42,395 nucleotides of DNA from a virus. The position numbers and the translations under genes are program-made. The notes below the pieces were generated by a model. The model ran no database searches and was not told the DNA's origin. It saw only the letters and a list, made by a program, of their open reading frames with translations. The stretch covers positions 1-42,395 of the IMG/VR virus record IMGVR_UViG_3300038701_002472; one strand, 5' to 3'. Of the stretch, positions 1-42,395 are shown piece after piece (the first letter of the stretch is position 1; each line of letters opens with the position of its first letter).

Positions 1-64
1 CGTGCGGGCTAGAGCGCTTTTTTTTTTGCAAAAGTTTAGGTTGTGAGAGTTGTAGGCGTGAGGC
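1..64. other. Left-end noncoding leader with T10 tract
   Basis: A run of ten T (18-27) follows a small imperfect GC-rich inverted repeat and is unusual in this GC-rich sequence. If the molecule is circular or permuted it could be the terminator tail of the operon that ends near 42385. No convincing promoter is seen; a weak TTGCAA/TTGTAG pair lies too close to the first start codon. Confidence 0.3.
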
Positions 65-589
65 GTGAAGAATGCCAAGAATCAGTCCGAGCTGGGCCAG
101 CGCTTAGGCATCACGCAGCAGGCTGTGAGCAAGCTGATTCGGCATGAGGAGTGGCCCGTGAAGAAGCGCGGGCCCTGGTCGAAGGATGAGGTGGGCCGGG
201 TCGCACGCTGGCATGAGTCGCTGCAGGAGGATCGATCGAGCGATACGCCGGACGCGGGCGCGGAGCTGAACACGGCGCTGAAGCAGATGAAGATCCTGCT
301 GGCGAAGGAGCAGCGGGAGCGGATCAAGCTGCAGAATGAGGTGACGCGCGGGGAGCTGGTCGCGAAGGATATGCTGGAGAATGCTCTGGGCGGTCTGACC
401 GATCAGTTTTTGCGGATCTTCGATGAGATACGGCTGACCTTTCCGCGGCGGTTCAAAATGGACCCGGTGCGGCTGGAGGAGCTCATGGACGCCTATCAGA
501 AGCGGCTGGTGGATCAGGCGGAGCTGGAGCAGCAGAAGATCACGGAGGCGGTTGAAGCGTCGCGGCGTCGACGCAAGCGGAGCAAGTAG
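65..589 (+). CDS. Terminase small subunit-like DNA-binding protein
   Basis: 174 aa, GTG start. The N-terminus holds a helix-turn-helix (ELGQRLGITQQAVSKLI, about residues 9-25) of the kind found in phage small terminases such as lambda Nu1, which bind the packaging site and deliver DNA to the large subunit. The middle (about 75-105) is charged and coiled-coil-like, suiting oligomerisation, and the C-terminus is basic (SRRRRKRSK). The stop overlaps the next start by one base (TAGTG), so it is translationally coupled to the large terminase. The role is inferred from the HTH and position. The GTG has only a weak ribosome site, so the start is uncertain. Confidence 0.72.
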   Translation: MKNAKNQSELGQRLGITQQAVSKLIRHEEWPVKKRGPWSKDEVGRVARWHESLQEDRSSDTPDAGAELNTALKQMKILLAKEQRERIKLQNEVTRGELVAKDMLENALGGLTDQFLRIFDEIRLTFPRRFKMDPVRLEELMDAYQKRLVDQAELEQQKITEAVEASRRRRKRSK

Positions 590-2730
590 TGGCGGTGATC
601 GGCCGTGAGTTGGGTGGGGGCTTTAGCTTGCCGGCGTCGGTGCGCTCGAGGCTGACGCCGAAGCCTCGGCTGCCGGTGAGCCAGTGGGCGATCCGCAAGC
701 CGTTCTGGATCACGGAGAAGGGGGCGGCGTACCCGGGCCCTTATGATCTGACGCTGACGCCTTACATGCGGGAGCCGCTGGACGCTATGGGGATGCCTGG
801 CGTGCGGCGGATGAATTGGGCGTTCTGCCCGCAGAGTGGTAAGACGAAGGGCGCGGAGGTTGGGATGACCTGGCTGCTCGAGCATCGGCCGAGTAACTGG
901 ATTTATATTCGGCCGGCGGAGCCGGACATTGATGAGGCGTTCCGCGATCGGTTCGTGCCGATGATCAAGGCGAACCTGCCTCACCTGGTGCCGGGCGCGT
1001 CGTGGGTTACGCTGTCGAAGAATCATCGGATCGAGCTGGTGAATCAGATTTTGTACGGCGCGGCGGTGACGATCGCGCGGCAGTTCACGAGCAGGACCGC
1101 GGCGAAGATTTATTACGACGAGACGGACACGGGCGACGTGTCGGGTAATAGCCTGGGCGATGCGCTGGAGTCGTCGGCGGATCGTCAGATGATGGTGGGC
1201 GAGGATGCGTCGCTGACGCTGGGGACGAGCTCGGTGAAGTATGAGAGCGGGGCGAATTGGCAGGCGTACGAGGATCAGAGCGATCGGCGAGCGTATTGGG
1301 AGCCTTGCCCGGAGTGCGGGCGGTACCAGGAATTGCCGGCGGAGGAGGGCGCGTTTGATGAGCGGTTTGTGACGGTGCGGCGGTGGCGGGATCCGGATGA
1401 GATTCTGGCCGAGCGGCTGGCGCGGTTCGTTTGTGAGCATTGCGGGTCGATGATCGCGGATGAGTGGCAGGGGTGGATGAGTGATCGCGGGGTGTGGGTG
1501 CCTCGGGGCCAGTCGATCGAGGCGGCGCTGCCGCTTGACGATGCGGAGCTGGTGGCGCGGGCGCGGACGTGGCTGCCGGACGCGGCGACGCGCGAGGTGC
1601 TGTTGGAGTATCTGCCGAAGGAGCAGCATCGATCGATCCCGGCGGAGCGTTGGGAGCCGGAGCTGGTGGGGTCCGCGCCGGACGGCCGGCACCGCGGGTA
1701 TCGGATCTGGGCGGCGAACGTGAAGGCGGAGCAGCGGAGTTGGTCGCACATGCTGCGGGAGTGGTTCAAGGCGACGGCGACGAAGGATCCGACGAAGATT
1801 CAGGTGGTGGTGAACAGTTGGAAGTCGCTGCCTTGGAAGGAGTCGCTGAAGGCGGCGGATGAGGAGCTGGCGGCGAAGCGGATCGGGGAGCATCCGCCGG
1901 GCGAGGTGCCGAGCCGGGCGAAGGTGGTGCTGGGTGCGATCGACATTCAGGAAGGCGAGGGCGGGTATCTGTCGTATGACTTTTGGGCGTTCGGAAAAGT
2001 CAGGGGTGGAGAATTGGCGATCTGGCAGATTGAGACGGGGCGGCGTGACGTCCAGGGCGAGGATTACCTGGCGGCGCTGCGGGGTCTGTGGCGGGACAAG
2101 GCGGCGGGCTGGCCGGTGCGGGGGCGTGGGGGTTGGATGATGCGGCCTTACGCGGTGGCGGTGGACTCGGGGGCGGTGACGGGGGATGCATACGAGTTCA
2201 GCCGGGAGCCGGGGGTGGTGGCGGTGAAGGGGGTGGACGATGCGCGGGACGTAGTGCGGCATAGCGAGCTGGAGGGCAAGTTGAGCCCGGAGCCGATCGA
2301 CCTGTTCACGCTCAACGGCAAGGTGTTTGGGTCGCGGCTGTACCGGCTGATTGTGGAGCCGGTGGAGCATGGCGAGGGCGGGGGGCTGTGGTTTCACGCG
2401 GACACGACGAAGGATTATCTGCGGGAGATCACGGCGGAGGAGCTGAAGGTGAAGAAGGGGAGCAAGAAGAAGGTTGCGACGTGGCAGAAAAAGAGCGAGG
2501 CCCGGCGTAATGAGGCGTGGGACAAGGGGCGTTATATCCTGGCGCTGGCCGATATTCTGGAGCGGTTGGGGGAGCTGTCGGTGACGGCGATGACGGTTGA
2601 GGATGACCCGGTGGGGGTGTTTGTGAACGGCGAGCCGATGGTGCCGAGCCGGGGCGAGGACTCTCGGCTGGGTGATGATGATGAGGCTGGGGGGCTGCCG
2701 CCGATGGAGATTCCGGAGTTTGGGGCTTGA
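589..2730 (+). CDS. terL: Terminase large subunit (GpA family)
   Basis: 713 aa, GTG start overlapping the small terminase stop. This is the packaging motor: an N-terminal ATPase and a C-terminal nuclease that cuts concatemers. Visible motifs are a Walker A-like loop CPQSGKTKG (residues 80-88), Walker B IYYDE (174-178), and a zinc-binding pair CPEC (240-243) and CEHC (282-285) typical of lambda GpA-type terminases. A conserved Asp in AVDSGAV (about residue 523) would fit the RNase H-like nuclease. The C-terminal tail is acidic and low in complexity. Length is close to the roughly 640 aa of lambda A. No frameshift is seen. Confidence 0.93.
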   Translation: MAVIGRELGGGFSLPASVRSRLTPKPRLPVSQWAIRKPFWITEKGAAYPGPYDLTLTPYMREPLDAMGMPGVRRMNWAFCPQSGKTKGAEVGMTWLLEHRPSNWIYIRPAEPDIDEAFRDRFVPMIKANLPHLVPGASWVTLSKNHRIELVNQILYGAAVTIARQFTSRTAAKIYYDETDTGDVSGNSLGDALESSADRQMMVGEDASLTLGTSSVKYESGANWQAYEDQSDRRAYWEPCPECGRYQELPAEEGAFDERFVTVRRWRDPDEILAERLARFVCEHCGSMIADEWQGWMSDRGVWVPRGQSIEAALPLDDAELVARARTWLPDAATREVLLEYLPKEQHRSIPAERWEPELVGSAPDGRHRGYRIWAANVKAEQRSWSHMLREWFKATATKDPTKIQVVVNSWKSLPWKESLKAADEELAAKRIGEHPPGEVPSRAKVVLGAIDIQEGEGGYLSYDFWAFGKVRGGELAIWQIETGRRDVQGEDYLAALRGLWRDKAAGWPVRGRGGWMMRPYAVAVDSGAVTGDAYEFSREPGVVAVKGVDDARDVVRHSELEGKLSPEPIDLFTLNGKVFGSRLYRLIVEPVEHGEGGGLWFHADTTKDYLREITAEELKVKKGSKKKVATWQKKSEARRNEAWDKGRYILALADILERLGELSVTAMTVEDDPVGVFVNGEPMVPSRGEDSRLGDDDEAGGLPPMEIPEFGA

Positions 2731-2789
2731 CATTGGCGTTTTAGCCGATCATAGTCCGGGCTCGCCTGCCCGCGTTCTGCGGGTGAGGT

Positions 2790-3023
2790 ATGGCTGACGC
2801 GACAACCATTCAGACCCGGATCACCGAGGCCGAGACGGCGCGGCACGATATCGCTACGGGGATGCTGCGGAGCTGGATGGCGAACGGCCGGACGTACACG
2901 CTGCAATCCATCAGCGCGCTGGATAGCTATATCGAGACGTTGAAGCAGGAGCTGGCGACGGCGCAGGGCGCGGACGCGGACCAGTATGGGTTCGTGCCGG
3001 TGCGGATTGAGGGGGTGCGGTGA
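2790..3023 (+). CDS. gpW-like head-tail joining protein
   Basis: 77 aa, close to the 68 aa of lambda gpW. The pattern of a charged N-terminal helix (RITEAETARHDIATG), a short loop containing a GRTYT strand, then a second helix (SISALDSYIETLKQEL) matches the alpha-beta-beta-alpha gpW fold. gpW closes the filled head and provides the surface for tail attachment. It lies between terminase and portal exactly as in lambda. Its TGA overlaps the portal ATG. ATG start with upstream GAGGTATGG. Confidence 0.8.
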   Translation: MADATTIQTRITEAETARHDIATGMLRSWMANGRTYTLQSISALDSYIETLKQELATAQGADADQYGFVPVRIEGVR

Positions 3024-4813
3024 TGCTTGACCTGGCGAATCCCATGGCGGAGCAGCAGGCGGCGCTCGCGGCGATTGAGGCGCGGGCGACGCGGGCGGTG
3101 GAGTCGCTGGCGAAGCCGGGGCTGATGACGCGGCTGGTGGATCGCGCGATCGGGCTGGTGAGCCCGAGCGCTTTGGCGCATCGGGAGGCGGATCGGTTTG
3201 ATGCGGCGATGTCGATCCATAAGGCCGCGGCGATGAACCGGCTGACGGCGGATTGGTACGCGGAGACGGTGAGCGGGGACCAGGCGACGCTGGACGACAT
3301 GGCGACGATCAACGCGCGGGCGCGTCAGGGTCGGCGGGATAATTGGGCGATCACTTCGATCTGTTCGAGCTATCGGCGTGACATCGGATACATGACGCCG
3401 CGGAGCGCGGCGTTTGATCCGCGGACGGGCGAGAAGCTGGTGGATCTGAATCGGCGGCTGGATTGGCTTTGGCGTCGGTGGTCGAGTCGGGCGGCGTTCT
3501 GTGACTTTCATCGTCAGAACACGCTGGCGGAGGCGTGCGGCTTGATGACGGAGGAGTGGGTGCAGGTGGGCAGCTCATTCATGGTGATGAGTGTGGAGCG
3601 GCGCGGCGGCCCGGTGGATCTGGTGTTTGAGTTGCTGGAAGTCGAGCAGCTGGCGTCCGATCTGTACGAGCATCAGGCCAACGGGAACCGGATCAAGAAC
3701 GGGGTGGAGGTCACGAAGCGCGGTGAGCCGGTGGCGATGTGGTTTTACCGTAACGAGCATCCGCTGGAGGATGCGGTGCGGGATGTGGCGCGGGTGCCGA
3801 TTGATCAGGTGCTGGTGTTCACGCGGAGCGTGCGGGTGCGTGAGGTGTTGCCGGCGAGTCGGCTGGCCCCGGTGCTGGTCGATGCGCGGTCGCTGGATAC
3901 GTATCTGACCTATGAGGATCGCGCGAAACAGATCGAGGCTTGTATCTCGCTGCAGGCGGTGAAGGATCAATCGGCGAAGGGTCCGGCGGGCCGGGGGCTG
4001 GGGATGCAGAGCGGGGTGACGTCGGGGACGGCGGATGCGTCGGTGCGTGATGCGCGGGGTCGCAAGGTGACGACGATGCAGAGCGGGATCATTTACGACA
4101 ACCCGCCGGGCGTGAAGCTGGAGGCGCTGAACACGACGCGGGGCGGCTCGCCCTTTGAGACGTACACGGGGGTACGCGAGCGGCACATTGCGGCGGGCGC
4201 GGACCGGAGCCCGTCGAGTCTGACGCGGCGGTACCTGGCGAGCTACACGGCGGAGCGTCGGGGCGAGGTCGAGGATGCGAAGGTGAATGAGCCGCTGCAG
4301 CAGTTGCAGGTGGACGCGGTTTTGCGGCCGCTGCGCGAGATGTTCGTGCGGCTGGCGATCATGCAGGGGAAGGTGGACGGGCTGGTGCCGCGCGAGATGC
4401 TGCGGGATCCGGATCTGACGGCGGCGCTGTATGAGGCGGAGTGGATGCCGCCTCGGGTTCGGCCGCTGGACCCGGCGAAGGATGCGGCGAGCAAGAAGAT
4501 CCGTCTGGATATGAAGCTGGACAATCACGGCCGGATTTTGAATGAGGAGGGCCGGGACTGGCGGGATAACTTCGATGATATTGAGGAGCAGCGCGAGTAC
4601 GCGGCGGAGCGTGGGATTGACCTGGCGGCGGCTGCGAAGGTGAACCCGAGCGAGCCGCGGCCGCGGGGTGCGAGCAATGCGCCGGACGGGACGGCGGACG
4701 ATGACGGTGGGGGCGATGACGATACCGAAGGCGAAGGCCGGGGTGTGTTGTATGGGGAGACCGCGCCCGCTGAAGCGGGGCGGCCGGGGGAGGAGGTGAT
4801 GGCGGATGCTTGA
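3023..4813 (+). CDS. Portal protein (lambda gpB family)
   Basis: 596 aa from the ATG at 3023; a GTG at 3020 is possible, but ATG overlaps the preceding stop (TGATG). Portal proteins form the dodecameric ring at the head vertex through which DNA passes. Supporting regions: ARQGRRDNWAITSICSSYRRDIGY (about 92-115), conserved WxWRRWSSRA, FELLEVEQLASDLYEH, and the late DRSPSSLTRRYLASYTAERRGE segment characteristic of lambda-type portals. The acidic, glycine-rich C-terminal tail carries one dispersed palindromic element read as TAPAEAGRPG (about residues 580-589). The gene ends 8 nt inside the following gene. Confidence 0.9.
   Translation: MLDLANPMAEQQAALAAIEARATRAVESLAKPGLMTRLVDRAIGLVSPSALAHREADRFDAAMSIHKAAAMNRLTADWYAETVSGDQATLDDMATINARARQGRRDNWAITSICSSYRRDIGYMTPRSAAFDPRTGEKLVDLNRRLDWLWRRWSSRAAFCDFHRQNTLAEACGLMTEEWVQVGSSFMVMSVERRGGPVDLVFELLEVEQLASDLYEHQANGNRIKNGVEVTKRGEPVAMWFYRNEHPLEDAVRDVARVPIDQVLVFTRSVRVREVLPASRLAPVLVDARSLDTYLTYEDRAKQIEACISLQAVKDQSAKGPAGRGLGMQSGVTSGTADASVRDARGRKVTTMQSGIIYDNPPGVKLEALNTTRGGSPFETYTGVRERHIAAGADRSPSSLTRRYLASYTAERRGEVEDAKVNEPLQQLQVDAVLRPLREMFVRLAIMQGKVDGLVPREMLRDPDLTAALYEAEWMPPRVRPLDPAKDAASKKIRLDMKLDNHGRILNEEGRDWRDNFDDIEEQREYAAERGIDLAAAAKVNPSEPRPRGASNAPDGTADDDGGGDDDTEGEGRGVLYGETAPAEAGRPGEEVMADA
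4761..4785 (+). repeat. Dispersed palindromic element, copy 1
   Basis: In frame in the portal C-terminal tail (TAPAEAGRPG); followed at once by a purine-rich ribosome site for the next gene. Consensus stem CCCGCT/AGCGGG with loop GA, flanked by CCGCG on the left and GCGGCC on the right. Confidence 0.92.
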
Positions 4814-7388
4814 GCAGTTGCTGATGTTTATGTGCCAGGTGTTCGCGATCCGCGGCGACGTTTATGACGCGATGCGGGCGCGGGTGCCGGTGCTGGCGGA
4901 GGAGTTGCGGCGGGCGCAGTCCGGCGAGGCGGCGGCGTTGTCGCTGTCGGCGCGGTCGGAGGTGATCGATCCGACGACGATGCTGAATGATGTGGCGGTG
5001 ATTGATGTGCTGGGTCCGCTGTCGAAGCAGCCGAGCATCTGGCGGCTGTTTGGGTTTGATGATCACGCGACGCTGCCGGAGATCGAGGCGGCGGTGCGTC
5101 GGGCGCAGCGCGATGAGAAGGTGCGGAATATTCTGCTGCGGGTGAGTTCGCCGGGCGGCACGGTGGCGGGGACCGAGAGCCTGGGCAATGCGATTTTTGC
5201 GGCGCGGCAGGATAAGACGGTGGTTTGCCAAGTGGAGGATCTGGCTTGCTCGGCGGGGTACTGGCTGGCGAGCCAGTGCGAGCGGGTGTATGCGTTGCGG
5301 TCGGCGGACGTGGCGAACATCGGCGCGATGGGGACGATGTACGACTACTCGGGGGCGTTCAAGGAGCTGGGGATTGAGGCGGTGGTGGCGCGGTCGACGC
5401 CGCTGAAGGGGATCGGGGTGCTGGGTTCGGAGATTACGGCGGCGCAGCGTGCGGAGCTGGATCGGTGGATCGGGTCGAAGCATGAGCTGTTTGTGGACGC
5501 GGTGACGCGGGGGCGGGGGATGGACCGGGCGAAGGTGGCGAAGCTGGCGGATGCCCGGGTGCTGTGCGGGGATGAGGCATTGGCGGCGGGGCTGATTGAT
5601 GGGATCCAGGGGATTGATGAGACGTTGAATGAGCTTGCTCGAGGTGGAGCGGCCCGCGCGGGTCGTGTCTCGGGTAGCGGGTCGGCCGGGTTATCGCTCG
5701 GCCTTAGCGATGGAGCGCGAGCGATGGACAAGCGATTGCGGCAGTATCTGGAGTCGATCGGGCTGGAGGCTGATGCCTCGGTCGAGACGGCGTGGACTTT
5801 CTTTAACGGCTTGGCCGGTGAGCAGAAGCGGAAGGCTGATGTGATCAAGGCGGGTCAGGGGGATGACGGCGGGCAGGCCGGCGGTGACGGCGGCCCTGCT
5901 GGGCGTTCGGCGTCCGGCGGTGATTCGGGCGGGACCGACCCGCCGAGCGGTCAGGCGGGGAACCCTGGGGGTTCTCAAGTGAATGGTGGTCAGGGTGGCG
6001 GGCAACGGCCCGCGCCGGTTCAGCAGCCGCAGGCCCCGAGCGTTTCGGGGATGAACCGTGCGGAGATTCAGGGGCTGGCCGAGATGGCCGGGCTTGAAGG
6101 CGAGGCGCTGAATCAATTCGTTTCGATGCACACGGTTGGGCAGACTGCCGAGGCGACGGTGCGTCAGGAGCTCGTGACGATTATGCGTGATCGAATGCCG
6201 GCGGTTGGGGGTTCGCGGACGGTGGTGGGTGATGATGGCCGCGCGTCGCTGATGGCGGCGATGGGCGACGTGTTCGCCGAGCGGATGGGTGCGGAGGTGT
6301 CGGAGCCTCACGCGCGGGCGCAGGAGTTCGCGGCGCTTGACTCGATCGAGTGCGGCCGGCATTGGCTGGCGTCGATCGGCGTGGGTCGGGCCTGGAGCTT
6401 GCCGGCGGAGACGGTGGCGCAGGCGATGATCGCTCCGCCGTTCATGCTGCAGCAGGTGGTGGGCCAGCAGATCGCCAGTGCGGCGCTGACGCATAGCACG
6501 TCGGATTTTGCGGGCGTGCTGGGGACGTCGGCGAATCGTTCGCTGGCGATGGGCTTTGATATCGAGGAAGTGACTTATTCCGCGTGGGCGCGGCATGAGG
6601 ATCTGGCGAACCTGCAGCAGTGGGAGGAGCACATGGTCGGCGGCGTGCCGCGGCCTAAGCGGGTGCAGGAAGGCGCGGAGTACGAGCTGGCGACGATCGG
6701 CGAGAAGAAGGAGCTGAAGCAGGTTTATAAGTACGGCCTGAAGGTCGCGCTGACGCTGGAAATGATTATCAACGATACGCTGGGCGCGTTCGCCGAGCGG
6801 GTGTTTGATTTCGGCGGCTCGGCCCGGGCGTTGCGGAATGAGCTGGTGTATGCCCAGCTCACGGCCAATCCGACGATGAATGAGGACAGCGTGGCGCTGT
6901 TCCATGCGGATCACAATAACTTGAGCGAAGGCGGCGCGGGTGCGCCGAATGCGGCGCGGATCGATGCGGCGCGGGCGGCGATGCGGTTGCAGAAGGGCGT
7001 GGCCCGGTCGGGCGAGACGAGCCAGCAGAATCTGCGGATCACGCCGACGTTCATCCTGGCGGCGGAGGAGCTGGCGACGACGATTCAGACGTTGACGGCT
7101 TCGACGGTGAAGGTGGGCGGAACGAACGCCGAGCCGAACCCGCAATGGCTGCGGTCGCTGATCCCGGTGACGGATCCGGAGCTGTCTGATAACAGTACGA
7201 CGGCCTGGTATCTGCTGGGCCCGAAGCGTAAGAGCCCGGTGAAGTCTCTGGGTCTGCGGGGCTATTCGAGTCCGACGATCCGGCGTGAGCAGGTGATGTC
7301 GAACGATTCGCTGCTGTTCCAGCTGCGTGACTTCGCGGGTGCGGCGGTGGTTGAATGGCGATCGGCGCAGAAGAACGCCGGCGGCTAA
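4806..7388 (+). CDS. Prohead protease / major capsid protein fusion
   Basis: 860 aa. Residues about 55-285 are an S49 (SppA-like) protease: SPGGTVAGTES (oxyanion region), nucleophile Ser149 in LACSAGYWLAS, and Lys201 in STPLKGIGV as the Ser-Lys dyad. Residues about 305-430 are low-complexity and Gly/Gln-rich, suiting a scaffold/delta region. The rest (about 480-860) resembles the major capsid half of the known protease-capsid fusion family, with FDIEEVTYSAWARHEDL, ELKQVYKYGLKVALTLEMIINDTL and FHADHNNLSEGGAGAP. The protease would mature the prohead and the C-terminal half would build the shell. It overlaps the portal gene by 8 nt and ends before a strong hairpin. Confidence 0.9.
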   Translation: MLEQLLMFMCQVFAIRGDVYDAMRARVPVLAEELRRAQSGEAAALSLSARSEVIDPTTMLNDVAVIDVLGPLSKQPSIWRLFGFDDHATLPEIEAAVRRAQRDEKVRNILLRVSSPGGTVAGTESLGNAIFAARQDKTVVCQVEDLACSAGYWLASQCERVYALRSADVANIGAMGTMYDYSGAFKELGIEAVVARSTPLKGIGVLGSEITAAQRAELDRWIGSKHELFVDAVTRGRGMDRAKVAKLADARVLCGDEALAAGLIDGIQGIDETLNELARGGAARAGRVSGSGSAGLSLGLSDGARAMDKRLRQYLESIGLEADASVETAWTFFNGLAGEQKRKADVIKAGQGDDGGQAGGDGGPAGRSASGGDSGGTDPPSGQAGNPGGSQVNGGQGGGQRPAPVQQPQAPSVSGMNRAEIQGLAEMAGLEGEALNQFVSMHTVGQTAEATVRQELVTIMRDRMPAVGGSRTVVGDDGRASLMAAMGDVFAERMGAEVSEPHARAQEFAALDSIECGRHWLASIGVGRAWSLPAETVAQAMIAPPFMLQQVVGQQIASAALTHSTSDFAGVLGTSANRSLAMGFDIEEVTYSAWARHEDLANLQQWEEHMVGGVPRPKRVQEGAEYELATIGEKKELKQVYKYGLKVALTLEMIINDTLGAFAERVFDFGGSARALRNELVYAQLTANPTMNEDSVALFHADHNNLSEGGAGAPNAARIDAARAAMRLQKGVARSGETSQQNLRITPTFILAAEELATTIQTLTASTVKVGGTNAEPNPQWLRSLIPVTDPELSDNSTTAWYLLGPKRKSPVKSLGLRGYSSPTIRREQVMSNDSLLFQLRDFAGAAVVEWRSAQKNAGG
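5712..5726 (+). promoter_or_regulatory. Candidate internal ribosome site and start inside the capsid fusion
   Basis: GGAG at 5712-5715 lies 8 nt before an in-frame ATG at 5724 (residue 307, MDKRLRQYLESIGL), exactly at the protease/scaffold boundary. Initiation here would give a 554-aa scaffold-capsid protein without protease, analogous to the nested lambda C/Nu3 arrangement. This is inference only. Confidence 0.4.
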
Positions 7389-7411
7389 ATGGCCGCGTGA
7401 TTGATAGAACG

Positions 7412-7439
7412 CAGCCCGGCCGGGGAACCGGCCGGGCTG
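7412..7439 (+). terminator. Strong hairpin after the capsid gene
   Basis: A 12-bp perfect stem (7412-7423 with 7428-7439) with a GGAA tetraloop sits 24 nt after the capsid stop. Only a weak T-rich stretch follows (CCTTCCTTTTCCTTT, with intervening bases), so it may be a partial terminator or an mRNA-stabilising hairpin controlling expression past the capsid gene. Confidence 0.6.
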
Positions 7440-7479
7440 GCATTACGGTTTGATCCTTCCTTTTCCTTTGGAGCGTGAT

Positions 7480-7887
7480 ATGGCTGGCAAGAATGACCTG
7501 GTGTGCGTGCGTGGGCTTTCGATCGAGGGGCAGGCGTTTGAGCGCGGCGACGTGCTTGGGTTGCGGGATAAGGATGGGGTGCTGAAGTCGAAGGTGAAGG
7601 GGGTGGACCGGGGGCATTTGGAGGCTCGGTTGCGGAACAAGTTGATTCAGGTGGGGCCGCTGGTGGATTCCGCGCCCGCTGAAGCGGAGCGGCCGAAGGA
7701 TCCGCCGGAGGGGACGGCGTTGCCGGAGGGGTTCCCGGCGAAGGCGGAGCTGGAGAAGGCGGGGGTGAAGACGGTTGAGGCGCTTATGGCCATGGAGCCG
7801 GAGGCGGTGCAGAAGGTGAAGGGTGTGGGCGAGGCGACGTACGACGCGATCGAGGCGGCGCTGGCTGACCTGCGCGATGGTGAGTGA
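7480..7887 (+). CDS. Helix-hairpin-helix head/neck-region protein
   Basis: 135 aa from the ATG at 7480, which has GGAG 6-7 nt upstream; the open frame extends 30 nt further upstream but that part overlaps the region just after the hairpin. The N-terminal half is basic, with short beta-type stretches. A degenerate copy of the dispersed element encodes SAPAEAERP in the middle as a linker. The C-terminus has a helix-hairpin-helix-like motif (LEKAGVKTVEALMAM..VQKVKGVGEATYDAIEAAL) as in nonspecific DNA-binding proteins. Similar HhH proteins occur after capsid genes in some phages, but the exact role (head completion, DNA contact) is unknown. Confidence 0.75.
   Translation: MAGKNDLVCVRGLSIEGQAFERGDVLGLRDKDGVLKSKVKGVDRGHLEARLRNKLIQVGPLVDSAPAEAERPKDPPEGTALPEGFPAKAELEKAGVKTVEALMAMEPEAVQKVKGVGEATYDAIEAALADLRDGE
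7670..7694 (+). repeat. Dispersed palindromic element, copy 2 (degenerate)
   Basis: In frame as SAPAEAERP; one G to A change at the base of the 3' arm and a diverged 3' end, so it looks like an older copy. Confidence 0.8.
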
Positions 7888-7974
7888 GTGAGGGTCGGCC
7901 GAGCGGTTCGGCGGGCTTATTAAAGGGCGTCCGGCTGGGCGTGTTGACCTGTAAACCTGTTTGGAGTTTGAGCG

Positions 7975-8316
7975 ATGGATACTGCGAAGTTTGATGCGTT
8001 GGGGCCGATCCCCATGGTGGCGCCGAGCGGCGGCGTGGTGAGTGGCGTGCCGAAGCTTTTTGGGACGCTGCTTGGCGTGCCGGTCAAGACCGCGGCGGCG
8101 GGCGAGACCGTTGCGGTGGCGACGCGCGGCGTGTTCAAGGTGCCTAAGACGACGGGCGCGGCCTGGACCGTGGGCGCGGAGTTGTATTGGGACGCGGCGG
8201 ACGGCGAGTTCACGACCGATGCTGACACGGGTACGAACCTGACCAAGGGTTACGCGCAGGCGGCGGCGGCCTCGGGCGATGCGACCGGGCTGGTGCTGCT
8301 GCAGAACGGCTGCTGA
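7975..8316 (+). CDS. Capsid decoration/cement protein (DUF2190-like)
   Basis: 113 aa, ATG start with GGAG upstream. The pattern PSGGVVSG..KLFG..LGVPVKTAAAGETVAVATRGVFKVPKT.....VGAELYWDAADGEFTTD...GTNLTKGYAQAAAASGDATGLVLLQ is that of the DUF2190 capsid-decoration family, which binds the outside of the shell after expansion. All-beta and compact, with no membrane segment. It follows the capsid gene as usual. Function is inferred from family resemblance and position. Confidence 0.8.
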   Translation: MDTAKFDALGPIPMVAPSGGVVSGVPKLFGTLLGVPVKTAAAGETVAVATRGVFKVPKTTGAAWTVGAELYWDAADGEFTTDADTGTNLTKGYAQAAAASGDATGLVLLQNGC

Positions 8317-8400
8317 TTGATTTCTCCTCCGGGCCGGGCCCTTTGGGCATGGATGCTTGCATGGATGCGCTGGGGGGTCTGGCCTTTTTGGGAGAGTCGC

Positions 8401-8745
8401 GTGGCGTTCGGTGATGTGATCAACAAGGCGACGAAGAAGGGGCTGGTGCTGGCCGGCGTCGCGGTGGTGTTCATTGAGCCGGACGGTACGGAGATCGAGA
8501 CGTTTGGCGTGCCGAACGATGACGGCCTGGCGGCACGAGAGGGCGCGGACAATCGGCAGGCGGGTCGGCGGCTGGTGATCGAGATCCCGAAGGCGGACGT
8601 GGCCGCGGTGGTGAAGGGTTCGAGCAGGATTCGCTTTCCCGGGTCTTGGGTGCGGGATGATGCGGAGACGGTGACCTGGCGGGTGGAGGAGTTGGAGGGG
8701 GATGCGACGGTGGATGGATCGTGGATCTGTGTGATGCGTAAGTGA
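8401..8745 (+). CDS. Head-tail region protein of unknown function
   Basis: 114 aa from GTG at 8401, preceded by GGGAGAG; an upstream extension of the frame to 8317 is hydrophobic and Trp-rich and is unlikely to be translated. Contains VVFIEPDGTEIETFGVPNDDGLAAREGADNRQ and a C-terminal strand VTWRVEELEGDATVDGSWICVM. Size and position between decoration protein and gpZ-like protein suit a head-closure or connector protein, but I do not recognise the family. Confidence 0.7.
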   Translation: MAFGDVINKATKKGLVLAGVAVVFIEPDGTEIETFGVPNDDGLAAREGADNRQAGRRLVIEIPKADVAAVVKGSSRIRFPGSWVRDDAETVTWRVEELEGDATVDGSWICVMRK

Positions 8746-8766
8746 CCTGCGAAGTGAGCCCGGCCG

Positions 8767-9387
8767 ATGCCGATTGAGCAGCACATTCAGTTGGATCAGC
8801 GGCAGCTCAAGAGCACGCGCGCGATGTACGCGGCGATCCGCGGCGGCTTGCCTCGCGCGATGGGTGACGCGATGCGGCCGACGATCCGCAAGGCGCGGGT
8901 CTCGATCGTGCGGGGGATCGCGGATGAGATCGCGGTGGCGCAAAGCAAGCTGTATGCGCGTGGGAATCATCGTCGGCCGATCGTGGATCGTCTGGTACGG
9001 CGTGGCGGGCAGGTGGTGGGCGGTGAGGTGACGATCAAGACGGGTCGGATCCCGCTGGGGCGGTTCAAACCGAAGCAGAGCTGGCGCAAGGGTAGGACGC
9101 AGGGGCGGGTGCGTACACGGGTGAGCTACAAGATTGATAAGGGCGGCGGCCGGCAGAAGATCGCGGATGCGTTTCTGCTGGAGTTTTCGAGCGGGTACCA
9201 GGGGATCTTTCGGCGTGAGGGCGCGTCGCGGCTGCCGCTGTATCAGTTGCACGGGCCTTCGATCCCGGAGGTGGCCGAGACGAATCCGCGGGTGAAGGCG
9301 GTGATGGATCGCGAGGCGGGCGAGACGCTGGTGGAGGAGACGGATCGGCGGATTGACTTTTTGCTGGCGAGGGCGGTGCGCAACTGA
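8767..9387 (+). CDS. Minor tail protein Z-like (gpZ)
   Basis: 206 aa. Shows the arrangement of lambda gpZ-type proteins: basic N-terminal helices (AMRPTIRKARVSIVRGIADEI), a central IPLGRFKPKQSWRKG segment followed by a beta stretch (VRTRVSYKIDKGG), then FLLEFSSGYQGIFRREG..RLPLYQLHGPSIPEVAE and a C-terminal helix. gpZ acts in tail completion/positioning of DNA for ejection. Its stop overlaps the next ATG (ACTGATGG), indicating coupling. Confidence 0.78.
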   Translation: MPIEQHIQLDQRQLKSTRAMYAAIRGGLPRAMGDAMRPTIRKARVSIVRGIADEIAVAQSKLYARGNHRRPIVDRLVRRGGQVVGGEVTIKTGRIPLGRFKPKQSWRKGRTQGRVRTRVSYKIDKGGGRQKIADAFLLEFSSGYQGIFRREGASRLPLYQLHGPSIPEVAETNPRVKAVMDREAGETLVEETDRRIDFLLARAVRN

Positions 9388-9941
9388 TGGCGGTGAAGAT
9401 TCCGATCCATGAACGGGTGACGCGGCAGCTCCTGGCGGAGCTGGTGGCGGCGTTGCCGGCGTGGATGGATGAGGAGATCGAGGCGGCGACGGCGACGGCC
9501 GCGGATAAGGCGGCGGCGGTGGCGGAGCGGCTGGATCCGCTGGGGAACGATCCGGGCTTGTTTTGTCCGGTGCTGATCGAGGGGCCGGCGGGGGTGAGTG
9601 AGGGTGGGGACGGTGACGATGGGATCGTGACGTACGAGGCGGAGTACGTGGTGCAGGTGTTTTTGCCGGCGGTTGAGGGGTCGGCGGTGAATCACGCGGC
9701 GATGCAGCAGCGCTGGGTGGCGCGGTTCGAGGCGGCGCTGCCGAAGGTGTATGACCTGGCGGAGGCGGGGACGGGGGAGAGTCTGGCGACGGACGTGGTG
9801 CCGGTGGGCCACGATACGCCGGTGCGGGTGAAGGACAAGCGGGTGCTGGATTACGTGGCGGAGGCTGCGTTTGAGGTGCATTTTGATACTTATCGCGCGA
9901 ACCCTTATCAGGGGCCGGGCAACACGGAAAGGACTGAATAG
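9387..9941 (+). CDS. Probable tail terminator/completion protein
   Basis: 184 aa, ATG overlapping the preceding stop. The mixed alpha/beta composition (long N-terminal helix ERVTRQLLAELVAALPAWMDEEI, a YEAEYVVQVFLPAV strand and C-terminal LDYVAEAAFEVHFDTYR strand) and position just before the tail tube gene match lambda gpU-type proteins that cap the tail. No signature motif is seen, so the assignment rests on synteny and fold-like pattern. Confidence 0.6.
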   Translation: MAVKIPIHERVTRQLLAELVAALPAWMDEEIEAATATAADKAAAVAERLDPLGNDPGLFCPVLIEGPAGVSEGGDGDDGIVTYEAEYVVQVFLPAVEGSAVNHAAMQQRWVARFEAALPKVYDLAEAGTGESLATDVVPVGHDTPVRVKDKRVLDYVAEAAFEVHFDTYRANPYQGPGNTERTE

Positions 9942-9943
9942 GG

Positions 9944-10891
9944 ATGCCAACGAATCCGAGTTTGAATGTGCGGCGGGCCTTGCTGGGGGCGGTGTTACAG
10001 AGCGATCCGCGGACCAAGGCGAGCGTGACGGCGGCGCTGGCGAATACTTGGGTGTATGACCTGAAGTGCGAGCCGGCGGGGATCTTCGACGGTTCGGAGA
10101 ACCGGCCGCACGGGAACCATGGCGGCGCGGCGAAGCGTGAGAAGGTGAAGCAGAAGGGGATCGTGCAGTTCAAGACGCGGATGCGTCACGCGGATGCGAC
10201 GCTGCTGCTGTTGCAGGGCTGCGGGTGCGTGTTGAGCGGGACCGATAGCGAGATTGCGACGGCGACGTGGGCGGACTTTACGGCGCGGAAGTATCTGACG
10301 TTCAAGGTGTGGGAGGCGGGCCGGATCAAGGAGGTTTACGCGGCGAACGGCACGGTGAAGATTGCTCCGATGGGCGGGGCCGGCTCGCCGGTGATCGCGG
10401 AGTGGAGCTTTGATGGGATCTGGTTTGATGGGCCGAGCGATGGTGCGATGGTGAGCGATCCGACGATCACGACGGCGAGCTATCGCGCGGCGGGGATGAC
10501 GCTGGACGTCGATAGCGGCTCGATCCCGCAGGTGGATAGCTGGGAAGTCGACCTGGGGGCGGAGGTCGCGGAGCGGGCGGACGTGACGGACGAGACGGGG
10601 CTGGACTGCTTCCAGGTGGAGGATGGCTCGCCGATGCTGAAGCTGGACCCGGAGGCTCGGCTGGTGGCTCATTACGACGCTTACGGGCTGCTGGTGGATG
10701 GCGAGGTGGTGCCGGTGGAGCTGGTGCTGACGGACGGGACGAACACGGCGACGATCGATTTGCCGGCGTGCCAGCGGCTCGCGGTGACGGACGGGGCGCG
10801 GGACAAGAAGCGGCTGGATGAGGTTGAGTTTGAGTGTCAGAAGGATTCGAGCGGGGTTGACTTCAAGTTTACGGAGTCGGTGCCGGCGTAG
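9944..10891 (+). CDS. Major tail tube protein
   Basis: 315 aa. Placed directly before the tail chaperone and tape measure genes, as tail tube proteins are. Beta-rich; the first about 190 residues (VYDLKCEPAGIFDGSENRPHG..., IVQFKTRMRHADATLLLLQGCG, KYLTFKVWEAGRIKEVYAANGTVKIAPMGG) resemble siphophage tube subunits, while the second half (MTLDVDSGSIPQVDSWEVDLGAEVAERADV..., VPVELVLTDGTNTATIDLPACQ) could be an additional surface domain. ATG start 3 nt after the preceding stop. Assignment is by position and pattern. Confidence 0.72.
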   Translation: MPTNPSLNVRRALLGAVLQSDPRTKASVTAALANTWVYDLKCEPAGIFDGSENRPHGNHGGAAKREKVKQKGIVQFKTRMRHADATLLLLQGCGCVLSGTDSEIATATWADFTARKYLTFKVWEAGRIKEVYAANGTVKIAPMGGAGSPVIAEWSFDGIWFDGPSDGAMVSDPTITTASYRAAGMTLDVDSGSIPQVDSWEVDLGAEVAERADVTDETGLDCFQVEDGSPMLKLDPEARLVAHYDAYGLLVDGEVVPVELVLTDGTNTATIDLPACQRLAVTDGARDKKRLDEVEFECQKDSSGVDFKFTESVPA

Positions 10892-10908
10892 GGTGAGGGG
10901 GTTGGGTT

Positions 10909-10933
10909 CCGCGCCCGCTGAAGCGGGGCGGCC
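10909..10933 (+). repeat. Dispersed palindromic element, copy 3
   Basis: Intergenic, 18 nt after the tail tube stop. Consensus form with loop GA. Confidence 0.92.
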
Positions 10934-10973
10934 GGGGGTGGGCTTGTTGAACCTTGTTTGAATGGAGCTGGTG

Positions 10974-11321
10974 ATGGCGAAGCAATTGAGCGGTGATGCG
11001 AAGATTCGGGCGGCGTTTTGTTTGTGCCGCGGGGGTTGGGCGCGTCGGCCGATGTCGGCGGTGTTGCGGGCGTGGGGGAAGCTGCCGGAGACGGCGCGGG
11101 CGGCGTATGTGTCGCGGCTGGAGAAGCTGGACGCGAAGGGGCGGGACAAGTTTTTGGCGGAGCTCGGCGAGCCGGCGGCGGAGCTGGTGGACGAGTCCGC
11201 GGATGATCGTGAGGTGAATGATGGACGTGATGAAGGATCTGAAGACGGCGGCGGAGGTGAGGGCGGAAGCGCCGGAGGTGCCTCGGGCGGAGACGGGGGC
11301 GGGGAGTCCCGCGCCCGCTGA
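10974..11321 (+). CDS. Small protein between tail tube and tail chaperone
   Basis: 115 aa from ATG 10974 (GGAG at 10964-10967). Residues 1-70 look like a helical domain (GDAKIRAAFCLCRGGWARRPMSAVLRAWGKLPETARAAYVSRLEKL). The last about 35 residues are Gly/Asp-rich, lie on top of the next gene in another frame, and end SRAR followed by a TGA that is provided by dispersed element copy 4. The original stop may have been earlier. Unknown function; possibly a chaperone-like or regulatory tail-assembly protein. Confidence 0.55.
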   Translation: MAKQLSGDAKIRAAFCLCRGGWARRPMSAVLRAWGKLPETARAAYVSRLEKLDAKGRDKFLAELGEPAAELVDESADDREVNDGRDEGSEDGGGGEGGSAGGASGGDGGGESRAR

Positions 11322-11901
11322 AGCGGGGCGGCCGGGCCCCGGAAGTGGGGCGAGTCCGTTGGGGAAGATCCCGACGGGGTTGGATGAGGAGCTGGCGTTT
11401 GAGTTCCCGGCGGATGCGGACTTTCCGAAGGCGCATCGGCGGGTGCTGTTGACCCGGCCGGTGAAGCGTCGGCAGGCGAAGCGGCTGCGGGAGCTGTTGA
11501 CCTGGCTGAACGGGGTGAACGGTGGGGCGGCGGGCGCGAGCGAGGATCTGGCGCGGCAGGTGTTCGACGTGGCCGATCAGATCGCGGCGGTGATCGCGTC
11601 GGTGTCGGTGGGCTGGCGGAACGTGGTCGATCGCGACGGCCGGGCGGTGGCGTTCTCGGCCGATGCGTTGGATGATGTGATGGACGATGGGGATGTGATC
11701 GGGCTGGGTGCGCTGCTGGCGTACCAGGGCTCGCTGGGGTCTGCCGAAAAAAAGCGATCAGGCTCGCCGTCTGGATTGAATACGCAAAGCACGGCGGGCT
11801 CGAAACCGTCAACGGGGTCGCTTGTGTCGGGACTGTCGTTCGACCCCAGCGTATCCCTTGCCCCGGGTGTGATGGGCGATGGTCGGGATGGGAGCGGCTG
11901 A
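11218..11901 (+). CDS. Tail assembly chaperone, G-like
   Basis: 227 aa (ATG 11218; ATG 11221 has better spacing from GAGG). Comparable in role and place to lambda gpG: lies between tail tube and tape measure and contains a slippery heptamer near its 3' end. Residues about 25-45 hold dispersed element copy 4 (SPAPAEAGRPG) in a flexible N-terminal part. The folded part (about 50-175) is FEFPADADFPKAHRRVLLTRPVKRRQAKRLRELLTWLNG... The zero-frame tail after the slip site is Ser/Gly-rich and low in complexity, whereas the -1 frame looks like real protein. Confidence 0.75.
   Translation: MMDVMKDLKTAAEVRAEAPEVPRAETGAGSPAPAEAGRPGPGSGASPLGKIPTGLDEELAFEFPADADFPKAHRRVLLTRPVKRRQAKRLRELLTWLNGVNGGAAGASEDLARQVFDVADQIAAVIASVSVGWRNVVDRDGRAVAFSADALDDVMDDGDVIGLGALLAYQGSLGSAEKKRSGSPSGLNTQSTAGSKPSTGSLVSGLSFDPSVSLAPGVMGDGRDGSG
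11309..11333 (+). repeat. Dispersed palindromic element, copy 4
   Basis: Read in frame in the G-like chaperone (PAPAEAGRPG) and in another frame provides the TGA that ends the overlapping upstream ORF (SRAR-stop). Confidence 0.92.
11748..11754 (+). promoter_or_regulatory. -1 programmed frameshift slippery site
   Basis: A AAA AAG, in the correct phase for the G-like frame (codons GAA AAA AAG). It is inside the only A7 run of the tail region. A -1 slip enters a frame open from here to 12260. This heptamer is one of the most efficient bacterial -1 slippery sequences. Confidence 0.85.
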
Positions 11902-12260
11902 TTGAGGGGCTGGGCTGGGTGGCTTGCGTCGAGTGGACGCAGGAGCCCGGCGACGTCCAGGCCGCGGCGGCTCGGGCGGCGGGCGAGCGGGTTCGGTACT
12001 GGCGGTGCGGGCTGTGCGGGGGCAGTCACGAGCTGGAGCTGGTGGGTGATCCGTATGCGATGGTGCCGGATGACGTGTGGGATGTGATGCGGGTGGTGGC
12101 GTTGCTCGAGCGTGGGTTGCCGGCGATGCCGGAGGCGGGGGGTTGGGAGGATCAGCCGGCGGCGTTCGTGGCGGCGTTGGAGCTGGTGATGGCGGAGCGT
12201 CAGGCGGTGCGATCGCGTTTGGGTTTGTCGATGTTTGGGGGCGAGCTGGTGAAGGTGTAG
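11754..12260 (+). CDS. Tail assembly chaperone T-like domain (made only by -1 frameshift)
   Basis: The -1 frame is open from the slip site to the TAG at 12258-12260, adding 168 codons to 179 G-like residues, for a 347-aa fusion comparable to lambda gpGT. The T part contains IPCPGCDGRWSGWERLIEGLGW and a second Cys pair in YWRCGLCGG, possibly a metal site, then a helical segment (VPDDVWDVMRVVALLERGLPAMPEAGG). A separate start at 11919 is possible but lacks a clear ribosome site and would drop the conserved-looking GCDGRWSGWERL region. The fusion would bind the tape measure and tube subunits during tail assembly. Confidence 0.75.
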   Translation, partial: AIRLAVWIEYAKHGGLETVNGVACVGTVVRPQRIPCPGCDGRWSGWERLIEGLGWVACVEWTQEPGDVQAAAARAAGERVRYWRCGLCGGSHELELVGDPYAMVPDDVWDVMRVVALLERGLPAMPEAGGWEDQPAAFVAALELVMAERQAVRSRLGLSMFGGELVKV

Positions 12261-12263
12261 GCC

Positions 12264-14132
12264 ATGGCGAAACAGAAGCGGCTGGATCTGATTCTCGGGG
12301 CGCGGGACCGCGCGAGCGGGACGATCGGCCGGGTGACGGGTTCGATCGGCGGGCTGGCGATGAAGGTTGCGGCGCTGGCGGGGACGGCGATCAGCGCGGC
12401 GGCGATCGTGAGCTTTGGTAAGCGGTCGGTGGCGGCGTTCCAGGAACAGGAGGCCGCGGTCGAGGCGTTGCGGACGGCGCTGGGGCGGGCGGGTGATGAT
12501 TCGGCGGCGGGGATGCAGGGTATGCTGGATTTTGCATCGGGTCTCCAGGCGATCACGACGCAGGGGGATGAGGCGACGCTGAAGCTGGCGGCGTATATCA
12601 GCACGATCGGTGAGCTGTCGGGCGAGGCGCTGCAGAACGCGACGACGGCGACGCTGGGCCTGGCGGCGGCGACGGGGCAGGGTCAGGAGATCATGGGTCG
12701 GGCGTATCTTAACGCGCTGCAGGGCAATTTCTCGATGCTGGAGCGGTACGTGCCGGCGCTGCGGGCGGCGACGACCGAGCAGGAGAAGATGGCGCTGGTG
12801 ATGGACCTGGCGAGCAAGGGCTTCGATCAGATGACGACGGAGGCGCAGACGAGCGCCGGTCAGATTCAGCAGATGCGGAACACGGTGGGGGACTTCATGG
12901 AGCTGATTGGGGCGCGGCTGGCTCCGATCCTGGCGGGGCTGGCGACGCGGGTGAAGGGGTTTGTGGATCAGAATGGGGCGATGATCGCGGGGTTCGTGGG
13001 GCGGCTTATTGAGGGCGTGCAGGCGATTGTGTCGGCGGTTGTTCCTCGGCTGCGCGCGCTGGGCGCGATCATTGCCGACTGGATCAAGCGATACACCGAT
13101 TTCATTTTGCCATGGTCGATCGCCTGGGCCGGGTTCGTGCGTACGCTCATCACGACGATCGTTGATGTGGTGTCGTCTGGGTTCAGCGCGATCATGGGGC
13201 TGATTCAGCCGCTGATGGGTTCGGTGGGCGGGATCGGTACGACGCTGGAGCGGGTGCGGGATGTGGCGATCAGGGCGCTGCTGACGGTGCAGTTTGGGTT
13301 CCAGAATTGGCGGGCGGTGGTGGAGCTGGCGGCGTTCTCGGTGATGCACGCGGTGGTGCGGCTGGGGAACCAGGTGAGCTATGTTTTCACGGAGGTTTTG
13401 CCGAGCGTATTGACGTGGCTGGCGGATAATTGGCGGTCGGTGCTGACGGACCTGGGGAACGCGAGCAAGGCGTTTTTCACGAACCTGGTATCAAGCGCGG
13501 TTGAGACGATCACGCGGCTTCCGGAGCTGCTGTCGGGGGATGTGAGTATCGGGGAGATCTGGGGGAAGTCGATGCTGGAGGGGTTCGAGGCGACGCTGAC
13601 GGAGCTGCCGAAGATCGCGGAGCGTCAGGAGGGGGAGTTGGAGCGGACGCTGCGGGAGCAGATGGAGGAGAGTCAGGACGGGCTGGGCGATGGCTTGGAT
13701 ACGTTTATGCGGGAGCGGCTGGCGGAGATGGAGCGGCAGCGGAACACGATCAAGGATTTCTTCAAGCTGGACCTGGGCGTGGGCGATGCGCCCGAGCCGA
13801 TCGATCCGCAGCAGTTGCTGGCTCCGGGCGGGGTGACGGTGCCGGTGAAGGTGGAGGAGGATGGTTCGGTGTCGATTGATGAGCCGGGCGTGGCGGGCGG
13901 TGCGCGTGAGCGGCGGGGCGTGGCGGCGGTGGAGATCACGCGGCAGTTCCTGGGGGTGGCGGGTGCGTTCAGCGGGCAGCAGGGCGCGCCCGAGCTGGAG
14001 ACGGCGGCGAACACGAAGAAGGCGGCGGACGAGGCGGCGAAGCAGTCGGGGTATCTGAAGCGGCTGGTGGAGAAGGTTGAGGCGGCGCGTGAGAGCTCGG
14101 GCGGGATTGCTTTGAATATGGGGAGGGCGTGA
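12264..14132 (+). CDS. Tail tape measure protein
   Basis: 622 aa, 3 nt after the chaperone. N-terminal LDLILGARDRASGTIGRVTGSIGGLAMKVAALAGTAISAAAIVSFGKRSVAAFQEQEAAVEALRTAL is typical of tape measures (repeated helical hydrophobic segments). Hydrophobic stretches near 235-320 (FVGRLIEGVQAIVSAVVPRL, FILPWSIAWAGFVRTLITTIVDVVSSGFSAIMGLI) would serve membrane penetration. C-terminal third is charged and coiled-coil-like. At roughly 0.15 nm per residue this predicts a tail near 90 nm. It overlaps the next gene by one nucleotide (TGATG). Confidence 0.88.
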   Translation: MAKQKRLDLILGARDRASGTIGRVTGSIGGLAMKVAALAGTAISAAAIVSFGKRSVAAFQEQEAAVEALRTALGRAGDDSAAGMQGMLDFASGLQAITTQGDEATLKLAAYISTIGELSGEALQNATTATLGLAAATGQGQEIMGRAYLNALQGNFSMLERYVPALRAATTEQEKMALVMDLASKGFDQMTTEAQTSAGQIQQMRNTVGDFMELIGARLAPILAGLATRVKGFVDQNGAMIAGFVGRLIEGVQAIVSAVVPRLRALGAIIADWIKRYTDFILPWSIAWAGFVRTLITTIVDVVSSGFSAIMGLIQPLMGSVGGIGTTLERVRDVAIRALLTVQFGFQNWRAVVELAAFSVMHAVVRLGNQVSYVFTEVLPSVLTWLADNWRSVLTDLGNASKAFFTNLVSSAVETITRLPELLSGDVSIGEIWGKSMLEGFEATLTELPKIAERQEGELERTLREQMEESQDGLGDGLDTFMRERLAEMERQRNTIKDFFKLDLGVGDAPEPIDPQQLLAPGGVTVPVKVEEDGSVSIDEPGVAGGARERRGVAAVEITRQFLGVAGAFSGQQGAPELETAANTKKAADEAAKQSGYLKRLVEKVEAARESSGGIALNMGRA

Positions 14133-15091
14133 TGAGTTTTGATTGGGATATTCGGGACCAGGGCAGCGGTTCGCTGACCGAGGACAAGTCGGGTTTCAGC
14201 CAGGCGCGGCGGTGGAAGATCCGGGCGCGGAGCGAGATTCAGGCGCGGACGGCGATACGGTTGCTGGCGGGGGTGTTTGTGGGGGCCCCGTGGTACACGA
14301 CGTACGGGGAGCGGCCGGATGCGTCGGTGGTTTGTCGGTCGCTGAAGATCGACGGCCAGCCGCACGCGCCTTTTGGGGGCGTGGGTGATTACCTGGTGGA
14401 GGCGCAGTATTCGCCGGCGGAGCGGGAGGAGGCGGTGATCGGGGGGCCGGCGGTGTATCGCTTGCAGCCTTCGCTGGTGAGTACGCCGATCGACCTGGAC
14501 GCGGACGGGGACGCGATCACGAACATCGTGGGGGAGCCGGTGGATCCGGCGTTGAGTGATTTTGAGGATCAGGAGGTGCTGTCGGTTGAGTGGTGGCGGA
14601 AGTTTGATGACCTGGCGGCGTGTTTCGCGGCGATCCGGCCGTTTCGGAACGCACTGAATCTGGTGAGCTGGCAGGGGCTGGCGAAGGGTTCGGCGCGGTG
14701 TCACGGGGTGCTGAATGGTGAGGAGGTCGAGGTGGCCGAGGGCGTGGGGACGAAGCTTTGGGTGAAGCTGTCGACGAAGATCGAGGTGCGTGAGCCGATC
14801 ACGATCGCGGATCTGTCGGTGGATGTGATCGATAAGGATGGGAACGCGCTGACGGGGACGCTGGAGGGCTGGTCGAAGCTGTACGCGAACCGCGGGCGGC
14901 GGACGCTTGGGGCGGTGGTGGACGGGGTGCAGCAGTACGAGCCGATTCTGACCGAGGACGGCGCGGACGTGGTGAGTGAGCCGGTGCCTTTGGCGGCGGA
15001 CGGGACGCGGCTGGGGAGCGCGGCGGCGCAGGTGGCGATCGCTCGGGATGTGGTGCGGAAGTATCTGGACTTTGCGGACCTGGGGATCTGA
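14132..15091 (+). CDS. Distal tail-like protein
   Basis: 319 aa from ATG 14132 (GTG 14129 also possible), with GGGGAGGG upstream. Begins FDWDIRDQGSGSLTEDKSGFSQARRWKIRARSEIQARTAIRLL and ends in a beta-rich domain (LWVKLSTKIEVREPITIADLSVDVIDKDGNALTG). It follows the tape measure, where distal tail/baseplate hub components lie. I do not recognise a family. Confidence 0.65.
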   Translation: MSFDWDIRDQGSGSLTEDKSGFSQARRWKIRARSEIQARTAIRLLAGVFVGAPWYTTYGERPDASVVCRSLKIDGQPHAPFGGVGDYLVEAQYSPAEREEAVIGGPAVYRLQPSLVSTPIDLDADGDAITNIVGEPVDPALSDFEDQEVLSVEWWRKFDDLAACFAAIRPFRNALNLVSWQGLAKGSARCHGVLNGEEVEVAEGVGTKLWVKLSTKIEVREPITIADLSVDVIDKDGNALTGTLEGWSKLYANRGRRTLGAVVDGVQQYEPILTEDGADVVSEPVPLAADGTRLGSAAAQVAIARDVVRKYLDFADLGI

Positions 15092-15648
15092 TGGCGGAGC
15101 GTGTGCCTTTGATGGTGACGGTGGAGGAGCGGGACATCATCCGGGATGTGTTGCTGGCGGTGATGCGCGCGAAGGGCGGGGGGTCGGTGACGGTGAAGTA
15201 TGTGCCGGGGGTTGGGTTGTCGGTGAGTGGGACCGCGCCCGCTCAAGCGGGGCGGCCGGGGCGGGAGCAGTTTGCGCTGGTGGAGTTCACGGCGGCGGAT
15301 GGGACCGATGCCTGGAAGTATGTGGCGCGGGAGGTGGTGGCGGATGATGAGACGGCGGATCCGCCCACGTACACGGTGAAGGATCCGGGGCGGACGTGGG
15401 GGGTTGATTCGGACGATGAGGGGCTGGTGATCGATCTGCTGCGGCGGGAGGGTCTGGAGGACGTGGGGGACGGGATCACGCCGGTGTATTGGGTTCGGCG
15501 GGTGGCGCGAAAGCTGGGGGATGGTGGGACGTTTTGGGTGGTGGTGGGGGGTGGGGGTAGTGGGTTGCCGGACGGGACCGGCCAGTACAAGGTGCTGCAG
15601 CTCGATGCGGATGATGAGCCGCATTGGGATTGGGTGAGGGCTCACTGA
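15091..15648 (+). CDS. Tail-region protein of unknown function
   Basis: 185 aa, ATG overlapping the preceding TGA. A short conserved-looking N-terminus (VPLMVTVEERDIIRDVLLAVMRAKGGGSVTVKYVPGVGLSVSG) is followed by dispersed element copy 5 (TAPAQAGRPG, residues about 48-57), then an acidic region with TYTVKDPGRTWGVDSDDEGLVIDLL and a Gly-rich VVVGGGGSGLPDGTGQYKVLQLDADDEPHWDWVRA end. The last part resembles phage structural proteins that carry a 'GTGQYKVLQLDADDEPHWDWV' type end common in tail fibre adaptors. Function unknown. Confidence 0.62.
   Translation: MAERVPLMVTVEERDIIRDVLLAVMRAKGGGSVTVKYVPGVGLSVSGTAPAQAGRPGREQFALVEFTAADGTDAWKYVAREVVADDETADPPTYTVKDPGRTWGVDSDDEGLVIDLLRREGLEDVGDGITPVYWVRRVARKLGDGGTFWVVVGGGGSGLPDGTGQYKVLQLDADDEPHWDWVRAH
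15233..15257 (+). repeat. Dispersed palindromic element, copy 5
   Basis: In frame as TAPAQAGRPG; loop variant CA instead of GA. Confidence 0.9.
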
Positions 15649-16901
15649 TGGCGTGGACTGGTTTACCTGCGACGAACGCTACGGACTGGAGCGCGGTGGG
15701 TTTTTACAACCAGTTTTTACAGGCGGTGCGGGAGCGCATCGACGCGGCCGGTCGGCGTGATGCGCTGGTGGGTATTTCGAGCCTTGAGGATCGCGAAGCT
15801 GGCGACGATGTTCAAACGGCTTCGCCGATCAACTTGATGCAGATTTATCTGGAAGCATTAGCGCCCTATTACCTTGATCCGGCCAGCCTGGACCCTGCGG
15901 ACATCGATCCATCACTCGGCGCTTCTTTCCCGATCTTCACTCAGGCTGATAGCGCCGGGTGGTTCTGGACTTGGGCCGAAGTGTTGGCTGAAGCTGGCTT
16001 GAATGCTGCGGGGTGGCAGCGGAAGTATCCGCGCGAGATCGAGACGACGGGCGACGCGGGCAGCTCGGGGCAGCGGGCGTACCTTGAAGGCGGCAAGACC
16101 GTTTACGCTCACGACGGCTCGTCATGGGTTGTTGCGGCGGATCAAACCGCGGGGCCTGATGTGATCACCGATTATGGGGAGATCGAGCCGGGCGACTACA
16201 TTGGGCCGCACATTTGGAACGAATTAAAAGCGGTTTGCGAGGTCTATCGGTATCGCGTTTTCGTGGCACCCGCGCAGGCCGATGGTGGGGGCGCGATCAG
16301 CTACGATCGCGTCGGGCAGATGTTTGAATCGAATGGGCGTCAATCGAGCGGCGGAAGTAGCGGAACTTCGTGGCCGGCAGCGAGGCTAAGCGCCGAAACT
16401 TCTTACGACGCGAGCGTGTTCCAAACGCCTCGTCAGGTGCGGGCGGCCCTGAATTACACAACCACCCTCGCCAATCGGTACCGTTCCGCGCTTGCAAAGG
16501 CGGAGTTTGGTGGCGATCTGAATATCGGCGGAGGTGAGCTAGACCTTGATGCCGTGGTTGATTTGTATTTGTGGGCAGAAAAGCTGCCTTCAAGCACGAA
16601 TATTTTCGCCGTAGAAGAAGAGAACACTTTCGAGGGGTACGGCTATGCCGTGGTCGAGGATGCATTCGCTGTGATCTCTGCCGGCGACGCAATCACTTTT
16701 GCGGCCGGGGCGGGAACTTCCACCGCACCTTATTCACCGTTTGCGGGCGTCTCTGCTACGCGCCCGGCGTGGCCGGTTGACCCCGCGGCGACGAACGGAC
16801 ACTACAGGCAGCGAGGCTTCACGGCCAACGTCGGCGGGCCTACTTCGCAGCGCCTATGGTCTTTTGCGGTGGTGGATTTTGGATTTACGCAGAAGGATTA
16901 A
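15648..16901 (+). CDS. Putative tail tip / receptor-binding protein
   Basis: 417 aa from ATG 15648 (ATGA overlap). Codon choice and GC are visibly less extreme than in neighbours (more AT third positions, Ile/Asn/Thr codons), suggesting separate acquisition. Large Tyr/Trp/Ser/Gly-rich beta-type region with WPAARLSAETSYDASVFQTPRQVRAALNYTT and a C-terminal WSFAVVDFGFTQKD. It sits after the distal tail genes, the position where receptor-binding or tip proteins often lie. No enzyme motif recognised. Confidence 0.6.
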   Translation: MAWTGLPATNATDWSAVGFYNQFLQAVRERIDAAGRRDALVGISSLEDREAGDDVQTASPINLMQIYLEALAPYYLDPASLDPADIDPSLGASFPIFTQADSAGWFWTWAEVLAEAGLNAAGWQRKYPREIETTGDAGSSGQRAYLEGGKTVYAHDGSSWVVAADQTAGPDVITDYGEIEPGDYIGPHIWNELKAVCEVYRYRVFVAPAQADGGGAISYDRVGQMFESNGRQSSGGSSGTSWPAARLSAETSYDASVFQTPRQVRAALNYTTTLANRYRSALAKAEFGGDLNIGGGELDLDAVVDLYLWAEKLPSSTNIFAVEEENTFEGYGYAVVEDAFAVISAGDAITFAAGAGTSTAPYSPFAGVSATRPAWPVDPAATNGHYRQRGFTANVGGPTSQRLWSFAVVDFGFTQKD

Positions 16902-16904
16902 GTT

Positions 16905-17252
16905 ATGGCTGGACCGATCACAATTCCGATTGAGCGTGATGCGGGGTATGCGGTGGGGGAGCGTATCGAGGTCGAGGTGGCGGGGGTGGTGCAGCCTGAC
17001 CTGGTGCTGATGTGGGATTCGGGGGCGGCGCTGATCGAGGCTGGGGGCGGGACGCCGGCGGAGCTCCGCCACGTGACGCTCTCTCGGTTCGTGGCGGGGG
17101 ATTATTCGGTGCGGCTGCGGGGGATTGACCTGGCGGGGAACGTCGGGGACTGGTCGAGCGCGGTGGTGATCGAGCATCGGCCGAAGCCGGCGGCTCCGAC
17201 GGGGCTGGTGGTGGTGGGTGATGAGCTGCGGGGGGATTGGGTGGATGGTTAG
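16905..17252 (+). CDS. Small beta-rich tail-associated protein
   Basis: 115 aa, ATG 16905 after a short spacer. Contains GERIEVEVAGVVQPDLVLMWDSGAALIEAGGGTPAELRHVTLSRFVAGDYSVRLRGIDLAGNVGDWSSAVVIEHRP, a pattern of alternating strands like an Ig/fibronectin-type domain, then a Pro-rich linker. It could be a tail accessory or surface-adhesion domain. The last gene of the left operon; it converges with and overlaps by 4 nt the minus-strand gene. Confidence 0.6.
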   Translation: MAGPITIPIERDAGYAVGERIEVEVAGVVQPDLVLMWDSGAALIEAGGGTPAELRHVTLSRFVAGDYSVRLRGIDLAGNVGDWSSAVVIEHRPKPAAPTGLVVVGDELRGDWVDG

Positions 17253-17458
17253 CGGGGCGGCTGCTGCATGGCGGCGATGTTCTTGAGCATGCGCTGATCG
17301 CGCTGCTCCGCGTAGTGATTGTTCAGAACCACAAAAGCATGGACGATGCCGGGGATCCATGCCAGGAAGCAAAGCGGGATGTTCAGGAGTGCGTGGCCCG
17401 GGCGGCCGATGAAAAGCAAGGCGAGGGGCGGGAAGATGATGGCTAGGACGTAGAGCAT
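17249..17458 (-). CDS. YqaE/Pmp3-like small membrane protein
   Basis: 69 aa; start ATG at 17458 on the minus strand, with GGAG about 10 nt upstream. Two hydrophobic segments (LYVLAIIFPPLALLFIG and LNIPLCFLAWIPGIVHAFVVL) and the PPLALLF..G..LNI.LC...WIPG.VHA pattern match the Pmp3/YqaE family of stress-induced membrane proteins. The only convincing minus-strand gene of the window, next to the att-like site, so it is a candidate lysogenic-conversion (moron) gene expressed in the prophage. A longer upstream reading to 17686 is rejected because it runs antisense through the tRNA fragment. Confidence 0.82.
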   Translation of the reverse strand: MLYVLAIIFPPLALLFIGRPGHALLNIPLCFLAWIPGIVHAFVVLNNHYAEQRDQRMLKNIAAMQQPPR

Positions 17459-17575
17459 GGGGGGGGGTCTCCGGAGGTTGGAAGGGTGGCGGTTGCCGGG
17501 GATACGGTGAGGGGCGATAATAGCATGCCGTGGCGGTTTGGTGAAGTGTTTGGAGGGTGCGGAAGGTCGCGATTT

Positions 17576-17622
17576 CCTGCATGGCATGCAGGAGGTCGTC
17601 GGTTCAATCCCGTCTAGCTCCA
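17576..17622 (+). other. 3' half of tRNA-Ala(GGC); candidate attP core
   Basis: Exactly the 3' half of a tRNA-Ala: anticodon stem CCTGC/GCAGG with loop ATGGCAT (anticodon GGC), variable AGGTC, T arm GTCGG-TTCAATC-CCGTC, acceptor strand TAGCTCC and discriminator A; no CCA. No 5' half precedes it. Phages that integrate in tRNA genes carry such halves so that integration rebuilds the host gene. The tyrosine integrase begins about 0.9 kb downstream. Confidence 0.8.
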
Positions 17623-17625
17623 CTT

Positions 17626-17653
17626 GGAACAGGTGCCCGATCGGGCCTGTTCC
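17626..17653. terminator. Perfect hairpin right of the att core
   Basis: GGAACAGG/CCTGTTCC stem with an inner CCCGATCGGG palindrome; no T-run. It could be an integrase arm-site feature, or the carried-over terminator of the host tRNA gene. Confidence 0.4.
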
Positions 17654-17769
17654 GGATCGACGGATCCACTTCGCGCTTCGGCGCAACTGTTCAGCCGTCG
17701 ATCAGAGTGGCAGCGGAAGCTGCTTGCTCGCGGGCTTGGTGGCGTAGGAACCGCCGGGCCAACCGTATC

Positions 17770-17803
17770 GGGCGGCGTCGGCTTTGGCTGACGCCGCCCT
17801 TTT
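17770..17803 (+). terminator. Rho-independent terminator
   Basis: 10-bp perfect stem GGGCGGCGTC/GACGCCGCCC followed by TTTT. It isolates the att region from the next gene. Together 17459-17829 (371 nt) holds only the att core and these hairpins. Confidence 0.75.
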
Positions 17804-17829
17804 CGTTGAATTCTTTTGAGGGGTGTGGC

Positions 17830-18174
17830 GTGGCGGATTCCATTCAAGGCTTGTTCGCGGATGAGGTCCCGGGCCTCGAGGCGATGGGCTGGCACGTTGA
17901 GTTGAAGGAGCGTGAGGTTTCGCTGCACGGACGGCTGAAGAATGGGAAGGTGAGGAAGGGGGCGGACGTTCGTTTGTTGTATAGCCCGTTTGAAGCGTCT
18001 CTGTATCAGGATCAGGACGGGCCCGGCGGCGCGTTTGTGGATCCGCAGATTCCGAAGTCGCGGCCCTACATGGTTTATTCAAAGCGGTCGACGCGGGCGC
18101 GTTCGTTCAAGGATTTATCGCGGGCGGTCGTGTTGTTCATGGAGGAGGCGGGGGCGTTGGCTCCGGGGGATTGA
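17830..18174 (+). CDS. Hypothetical protein near the att site
   Basis: 114 aa, GTG start with GAGGGG 6 nt upstream, directly after a terminator. Sequence is mixed alpha/beta (MGWHVELKEREVSLHGRLKNGKVRKGADVRLLYSPFEASLYQDQDGPGG...SKRSTRARSFKDLSRAVVLFMEEAG). No recognised motif. Between attP and integrase, so an excisionase-like or accessory role is conceivable, but it lacks an obvious HTH. Confidence 0.6.
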   Translation: MADSIQGLFADEVPGLEAMGWHVELKEREVSLHGRLKNGKVRKGADVRLLYSPFEASLYQDQDGPGGAFVDPQIPKSRPYMVYSKRSTRARSFKDLSRAVVLFMEEAGALAPGD

Positions 18175-18225
18175 GTAAATATTGGGTAGATTTTGGGAAG
18201 GCGCGCGGGGCGTTTTGGGGGTCGT

Positions 18226-18250
18226 CCGCGCCCGCTGAAGCGGTGCGGCC
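18226..18250 (+). repeat. Dispersed palindromic element, copy 6
   Basis: Intergenic; one G to T change at the base of the 3' arm. Confidence 0.85.
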
Positions 18251-18352
18251 TGGGTGGCTTGGCTTATAACCGGGGGGCGCATGCTGGACGAGCAGGCGCT
18301 CGCCGGTGTGCGCGGTTCGCGAGAAAAGTAGCGCAAAATTCCGGGGAGGGGG

Positions 18353-18381
18353 TTGACGCCGGTTTGTCGCTCGCGCATTAT
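18353..18381 (+). promoter_or_regulatory. Sigma70-type promoter upstream of integrase
   Basis: TTGACG (18353-18358), 17-nt spacer, CATTAT (18376-18381). One of the few near-consensus promoters in the window. The 18175-18528 gap otherwise holds only element copy 6; the long leader before the integrase start could carry regulation. Confidence 0.65.
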
Positions 18382-18528
18382 GTGTCCTGAACAGTTTCGC
18401 GGCGATGAGATTCCTACCTCGTCACCGCACCAATCGAAGAACCGAGCCGGCGGCGTTTGCTGTTGGCGTTTTGCGGACGTTACACATGCGCGCCGGTGTA
18501 AGCCTTAAGCCCGATTCTGATTTTGCCG

Positions 18529-19518
18529 ATGGCGGATTCGATAGCGGATCCTGGGTCGGGGAGTCTCAAGATGATCGTGAGCGAGTTGGCGTCGTTGTAT
18601 CTGGATCACGCGGTGACGTACTACGTCAAGCCGCGGACGGGCCGGGTGACGAACGAGTACGGGCTGATCGAGCGGGCGTTGGATCCGATGCTGGAGGTGG
18701 CGGGTTCGATGCCGATCGAGGCGGTGAACGCGGCGACGTTGAGCGCGGCGCGGCGCTGGCTTTTGAAGAACACGGAGAATTGCCGGAACACGGTGAACGG
18801 GAAGGTAAGCCGGATCGTGCGGATGTTCACGTGGGGCGCGGATCCGGAGCAGCGTCTGGTGCCGGCGTCGGTGGTGGCGGAGCTGAAGTTGCTTCGGCCC
18901 TTGGCGTATGGTCGGAGCTCGGCTCGGGAGACGGACGGCCTGGAGCCGGTGAGCCGGGGCGTGGTGATGTCGGTGCTGGCGTCGCTGATGGATCCGCCTC
19001 GGCGGGGCGGCAAGCGTACGGCGAAGCGTTTGAATCGCGGTCAGATGCTGACGCGGCATCAGCTGGCGACGATGATCGAGCTGCAGTTGGAGACGGGGAT
19101 GCGGAGCAGCGAGCTTTGCGGGTTGGCGTGGGAGCGGATCGATCGGAGTCGGGGGGTTTGGGTGTATCGTCCGGCGGAGCACAAGAGCGAGCATCGGGGC
19201 AAGGATCGTCTGGTTTTGATTCGGGATGTGGAGCAGGCGCTGATTCGGCGTTGGATGCGGACGGCGGGCGTCGAGGGCGGGAAGTTGTTTGCGCTCAGTC
19301 GGCACAGTTATCGCCGAGCGATCGAGCGGGCGTGCGAGCGGGCGGGGGTGGGGATGTTCACGCCGCACCAGCTTCGCCATACGTTCGCGACCGAGACGCG
19401 GCGGGCGTCGGGGATCGACGCGGCGCAGGTGATGTTGGGTCATTCGTCGGTCAAGACGACCGAGCGGTATGCGGGGGTGGATCTGGACGCGGTGATTGCG
19501 AAGTTGGGGAAGGTTTGA
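18529..19518 (+). CDS. int: Tyrosine recombinase integrase
   Basis: 329 aa from ATG 18529 (TTG 18523 possible; no strong ribosome site). N-terminal SAM-like core-binding region (SELASLYLDHAVTYYVKPRTGRVTNEY), then the catalytic domain with Arg in ETGMRSSELCGL, Lys in HKSEHRGKDRLV, the HQLRHTFAT box (HxxR), His in MLGHSS and nucleophile Tyr in KTTERYAG. All catalytic residues are present. It would recombine phage attP with the host tRNA-Ala gene. Followed by element copy 7 and a strong terminator, so transcribed as its own unit. Confidence 0.92.
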   Translation: MADSIADPGSGSLKMIVSELASLYLDHAVTYYVKPRTGRVTNEYGLIERALDPMLEVAGSMPIEAVNAATLSAARRWLLKNTENCRNTVNGKVSRIVRMFTWGADPEQRLVPASVVAELKLLRPLAYGRSSARETDGLEPVSRGVVMSVLASLMDPPRRGGKRTAKRLNRGQMLTRHQLATMIELQLETGMRSSELCGLAWERIDRSRGVWVYRPAEHKSEHRGKDRLVLIRDVEQALIRRWMRTAGVEGGKLFALSRHSYRRAIERACERAGVGMFTPHQLRHTFATETRRASGIDAAQVMLGHSSVKTTERYAGVDLDAVIAKLGKV

Positions 19519-19526
19519 GTGTTGGT

Positions 19527-19551
19527 CCGCGCCCGCTGAAGCGGGGCGGCC
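19527..19551 (+). repeat. Dispersed palindromic element, copy 7
   Basis: Intergenic, 9 nt after the integrase stop. Consensus form. Confidence 0.92.
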
Positions 19552-19584
19552 GGGTGATTGATTATGTGTTTTGCCCCCGGAAGC

Positions 19585-19622
19585 GGGCCGCGCTGGCGTT
19601 AAGCCGCGCGGTCCGTTTTTTT
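19585..19622 (+). terminator. Integrase terminator
   Basis: GGGCCGCGC/GCGCGGTCC stem (one G-T pair) followed by G and seven T. Confidence 0.8.
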
Positions 19623-19632
19623 GGTTTTATTA

Positions 19633-19677
19633 GGCCGGTCGTTGGTATCTCGCGGACAACGGGAGCGGCCGGTTTTT
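19633..19677 (+). terminator. Second tandem hairpin with T5 tail
   Basis: Two nested arms GGCCG..CGGCC and CGTTG..CAACG followed by GGTTTTT. Backs up the previous terminator. Confidence 0.5.
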
Positions 19678-19748
19678 GCCAGGCGGGAGCGGGTCGCGGC
19701 TCGGGCGCGATGTTGCGATTCGGCCGGGTTCGACTCCCGGCACTGGCT
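19678..19748 (+). other. tRNA-like element (degenerate)
   Basis: 71 nt with tRNA proportions: acceptor ends GCCAG/CTGGC (5 of 7 pairs), D-stem-like GAGC/GCTC, perfect T arm CCGGG-TTCGACT-CCCGG. The anticodon stem does not form (at most three pairs) and U8 is missing. It may be a decayed phage tRNA or a tRNA mimic. Not called as a functional tRNA. Confidence 0.35.
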
Positions 19749-19784
19749 TTGTGGACGGCGGAGCTGTCTGGTTTTTGAGTTGGT

Positions 19785-19809
19785 CCGCGCCCGGTGAACC
19801 GGGGCGGCC
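19785..19809 (+). repeat. Dispersed palindromic element, copy 8
   Basis: Intergenic; compensated stem form CCCGGT/ACCGGG. Confidence 0.92.
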
Positions 19810-19837
19810 AGTTGATCACGGAAGTGTGAGGTGTTTG

Positions 19838-20056
19838 ATGATGGGTTTAGATCAGGATCGGATTGATGTGGCGCTTGGGATGTTTCGCGCGGAGCGGGTG
19901 GCGCGGGTGCGTGAGGTGCGGTCGGCGATCGCGTCGGGCGCGTACGACGATGGTGATGCGGTGCGGGTTGCGTCGGCGGCGGATGCGCTGGCGGCGGAGC
20001 TGGCGGAGTGTGATCGGTTCGGGGTGGCGGATGATGGGATGGATTTTGTTGCCTGA
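19838..20056 (+). CDS. FlgM-like small protein
   Basis: 72 aa from ATG 19838 (GAGG 6 nt upstream). RVARVREVRSAIASGAYDDGDAVRVASAADALAAEL resembles the C-terminal sigma-binding part of anti-sigma factor FlgM (pattern R..+v..I+.aI.sGtY.vd...vA..l). The rest is short and acidic. If real, it might bind a host or phage sigma factor, but the match is to a short degenerate motif; it could equally be a small helical DNA-binding regulator. It stands alone after the integrase terminators. Confidence 0.6.
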   Translation: MMGLDQDRIDVALGMFRAERVARVREVRSAIASGAYDDGDAVRVASAADALAAELAECDRFGVADDGMDFVA

Positions 20057-20135
20057 TCGCGGGCGGTCGTCGGCGGTCGGCGATCGTTCGTTTTTGTCAG
20101 GGTCGGCGTGCGAACCGGCCTTGGCTTTTGGAGAC

Positions 20136-20151
20136 GGGTGCTGAAGCGCCC
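20136..20151. repeat. Related hairpin with GCTGAAGC core
   Basis: GGGTGCTGAAGCGCCC in the 20057-20294 intergenic region; shares the GCTGAAGC centre of the dispersed element but different outer stem. Possibly a distant relative. Confidence 0.35.
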
Positions 20152-20244
20152 TGGGCCCGGCGTGTTGCTGGGTGATCATTCTGGCTGGCGGCGTGTGTCG
20201 TCGGTGCGATCAGGGCCTGTTGTTTTGGGTGATCGTGGCGTGGA

Positions 20245-20269
20245 CCGCGCCCGCTGAAGCGGGGCGGCC
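20245..20269 (+). repeat. Dispersed palindromic element, copy 9
   Basis: Intergenic, 25 nt before the next gene start. Consensus form. Confidence 0.92.
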
Positions 20270-20294
20270 TGGGCGATCGGTCTGGAGTTTTGGG

Positions 20295-20702
20295 ATGCGG
20301 TGTTATTGGCAGATCGAGGCGTGGGTGGACGGGACGCGGGAGCGTCACCTGGTCACGGCGTCCGCGGCGGTTCGTTCGATGGCGGACGGCTGGCGGGTTC
20401 GGCTGCTGGATGAGGCGGAGGTGGTGCTGGGGTTCGTGGGGCGTGCGACGTGTACGGCTCCGTGGTTCATCGTGAGTGATGTGCGGTTCGCGGGGGTGGT
20501 GGTGGCGCGGGCCGCGGCGGCGCTGGTGTTTGAGCGGCTGGGCTGGTCGGTGAGTGAGACGGCGGCGGCGCTGGGGATGGCGAAGTCGAGTGTGCATGAG
20601 CTGCGGGAAAGCTATCGGGGGCATCGGGAGGTGCGGCGGGTGCTGAATCTGGCGGAAGCGTTCGGAAATTCTGGCGTGCGTGTTTTGGGAGGTTCGGTAT
20701 GA
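20295..20702 (+). CDS. Helix-turn-helix regulatory protein
   Basis: 135 aa from ATG 20295 (GGAG 7 nt upstream); the upstream extension would read through element copy 9. The N-terminal half is beta-type (YWQIEAWVDGTRERHLVTASAAVRS). The C-terminus has an HTH (FERLGWSVSETAAALGMAKSSVHELRESYRGHREV, about 85-120) like sigma factor region 4 or MarR/ArsR-type readers. It opens the right-arm operon and could regulate it. Ends by an ATGA overlap with the next gene. Confidence 0.65.
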   Translation: MRCYWQIEAWVDGTRERHLVTASAAVRSMADGWRVRLLDEAEVVLGFVGRATCTAPWFIVSDVRFAGVVVARAAAALVFERLGWSVSETAAALGMAKSSVHELRESYRGHREVRRVLNLAEAFGNSGVRVLGGSV

Positions 20703-21010
20703 GCGAGCGGAAGTTTATGAGCGTGGGGCGGCTGGCGGCGATCAAGAGCGTCCTGTGGCGTGAGGCTCGGGAGGGTGGCGGCGCTTCGCCGGAGCTGTTG
20801 AAGAAGTACGCGGGCGAGCTGCTGGCGGAGGTGGAGCGGGTGCGGCGGGACGCGGTGTGTGATGCGTGCGGGGTGGCGTGCTGTGCGACGTGCAGTCCGT
20901 GCTATGGGTGCGGGGCGGTGTTGTGTGAGCGGCATAGTGATGGGCATCGGTGCGAGGTTCGTTCCGCGCCCGCTGAAGCGGGGCGGCCGGGGGAAGGGGG
21001 TGGGCGATGA
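20699..21010 (+). CDS. Small cysteine-rich (zinc-binding) protein
   Basis: 103 aa, GGGAGG 6 nt before ATG. An N-terminal helical half, then a dense Cys/His cluster (AVCDACGVACCATCSPCYGCGAVLCERHSDGHRC) resembling a B-box/AN1-type zinc-binding module. The C-terminus is element copy 10 (SAPAEAGRPG) plus EGGGR; the purine-rich tail of the element unit is the ribosome site of the next gene. Function unknown. Confidence 0.62.
   Translation: MSERKFMSVGRLAAIKSVLWREAREGGGASPELLKKYAGELLAEVERVRRDAVCDACGVACCATCSPCYGCGAVLCERHSDGHRCEVRSAPAEAGRPGEGGGR
20964..20988 (+). repeat. Dispersed palindromic element, copy 10
   Basis: In frame at the C-terminus (SAPAEAGRPGEGGGR); flank GGGGAAGGGGGTGGGCG shared with copy 11. 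Confidence 0.93.
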
Positions 21011-21483
21011 CTTATGAGTGGGACCAGGCGATGCACTTGATCGGGGGTAGTTTGATTCAGGTCGGCGCGGTGGTCGTACGGGACCGCGGGCGGCGGTGCG
21101 TGGTGTGTGACTGTCAGATTCCGGCGGGGGCGTTTGCGGCTCCGGTGGGTGAAGAGGGCGAGGGGCTGGCGTGTACGGCGAGCTGCGTGGCGGCGATTCA
21201 TGGGTTTGGGGTGAGTGGCGGCGAGAGCATGACGGTGGAGCAGATGCGGGCTTACGTGGCAGAGTGTGAGCAAGAGGCGTGGGCGCTGGAGGAGCAGGTG
21301 CGCCGGTTGGAAGATAAGGCGCGGGTGTGGGAGAAGGAGGCGGATCGGCTGGAGGCGGCGTTGAAGAATCTGCCGACGCCTTTGGACTGGTTGCGGCAAC
21401 GGCAGCGGGGCGGGGTGCCGCAGTTGGTCGCCGCGCCCGCTGAAGCGGGGCGGCCGGGGGAAGGGGGTGGGCGTGATGGATGA
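21007..21483 (+). CDS. Zinc-finger/coiled-coil protein
   Basis: 158 aa, GTGG..ATGA-type overlap with the previous gene. Residues about 30-60 contain CVVCDCQIPAGAFAAPV...ACTASCVAAIHG (two CxxC-like pairs). Residues about 78-120 are a clear coiled coil (MTVEQMRAYVAECEQEAWALEEQVRRLEDKARVWEKEADRLEAAL). The C-terminus is element copy 11 with the same EGGGR tail as its neighbour. Function unknown. Confidence 0.62.
   Translation: MTYEWDQAMHLIGGSLIQVGAVVVRDRGRRCVVCDCQIPAGAFAAPVGEEGEGLACTASCVAAIHGFGVSGGESMTVEQMRAYVAECEQEAWALEEQVRRLEDKARVWEKEADRLEAALKNLPTPLDWLRQRQRGGVPQLVAAPAEAGRPGEGGGRDG
21431..21455 (+). repeat. Dispersed palindromic element, copy 11
   Basis: In frame at the C-terminus (AAPAEAGRPGEGGGR). 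Confidence 0.93.
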
Positions 21484-21754
21484 GCTTAGGTATGAGGCTT
21501 ATGACTTGCCGCCGGAGCGGACGGTGGCGGGGCCGCTGACGCGGGAGGAGCTGATGCAGTTGCTTCGGCCGGAGGCTTGCGGGCTGACGCTGGAGGAGCG
21601 GGCGCGGTTCCTGGATGCGGGGTTCGTGGTGGTGTTGGAGGGCGCGGGCTTGCCGGCGTCGGTGTTGGAGCGGTATGGGGTTTTGGATCCGGGTCGGGCG
21701 CGGAAGATTCAGGTGGATGGTCCGGTGTTGCGGTTGGCGGGAGGTGCGGGATGA
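21476..21754 (+). CDS. Small hypothetical protein
   Basis: 92 aa from ATG 21476, coupled to the previous gene (8-nt overlap). MDELRYEAYDLPPERTVAGPLTREELMQLLRPEACGLTLEERARFLDAGFVVVLEGAGLPASVLERYGVLDPGRARKIQVDG. No family recognised. The following ATG overlaps its stop. Confidence 0.6.
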   Translation: MDELRYEAYDLPPERTVAGPLTREELMQLLRPEACGLTLEERARFLDAGFVVVLEGAGLPASVLERYGVLDPGRARKIQVDGPVLRLAGGAG

Positions 21755-22278
21755 AGATGGCTAAAGCCACAAAAGAAGATATGGATATGGCGATCGAGCT
21801 GTGTCACGCGCTCGAGCAGATCGGAGGTCGCTACACGCCTTGCGTTCCGGAGGCCGTGAAAAGCTGTGAAGCGGATGACGATGAGTACCTGGATTACGAG
21901 AACGCGGAGCAGTGCGAGCGGGTGATTCAGTATCTACGCGCCTTGGTTAATCGGGCGTCTTTGATGCGAGTCGTTTTTGGCTTCTCGGTGGTGCTGGACG
22001 AATGTAATCGCTTTTTTGATCCCGACGAAGATTGTCTGGCGCATCATCCTGATCGAATCCAGGCCGAGCAGGCGTTGACGCCCAAGCCGCTTGAAGAATG
22101 GACGGAGGAGGATGGGCCGGTGCTGTGGTGGTCATTCCCGGTGGTGGAGGAGCCTTATGTCGGCTCGCCGCTGTGTAGTGATTGGCCGGGTGGGCTGACC
22201 CACTTCACGCCGATCATTGTTCCGAAGGATCCCGCGCCCGCTGAAGCGGGGCGGCCGGGTGAAGGGGGCGGCGCGTGA
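21751..22278 (+). CDS. Acidic hypothetical protein with C-terminal element
   Basis: 175 aa from ATG 21751 (ATGA overlap; GGGAGG upstream). Less GC-rich than its neighbours. Contains ATKEDMDMAIELCHALEQIGGRYTPCVPEAV...FDPDEDCLAHHPDRIQAEQAL, a pattern I associate with phage early-region proteins of unknown role. Ends with element copy 12 (PAPAEAGRPGEGGGA) and GTGA overlap with the next gene. Confidence 0.62.
   Translation: MKMAKATKEDMDMAIELCHALEQIGGRYTPCVPEAVKSCEADDDEYLDYENAEQCERVIQYLRALVNRASLMRVVFGFSVVLDECNRFFDPDEDCLAHHPDRIQAEQALTPKPLEEWTEEDGPVLWWSFPVVEEPYVGSPLCSDWPGGLTHFTPIIVPKDPAPAEAGRPGEGGGA
22232..22256 (+). repeat. Dispersed palindromic element, copy 12
   Basis: In frame at the C-terminus (PAPAEAGRPGEGGGA). 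Confidence 0.93.
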
Positions 22279-22658
22279 AGGCTTATGTGGTGACGGATAA
22301 CCAGGGCGGGGAGATCAGTGAGGTGGTGTTTGCCGAGAGCGTGAGCCGGGCGAAGGCGATCGCGAAGGCTGGGGACTGGCTGGGGGATACGCCTTGGACG
22401 GATCTGCGGGCGGTGCGTGCAACGAAGTGGGATGACCTATTCGAACATTGCGGGCCGGGCCTGGCGAGGTTTGATGATCCTGTGGTGTTGCGGCGTGCGC
22501 GGTCGCTGGGTTGGCATGAGTACGACGGGCAGTATGAGACGTGTTCGGCGTGCGGGCTGCATGAGTGGGAGGAGTTGGCGGAGAGCAAGCTGGCGGAGGT
22601 TGGGTTTGCGGTGCTGTGCGCTGGCTGTCGCGCGTCGCGTAAGGAGGTTCAGGGCTGA
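22275..22658 (+). CDS. Hypothetical protein with CxxC pairs
   Basis: 127 aa, GTG start in a GTGA overlap. N-terminal KAYVVTDNQGGEISEVVFAESVSRAKAIAK is a small beta-alpha unit; C-terminal CSACGLHEWEEL...VLCAGCRA has two Cys pairs, a likely zinc ribbon. Stop overlaps the replication gene start. Unknown role in the early region. Confidence 0.6.
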   Translation: MKAYVVTDNQGGEISEVVFAESVSRAKAIAKAGDWLGDTPWTDLRAVRATKWDDLFEHCGPGLARFDDPVVLRRARSLGWHEYDGQYETCSACGLHEWEELAESKLAEVGFAVLCAGCRASRKEVQG

Positions 22659-23872
22659 TGAATGAGGCACGGATGCTGAAGATTGTGGGGGGTGAGCCGG
22701 CGGCGTTTGATGCGCTGGCGTGGCGGCGCGGGTTGCGGGGCTCGGGCTTGTTAAAGGAGTTGACGCGGAGCGAGCTGGCGGTGTTGTGGTTTGCGTTTGA
22801 TTATGCGGACGGGTCGGGCGAGGTGGATCTGCCTCGGGAGTACCTGGCGGAGCAGTTGGGGATGAGCGTGAAGGCGGCGCGATCGGCGGTGGATCGGTTG
22901 GAAGGCGAGCGTGGGCTACTCGAGCATGTCGGGGCTTCGCCTCGGGCGTCGCGGGTGAAGCGGTATCGATTGGCGTGGCCGGGTGCTGTCCCGGCGGGCA
23001 TTGACGCTGATGGGCCTGCTTATAACTCGCGGGGGTCGGTGGGGGCTGGGGTGGGGGCCGCGGTTAGGGGGTCCGCGCCCGCTGAAGCGGGGCGGCCGGC
23101 GCCCGGACGTGGGGGTGGGTGTTTGGGTTCTGGAGGGGGAAGTGGGCTTCCCCCTAACAGGCGTGAGGGGGAAGTGGGCTTCCGGGTAGGGGGAAGTGGG
23201 CTTCCCGTTGAGGGGGAAGTGGGCTTCCCCCAAAGCAAGGAATTAAAGCAAAGACAATGCAGCAGCAAGGCAGGGGCGGGGACCGCGCCCGGCGAACCGG
23301 GGCGGCCGGGGTTGTTTGCGGGGCCGGCTGATTTTGCTGCTGCTGCTGCCAGGATTTTGGAATCCTGCGGGCTGTCGCGGAAGGTGGCTGCGGGTCTGGT
23401 GAGCCGGTACCGACCGACGCGGGCAGAAGCGCGGAACATCCGGGCGAACATGCGGGCCCGGATCCGCGGCGGTTTCGCGGTGCATAACCCGGCGGGCTGG
23501 GTGCGAGCGTGTCTGCAGCGGGGCGAGACGGCGGTGGAGCGTCGGCTGGAGTCGGAGCTGGCGGATCGTCGTGCGAAGCGGCGGAGACGGGCGGAGACGG
23601 CGAAGCGGGACCAGGCGGCGCGTCGGTCGGCGGAGGCGGCGGAGCGTGAGCAGGAGCGGCTGGCGGCGGCGGAGCGTGAGCTGGCGGGGATGAGCGCGGC
23701 GGCGGTGGCGGAGCTTCGGGCGGTGGTGACGGCGGGGCTGCTGCCTTTGGGGTTGAGTGAGTCGAAGGTGCGGGCGTGGATGGTGGAGGAGCTGGTGAAG
23801 CGTGGGCAGACCGCGCAGACCGCGCCCGCTGAAGCGGGGCGGCCGGGGGGAGAGGAGGGGCGTGATGTTTGA
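22658..23872 (+). CDS. Replication initiator-like protein with internal origin
   Basis: 404 aa, ATG in a TGATG overlap. Residues about 30-110 form a winged helix (TRSELAVLWFAFDYADGSGEVDLPREYLAEQLGMSVKAARSAVDRLEGERGLLEHVG), as in phage and plasmid initiators. The central low-complexity region (about 125-220) is encoded by four iterons and carries two element copies (SAPAEAGRPA, TAPGEPGRPG). The C-terminal third has a helical domain (AAGLVSRYRPTRAEARNIRANMRARIRGG...NPAGWVRACLQRG), a long basic coiled coil and a third element copy (TAPAEAGRPG). The architecture parallels lambda O: initiator with ori iterons inside the coding sequence. Confidence 0.75.
   Translation: MNEARMLKIVGGEPAAFDALAWRRGLRGSGLLKELTRSELAVLWFAFDYADGSGEVDLPREYLAEQLGMSVKAARSAVDRLEGERGLLEHVGASPRASRVKRYRLAWPGAVPAGIDADGPAYNSRGSVGAGVGAAVRGSAPAEAGRPAPGRGGGCLGSGGGSGLPPNRREGEVGFRVGGSGLPVEGEVGFPQSKELKQRQCSSKAGAGTAPGEPGRPGLFAGPADFAAAAARILESCGLSRKVAAGLVSRYRPTRAEARNIRANMRARIRGGFAVHNPAGWVRACLQRGETAVERRLESELADRRAKRRRRAETAKRDQAARRSAEAAEREQERLAAAERELAGMSAAAVAELRAVVTAGLLPLGLSESKVRAWMVEELVKRGQTAQTAPAEAGRPGGEEGRDV
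23073..23097 (+). repeat. Dispersed palindromic element, copy 13
   Basis: In frame in the initiator linker (SAPAEAGRPA). Confidence 0.93.
23135..23228 (+). repeat. Four iterons: candidate replication origin
   Basis: Four exact copies of GGGGGAAGTGGGCTTCC at 23135-23151, 23167-23183, 23189-23205 and 23212-23228 (start spacing 32, 22, 23). Each is itself a GGAAG/CTTCC palindrome. They lie inside the initiator gene. Confidence 0.85.
23229..23270 (+). other. A-rich stretch beside the iterons
   Basis: Locally A-rich (CAAAGCAAGGAATTAAAGC and following), the lowest-GC stretch in this gene. Candidate DNA-unwinding element of the origin. Confidence 0.6.
23283..23307 (+). repeat. Dispersed palindromic element, copy 14
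   Basis: In frame as TAPGEPGRPG; stem CCCGGC/ACCGGG with one closing mismatch. Confidence 0.9.
23820..23844 (+). repeat. Dispersed palindromic element, copy 15
   Basis: In frame at the initiator C-terminus (TAPAEAGRPG), preceded by a partial CCGCGC copy and followed by a GGAGAGGAGGGG ribosome site. Confidence 0.92.
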
Positions 23873-23966
23873 TGAGGTGGTGTGGTGGGTGATGGGCGGC
23901 GCGTTCGTGTTGGGCGTGGCGGTGTCGGTTTGGGCTGATCGGAAGCGAGGTGATGGTGATGGGTGA
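23865..23966 (+). CDS. 33-residue single-span membrane protein
   Basis: ATG 23865 overlaps the initiator stop; strong GGAGAGGAGGGG just upstream. FDEVVWWVMGGAFVLGVAVSVWADRKRGDGDG is one hydrophobic span followed by a basic cytoplasmic tail. It is coupled to another single-span protein. Confidence 0.55.
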   Translation: MFDEVVWWVMGGAFVLGVAVSVWADRKRGDGDG

Positions 23967-24417
23967 TGTGATGTTTTGGGTGATGTTGATCGTTACTGCA
24001 GCGAACGCGATCGGGATTGGGTTTTCGGTGCGGACCTGGCGGGGGACGCGGCGGCTGTCGGATCGTAAGGCGATGGAGCGGGCGCGTGAGCTGATGCAGG
24101 CAGACCCGAAGATTTTGGAGCAGTTTGTGCGTGCGGTGGCAGAGCGCGATCGGAAGATTGATCGCGATCGAGCGGCGGCGATCGCGCGGCGGGATCAGGG
24201 TTTGAGTTTATTGCGGGAGAATCGGGCGAAGCTGGAGCGGATGTCGCGTGGTGAGCTTCAGTTGCCGGATGATTTATCGCTGGCGTGTGGGCTGGCGTGT
24301 TTTGTGATGGGGGAGCTGGTTATGTCCGAGGCGGATGCGGAGCTGCTGGGTGCGGCGTCGGAGGAGTCGGGGGCTGAAGCCCCATCGGCCGGGGAAGGCG
24401 GTGAGCGTGATGAGTGA
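23959..24417 (+). CDS. Single-span membrane protein with coiled coil
   Basis: 152 aa if ATG 23959 is used (23953 and GTG 23950 are also open). N-terminal span MFWVMLIVTAANAIGIGFSV, then a basic helix (RTWRGTRRLSDRKAMERARELMQ) and charged coiled coil to about residue 95, and an acidic tail with GAEAPSAGEGGERDE, which contains a relative of the dispersed hairpin. Role unknown; pairs with the preceding 33-aa span. Confidence 0.58.
   Translation: MGDVMFWVMLIVTAANAIGIGFSVRTWRGTRRLSDRKAMERARELMQADPKILEQFVRAVAERDRKIDRDRAAAIARRDQGLSLLRENRAKLERMSRGELQLPDDLSLACGLACFVMGELVMSEADAELLGAASEESGAEAPSAGEGGERDE
24370..24383. repeat. Related hairpin GGGGCT-GA-AGCCCC
   Basis: Same GCTGAAGC centre with a different compensated outer stem; downstream CGGCCGGGGAAGG resembles the element flank, and it too lies at a gene 3' end (encoding AEAP). 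Confidence 0.45.
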
Positions 24418-25123
24418 TGTGGTGGTGAAACGGGATCGGGTGGTGGCGGAGCGTGACGCGGCGGATCTTCGCGCGATGCTCGAGGGGACGTTTGAGCGGT
24501 GGGAGGTGGCCGGTTCGCTGCGGCGCGGGCATGCGGCGGTGGGGGATGTGGATCACGTGCTGATCCCGAAGATGATCGAGGTGCCCGGGCCGGGGCTGTT
24601 CGGTGGGCCGGTGGAGGTGAATGCGTGCTGGCGGGCGTTGGATCGGCTGGTGGAGGAGGGTGGCGGTTCCGCGCCCGCTGAAGCGGGGCGGCCGGGGGAT
24701 GAGGTGGAGGATGAGTTTGAAGGGGCGTGTGGGGACTGGTCGGTGGTGAAGGCGGTGCGAGAGACGAAGAACGGGCCTCGGACTTGCTGGGGTGAGAAGC
24801 ATCGGGCGGTGTGGTTCCGCGGGTGCGTGCATGAGTTGTATGTGGCAGAGCCTTCGACGTGGGGGAGTGTGATGCTGATTCGGACGGGCCCGGCGGAGTT
24901 CTCGCGGTGGATGGTGACGGAGCTGCGGCGGTACGGGTTCAAGCATGAGGGTGGGCGTGTGATTGATACGCGGAAGGTGAGCGAGGATGCGGTGGTGGCG
25001 GTGCCGGAGGAGGGGGTGTTGTTTGACCTGGTGGGGATTAAGTATCGGGAGCCGGCGGATCGTCGGTGTAAGTGGCCGGATAACCGGGATGCGATGGATG
25101 GGGATGTGGACCGCGCCCGCTGA
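24410..25123 (+). CDS. DNA polymerase beta-type nucleotidyltransferase
   Basis: 237 aa from ATG 24410 (coupled). FERWEVAGSLRRGHAAVGDVDHVLIPK (about 27-53) is the Pol-beta/PolX motif GSxRRG...GDxDhhV, in which the Asp residues bind metal. The later LFDLVGIKYREPADRRCKWPDNRDAM region fits the same superfamily. Element copy 16 (SAPAEAGRPG) lies in an acidic linker at about residues 87-96. The protein ends VDRAR-stop inside element copy 17, so its original C-terminus may be altered. The role could be repair or end-processing in replication. Confidence 0.78.
   Translation: MSDVVVKRDRVVAERDAADLRAMLEGTFERWEVAGSLRRGHAAVGDVDHVLIPKMIEVPGPGLFGGPVEVNACWRALDRLVEEGGGSAPAEAGRPGDEVEDEFEGACGDWSVVKAVRETKNGPRTCWGEKHRAVWFRGCVHELYVAEPSTWGSVMLIRTGPAEFSRWMVTELRRYGFKHEGGRVIDTRKVSEDAVVAVPEEGVLFDLVGIKYREPADRRCKWPDNRDAMDGDVDRAR
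24669..24693 (+). repeat. Dispersed palindromic element, copy 16
   Basis: In frame in the nucleotidyltransferase linker (SAPAEAGRPG). Confidence 0.93.
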
Positions 25124-25135
25124 AGCGGGGCGGCC
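25111..25135 (+). repeat. Dispersed palindromic element, copy 17
   Basis: Supplies the TGA stop of the nucleotidyltransferase (DRAR-stop). Confidence 0.92.
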
Positions 25136-25148
25136 GGGTGGGGGATCT

Positions 25149-25168
25149 GCGGGCCCGGGAAAACCCGG
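25149..25168. other. Hairpin CCCGGG-AAAA-CCCGGG
   Basis: Short palindrome between the nucleotidyltransferase and the ParB-like gene, without a T run. It is followed by GGTCTAGGCAC (25175-25185), an 11-mer that recurs at 39563-39573 upstream of another operon. Confidence 0.4.
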
Positions 25169-25279
25169 GGGGCGGGTCTAGGCACCGTTGGGCCGGGCCG
25201 GTAGGGTTTGGCCTGTTGCATAGAAGCGTGTGCTTTTATGTCGGGTTTTCTTAGGGTTTTGAATTGGAAGGATTTTGTG

Positions 25280-27145
25280 ATGAGCATGACGATGAGCGAA
25301 TTGGACCGGACGGCGTTGGATGATCAGGGCGTGCCGATGGTGCGGACGGGGCCGAGCGTGGGGAGCGCGGAGGAGCGGGCGATCGAGGTGGGTTTGATCC
25401 TGGCGGATCGGAACCATCGTCGGCCTCGGCCGGGGGACGCGGCGCGGCTGGCGTCGCTGGGGGAGTCGCTGCGTGAGCGGGGGATGCTGCAGGCGGTGGG
25501 CGTGGCGGTGCTGGTGGAGGGGATGAAGGGTTATGTGAAGGGGCAGGAGCGGTACCGGCTGCTGTTTGGGGCGCGGCGTCTGGAGGCGGCGCGGTCGCTG
25601 AAGTGGACGCATGTTCCGGCGCGGCTGTTTGCGGTCAGTAGTGATGCGGAGGTGGAGTCGCTGCGGGCGGTGGAGAATCTGCACCGCCAGGACATCAGCG
25701 CGATCGAGGAGGCGCAGGCGGTGAGTGATGTGATCGGGTTCTACCTGGAGCAGCACGGGGCGGTGAGTCGGGCGGATGCGATTCGGTTCTGTGCCGAGCA
25801 TACGGGTCAGACGGAGGATTGGGTGCGGAACCGGGATTACTTTGAGCGGTTGACGCCGAAGGTGCGTGCGGCGGCGTTGGAGGCGGAGGTGCCGGCGACG
25901 CATCTGCGGGAGCTGGCGACGGTGGGGAGTGAGACGGATCAGTGGCGGTTGCTGTTGGATGTGGTGGGTGTGTTTGCTCACCAGGCGGGCAAGTTGGAAT
26001 CGCTCGATCCGGCGGCGTGCAAGGATAAGTGGGTGCGTGATCAGCTCGAGGGGCTGCGTGAGGCGATCGACGCGGGGGCGGTGCGGTACATGCCGATTCG
26101 GGATCTGCGTAAGAGGGTGGCGGAGAGTCGGCGGAAGCTGCGGAGTGTGAAGTGGGATCTGTCGCTGGTGGTGCTGTCGGGTAAGGATGAGCTGCCGGCG
26201 TGTGATGGGTGTCCGAAGAACAGCGCGACCGAGCCGGGGCTGTTTGGTTTGGATGAGTCGCCGGCGGTGAAGGATGCGACGTGCGGGGATGCGGCGTGTT
26301 TTAAGGCGAAGGGCCAGGCGGCGGAGAAGGCGCGGGCGGCGCTTTTGAAGTCGTTTGCGAAGAAGAAGGCGGTGCCGAGCGCGGCGGATGTGAAGGTGAA
26401 GCTGGCGCTGGGTTCGGTGGCGCGGGCGGGTTTGGACGAGAAGAAGGCGGTGGGTTTTGTTCAGCGGGAGGTGAAGAAGCGGGTGGCTCCGGATTCGGTG
26501 AAGCATGCGAGCGGGTCGGGGGGCGGCGGGTACGGTGAGCGGAAGCTGACGAAGCATGAGGTGGCGCTGAATAAGTTTTGTGCCGCGTACAACGATTGGC
26601 TAGGCCAGGCGGCGGGTGCGATCTGGGGGGAGGCGTTGAAGAATCCCGCGGATATGGCGGCGCTGCTGATCTTTCAGCGGCTGGTGATCTTTGATGATTG
26701 GCGGATGCGTCAGGCGCTGCTGATGGAGACGCCGACGGGTCGGCAGTACGGGGATGAGCAGAAGGGGGTGCCGAAGGCGGCGGAGGCCGTGCCGAAGGAG
26801 CTGGAAAAGGCGTTGGCGTGCTTTGAGGTGAAGGATGCTTGGGCGCGGCTGGTGGAAATGGAGCTTGACCTGGAGGAGTGCGTGCAGCTGCAGGAGGTGC
26901 TGCACGTTGAGGTCGCCGAGCGGCTGGCGAAGGCGTTTGGGGCGGAGCTGCCGGTGATGCCTCGGTGGGAGGATTTTGATCCGGCGGCGAAGGTGACGGG
27001 GGCGGGGGAGGGTTCCGCGCCCGCTGAAGCGGGGCGGCCGGGGAAGAAGAAGGTGAGTAAGAAGAAGGTGGCGGTTAAGAAGGTGAGCAAGAAGAAGGGG
27101 CCGGCGCGGAAGCGGGTGAAGAAGGGTGAGGGGGTGACGTCGTGA
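25280..27145 (+). CDS. ParB/RepB/Spo0J-family protein
   Basis: 621 aa from ATG 25280 (GGAAGG upstream). N-terminal ParB fold: LASLGESLRERGMLQAVGVAVLVEG..YVKGQERYRLLFGARRLEAARSLKW, ARLFAVSSDAEVESLRAVENLHRQDISAIEEAQAV, then a HTH region. Middle CDGCPKNSATEPGLFGLD...CGDAACFKAK is a Cys cluster seen in phage/plasmid ParB-like proteins. Element copy 18 (SAPAEAGRPG) precedes a Lys-rich tail (KKKVSKKKVAVKKVSKKK). Roles may include DNA binding, partition of a plasmid prophage, or nuclease-like CTPase activity; no ParA is seen. Confidence 0.85.
   Translation: MSMTMSELDRTALDDQGVPMVRTGPSVGSAEERAIEVGLILADRNHRRPRPGDAARLASLGESLRERGMLQAVGVAVLVEGMKGYVKGQERYRLLFGARRLEAARSLKWTHVPARLFAVSSDAEVESLRAVENLHRQDISAIEEAQAVSDVIGFYLEQHGAVSRADAIRFCAEHTGQTEDWVRNRDYFERLTPKVRAAALEAEVPATHLRELATVGSETDQWRLLLDVVGVFAHQAGKLESLDPAACKDKWVRDQLEGLREAIDAGAVRYMPIRDLRKRVAESRRKLRSVKWDLSLVVLSGKDELPACDGCPKNSATEPGLFGLDESPAVKDATCGDAACFKAKGQAAEKARAALLKSFAKKKAVPSAADVKVKLALGSVARAGLDEKKAVGFVQREVKKRVAPDSVKHASGSGGGGYGERKLTKHEVALNKFCAAYNDWLGQAAGAIWGEALKNPADMAALLIFQRLVIFDDWRMRQALLMETPTGRQYGDEQKGVPKAAEAVPKELEKALACFEVKDAWARLVEMELDLEECVQLQEVLHVEVAERLAKAFGAELPVMPRWEDFDPAAKVTGAGEGSAPAEAGRPGKKKVSKKKVAVKKVSKKKGPARKRVKKGEGVTS
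27015..27039 (+). repeat. Dispersed palindromic element, copy 18
   Basis: In frame at the start of the ParB-like Lys-rich tail (SAPAEAGRPG). Confidence 0.93.
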
Positions 27146-27528
27146 GGGATTGGAAGCGATTGCATTGGCCGGGGTGGTACGAGCGGACGGGCTGGCTGAC
27201 GTGGCGGGTTCATATCGGGTCGATCGTTCCGTGGTGGCTTGGGCTGTTGCGGCCGGCTGATGCTATTGATCATTCTCGGGAGACGCTTTACACGGTGCGG
27301 GGCTTGAATGTGCCGGCGCGGTTGTGGCTTGGGGTGTGGTGTTGGATGCGGAGGCCCTGGCGGCGGCTGGATGGTTATTACCGGGAGACGTGGCTGGTGA
27401 TGCGGGTGCGTGAGTTGGAGGCGGAGCTGGAGCGGCGTGAGAGGATCTATGGGGAGATTGAGACGCTGTTGGGTCGTGATGAAGTTATGGAAGATTCTCC
27501 GCCTCGCGAGGGCGGGCGTGGGAGGTGA
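27142..27528 (+). CDS. Trp/Arg-rich hypothetical protein
   Basis: 128 aa, GTG start (GTGA overlap). The first 80 residues are rich in Trp and Arg (MRDWKRLHWPGWYERTGWLTWRVHIGSIVPWWLGLL), suggesting membrane-surface association, and the end is a short coiled coil (LVMRVRELEAELERRERIYGEIETLL). No known family. Confidence 0.58.
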   Translation: MRDWKRLHWPGWYERTGWLTWRVHIGSIVPWWLGLLRPADAIDHSRETLYTVRGLNVPARLWLGVWCWMRRPWRRLDGYYRETWLVMRVRELEAELERRERIYGEIETLLGRDEVMEDSPPREGGRGR

Positions 27529-27589
27529 GATTTTGTTTGTGTTCGTGGTTTTAGGGTTTTAGGTTAAAGGCATATAAGGCGGTGGTGAT

Positions 27590-29077
27590 ATGGCAGGGAA
27601 GCCGAAGGATAAGGGCGCGGTGGAACGGGTCGAGCTGGATCCCGAGCTGGTGGCGGGGCCTCGGGGTCTGCGTTGTCCGGTGTGTTCGGAGTCGCTGGTG
27701 CGGGAGGAGGTGGCGGGGGGTCCGCCTCGGGGCCGGCGGGTGCGGGTGAGCGGGGTGTATTGCGGGCACGTGGATCAGAAGGTGGATGTGCCGGAGGTTG
27801 GGCCGGCGGTGACGGTGGATGAGCTGGGGGCGGGTGATCCTTCGCGGCGGATCATGACGTCGGGGCCGGACGGTGAGCGGCGGGGGAAGCGGCCGCGGTG
27901 CAAGCGGAAGGGGTGTCTGTCGCTGGCGGCGGAGGCGGGGTATTGCGATCCGTGTTTGTCGCGGCGTCGGGTGTGGGCGTCGGCGCGGTTGGATCCGGAT
28001 GCGATGGAGGCGAAGTTGGATGCGGGGCGGGGGGTGAAGGGGAAGGCGGTGAAGAAGGGTCCGGGGGTGTCGGGGTCTGCGCCCGTGTGTGGTTCCGCGC
28101 CCGCTGAAGCGGGGCGGCCGGCCCCCGGAAGTTCGCGGCCGGTGGCGGTTTCTCGGGGGTGTCGGGTGGTGGGGTGTGGGGGTGAGCGGTCGAGTTCGCT
28201 GGGGCTTTGTGCGAAGCATTATCAGCGGTGGCGGGCGGTGGAGTCGGTGGCGGCAATGGATGATTGGCTGGCGGCGGATGGTCCGACCGCGACGGTTTGG
28301 GATCGGCTTATAAAAGCGAAAGCGGAAGGTGGCGGTGATGAGCAGGGATGCGACGGGCGGCGAGTTGAATCCGTTTCGGCCGGTGCCGAAGCCAACGGGC
28401 GGGAAGCGGGGGGATCGTCGGCGGGTGACGTATCCGGCGGCGAAGGTGAAGCCGAAGGTGCGGGGGGAGGTGGCGTTGGGTCCGGTGCCGGCGGAGCTGC
28501 ACCAGGTGCCGGCGGATGTTCGGGCGCGGGATCAGGTGTTGCTGTCGGGTCTGCTGGATCTGGTGTGCATGGATCCGGCGGACATGACGCCGGGGCAGTT
28601 GCGGCGGGCGCGGGGTCATGCGGGGCTGACGCTGGCGCAGGCGGCGAAGCTGCTGGGGGTGAGTCCGGCGGTGGTGATGAGTCTGGAGGCGGGGCGGGCG
28701 GAGCTGCCGGAGGCGGAGTGGGCGGAGCTGATGGCGAAGATGGGGGAGGTATACGGGTGCGAGAAGGCCGAGCGGCCGGTGATGCCCTGGGAGCGTTGAG
28801 GGGGTGGGGGAAGGAGATTCTGGCGATGTGTGAGGAGGGGGGAGCGTCGGGGGGGTCCGCGTTGGGGGGTTCCGCGCCCGCTGAAGCGGGGCGGCCGGGG
28901 TGTTGGGATCGGCCTCGGGTTGAGGTGCTGTCGGCGTTTACGGTGCCGGCGGGCGAGGTGGTTTTGGTGGTGGGCCGGACGGATCGGCAGTTGGTCGTGG
29001 GGACGGCGCAGGGGCTCCTGTTGTATGTGGTGGAGTTGGATGAGTTGGGGGTGGTGGGAAAGGGTGGGAGCTTATGA
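27590..29077 (+). CDS. Zinc-ribbon protein; reading frame lacks a stop before the next genes
   Basis: ATG 27590. Residues about 1-245 look genuine: LRCPVCSESLV, RPRCKRKGCLSLAAEAGYCDPC, CRVVGCGGERSSSLGLCAKHYQRWR are three Cys clusters, and element copy 19 (SAPAEAGRPA) is in frame. After about 28335 the frame becomes Gly/Ala-rich because it runs antiphase over the XRE gene (28338-28799), and then becomes sensible again as the next small gene (28826-29077). A TGA in another frame (28336-28338) precedes the XRE start, so a one-base frameshift near the 3' end of the zinc gene is likely. The 495-aa product is doubtful. Confidence 0.45.
   Translation: MAGKPKDKGAVERVELDPELVAGPRGLRCPVCSESLVREEVAGGPPRGRRVRVSGVYCGHVDQKVDVPEVGPAVTVDELGAGDPSRRIMTSGPDGERRGKRPRCKRKGCLSLAAEAGYCDPCLSRRRVWASARLDPDAMEAKLDAGRGVKGKAVKKGPGVSGSAPVCGSAPAEAGRPAPGSSRPVAVSRGCRVVGCGGERSSSLGLCAKHYQRWRAVESVAAMDDWLAADGPTATVWDRLIKAKAEGGGDEQGCDGRRVESVSAGAEANGREAGGSSAGDVSGGEGEAEGAGGGGVGSGAGGAAPGAGGCSGAGSGVAVGSAGSGVHGSGGHDAGAVAAGAGSCGADAGAGGEAAGGESGGGDESGGGAGGAAGGGVGGADGEDGGGIRVREGRAAGDALGALRGWGKEILAMCEEGGASGGSALGGSAPAEAGRPGCWDRPRVEVLSAFTVPAGEVVLVVGRTDRQLVVGTAQGLLLYVVELDELGVVGKGGSL
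28095..28119 (+). repeat. Dispersed palindromic element, copy 19
   Basis: In frame as SAPAEAGRPA, preceded by a partial GCGCCCG 18 nt upstream. Confidence 0.93.
28338..28799 (+). CDS. XRE-family HTH transcriptional regulator
   Basis: 153 aa from ATG 28338 (GGAAGG upstream; GTG 28329 possible). A basic N-terminal arm (NPFRPVPKPTGGKRGDRRRVTYPAAKVKPKV) is followed by the HTH MTPGQLRRARGHAGLTLAQAAKLLGVSPAVVMSLEAGRAELPEAEWAELMAKMGEVYG (about 90-145), the standard XRE/Cro-CI fold with a recognition helix in SPAVVMSLEAG. The helix domain is C-terminal, unlike CI. Candidate regulator of early transcription or lysogeny. Confidence 0.78.
   Translation: MSRDATGGELNPFRPVPKPTGGKRGDRRRVTYPAAKVKPKVRGEVALGPVPAELHQVPADVRARDQVLLSGLLDLVCMDPADMTPGQLRRARGHAGLTLAQAAKLLGVSPAVVMSLEAGRAELPEAEWAELMAKMGEVYGCEKAERPVMPWER
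28826..29077 (+). CDS. Small hypothetical protein with N-terminal element
   Basis: 83 aa from ATG 28826, AAGGAG 9 nt upstream. Element copy 20 gives SAPAEAGRPG at residues 16-25; the rest (VEVLSAFTVPAGEVVLVVGRTDRQLVVGTAQGLLLYVVELDELG) is a beta-rich unit. Same frame as the long zinc-protein ORF, but the ribosome site and the sequence character support an independent gene. Its stop overlaps the next ATG. Confidence 0.6.
   Translation: MCEEGGASGGSALGGSAPAEAGRPGCWDRPRVEVLSAFTVPAGEVVLVVGRTDRQLVVGTAQGLLLYVVELDELGVVGKGGSL
28872..28896 (+). repeat. Dispersed palindromic element, copy 20
   Basis: In frame as SAPAEAGRPG near an N-terminus. Confidence 0.92.
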
Positions 29078-29427
29078 AAAGTCTGAAGGATATCTGTGCG
29101 AATCCGCGGGTGAAGGTGCTGGAGAGCGGCGGAGACGGCGCGGCTTTGCATGTTCGGCTGCGTGACGGGGTGAGCGTGATCGCGATCGTTAGCACGGGCG
29201 GCGGGTGGGATCATGTGAGCGCCCGGGCTCATGCGGGGCGCATGATGACGCGGATCATGACGTGGGATGAGATGGAGCAGCTGAAGCGATTGATGTTCGA
29301 GGAGGATGAGACGGCGATGCAGCTGCACGTGCCGCCGGCCGAGCATGTGAATCGTAAGGCGGACGTGTTGCACTTGTGGCGGCCGCAGGGGGTTGAGATA
29401 CCGCGGCCGCCGGCGGATTTTGTTTGA
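29074..29427 (+). CDS. Phage protein of the WDHVS/RPP type
   Basis: 117 aa, ATGA overlap. GGGWDHVSARAHAGRMMTRIMTWDEMEQLKRLMFEEDETAMQLHVPPAEHVNRKADVLHLWRPQGVEIPRPP is a pattern I recognise as common in phage hypothetical proteins (WDHVS...TWDEM..K.L.F..E....QLH.P...VN....LHLWRP....PRPP, as in DUF7694). Function unknown. Followed by element copy 21. Confidence 0.72.
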   Translation: MKSLKDICANPRVKVLESGGDGAALHVRLRDGVSVIAIVSTGGGWDHVSARAHAGRMMTRIMTWDEMEQLKRLMFEEDETAMQLHVPPAEHVNRKADVLHLWRPQGVEIPRPPADFV

Positions 29428-29431
29428 GGTT

Positions 29432-29456
29432 CCGCGCCCGCTAAAGCGGGGAGGCC
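29432..29456 (+). repeat. Dispersed palindromic element, copy 21
   Basis: Intergenic, directly before the next start; loop AA and one G to A in the 3' flank. Confidence 0.9.
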
Positions 29457-29461
29457 GGGTG

Positions 29462-29920
29462 ATGGGAGGTCGTGTGGTGCAGGTGGTGGTGAAGCTTTGG
29501 ACGATGGAGACGGCGCAGGCGTCGCTGGTTTACGTTGGCCCGATCGCGGATGAGCTGCGGAAGGTGGCGCGGCGGGTGGAGTGTTTGGATCGTGACGTGG
29601 TGCGGGTGGAGGTGGGGTTGGATCGTCGGCGATCGACGGGGGCGCTGATGATGGATCGGCGGCGGCTGGTTCGGCGGCTGATGGACCTGGTGCGGGAGCT
29701 GCACGGGGCGGGGGTGCGGGTGGTGAGTCTGCGGAGCGGGCGGCTGGCGTGGTCGACCGGGGATCGGCTGGGGTCGGCGGGGTTGACGTGGTGTCCTGGG
29801 GAGTCGCACGTGCAGCCTTACGCGGTGGCGGGTGGGGTGGTTTGTGGGGCGGGTTCCGCGCCCGCTGAAGCGGGGCGGCCGGGGCGTGGGAGTGGCGGGG
29901 ATGAGAGGCGGCGGCGGTGA
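29462..29920 (+). CDS. Hypothetical protein with C-terminal element
   Basis: 152 aa from ATG 29462, right after element copy 21, whose GGTG end may serve as a ribosome site. Alternating strands and basic helices (VVQVVVKLWTMETAQASLVYVGPIADELRKVARRVECL) and GLTWCPGESHVQPYAVAGG. Ends with element copy 22 (SAPAEAGRPGRG). Overlaps the RuvC-like gene start. Function unknown. Confidence 0.58.
   Translation: MGGRVVQVVVKLWTMETAQASLVYVGPIADELRKVARRVECLDRDVVRVEVGLDRRRSTGALMMDRRRLVRRLMDLVRELHGAGVRVVSLRSGRLAWSTGDRLGSAGLTWCPGESHVQPYAVAGGVVCGAGSAPAEAGRPGRGSGGDERRRR
29856..29880 (+). repeat. Dispersed palindromic element, copy 22
   Basis: In frame as SAPAEAGRPGRG near a C-terminus. Confidence 0.93.
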
Positions 29921-30513
29921 GGGTTTTGGCGATTGATCCGAGTTCGACGTGTACGGGGTTTGCGGTGTTGACGGGGCTGGGGCCGGCGGACCTGGTGGAG
30001 GTGGGCTTGATCCGGCCGAGCTTATCGAAGGCGGCGCAGGCGGCGGCGGAGCCGGGGGAGGTGGTTCGGGCTTGGAATAGTCGGAAGGAGCTGACGGCGT
30101 TGCGTCGGGTGCTGTCGGTGGTGCGTGACGTGGAGGAGGTGGTGGCGGAGGTCGCGGCCGGGGGCGAGCTGTCGGTGGTGGTGGAGATCCCGAGCGGGCT
30201 GACGGGGACGGGTGCGAAGAAGGGGGCGCGGGGGAGCTTGACGACGTACGGGCTGGCGGCGGGGATGGTTTACCAGGCGGCGCGGGCGGCGCTGCCGGGG
30301 CAGGTGTTTGGGGTGACCGAGCGGCAATGGACGGCGGGTGCGGGGAGCAAGGAGAAGCGGGCGCGGTCGGTGGTGGGGTTGTACGCGGGGCGGTACCGGG
30401 TGGCGGATGATGAGGGGTTGGACGGTGCGGATGCGATCGGGCTGGGGCGGTGGTGGGTGCGGGGGGTGATGGAGGGGCGGGTTATCGCGCCCGCTGGGTT
30501 CCGCGCCCGCTAA
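29917..30513 (+). CDS. RuvC-like Holliday junction nuclease
   Basis: 198 aa, GTG start. RNase H fold motifs of the RuvC family: VLAIDPSSTCTGFAVL (first Asp), VVVEIPSGL (Glu), LTTYGLAAGMVYQAARAAL and DGADAIGLGRWW (paired Asp). It would resolve recombination or replication junctions before packaging. Its end APAGFRAR-stop lies inside element copy 23, which gives the stop codon; a preceding partial copy suggests insertion there. Confidence 0.83.
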   Translation: MRVLAIDPSSTCTGFAVLTGLGPADLVEVGLIRPSLSKAAQAAAEPGEVVRAWNSRKELTALRRVLSVVRDVEEVVAEVAAGGELSVVVEIPSGLTGTGAKKGARGSLTTYGLAAGMVYQAARAALPGQVFGVTERQWTAGAGSKEKRARSVVGLYAGRYRVADDEGLDGADAIGLGRWWVRGVMEGRVIAPAGFRAR

Positions 30514-30525
30514 AGCGGGGCGGCC
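30501..30525 (+). repeat. Dispersed palindromic element, copy 23
   Basis: Supplies the TAA stop of the RuvC-like gene; loop AA; partial copy 16 nt upstream. Confidence 0.92.
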
Positions 30526-30679
30526 GGGCCGCGGAAGCGGGTGGGGTGTTGGCTTATAAATTGGGTGAGGGGGTTGCGTTGAGGTTTTTAGCCGGGTAGG
30601 TTTTGGGCTGCACGTTGTCCGCGCTGCATTTAGTGCGGATGAGGTGCGCCGTGAATGGAATCGAACCCCCCCCCGAAGA

Positions 30680-30711
30680 CGCCGGGCCGCTTGACGGCTC
30701 GGCGTTTTCTT
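30680..30711 (+). terminator. Rho-independent terminator before the hydrolase gene
   Basis: CGCCGGGCCG/CGGCTCGGCG (one G-T pair) with loop CTTGA and a TTTTCTT tail. A weak TTGCGT-17 nt-TAGGTT promoter lies at 30574-30602, so a short RNA ending here is possible. Confidence 0.7.
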
Positions 30712-30716
30712 GCGCG

Positions 30717-31391
30717 GTGGTTTGCCTGGCGGGGTTCCGGCAGGATGCGGGGCCGGCGTCGGGGATGGCGAAGTTGCATCGGTTCCTGGAGGTGAAGTTT
30801 CATGACCGGCGCCGGGAGTTTGTGGCTTTGCGGACGTGGAACAGTGACGCCGAAGCCACGGCGGCGCAGATCGCGGCGCGTAAGCCTCGGAAGGTGATCG
30901 TGGTGGGGTATTCGTACGGGTGCGGGTGGGGCTTGCCGCAGCTGGCGCAGGCGCTGGGGGCGTGGGGCGTGGGGGTTGATCTGGCGTTGCTTGTGGATCC
31001 GGTGCCGCGGTGGACGTGGCTGCCTTTGAAGTGGCTGGCGTTGACGCGGTGGGGGGTGTACCGGGTGCCGGTGAACGTGGGGCGGGTGCATTACTGGCGG
31101 CAGGTGAATGGTGCGCCGTTTGGCCGGCGGGTCGTGGCGGGGCGTGGGTCTGGGATGGTTTTTGGGCGGGGGAGTTCCGCGCCCGGTAAACCGGGGCGGC
31201 CGGGGGTTCGGTCGGGGGTGCGGTGTGAGGGGGTTTATGGGGCGATGGGGAATCTGTTTGCGTATGCGAACGTGGACGCGGAGGAGGGCCGGTGGGTGGC
31301 GACGGCGGGGGATGATCACCTGTCAATTGATGATAAGCCGGCGATCCATCGGCGGATTTTGGATCTGATTGAAGCGGAGGTGTCGCGATGA
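30717..31391 (+). CDS. Alpha/beta hydrolase-like protein
   Basis: 224 aa from GTG 30717 just after the terminator (the frame opens further upstream but would cross it). CLAGFRQDAGPASGMAKLHRFLE, then KVIVVGYSYGCGWGLPQLAQAL with the G-x-S-x-G nucleophile elbow, LLVDPVPRWTW as a possible acid site, and GDDHLSIDD with a His for the triad. Element copy 24 (SAPGKPGRPG) is inserted as a loop. Could be an envelope/lipid esterase used in lysis or a host metabolism gene; substrate unknown. Confidence 0.7.
   Translation: MVCLAGFRQDAGPASGMAKLHRFLEVKFHDRRREFVALRTWNSDAEATAAQIAARKPRKVIVVGYSYGCGWGLPQLAQALGAWGVGVDLALLVDPVPRWTWLPLKWLALTRWGVYRVPVNVGRVHYWRQVNGAPFGRRVVAGRGSGMVFGRGSSAPGKPGRPGVRSGVRCEGVYGAMGNLFAYANVDAEEGRWVATAGDDHLSIDDKPAIHRRILDLIEAEVSR
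31177..31201 (+). repeat. Dispersed palindromic element, copy 24
   Basis: In frame as SAPGKPGRPG in the hydrolase; stem form CCCGGT/ACCGGG, loop AA. Confidence 0.92.
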
Positions 31392-31783
31392 TGGGTTTTA
31401 TGCTGTTGATGGCGGCGGTGGTGGTGAGGTGCTTGGTTTGGGCGGTGAGTCCGCGCCCGCTGAAGCGGGGCGGCCAGGTGTTGCTGGCGCTGGTGATGGT
31501 GGGGCTGGTGGGGTGCGGGCGGTCGGTGGGGTATTCGGCGGAGGGGTTCACGTACCGGAACCTGGGGCAGGATACGGCGTTTGGTGCGCTGGACGTGGAG
31601 CGGCGGACGGTGACCGAGACGTTGGACCCGGCGACGGGGGCGGTGACGGAGCGGGTGACGGAGGAGACGGTGGTGCGGGTGGATGGGTACGAGGGCGAGG
31701 AGGTTGCGGCGCGGGCGCGGGCGGCGACGGTGGGGACGCTGTTGGAGGCGGCGGCGCGGGAGCTGGAGTTGGGTAGCGAGTGA
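31388..31783 (+). CDS. Lipoprotein-like protein with element-derived signal region
   Basis: 131 aa, ATGA overlap. MMGFMLLMAAVVVRCLVWAV is one hydrophobic stretch, followed by element copy 25 in its other open frame (PRPLKRGGQ), then VLLALVMVGLVGC, a lipobox (LVGC). A start after or within the element would give a classic lipoprotein signal with a basic n-region. The mature part is acidic with coiled-coil-like segments (TEETVVRVDGYEGEEVAARARAATVGTLLEAAARELEL). Possibly an outer spanin-like or envelope protein. Confidence 0.6.
   Translation: MMGFMLLMAAVVVRCLVWAVSPRPLKRGGQVLLALVMVGLVGCGRSVGYSAEGFTYRNLGQDTAFGALDVERRTVTETLDPATGAVTERVTEETVVRVDGYEGEEVAARARAATVGTLLEAAARELELGSE
31451..31475 (+). repeat. 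Dispersed palindromic element, copy 25
   Basis: The only copy read as PRPLKRGGQ; lies before a lipobox. Confidence 0.92.
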
Positions 31784-31787
31784 GGTT

Positions 31788-31812
31788 CCGCGCCCGCTGA
31801 AGCGGGGCGGCC
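31788..31812 (+). repeat. Dispersed palindromic element, copy 26
   Basis: Intergenic, 4 nt after the lipoprotein stop. Confidence 0.92.
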
Positions 31813-31863
31813 GGTGAGTGATGGGCATGGATGCCGCAAGGATGCGGCGGGAAGGATCGAGCG

Positions 31864-32184
31864 GTGAGTGATGAGGCAAAGTTTCGGGCGATGGACTGGC
31901 TTGTGGGCGTGGCCACGTTGGTCACGCTTTCGCTGGTGAGCTGGCTGATGATCACGTCGAATGATCACGGCAACCGGATCACGGCGGTGGAATCGACTGC
32001 GCAGACGCAGGAGCAGGCCAGGGTGCAGAAGGAGGAGATTTTGGATCGGATGGCGGAGCCGCCGCGGTGGGTGGAGGAGAAGTTTCGGACTTTGCAGAAG
32101 GATCAACAGCTGATGATCGAGAATCAGCGGCAGATGCAGATCGAGGTGCGGGAGCTGACGCGGAAGCTGGATCAGTTGCGTTGA
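31864..32184 (+). CDS. Single-span membrane protein with coiled coil
   Basis: 106 aa from GTG 31864 (GGAAGGA upstream). Membrane span WLVGVATLVTLSLVSWLMI, then a long charged coiled coil (RITAVESTAQTQEQARVQKEEILDRM..., DQQLMIENQRQMQIEVRELTRKLDQL). Next to a lipoprotein gene, so an inner-membrane spanin-like partner is conceivable, but no spanin signature is proven. Confidence 0.65.
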   Translation: MSDEAKFRAMDWLVGVATLVTLSLVSWLMITSNDHGNRITAVESTAQTQEQARVQKEEILDRMAEPPRWVEEKFRTLQKDQQLMIENQRQMQIEVRELTRKLDQLR

Positions 32185-32206
32185 TGTGAATGGGTAGGAC
32201 GAGGTG

Positions 32207-33145
32207 ATGATGAGGCGTTTGCTTTTTATTGATTGGGCGTGGTGGTGTGTGCTGGCGATTGTGCTGGCGCTGGGCTTGTGTATGGGCGTTGCGTATGGGT
32301 CTGACGGTGATGGTGCGGCGGGGGAGGAGTCTGCGGAGACCGCGCCCGCTGAAGCGGGGCGGCCAGTGAGTGAGGGGGAGATTGATGCGGTGCGGGCGGG
32401 GATTACGGAGCTGGTGGCGCGGGCGGAGGCGATCAAGCTGGCGCTGCTGGCGGCGGGGTATGCGAGCGATTCGCCGGAGGTGGTGGCGGCGCGGTCGATG
32501 CAGCTGGCGGGTGAGCTGGCGCGGACCAATGGGCGGATGCTGGATGGGTTGTTGGATGCGGGTGAGGGTGAGGCGGGTGAGGGTGAGGGTGATGAGGGTT
32601 CCGCGCCCGGTGAACCGGGGCGGCCGGGTGGGGAGGGTGATGGGGATGGTGGGGGTGATGAGGTGGGGTGGGTGCCGCCGGATTGGTCGGATTGGGTGCC
32701 GGCGGTGTGGTCGGAGGATCCTGGCGATTGGAGCTTTGTGATGGATATGCCTGGCGTGGTGGCTCCGCACGTGGAGATTGTGGCGGGGAGTGATGAGCGG
32801 GTGGCGGCTTGGCATCGGGATCCCGCGCCCGTGGAATCCGCGCCCGGTGAACCGGGGCGGCCGGGGGAGCGGGTGTTGTATGTGGTGGCGGTGATTGGGG
32901 AGGATCAGGTGCTGGTGCGGCAGTTGTGGGATGCGACGAATCGTCGGGTGGTGGCGATGCCGGCGGTGCGGTTTGAGCATACGAAGGTGGGGGTGGTGCA
33001 GACGCGGGTGTACGTGGGCCCGGGGGGGTTGGAGCCTGGGCTGTATGAGCTGCAGGCGTGGGTGTTGGATGAGGCGGGTGCGCGGGTGACGGAGAAGGTG
33101 GCGCGGGGGTTTGAGGTGGTGGATGTCGTGGGAGCAAGTGATTGA
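32207..33145 (+). CDS. Secreted multidomain protein with three elements
   Basis: 312 aa from ATG 32207 (GTG 32204 possible). A signal-anchor segment (LLFIDWAWWCVLAIVLALGLCMGVAYG) precedes an acidic region. Element copies 27, 28 and 29 (TAPAEAGRPV, SAPGEPGRPG, SAPGEPGRPG) divide a helical domain (EIDAVRAGITELVARAEAIKLALLAAGYA), a Trp-rich part (VGWVPPDWSDWVPAVWSEDPGDW) and a beta-rich C-terminal domain (RVLYVVAVIGEDQVLVRQLW...GLYELQAWVLDEAGARVTEKV). Probably exported; partner unknown. Confidence 0.6.
   Translation: MMRRLLFIDWAWWCVLAIVLALGLCMGVAYGSDGDGAAGEESAETAPAEAGRPVSEGEIDAVRAGITELVARAEAIKLALLAAGYASDSPEVVAARSMQLAGELARTNGRMLDGLLDAGEGEAGEGEGDEGSAPGEPGRPGGEGDGDGGGDEVGWVPPDWSDWVPAVWSEDPGDWSFVMDMPGVVAPHVEIVAGSDERVAAWHRDPAPVESAPGEPGRPGERVLYVVAVIGEDQVLVRQLWDATNRRVVAMPAVRFEHTKVGVVQTRVYVGPGGLEPGLYELQAWVLDEAGARVTEKVARGFEVVDVVGASD
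32340..32364 (+). repeat. Dispersed palindromic element, copy 27
   Basis: In frame as TAPAEAGRPV. Confidence 0.93.
32601..32625 (+). repeat. Dispersed palindromic element, copy 28
   Basis: In frame as SAPGEPGRPG; stem CCCGGT/ACCGGG. Confidence 0.93.
32838..32862 (+). repeat. Dispersed palindromic element, copy 29
   Basis: In frame as SAPGEPGRPG; partial copy 15 nt upstream. Confidence 0.92.
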
Positions 33146-33870
33146 TTTACGATGCGACTTACTTTCATGCGGCGGGGGCTAAGCCGGAGCGGGCTCGGTT
33201 GTTGCCGGGGCTGGTGCCTTTGCACGTGCGTTATCACTTGTCGTTGGATCGGTGGAATGTGAATGTGGAGGCGGCGCTGCAGGAGAGTTTGGGGCGGGTG
33301 CGTGCGGACCCGGGGGAGCTGGTGCTGGACATGCACGACCTTGACGGGCTGAAGAAGCTGAATCCGCGGTATACGGGTCTGGATGCGGTGGTGGAGACGT
33401 CGCGGGGGGTGATCGCTCATCAGCGGCGGGTGACGGGTTTTCTAGGTGGCGTGATGCCGGAGTATTACCTGGGGATCACGGGCGGTTGGTTTCGGACGAT
33501 GTGGCTTGAGCCGGAGGCGTATCGGCTGGCGCTTCGGCCGCTGACGTATGACGTTGCGAGCGGGAGCCGGGTGGGCTTGTTCGAGCATCTGCGGACGCTG
33601 CATCTGCCGTTTCGGCCGCATGACTGGACGGCGGAGAGTGCGCGGTGGGATCACGCGATCGACGCGGCGACGCGGACGGTGGCGGAGCTGGTGCATGATC
33701 ATTCAAAGCTCGGGGTGCTTTGGACGTACCCGGAGGAGTTTGATACGGCGGCGGGTTTGGCGCGGCAGTTGGATCGGATTGCGGACCTTGATCTTTCGGC
33801 GGCGATCTGGGTGGGGCGTGATGTGGAGCTGGCGGACGCGATGCGGGCGGTGATTGAGGAGCGGGCCTGA
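33142..33870 (+). CDS. Hypothetical protein (possible hydrolase-fold)
   Basis: 242 aa, TTG start in a TTGA overlap; GGAG upstream. Sequence alternates helices and strands (GELVLDMHDLDGLKKLNPRYTGLDAVVETSRGVIAHQRR, GGVMPEYYLGITGGWFRTMWLEPEAYR, KLGVLWTYPEEFDTAAGLARQL, LSAAIWVGRDVELADAMRA), reminiscent of a TIM-barrel, but no catalytic signature is certain. Coupled to the SGNH-like gene, so a carbohydrate-directed role is possible. Confidence 0.55.
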   Translation: MIYDATYFHAAGAKPERARLLPGLVPLHVRYHLSLDRWNVNVEAALQESLGRVRADPGELVLDMHDLDGLKKLNPRYTGLDAVVETSRGVIAHQRRVTGFLGGVMPEYYLGITGGWFRTMWLEPEAYRLALRPLTYDVASGSRVGLFEHLRTLHLPFRPHDWTAESARWDHAIDAATRTVAELVHDHSKLGVLWTYPEEFDTAAGLARQLDRIADLDLSAAIWVGRDVELADAMRAVIEERA

Positions 33871-35135
33871 TGAGTTTGAGTGCGAAGGCGATCAGTCGGA
33901 AGTGGAGCTGGAACGCGACGCCGAGCGGCAACGCGGCGGCGATCAATGGGGTGGGCGCGGTGACGGTGTGCGGGGGGCTGGGTGATTCGAAGATTCCGAC
34001 GATGAACCCGGTGACGACTGGTCAGGGGTGGGTGAATGGTGGGTATGTGCCGTTTGACCCGGATGATGGGTGGACCCCGAGCGGGGGCTGGGCGGGGATG
34101 GGCCTGAAAGCCGAGGAGTCTGCCGGGAATCAGATCCCGAGCTGGGATCCGATCAGTGTGCTGTATGACGACGGGGTAGGTACCGTCGAGTTGGTTCGCC
34201 CGTCGCAAACCGAATCGACCAGCAAGTTTCCGATGCCTTACACGCGGCTGACGTTGGGGAATCAGGCGGCCGGGGTGAGCAATATGTACCAGGCGACGCT
34301 GGACATTTCCAAGCTGCCGAGCGCGTTTCAGGGTGCTCTGGATATTGACGTGATTTATTGGGGTGACACGACGAACGGGGGGACGATCAAGACGCGGTTC
34401 CGGCGGGATAACGGGCAGGGTTTTAATAACGTCGACATCGATTCGAGCGCCGCGAACGGGTTGCAGAAGGAGACGTTCACGAACGTGATCCAGGCCGCGA
34501 ATAACAATGTGCTGATCTGGATCAGCCAGCACAATGATGCGGGCGATCAGACGGGGAAGACGTTTGAGTTTTATGTGATCGTGCGGGTGAACGGGGCCAC
34601 GACCGGGCTGGTTTGGCTGCCGCTGGGCCTGGGTAATTCTGATTCGCAGGATTGGTCGCAGCAGGTGGCGGGCGGCGGGATCGTGGACGATGCGGAGCTG
34701 GATGATTTTGTGTCGCTGACGGGCATCAACATGGTGGTGAAGGCCCTGGGCCAGAATGATGCGCTGACGAGCGGGAACCGCGCGACGCTCGAGGGGTATG
34801 AGTCTGCCCTGCTTGATCGCTGGATGGGCGCGATGTCGGATGCGGGGGTGGCGACGCCGCGGTGGGTGTCGGCGCTGGTCGAGCGGACCACGAAGGATGC
34901 GGAGTCGATGCAGATCGCGTCGGAGGTGCAGGCGGGGGAGTTGCTGGATCAGATTGCGGCGGGTCGGTACGGGGTGAGCTTTGTGAACTTGTGGCGTTAC
35001 AACCGCCTGCGTGCTTTCACGACATCGGACCCGGAGATTAAGAGTGATAGCCCGCAGCACTACACGGAGGCGGGCGCGTTGAAGCTGGTCGGGCAGCAGT
35101 TGTGGGATGCGATGAATAACGATGAGGATCTGTGA
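33870..35135 (+). CDS. SGNH/GDSL-type esterase-like protein
   Basis: 421 aa, ATGA overlap. Possible SGNH blocks: GLGDSK near residue 38 (block I), GQND in VVKALGQNDAL (block III) and DSPQHYTEAGALKLVGQQLWDAM near the end (block V, though spacing D-x-x-x-H departs from the usual D-x-x-H). Between block I and III lies a large beta-rich region (about 90-240) like a carbohydrate-binding domain. Codon use is less G-biased than in neighbours. Candidate tail-associated esterase acting on host surface polysaccharide. Confidence 0.65.
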   Translation: MSLSAKAISRKWSWNATPSGNAAAINGVGAVTVCGGLGDSKIPTMNPVTTGQGWVNGGYVPFDPDDGWTPSGGWAGMGLKAEESAGNQIPSWDPISVLYDDGVGTVELVRPSQTESTSKFPMPYTRLTLGNQAAGVSNMYQATLDISKLPSAFQGALDIDVIYWGDTTNGGTIKTRFRRDNGQGFNNVDIDSSAANGLQKETFTNVIQAANNNVLIWISQHNDAGDQTGKTFEFYVIVRVNGATTGLVWLPLGLGNSDSQDWSQQVAGGGIVDDAELDDFVSLTGINMVVKALGQNDALTSGNRATLEGYESALLDRWMGAMSDAGVATPRWVSALVERTTKDAESMQIASEVQAGELLDQIAAGRYGVSFVNLWRYNRLRAFTTSDPEIKSDSPQHYTEAGALKLVGQQLWDAMNNDEDL

Positions 35136-35701
35136 TGATGCTTGCGAAGTATGGCACGGCGAAAACGATCAGCAGGGCTCTTTATTCGGCGGGCGACATG
35201 CTCACGTCCGCGCCGACGATCGAGGCGGGCGATGTCCAGGTGAGTAAGGATGGGGGTGCGTTTGCGAACGTGGCGAGCTTGCCAACTTATAGCAACGGGC
35301 AGATGGTCGTTGCGTTGAGTGCGGCGGAGCTGCAGGCGGGGCGGTCACTGATTCGGATCCGCGATCAGACGACCGCGGCGGAGTGGGATGATGTGGATGT
35401 ATTGATCGAGACGTACGGGGGTCCGTCGGCTGCTCATCCGTCGATCGGGGTAGAGCTGGGCGTGGAGGGATCGGTGGATGATGCGACGGCGACGGAGACG
35501 AGCTGGGCGGCGGCTGCGGGGCTGTCGGCCACGGATGATTTCTATAACGGGACGTACCTGGTATTCACGTCGGGGGCGCTGGCGGGGCTGGTGCGGGAGG
35601 TGGTGGATTATGTGGGGGCGACGCGGACGGTGACGGTCTCGCCGGGGTTCCCGAGTGCGCCGGGGGATGAGGATCTGTTTCGGTTGATTGGGCGGAATTG
35701 A
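35135..35701 (+). CDS. Structural beta-rich protein
   Basis: 188 aa from ATG 35135 (GTG 35132 open). AGDVQVSKDGGAFANVASLPTYSNGQMVVALSAAELQAGRSLIRIRDQTTAAEWDDVDVLIETYG is a pattern frequently found in phage tail/fibre-associated proteins, with a second domain (SGALAGLVREVVDYVGATRTVTVSPGFPSAPGDEDLFRLIG). It forms a unit with the esterase-like gene and likely belongs to the virion surface. Confidence 0.65.
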   Translation: MMLAKYGTAKTISRALYSAGDMLTSAPTIEAGDVQVSKDGGAFANVASLPTYSNGQMVVALSAAELQAGRSLIRIRDQTTAAEWDDVDVLIETYGGPSAAHPSIGVELGVEGSVDDATATETSWAAAAGLSATDDFYNGTYLVFTSGALAGLVREVVDYVGATRTVTVSPGFPSAPGDEDLFRLIGRN

Positions 35702-35740
35702 TTTGAGGGGTGGGGTTTGTGGGTTGGATTGGGTTGGGTT

Positions 35741-35765
35741 CCGCGCCCGCTTAAGCGGGGCGGCC
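35741..35765 (+). repeat. Dispersed palindromic element, copy 30
   Basis: Intergenic; loop TA; the AGGTG right after it may be a ribosome site. Confidence 0.92.
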
Positions 35766-35775
35766 AGGTGTGATC

Positions 35776-36411
35776 ATGATGATGCAGGCGTTTTTCTTTT
35801 TGATGGGGGGTGGGTGTCCGGCTCCTGGGCTGCGGTTATACGACCAGGGGACCGGGGATCTGCTGGTGACGATTCCGCTGCCGGTGGAGCCGGGGACGGC
35901 GTTTGCGTTTGACTTGGCGGCGCTGGGGTTGAGTGAGGGGGCGTATGAGCTGGGGGTGACGGCGACAAATGAGTACGGGTGCGTGAGTGATGTGGCGACG
36001 ATTGATGTGCTGGTGGATGCGGGGGGTTCGCCGGCGACGGATCTGATCCGGCCGGACGATGTGACGGCGGAGGCGATCGCGGGGGGTGAGGTACGGTTGC
36101 GTTGGACGGCGCTGGGGGATGTGGCGCAGGCGGCGAGCCAGGTGGAGCCGGCGGAGTTTGAGGTGGCGGAGACGGGTGACCTGGGGACGGTGCTGGAGAC
36201 GGTGAGCTGGCGGCGGTCGCGGGCGTTCTCGGTGGACGTCGGGGCGTTTACGCATGGGGCGAGCGTGACGCTGGCGGTGCGGGCGAGTGATGGGGAGGTG
36301 AGCGGGTTGCGTGGGCCTTGGGTTGAGGCTGGGGCGGTGGTGGCGGATTCGGTGGGGCCGGATGTGCCGGTGATTGATGTGGCGTCGCTGGTGAATGAGT
36401 GTGATTGTTGA
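35776..36411 (+). CDS. Secreted Ig/fibronectin-type protein
   Basis: 211 aa from ATG 35776 (GTG 35770 open). A short Cys-containing hydrophobic N-terminus (MMMQAFFFLMGGGCPAPG) could be a lipoprotein or signal segment. Two beta domains follow: TIPLPVEPGTAFAFDLAALGLSEGAYELGVTATNEYGCVSDVATIDVLVD and a fibronectin-III-like VTAEAIAGGEVRLRWTALGD...GASVTLAVRASDGEVSG. Likely virion or cell surface. Confidence 0.6.
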   Translation: MMMQAFFFLMGGGCPAPGLRLYDQGTGDLLVTIPLPVEPGTAFAFDLAALGLSEGAYELGVTATNEYGCVSDVATIDVLVDAGGSPATDLIRPDDVTAEAIAGGEVRLRWTALGDVAQAASQVEPAEFEVAETGDLGTVLETVSWRRSRAFSVDVGAFTHGASVTLAVRASDGEVSGLRGPWVEAGAVVADSVGPDVPVIDVASLVNECDC

Positions 36412-36419
36412 TTGGGGTT

Positions 36420-36444
36420 CCGCGCCCGCTGAAGCGGGGCGGCC
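36420..36444 (+). repeat. Dispersed palindromic element, copy 31
   Basis: Intergenic, 8 nt after a stop codon. Confidence 0.92.
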
Positions 36445-36461
36445 AGGTGAGATAAATTAAG

Positions 36462-36526
36462 CCCGGCGGGCGCGGTGTTGGAAGGCACCGAGCGCGGGCA
36501 GCGTCGCCCGCCGGGTCTTTTTTTTT
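36462..36526 (+). terminator. Large branched terminator
   Basis: Outer stem CCCGGCGGGCG/CGCCCGCCGGG (11 bp, perfect) enclosing a CGGTG/CACCG hairpin, then TC and nine T. The strongest terminator in the window; separates the surface block from the ParB/ABC-GNAT block. Confidence 0.85.
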
Positions 36527-36547
36527 AGGGTAGCGGAGGAGATCTGG

Positions 36548-37264
36548 ATGGCGAAGAAGAAAGTGGCGAAGAAGAAGGGGGTGCGGAAGAAGGCTCCGCG
36601 GAAGAAGGCGGCGGGGTCGGGGTCGGGTAAGACCGCGCCCGCTGAAGCGGGGCGGCCGTTGGAGCTTAAGTTTGTGAGGGCGGGGGAGCTGAAGGATCAT
36701 CCGGAGAATTGGCGGGTGCATCCGGCGAGCCAGGTGAAGGCGTTTGAGGCGGTGCGGCGTGAGGTGGGGTTTGTGGGCTATGTGGTGGTGAACCGGCGGA
36801 CGGGGCACGTGCTGGATGGGCACATGCGGAAGAACGCGGTGCCGGCGGAGACGCTGGTGCCGGTGGTGTTTGGGGATTGGAGTGAGGCGGAGGAGCGGCT
36901 GGTGCTGGCGACGTTCAATCCGCTGGGGGACATGGCGGGGCTTGACGCGGGGAAGGCGGAGGGGTTATTGGCGCGGGTCGCGTCGTCGGAGCCGGCGGTG
37001 CAGGCGCTTCTGGAGGTTCTGGAGCGCGATATCGAGAAGGCCATGCGGGCGGTAGATCGGGCGGCTGCCAAGGATGAGGAGCAGGATGAGGATGAGCAGC
37101 CGGAGGCCGGCGACGGCGGCGGCGCTGATGAGGGGGCGGGTAAGGCGGTGAAACAGATCCATGCGGTGATGATACGGTGTGCGGATGAGCTGGATCAGAT
37201 GACGCTGATTCAGGAGCTGAAGGGGCGGGGGTTTAAGCAGGTTAAGCGGGCGGGGTTGGAGTGA
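36548..37264 (+). CDS. ParB/Srx-domain protein 1
   Basis: 238 aa, ATG with GGAGGAGATC upstream. A Lys-rich N-terminal tail (AKKKVAKKKGVRKKAPRKKAA) is joined by element copy 32 (TAPAEAGRPL) to a ParB-like domain: LKDHPENWRVHPASQVKAFEAVRREVGFVGYVVVNRRTGHVLDGHMRKNAV, VPVVFGDWSEAEERLVLATFNPLGDMAG. Such domains occur in phage modification and methyltransferase operons. The acidic middle region and a C-terminal small domain (IHAVMIRCADELDQMTLIQELKGRGF) follow. Confidence 0.8.
   Translation: MAKKKVAKKKGVRKKAPRKKAAGSGSGKTAPAEAGRPLELKFVRAGELKDHPENWRVHPASQVKAFEAVRREVGFVGYVVVNRRTGHVLDGHMRKNAVPAETLVPVVFGDWSEAEERLVLATFNPLGDMAGLDAGKAEGLLARVASSEPAVQALLEVLERDIEKAMRAVDRAAAKDEEQDEDEQPEAGDGGGADEGAGKAVKQIHAVMIRCADELDQMTLIQELKGRGFKQVKRAGLE
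36633..36657 (+). repeat. Dispersed palindromic element, copy 32
   Basis: In frame between the Lys tail and the ParB domain (TAPAEAGRPL). Confidence 0.93.
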
Positions 37265-37276
37265 CCCCCGGGAGTA

Positions 37277-37301
37277 CCGCGCCCGCTGAAGCGGGGCGGC
37301 C
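37277..37301 (+). repeat. Dispersed palindromic element, copy 33
   Basis: Intergenic, 12 nt after a stop codon. Confidence 0.92.
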
Positions 37302-37333
37302 GGGGGGTGCGGGCTTTTTGAAGGGAGTTTGTT

Positions 37334-37975
37334 ATGGCGCGGAAGAGTTTGAAGGGTGATGGGGGGGCGGCGCCCGGGGGGGCCGCGGCTGGGGGGTCCG
37401 CGCCCGCTGAAGCGGGGCGGCCGGGGGTGGAGCCGGTGTTGGAGTGGTGGCCGGCGGAGAAGCTGGTGGGTAATCCTTTGAATTGGCGGAGCCATTCGGC
37501 GAAGCAGCGGGCGGCGCTGGATGGTGTGATGGACAAGGTGGGTTGGGCGGGTGCGGTAATCGTGAACCGGCGGACGGGTCACGTGATCGATGGGCATCTG
37601 CGGATGGAGCGGGCGGTGGAGCTCGAGGAGGAGCGGGTGCCGGTGCTGGTGTTTGATCTGCCGGAGGATAAGGAGCATCTGGCGCTGGCGACGCATGATG
37701 CGCTGGCGCGGTGGGCGGATGGTGATCAGCCGCAGTATGACGAGCTCCGGTCAGAGGTGGCGGGGGCGTTTGACGACCTGGGCGATGATGTGTCGTCGGT
37801 GATGCGTGAGGTGGCGGCGGAGCTGGCGGGTGAGGAGGCGAAGCGGGAGCGGGCGGCGAAGCATGAGGTGGAGGGGTATTGGGTCAAGGTGGAGTGTGGG
37901 TCGGTGAAGGAGCAGAAGCGGTTGTATGAGCTGATGCAGGAGGAGGGCCGGCCGTGTCGGGTGCTGACGTTGTAG
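37334..37975 (+). CDS. ParB/Srx-domain protein 2
   Basis: 213 aa, ATG with GGGAG upstream. Paralogue of the preceding gene: element copy 34 (SAPAEAGRPG) again joins an N-terminal low-complexity tail to EPVLEWWPAEKLVGNPLNWRSHSAKQRAALDGVMDKVGWAGAVIVNRRTGHVIDGHLRMERAV...VPVLVFDLPEDKEHLALATHDALARWA. The C-terminal domain (VEGYWVKVECGSVKEQKRLYELMQEEGRPCRVLTL) is similar in place to that of paralogue 1. Overlaps the next gene by 22 nt. Confidence 0.8.
   Translation: MARKSLKGDGGAAPGGAAAGGSAPAEAGRPGVEPVLEWWPAEKLVGNPLNWRSHSAKQRAALDGVMDKVGWAGAVIVNRRTGHVIDGHLRMERAVELEEERVPVLVFDLPEDKEHLALATHDALARWADGDQPQYDELRSEVAGAFDDLGDDVSSVMREVAAELAGEEAKRERAAKHEVEGYWVKVECGSVKEQKRLYELMQEEGRPCRVLTL
37398..37422 (+). repeat. 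Dispersed palindromic element, copy 34
   Basis: In frame between N-terminal tail and ParB domain (SAPAEAGRPG). Confidence 0.93.
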
Positions 37976-38223
37976 ATCCTCGGGTGCTGGCGGTGGCGAC
38001 GGCGGATCCTGGGCGGATTAAGTCGGTGCGGGTCGCGGACGGGACGGTGTTTGAGTGGGAGGGCGGTGAATATGCGCGGGTGACAGAGCAGTGGATGCGG
38101 ACGGTGATGCATAGCGGGGTGTTGCCTTGGGTGTTTATGTCGTGCGGGCGGGTGGCGGGGGAGTTGATCGAGGGGGAGGGGCAGGTTTTTATTGTGAAGC
38201 GGGTGGGGGAGCGGGGGTTGTAG
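37954..38223 (+). CDS. Small hypothetical protein
   Basis: 89 aa, GTG start inside the preceding gene. VLAVATADPGRIKSVRVADGTVFEWEGGEYARVTEQWMRTVMHSGVLPWVFMSCGRVAGELIEGEGQVFIVKR, a compact beta-rich protein. No family recognised; it accompanies the ParB and ABC-GNAT genes. Confidence 0.58.
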   Translation: MSGADVVDPRVLAVATADPGRIKSVRVADGTVFEWEGGEYARVTEQWMRTVMHSGVLPWVFMSCGRVAGELIEGEGQVFIVKRVGERGL

Positions 38224-38239
38224 GGTTTGATTGATGGAT

Positions 38240-38264
38240 CCGCGCCCGCTGAAGCGGGGCGGCC
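38240..38264 (+). repeat. Dispersed palindromic element, copy 35
   Basis: Intergenic, 14 nt before the ABC-GNAT start codon; the ribosome site GCGGAG directly follows it. Confidence 0.92.
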
Positions 38265-38278
38265 GAGCGGAGTTGAAT

Positions 38279-39454
38279 ATGCCGAAGGTTGATGTGGTGA
38301 ATGAGGTGCCGATCGCGAGGAGCTTTCGGGTGGACCAGGCGGCGGGGATGTTTGATGTGTCGCTGGAGGATAAGTCGCGGGTGCGGATCCGCGGGGAGGT
38401 GCCGGGGGTTGATGAGGATTGGACGCTGGGGGCGATCATCGGGCCGAGCGGGAGCGGGAAGGGGACGGTGGCCCGGACGGTGTACGGGGCGGACTTCTTG
38501 GAGCAGTTGCCCGAGCGGTCGAGTCCGTTTGATTGGGATCGTGACGCGGCGATCGTGGATGGGTTTGGGGATGATGCGGATCTGCGGCAGGTGACGGCGC
38601 TGCTGGGGTCGGTGGGGTTGGCGAGCCCGCCGGCGTGGGTGCGGCCTTATCGGGTGTTGAGTACGGGGCAGCGGTTCCGGGCGGATCTGGCGCGGGCGCT
38701 GATGCTGGACCGGGAGCTGGTGGTGTTCGATGAGTTTGGCGGGACGGTGAGCGAGGATGTGGCGAACGTCTGTGCGGCGACGGTGGCGAAGTCGGTACGG
38801 AAGGGGCGGGGGAAGGTGAAGCGGTTTGTGGCGGTTGGGGCGCGTGATAATTTCGTGGATTGGCTGGATCCTGAATGGGTGCTGGATATGCGCACGGAAC
38901 CGGGTCGATTGACCTGGCGTGCAAGGGGGTCGGTTCGGCGGGGTAGAGGTGAGCGAGGGGGTTCTGCGCCCGGTAAACCGGGGCGGCCGGGTGGGGGGCG
39001 GCCGGGGATTGAGTTTGGGGTGTGGCGGGGGAGTCGGTCGGCTTGGCCGCTGTTTAGGGGTCACCACTATTTAAGCTCGCGGCTGAATAAGTCGGCGCGG
39101 GTGTATCTGGCGCGGGTTCGGCTGCCTGGGCGAGAGGATTGGGAGACGGTGGGGTTTTGTGCGACGCTGAATAATGCGGGGTTTAAGGGGTATCGGATGG
39201 TGCATCGGCTGGTGGTGTTGCCGGACTGGCAGGGGCTAGGGCTGGGGCCGCGGCTGCTGGATCGGGTGGCGGAGGTGGAGGCGGTGACGGGGCCGGTGAG
39301 TATTCGGACGAGTCACCCGGGGTTGATCGGGTACCTTGATCGGTCGGAGCGGTGGAGGTTCCATAGTCAATACGACGGGACCGCGCCGCAGCGGGGGTTT
39401 AAGAACGCGGGGAGCTTTGGGCGGGTGACGGCGGGGTTTATGTGGCGCGGGTGA
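38279..39454 (+). CDS. ABC-type ATPase fused to GNAT acetyltransferase
   Basis: 391 aa from ATG 38279 (GCGGAG 6 nt upstream). The N-terminal ATPase has Walker A GPSGSGKGT, signature LSTGQRFRADLARAL and Walker B LVVFDEF; the usual H-loop His is replaced (VGARDNF). Element copy 36 (SAPGKPGRPG) is exactly at the linker. The C-terminal domain has FRGHHYLSSRLN, VHRLVVLPDWQGLGLGPRLLDRV (GNAT motif A, Q-x-x-G-x-G) and a late GLIGYLDRSERWRF. This fusion is the COG2401-like 'ATPase fused to acetyltransferase' architecture. Possibly DNA or protein modification; no methyltransferase accompanies it. Confidence 0.85.
   Translation: MPKVDVVNEVPIARSFRVDQAAGMFDVSLEDKSRVRIRGEVPGVDEDWTLGAIIGPSGSGKGTVARTVYGADFLEQLPERSSPFDWDRDAAIVDGFGDDADLRQVTALLGSVGLASPPAWVRPYRVLSTGQRFRADLARALMLDRELVVFDEFGGTVSEDVANVCAATVAKSVRKGRGKVKRFVAVGARDNFVDWLDPEWVLDMRTEPGRLTWRARGSVRRGRGERGGSAPGKPGRPGGGRPGIEFGVWRGSRSAWPLFRGHHYLSSRLNKSARVYLARVRLPGREDWETVGFCATLNNAGFKGYRMVHRLVVLPDWQGLGLGPRLLDRVAEVEAVTGPVSIRTSHPGLIGYLDRSERWRFHSQYDGTAPQRGFKNAGSFGRVTAGFMWRG
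38964..38988 (+). repeat. Dispersed palindromic element, copy 36
   Basis: In frame between ATPase and GNAT domains (SAPGKPGRPG); stem CCCGGT/ACCGGG, loop AA, one C to T at the second base. Confidence 0.9.
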
Positions 39455-39562
39455 GCTGGCGGGCGGGTTGGGGATCTTGCTGCAAAATTCTTTCGGGGTC
39501 TGCAGGACGCTAGCAAGGATTCGGGGGACTTTTCCCAAAATTCCCGAAAAAACAAGGGTAAA

Positions 39563-39596
39563 GGTCTAGGCACTGCAAAACCCCGTGTTATTATAT
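39563..39596 (+). promoter_or_regulatory. Candidate promoter/operator region
   Basis: AT-rich TATTATAT (39589-39596) is a likely -10, but no good -35 is seen; instead GGTCTAGGCAC occupies 39563-39573, an 11-mer also present before the ParB-like gene. The upstream 39455-39560 part is unusually A/T-rich (TTTTCCCAAAATTCCCGAAAA), perhaps an operator. Confidence 0.5.
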
Positions 39597-39640
39597 GGGT
39601 GTTGAGTTTGAGAACGCAAAACTAACCCAAGGAGCTAGCC

Positions 39641-39844
39641 ATGACCACGACCCTGAACATTAACGAAACCGACCGCGCCGCTTTGATCGAGGACATTGTG
39701 ATGGGGGTGCTGGGATCGGACCTGATGGACGTTGAGGAGTCGTTTTTTCAGGAGGCGGAGGCGGCGGGTGAGGCGTTCGGCGTGACGTTTGAGGAGCTGT
39801 CGGCGGCCGGTATTTTGGTCGAGGCTTGGAAGCGGATCGGGTGA
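39641..39844 (+). CDS. Small acidic protein
   Basis: 67 aa; strong AAGGAG 6-7 nt upstream of ATG, right after the promoter-like region, so probably well expressed. TLNINETDRAALIEDIVMGVLGSDLMDVEESFFQEAEAAGEAFGVTFEELSAAGILVEAWKRIG is fully helical and acidic; it could mimic DNA or inhibit a host protein, but this is speculation. Confidence 0.65.
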   Translation: MTTTLNINETDRAALIEDIVMGVLGSDLMDVEESFFQEAEAAGEAFGVTFEELSAAGILVEAWKRIG

Positions 39845-39942
39845 GGCGTTTGCCCGATCGCGGCGAAAGCTGCGGGGCGGGCCTTTGATGCGGCAACGTC
39901 GTCGCGTCTGATTTTGGAACCCCTTTTGTAAAGGATTTAGAT

Positions 39943-40941
39943 ATGAGCCATGAGATTGATATGAGCAACGGGCGTGCAAACGTGATGGTCGCCGGCGAAG
40001 CGGCCTGGCATAAGCTGGGCGTGCGTGTGGATGAGGCTCCGACGTCGGATAAGGCGATGGAGCTGGCCGGGCTGGATTGGATGGTGGAGGAGTGGCCGAT
40101 GGTCGCTTATGACGCGGAGAAGGGCGAGCGGATCCATGCGGAGAATACGAAGGCCCTGGTGCGTGATGACACGAAGGCGATTCTGGGGATCCATTCGGAG
40201 CGGTACCAGCCGCTGCAGAATAAGGACGCTTTCCGGTTTATGGACGCGCTGGCGGATTCGGGCGAGGTGACGTATGAGACGGCGGGGAGCCTGAAGGGTG
40301 GGAAGGTGATCTGGATGCTGGCGAAGTTGCCGACGACGATCGAGGTGACCGAGCAGGACGTGACGAGCCCTTATGTGCTGTTGAGTAATTCGCACGACGG
40401 GACGCAGGCGATCCGGGTGTACCCGACTGCGATTCGGGTGGTGTGTAATAACACGCTGCGGCTGGCGGATTCGACGCGGGGTGAGGGTGCGGGTTTGAAC
40501 ATCATGCACCTGGGTCGGATCGATGAAAAGATTGCAGCGGCGCGGGACGCGCTGGGGCTGATGCGTCGGCAGTTTGAGGTGTATGGGGATCAGGCCCGGG
40601 CGTTGGCTGGGAAGTCGATGACCAAGGGTGCGGCGCGGGAGTATTTCGCGGATCTGCTGCCGTTGGACCGCGGGGCGAGTGAGCGGACGGCGAAGGGTGT
40701 GGAGCGGAAGCGGGCGCGGCTGATGGAGCTGTGGGCGGAGGAGCCTGCGAACACGCTGAAGGGGATCGAGGGGACGGCCTGGGCGGCGGTGAACGCGGTG
40801 ACGCAGTATGCGGATTATGACCTGCGGGTGACGGGTCAGACGGATGCGGCGAAGGCTGATAACCGGCTGCGGTCGATGTGGTTTGGTCAGGGCCATCGGC
40901 TGAAGGTGTCGGCGATGGATAAGGCGCTGGCGATGGTTTGA
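39943..40941 (+). CDS. DUF932 / phage-plasmid-like protein (TIGR03299 type)
   Basis: 332 aa, AAAGGA upstream of ATG. GEAAWHKLGVRVDEAPTSDKAMELAGLDWMVEEWPM..., SERYQPLQNKDAFRFMDALADSGEVTYETAGSLKGGKVIWMLAKLP, PYVLLSNSHDGTQAIRVYPTAIRVVCNNTLRLA are hallmark segments of the DUF932 family found in many phages and plasmids. Molecular role unknown. Its codon use is moderate and it is followed by a strong terminator, so it is a transcription unit with the preceding gene. Confidence 0.88.
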   Translation: MSHEIDMSNGRANVMVAGEAAWHKLGVRVDEAPTSDKAMELAGLDWMVEEWPMVAYDAEKGERIHAENTKALVRDDTKAILGIHSERYQPLQNKDAFRFMDALADSGEVTYETAGSLKGGKVIWMLAKLPTTIEVTEQDVTSPYVLLSNSHDGTQAIRVYPTAIRVVCNNTLRLADSTRGEGAGLNIMHLGRIDEKIAAARDALGLMRRQFEVYGDQARALAGKSMTKGAAREYFADLLPLDRGASERTAKGVERKRARLMELWAEEPANTLKGIEGTAWAAVNAVTQYADYDLRVTGQTDAAKADNRLRSMWFGQGHRLKVSAMDKALAMV

Positions 40942-40953
40942 TGCGATCAGGAT

Positions 40954-40987
40954 GCCGGGGCTGGCTTGACGGCCAGCCCCGGCTTTT
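40954..40987 (+). terminator. Rho-independent terminator after the DUF932 gene
   Basis: GCCGGGGCTGGC/GCCAGCCCCGGC, 12-bp perfect stem, loop TTGACG, TTTT tail. Confidence 0.88.
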
Positions 40988-41038
40988 GGATGCGGCGGTG
41001 TGTCGCGTCGGATTTTATCTTCAGCAGAGAGGATTGTG

Positions 41039-41296
41039 ATGCGGCATGTTAATGAGTTTGAGTATGAGCTGGTGAAGGGTGGTGTGGTGGTGCCGGTGCG
41101 GGTGGTGATTGATTATCGGGATGTGGGTGCGGCGATCGAGGTTGGGCGGAAGGCGCTGCTGGAGGTCGTGGGCGATAGTTGTTCGGTGTGTTTTAGTAAG
41201 CGGTTGGAGTGCGGTTCAGCCTATGGGCCGGACGTGCTGACGAAGCGCTATCCGTGTGATGAGCCGGCGTTTTTGGTGGGCGTGATTCCTGTTTAA
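41039..41296 (+). CDS. Small hypothetical protein with Cys pairs
   Basis: 85 aa from ATG 41039 (AGAGAGGA upstream). EFEYELVKGGVVVPVRVVIDYRDVGAAIEVGRKALLEVVGDSCSVCFSKRLECGSAYGPDVLTKRYPCDEPAFLVGVIPV: a beta-rich unit with a C-x-x-C cluster. No known family. Confidence 0.6.
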   Translation: MRHVNEFEYELVKGGVVVPVRVVIDYRDVGAAIEVGRKALLEVVGDSCSVCFSKRLECGSAYGPDVLTKRYPCDEPAFLVGVIPV

Positions 41297-41312
41297 TTGA
41301 AAGGTGAATGTG

Positions 41313-41669
41313 ATGGAAAACTATACGACGATCGAGAAGCGGTTTCGCAACATGGATCTGTATCAGTGGTCGAGCGGGCTGCGGATGCGGGGGTGTTTGC
41401 CTGGGCAGGGGCGGATCAAGGGGCGGGTGCATTTTGATCCGTTTGGGCATGATCTGGAGCGGGTGCCTTGCGGCCACGGGCAATTGATTCGGCAGGTGCG
41501 GAAGCTGACGGATGAGGTGTGGGTGGTTCATAAGCGTCAGGGCGGATTCTGGCGGGTGGATTATTACCTGGTGCCGAAGCTGGCGAAGCGGGATGCGGAG
41601 CGGGCGATGGTGCGGCGGGGGAGTAAGGCGGATCAGAAGGCGCTTGCGTTGAGTTTTGTAGCCGGTTAG
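41313..41669 (+). CDS. Basic hypothetical protein
   Basis: 118 aa from ATG 41313 (AAAGGTG upstream). TTIEKRFRNMDLYQWSSGLRMRGCLPGQGRIKGRVHFDPFGHDLERVPCGHGQLIRQVRKLTDEVWVVHKRQGGFWRVDYYLVPKLAKRDAERAMVRRGSKADQK: basic, possibly nucleic-acid-binding. No family recognised. Confidence 0.6.
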   Translation: MENYTTIEKRFRNMDLYQWSSGLRMRGCLPGQGRIKGRVHFDPFGHDLERVPCGHGQLIRQVRKLTDEVWVVHKRQGGFWRVDYYLVPKLAKRDAERAMVRRGSKADQKALALSFVAG

Positions 41670-41687
41670 TCTTGCGGGGCGAGGTGC

Positions 41688-41951
41688 ATGATGCCGAATC
41701 CTGAAGGTAGGCCGTTGACGTATGAGGGGGAGCCCCTGGGGCAAGGTATGCAGCTGCGCATGACGGCCCGGCAGAAGGCGAGGGCGGAGGCGATGGTGGT
41801 TCGGCTGCAGGAGTTGGAGGATGAGAAGGCCGAGCGTGAGGGGCGTGAGCCTCGGGTGATGAAGTTGGCGCACCTGATGAGGTATGCGGTGGAGTATTTG
41901 TCGGAGCAGGATGCGGGGTTTAAGCGTGCGGCGCGGAAGGCGGGCAAGTGA
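41688..41951 (+). CDS. Small helical protein
   Basis: 87 aa, GAGGTG upstream of ATG. ARQKARAEAMVVRLQELEDEKAEREGREPRVMKLAHLMRYAVEYLSEQ, with charged helices, suggests a ribbon-helix-helix-like or coiled-coil small regulator. Stop overlaps the next ATG. Confidence 0.58.
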   Translation: MMPNPEGRPLTYEGEPLGQGMQLRMTARQKARAEAMVVRLQELEDEKAEREGREPRVMKLAHLMRYAVEYLSEQDAGFKRAARKAGK

Positions 41952-42385
41952 TGGGCGAGGTGATGCGGGCGATCAGTGTGAAGCAGCCTTGGGCATGGGC
42001 GATCGTGCAGGGGCATAAGGTGTATGAGAATCGGACCTGGACCGTAGGGTATCGGGGGCCGCTGCTGATCCATGCGAGTCGGAAGCGTGTGGACGTGGGG
42101 CGGCGGATGCCTTGCGGTAGGCGGGTGCCTGGTGAGGAGGAGGCGATCGGCGGGGCCGTGGTGGGTGTGGTGGATCTTGTGGACGTGGTGGCGGCTGACC
42201 AGTTGAGGGGGCGGGGTGTCGCGGATGGATACGTGATCGGGCCGTGGTGCTGGGTGTTGGAGAATGCTCGGGCGTTCGATGAGCCGATAGTGATGAGCGG
42301 GAAGGTGAGCCTGTTCAATGTGGACGATGATCGGGTGCGTGAGGCAGTCGCGCGAGCGGGGCGGCGGGGGCTAAAGGTACTTTGA
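41951..42385 (+). CDS. ASCH-domain protein
   Basis: 144 aa from ATG 41951 (GTG 41948 open), AAGTGATG overlap. MRAISVKQPWAWAIVQGHKVYENRTWTVGYRGPLLIHASRKRV is the ASCH/PUA-like opening (AISVKQPWA..I..G.K..E.R.W...YRG.L.IHAS). GPWCWVLENARAFDEPIVMSGKVSLF continues the fold. ASCH domains bind RNA or modified nucleosides; some are N4-acetylcytidine hydrolases. The window ends 10 nt after the stop. Confidence 0.83.
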   Translation: MGEVMRAISVKQPWAWAIVQGHKVYENRTWTVGYRGPLLIHASRKRVDVGRRMPCGRRVPGEEEAIGGAVVGVVDLVDVVAADQLRGRGVADGYVIGPWCWVLENARAFDEPIVMSGKVSLFNVDDDRVREAVARAGRRGLKVL

Positions 42386-42395
42386 GGGGGGGAGA

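Follow-up and report, generated by a model that had tools for sequence, protein, structure and literature searches.

The window analysed here, an entire 42,395-bp linear virus record, carries 36 copies of a short hairpin element that all lie in one orientation, and there is good support for their spread by copying: the family is specific to this phage, orthologous genes either do without it or hold another family, compensated subfamilies occur, and the copies within genes occupy unconserved linkers. This agrees with active spread, one of the two possibilities raised by the first-pass annotation; the other, a function, may apply as well. As to mechanism, we see about an even chance that this is a nonautonomous REP-like hairpin, spread by copying through a host enzyme of the Y1/HUH type with insertion into one exposed single strand. 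Bacterial chromosomes commonly contain REP-like hairpins, and how these move and why they are kept is a standing question. A 42-kb phage with 36 one-way copies, together with a syntenic relative that carries different families at overlapping positions, offers a small and tractable system in which orientation, frame, and presence or absence can be read directly, and in which strand-specific single-stranded insertion is testable against RNA function.

The hairpin family and its placement in the phage

The phage encodes TerL (589-2730), a gpW-like gene (2790-3023), portal, protease/capsid, and tail genes, a tyrosine integrase (18529-19518), an O-like replication protein, HTH proteins, and a tRNA-Arg, and its genes and elements share the + strand. 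It is a temperate phage, with integrase and HTH proteins. A stretch at about 17575-17622, adjoining the integrase, resembles a tRNA-Ala(GGC) 3' end and, judged from its sequence, is likely the attP core. Three ParB-like proteins (25259-27145, 36548-37264, and 37334-37975), two of them adjacent paralogues, all have elements in their tails.

A fuzzy search of the whole window at up to 4 mismatches recovered 36 copies of the CCGCGCCCGCTGAAGCGGGGCGGCC family between 4761 and 38988, all on the + strand, which bears out the number and single orientation given by the first-pass annotation. Minus-strand copies were not found in the window, where the sole match at up to 6 mismatches was an unrelated 6-mismatch sequence, and a reversed control pattern gave 0 matches. 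Element density is ~0.85 per kb; 24 of the 36 copies are identical, three share the stem variant CCCGGTGAACCGGG, and nine are singletons. TerL, the gpW-like gene, 15258-18225, and the last 3.4 kb are free of copies, as had been reported. The 25-bp palindrome described earlier is present, but it is longer than noted, since beyond the 5-bp core there is a further pairing of CCGC with GCGG around a bulged G. The fold is CCGC-(bulged G)-CCCGC-YNAA-GCGGG-GCGG, a 9-bp stem in which the bulge is invariant. One stem pair is C-G in 30 copies and G-C on both arms in six (mixed copies, 0); this covariation, counted over distinct rows, was reached by just 2 of 500 shuffles, and pairing was destroyed when the arms were slid. 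Conservation of the flanks is partial (GGTT at the 5' foot in 13/36, A or T at position -1 in 33/36, GGG as the 3 bases on the 3' side in 23/36), so the element probably extends a few bases on each side, with decayed ends. A reading as an intrinsic terminator was rejected because the 3' flank is GGG-rich and a T run is absent. Rfam gave no match for the element.

Independent gene calls reproduced the earlier tally of 11 copies between genes, 23 within ORFs, and 2 that provide stop codons, with reservations for four copies. Intergenic copies and those directly bordering genes lie at 10909..10933 (17 nt after a stop), 18226..18250 (upstream of the integrase), 19527..19551 (8 nt after the integrase stop), 19785..19809 (after the tRNA-Arg, with the compensated stem CGGT/ACCG), 20245..20269 (25 nt before ATG 20295), 29432..29456 (4 nt after stop 29427), 31788..31812 (4 nt after stop 31783 and 18 nt before ATG 31831), 35741..35765 (loop TTAA), 36420..36444 (8 nt after stop 36411, at a junction where the relative G001, described below, has hairpins of both its families), 37277..37301 (12 nt after stop 37264), and 38240..38264 (14 nt before ATG 38279). 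The copy at 25111..25135 provides the TGA stop of 24350-25123, and that at 30501..30525 the TAA stop of 29926-30513.

Within genes, copies are read in frame in the portal C-tail (4761..4785, with the next ATG 20 nt on), in the linker of ORF 7480-7887 (7670..7694), in 15091-15648 (15233..15257, loop TCAA), and in the C-tails of 20699-21010 (20964..20988), 21007-21483 (21431..21455), 21751-22278 (22232..22256), and 29474-29920 (29856..29880). The O-like replication protein has three, one in frame in its linker (23073..23097), one of the compensated-stem subfamily with loop CGAA (23283..23307), and one in frame in its C-tail (23820..23844). Further in-frame copies occur in 24350-25123 (24669..24693), 30717-31391 (31177..31201, compensated stem), and 32249-33145 (32340..32364, and, with compensated stems, 32601..32625 and 32838..32862), in the linker between ABC-like and GNAT-like regions (38964..38988, compensated stem), in the C-terminal region of the first ParB-like protein (27015..27039), and in the N-terminal tails of another (36633..36657) and its paralogue (37398..37422). 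The reservations concern 11309..11333, which is in frame in 11218-11901 and whose TGA also ends the overlapping ORF 10962-11321; 31451..31475, which is otherwise the sole frame-0 copy and probably lies just upstream of the probable lipoprotein start GTG 31478; and 28095..28119 and 28872..28896, which are either in frame of the doubtful ORF 27590-29077 or intergenic. That ORF overlaps, in a different frame, an HTH gene with better support (28329-28799).

Orthologue alignments place the intragenic copies in unconserved tails or linkers, and about 14-16 of them lie deep within genes. The secure in-ORF copies (~22) use one of two open frames, reading (S/T)APAEAGRP, and in the minus orientation all three frames of the element are open. 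Hairpin-encoded linkers have in this way been added again and again to phage proteins, among them the portal, replication, and ParB-like proteins. A stop codon lies inside the copy or within 45 nt of it in 17/36 cases (null 5.6), and 15/36 copies are followed by a start at a distance of at most 45 nt (null 2.2). Anchoring to start codons was considered and set aside, as the start enrichment is inseparable from stop-codon anchoring; in wide intergenic gaps, copies are near the stop in five cases and near the start in four.

Hairpins of related phages and Planctomycetota chromosomes

A TerL search found three relatives, namely G001 (IMGVR_UViG_3300037605_000066, 41.6 kb; TerL 56%), which is syntenic throughout with ~50% protein identity, L257 (7.8 kb; TerL 57%), and L007 (13 kb; TerL 43%). 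The comparison of orthologues that the first-pass annotation had recommended showed that G001 has no copy of the window family but carries two others: type A (GTGCTAAGCCGCRAGCGGC; 16 copies, all +, one with the compensated stem GCGGC/GCCGC) and type B (10 copies, all +, mostly ACCCGCCCGCTGAAGCGGGCTCCGCC with a few divergent). Inside ORFs these are read as AKP[QR]AA and PPAEAGSA, respectively. The hairpin families of the two phages are private to each on a common gene backbone, and at those intragenic sites of the window that could be aligned, the orthologues have no copy or a copy of another family nearby. L257, which covers two window sites, has none of the window, type A, or type B hairpins, and its portal/capsid junction is without such an element, unlike the same junction in the window. 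The GC skew of the coding strand in the window ranges from 0.24 to 0.43 and never changes sign, with T exceeding A in nearly all intervals; this uniform G + T excess (GC skew ~0.35) is common to the window and G001, less marked in L257, and lacking in L007.

The positions of these different families coincide beyond expectation. Of the 17 G001 elements that could be mapped, 11 have a window element no more than 120 nt away (null 4.5, p = 0.0006), and with the null limited to unconserved sites, 8/16 lie within 60 nt against 2.8 expected (p about 0.002-0.009). This coincidence could mean common tolerance hot spots or common function, which the data do not separate. That the nearest known relative has other hairpins at many of these sites suggests that tiny REP-like sequences spread strand-specifically through phages.

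As an exact degenerate pattern, the window family is absent from 84,980 GTDB species and 2.9 million viral contigs (IMG/VR), and short-query BLAST against INPHARED phages and PLSDB plasmids gave chance-level matches only (best E 0.09). One contig (L001) recovered with a looser pattern was rejected as a further carrier, its single copy being a chance match. Across 392 sampled Planctomycetota genomes, the window core gave just 3 single one-mismatch matches, and neither type B nor the attP-like tRNA-Ala end was found, so these searches identified no host. From G001 only, we infer Planctomycetota as the host phylum; TerL relatives within it are distant.

Type A is itself a dispersed repeat of Planctomycetota chromosomes, found in at least 120 stretches, often as head-to-head pairs as in BIMEs, and one genome has ~123 copies (at up to 2 mismatches); a REP-like source is therefore present in the phylum. 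These chromosomal copies have no preference for gene orientation (36 vs 46 copies close to starts and 20 vs 21 within genes). At host loci with strong skew they favour the G-rich strand 28:11 (p = 0.009), and a second test in one genome gave 26:14, which is not significant; the preference is at most weak. Sampled skew gave no clear replichores in the two genomes considered (G006 and G007), the skew being too weak. Y1 transposases are encoded in 9/9 Planctomycetota checked, and no type A copy lies within ~1.5 kb of the Y1 genes.

Mechanism of spread and alternative explanations

Known REPs are high-copy bulged hairpins of 20-40 bp that lie near gene 3' ends, some of them within genes or supplying stop codons (PMC3733652, PMC6006769). 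The window element resembles those mobilized by TnpA-REP/RAYT in being a short, dispersed, strand-asymmetric bulged palindrome with a gene-end bias, in-gene copies, and stop codons, and it differs in its single orientation, its location in a phage, the lack of a transposase in the same genome, and the lack of a GTAG/GTGG tag, for which GGTT is a partial counterpart; among the listed window flanks, neither these tetranucleotides nor CGTC occurs at the hairpin foot, which is GGTT in 13/36 and otherwise varied. In REPINs and BIMEs, two REPs in inverted orientation form the replicative, mobile unit (PMC3116915), whereas inverted doublets are absent from the window family (0/36). The family works like a REP but is not a canonical REP or REPIN, having no GTAG tag, inverted pairs, or phage transposase. 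The comparison with Rickettsia palindromic elements drawn by the first-pass annotation holds as an analogy, since RPEs and the in-ORF REPs of Opitutus terrae are likewise palindromes placed in frame in the linkers and tails of many unrelated proteins. It does not hold as membership, because RPEs are defined by the RPE sequence with a CGTC tag (PMC3733652), and the window element is shorter, of other sequence, without CGTC at its foot, and phage-borne. The Planctomycetota type A repeat is also a short hairpin with a GC-rich stem, dispersed between and within genes and present in the relative phage G001, but its sequence is unlike the window family and its chromosomal copies are mixed in orientation and form inverted pairs.

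Identical 25-mers at dozens of unlinked sites, together with common subfamily variants, require copying, and a single orientation in three families (36, 16, and 10 copies) calls for strand specificity either at insertion or in a filter. Coding constraint fails to explain the missing minus copies because that orientation is open in all frames. Insertion into a single strand is preferred over an RNA filter because chromosomal type A is not sense-biased and many copies lie deep in genes. Under this preferred explanation, the hairpin would have spread by copying within the temperate phage and be retained where it is harmless, at gene ends, in intergenic gaps, and in flexible linkers, with linker copies surviving when read as the bland peptide (S/T)APAEAGRP. 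The copying enzyme would recognize the folded single strand; the invariant bulged G and YNAA loop are typical of a recognized single-stranded hairpin rather than of a dsDNA dyad, and the bulge and the loop of known REPs are important to TnpA-REP, as is recognition of the specific strand (PMC8266576). Such an enzyme would most likely be host-encoded and act in trans, being of the Y1/HUH type (TnpA-REP/IS200-IS605). The RAYT-like transposase that the first-pass annotation had proposed to look for was not found, as neither the window phage nor its relatives contain Y1_Tnp or RAYT genes, and a phage-encoded mover was rejected on that ground. Insertion would occur only into the strand exposed as single-stranded DNA during unidirectional phage replication, which would place all copies on the G/T-rich + strand; Y1/HUH enzymes are known to act on the lagging-strand template (PMC6006769), and a uniformly G/T-rich + strand is as expected of a strand often exposed in this form. 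One-strand insertion by a transposase in trans is thus our preferred, though unproven, mechanism. Counting against it are the lack of a Y1 gene in the phage and its relatives, the lack of a tag or inverted pairs, the weak strand bias in host chromosomes, the coincidence with G001 beyond expectation even at unconserved sites, and the restriction of the family to the phage.

Of the alternatives, a functional RNA hairpin comes closest, although we consider it rather unlikely. Here the element would be copied by some means, and only copies in the transcribed sense would be kept for a putative role in mRNA, such as 3'-end stabilization, processing, or the binding of a phage antiterminator or translational regulator; the hairpin would differ from one phage lineage to the next through co-evolution of the partner protein. 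The one-strandedness of genes and elements, the enrichment at stops and upstream of starts (17/36 and 15/36), the compensated stem, and the positions held in common with the G001 families all fit this reading, but the 14-16 or so copies deep in coding regions, the lack of sense preference of type A in Planctomycetota, the empty portal/capsid junction of L257, and the absence of an Rfam match speak against it. A regulatory role as putative protein-bound DNA sites is kept in play because single-orientation repeats are known in the non-structural arm of mycobacteriophages: the stoperators of cluster A and the start-associated sequences of cluster K are many-copy repeats of one orientation, found in the right, non-structural arm and at the borders of genes (PMC6550527, PMC3203893). 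Stoperators are sites to which the phage repressor binds, halting elongation. The window phage shares with these systems its temperate nature, with an integrase and HTH proteins, and many short repeats that cluster in the non-structural right arm and around gene boundaries, all 36 of them on the + strand with the genes and hence in one orientation relative to transcription genome-wide. We nevertheless regard this role as improbable, since the mycobacteriophage sites are 13-bp asymmetric sequences at gene starts or ends, whereas the window copies are hairpins, many in frame within genes; a dsDNA site needs no bulged hairpin with coupled variation; and the copies, unlike start-associated sequences, do not in general sit directly upstream of start codons, just 15/36 being within 45 nt and those in wide gaps lying at the stop (5) as often as at the start (4).

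Single-strand priming or replication signals (primosome/sso-like; PriA/primase) on the displaced or lagging-template strand would agree with the restriction to one strand, the uniform skew suggesting unidirectional replication, and the conserved hairpin, but L257 has none over 7.8 kb and in-frame coding sites are odd for essential signals, so this explanation is very improbable. We know of no precedent for such signals at this copy number. The first-pass annotation had named misassembly or a sequencing artefact as what would refute its claim. The contig is metagenomic, but an element of 25 bp is shorter than a read, the flanks all differ, frames are mostly kept, and analogous elements of other sequence occur in the syntenic relative; an artefact is therefore excluded for practical purposes.

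Returning to strand-specific copying, we tentatively propose, with less confidence than in the mechanism itself, a phage-adapted class of REP-like hairpins that spreads in this manner, with its own family in each lineage at common positions, and that perhaps serves as RNA signals too. If true, this could amount to a novel class of hairpin, mobile or regulatory, whose copies double as phage RNA signals. Literature searches returned no match to the hairpin sequences and no REP-like families in phages, and we know of no earlier case of a REP-like family that is private to a phage and lies in a single orientation.

Further repeats in related contigs and chromosomes

In one Planctomycetota genome (G006, loci L285-L324), long ORFs contain type A-like repeats in one orientation or the other, which suggests that in-gene REP-like insertions are widespread in the phylum; we found no description of them in the literature. 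The viral contig L092 (IMGVR_UViG_3300033154_000176) has type A hairpins and a partly tandem repeat, GCGCGAAACCGCAAGCGG. A third repeat, type C (CC[CG]CGGAAG, mostly GCCCCCGGAAGT), occurs in the window at 11337, 19575, 28123, and 30529 and at nine sites in G001; it lies almost only on the + strand and several times directly abuts an element of another family.
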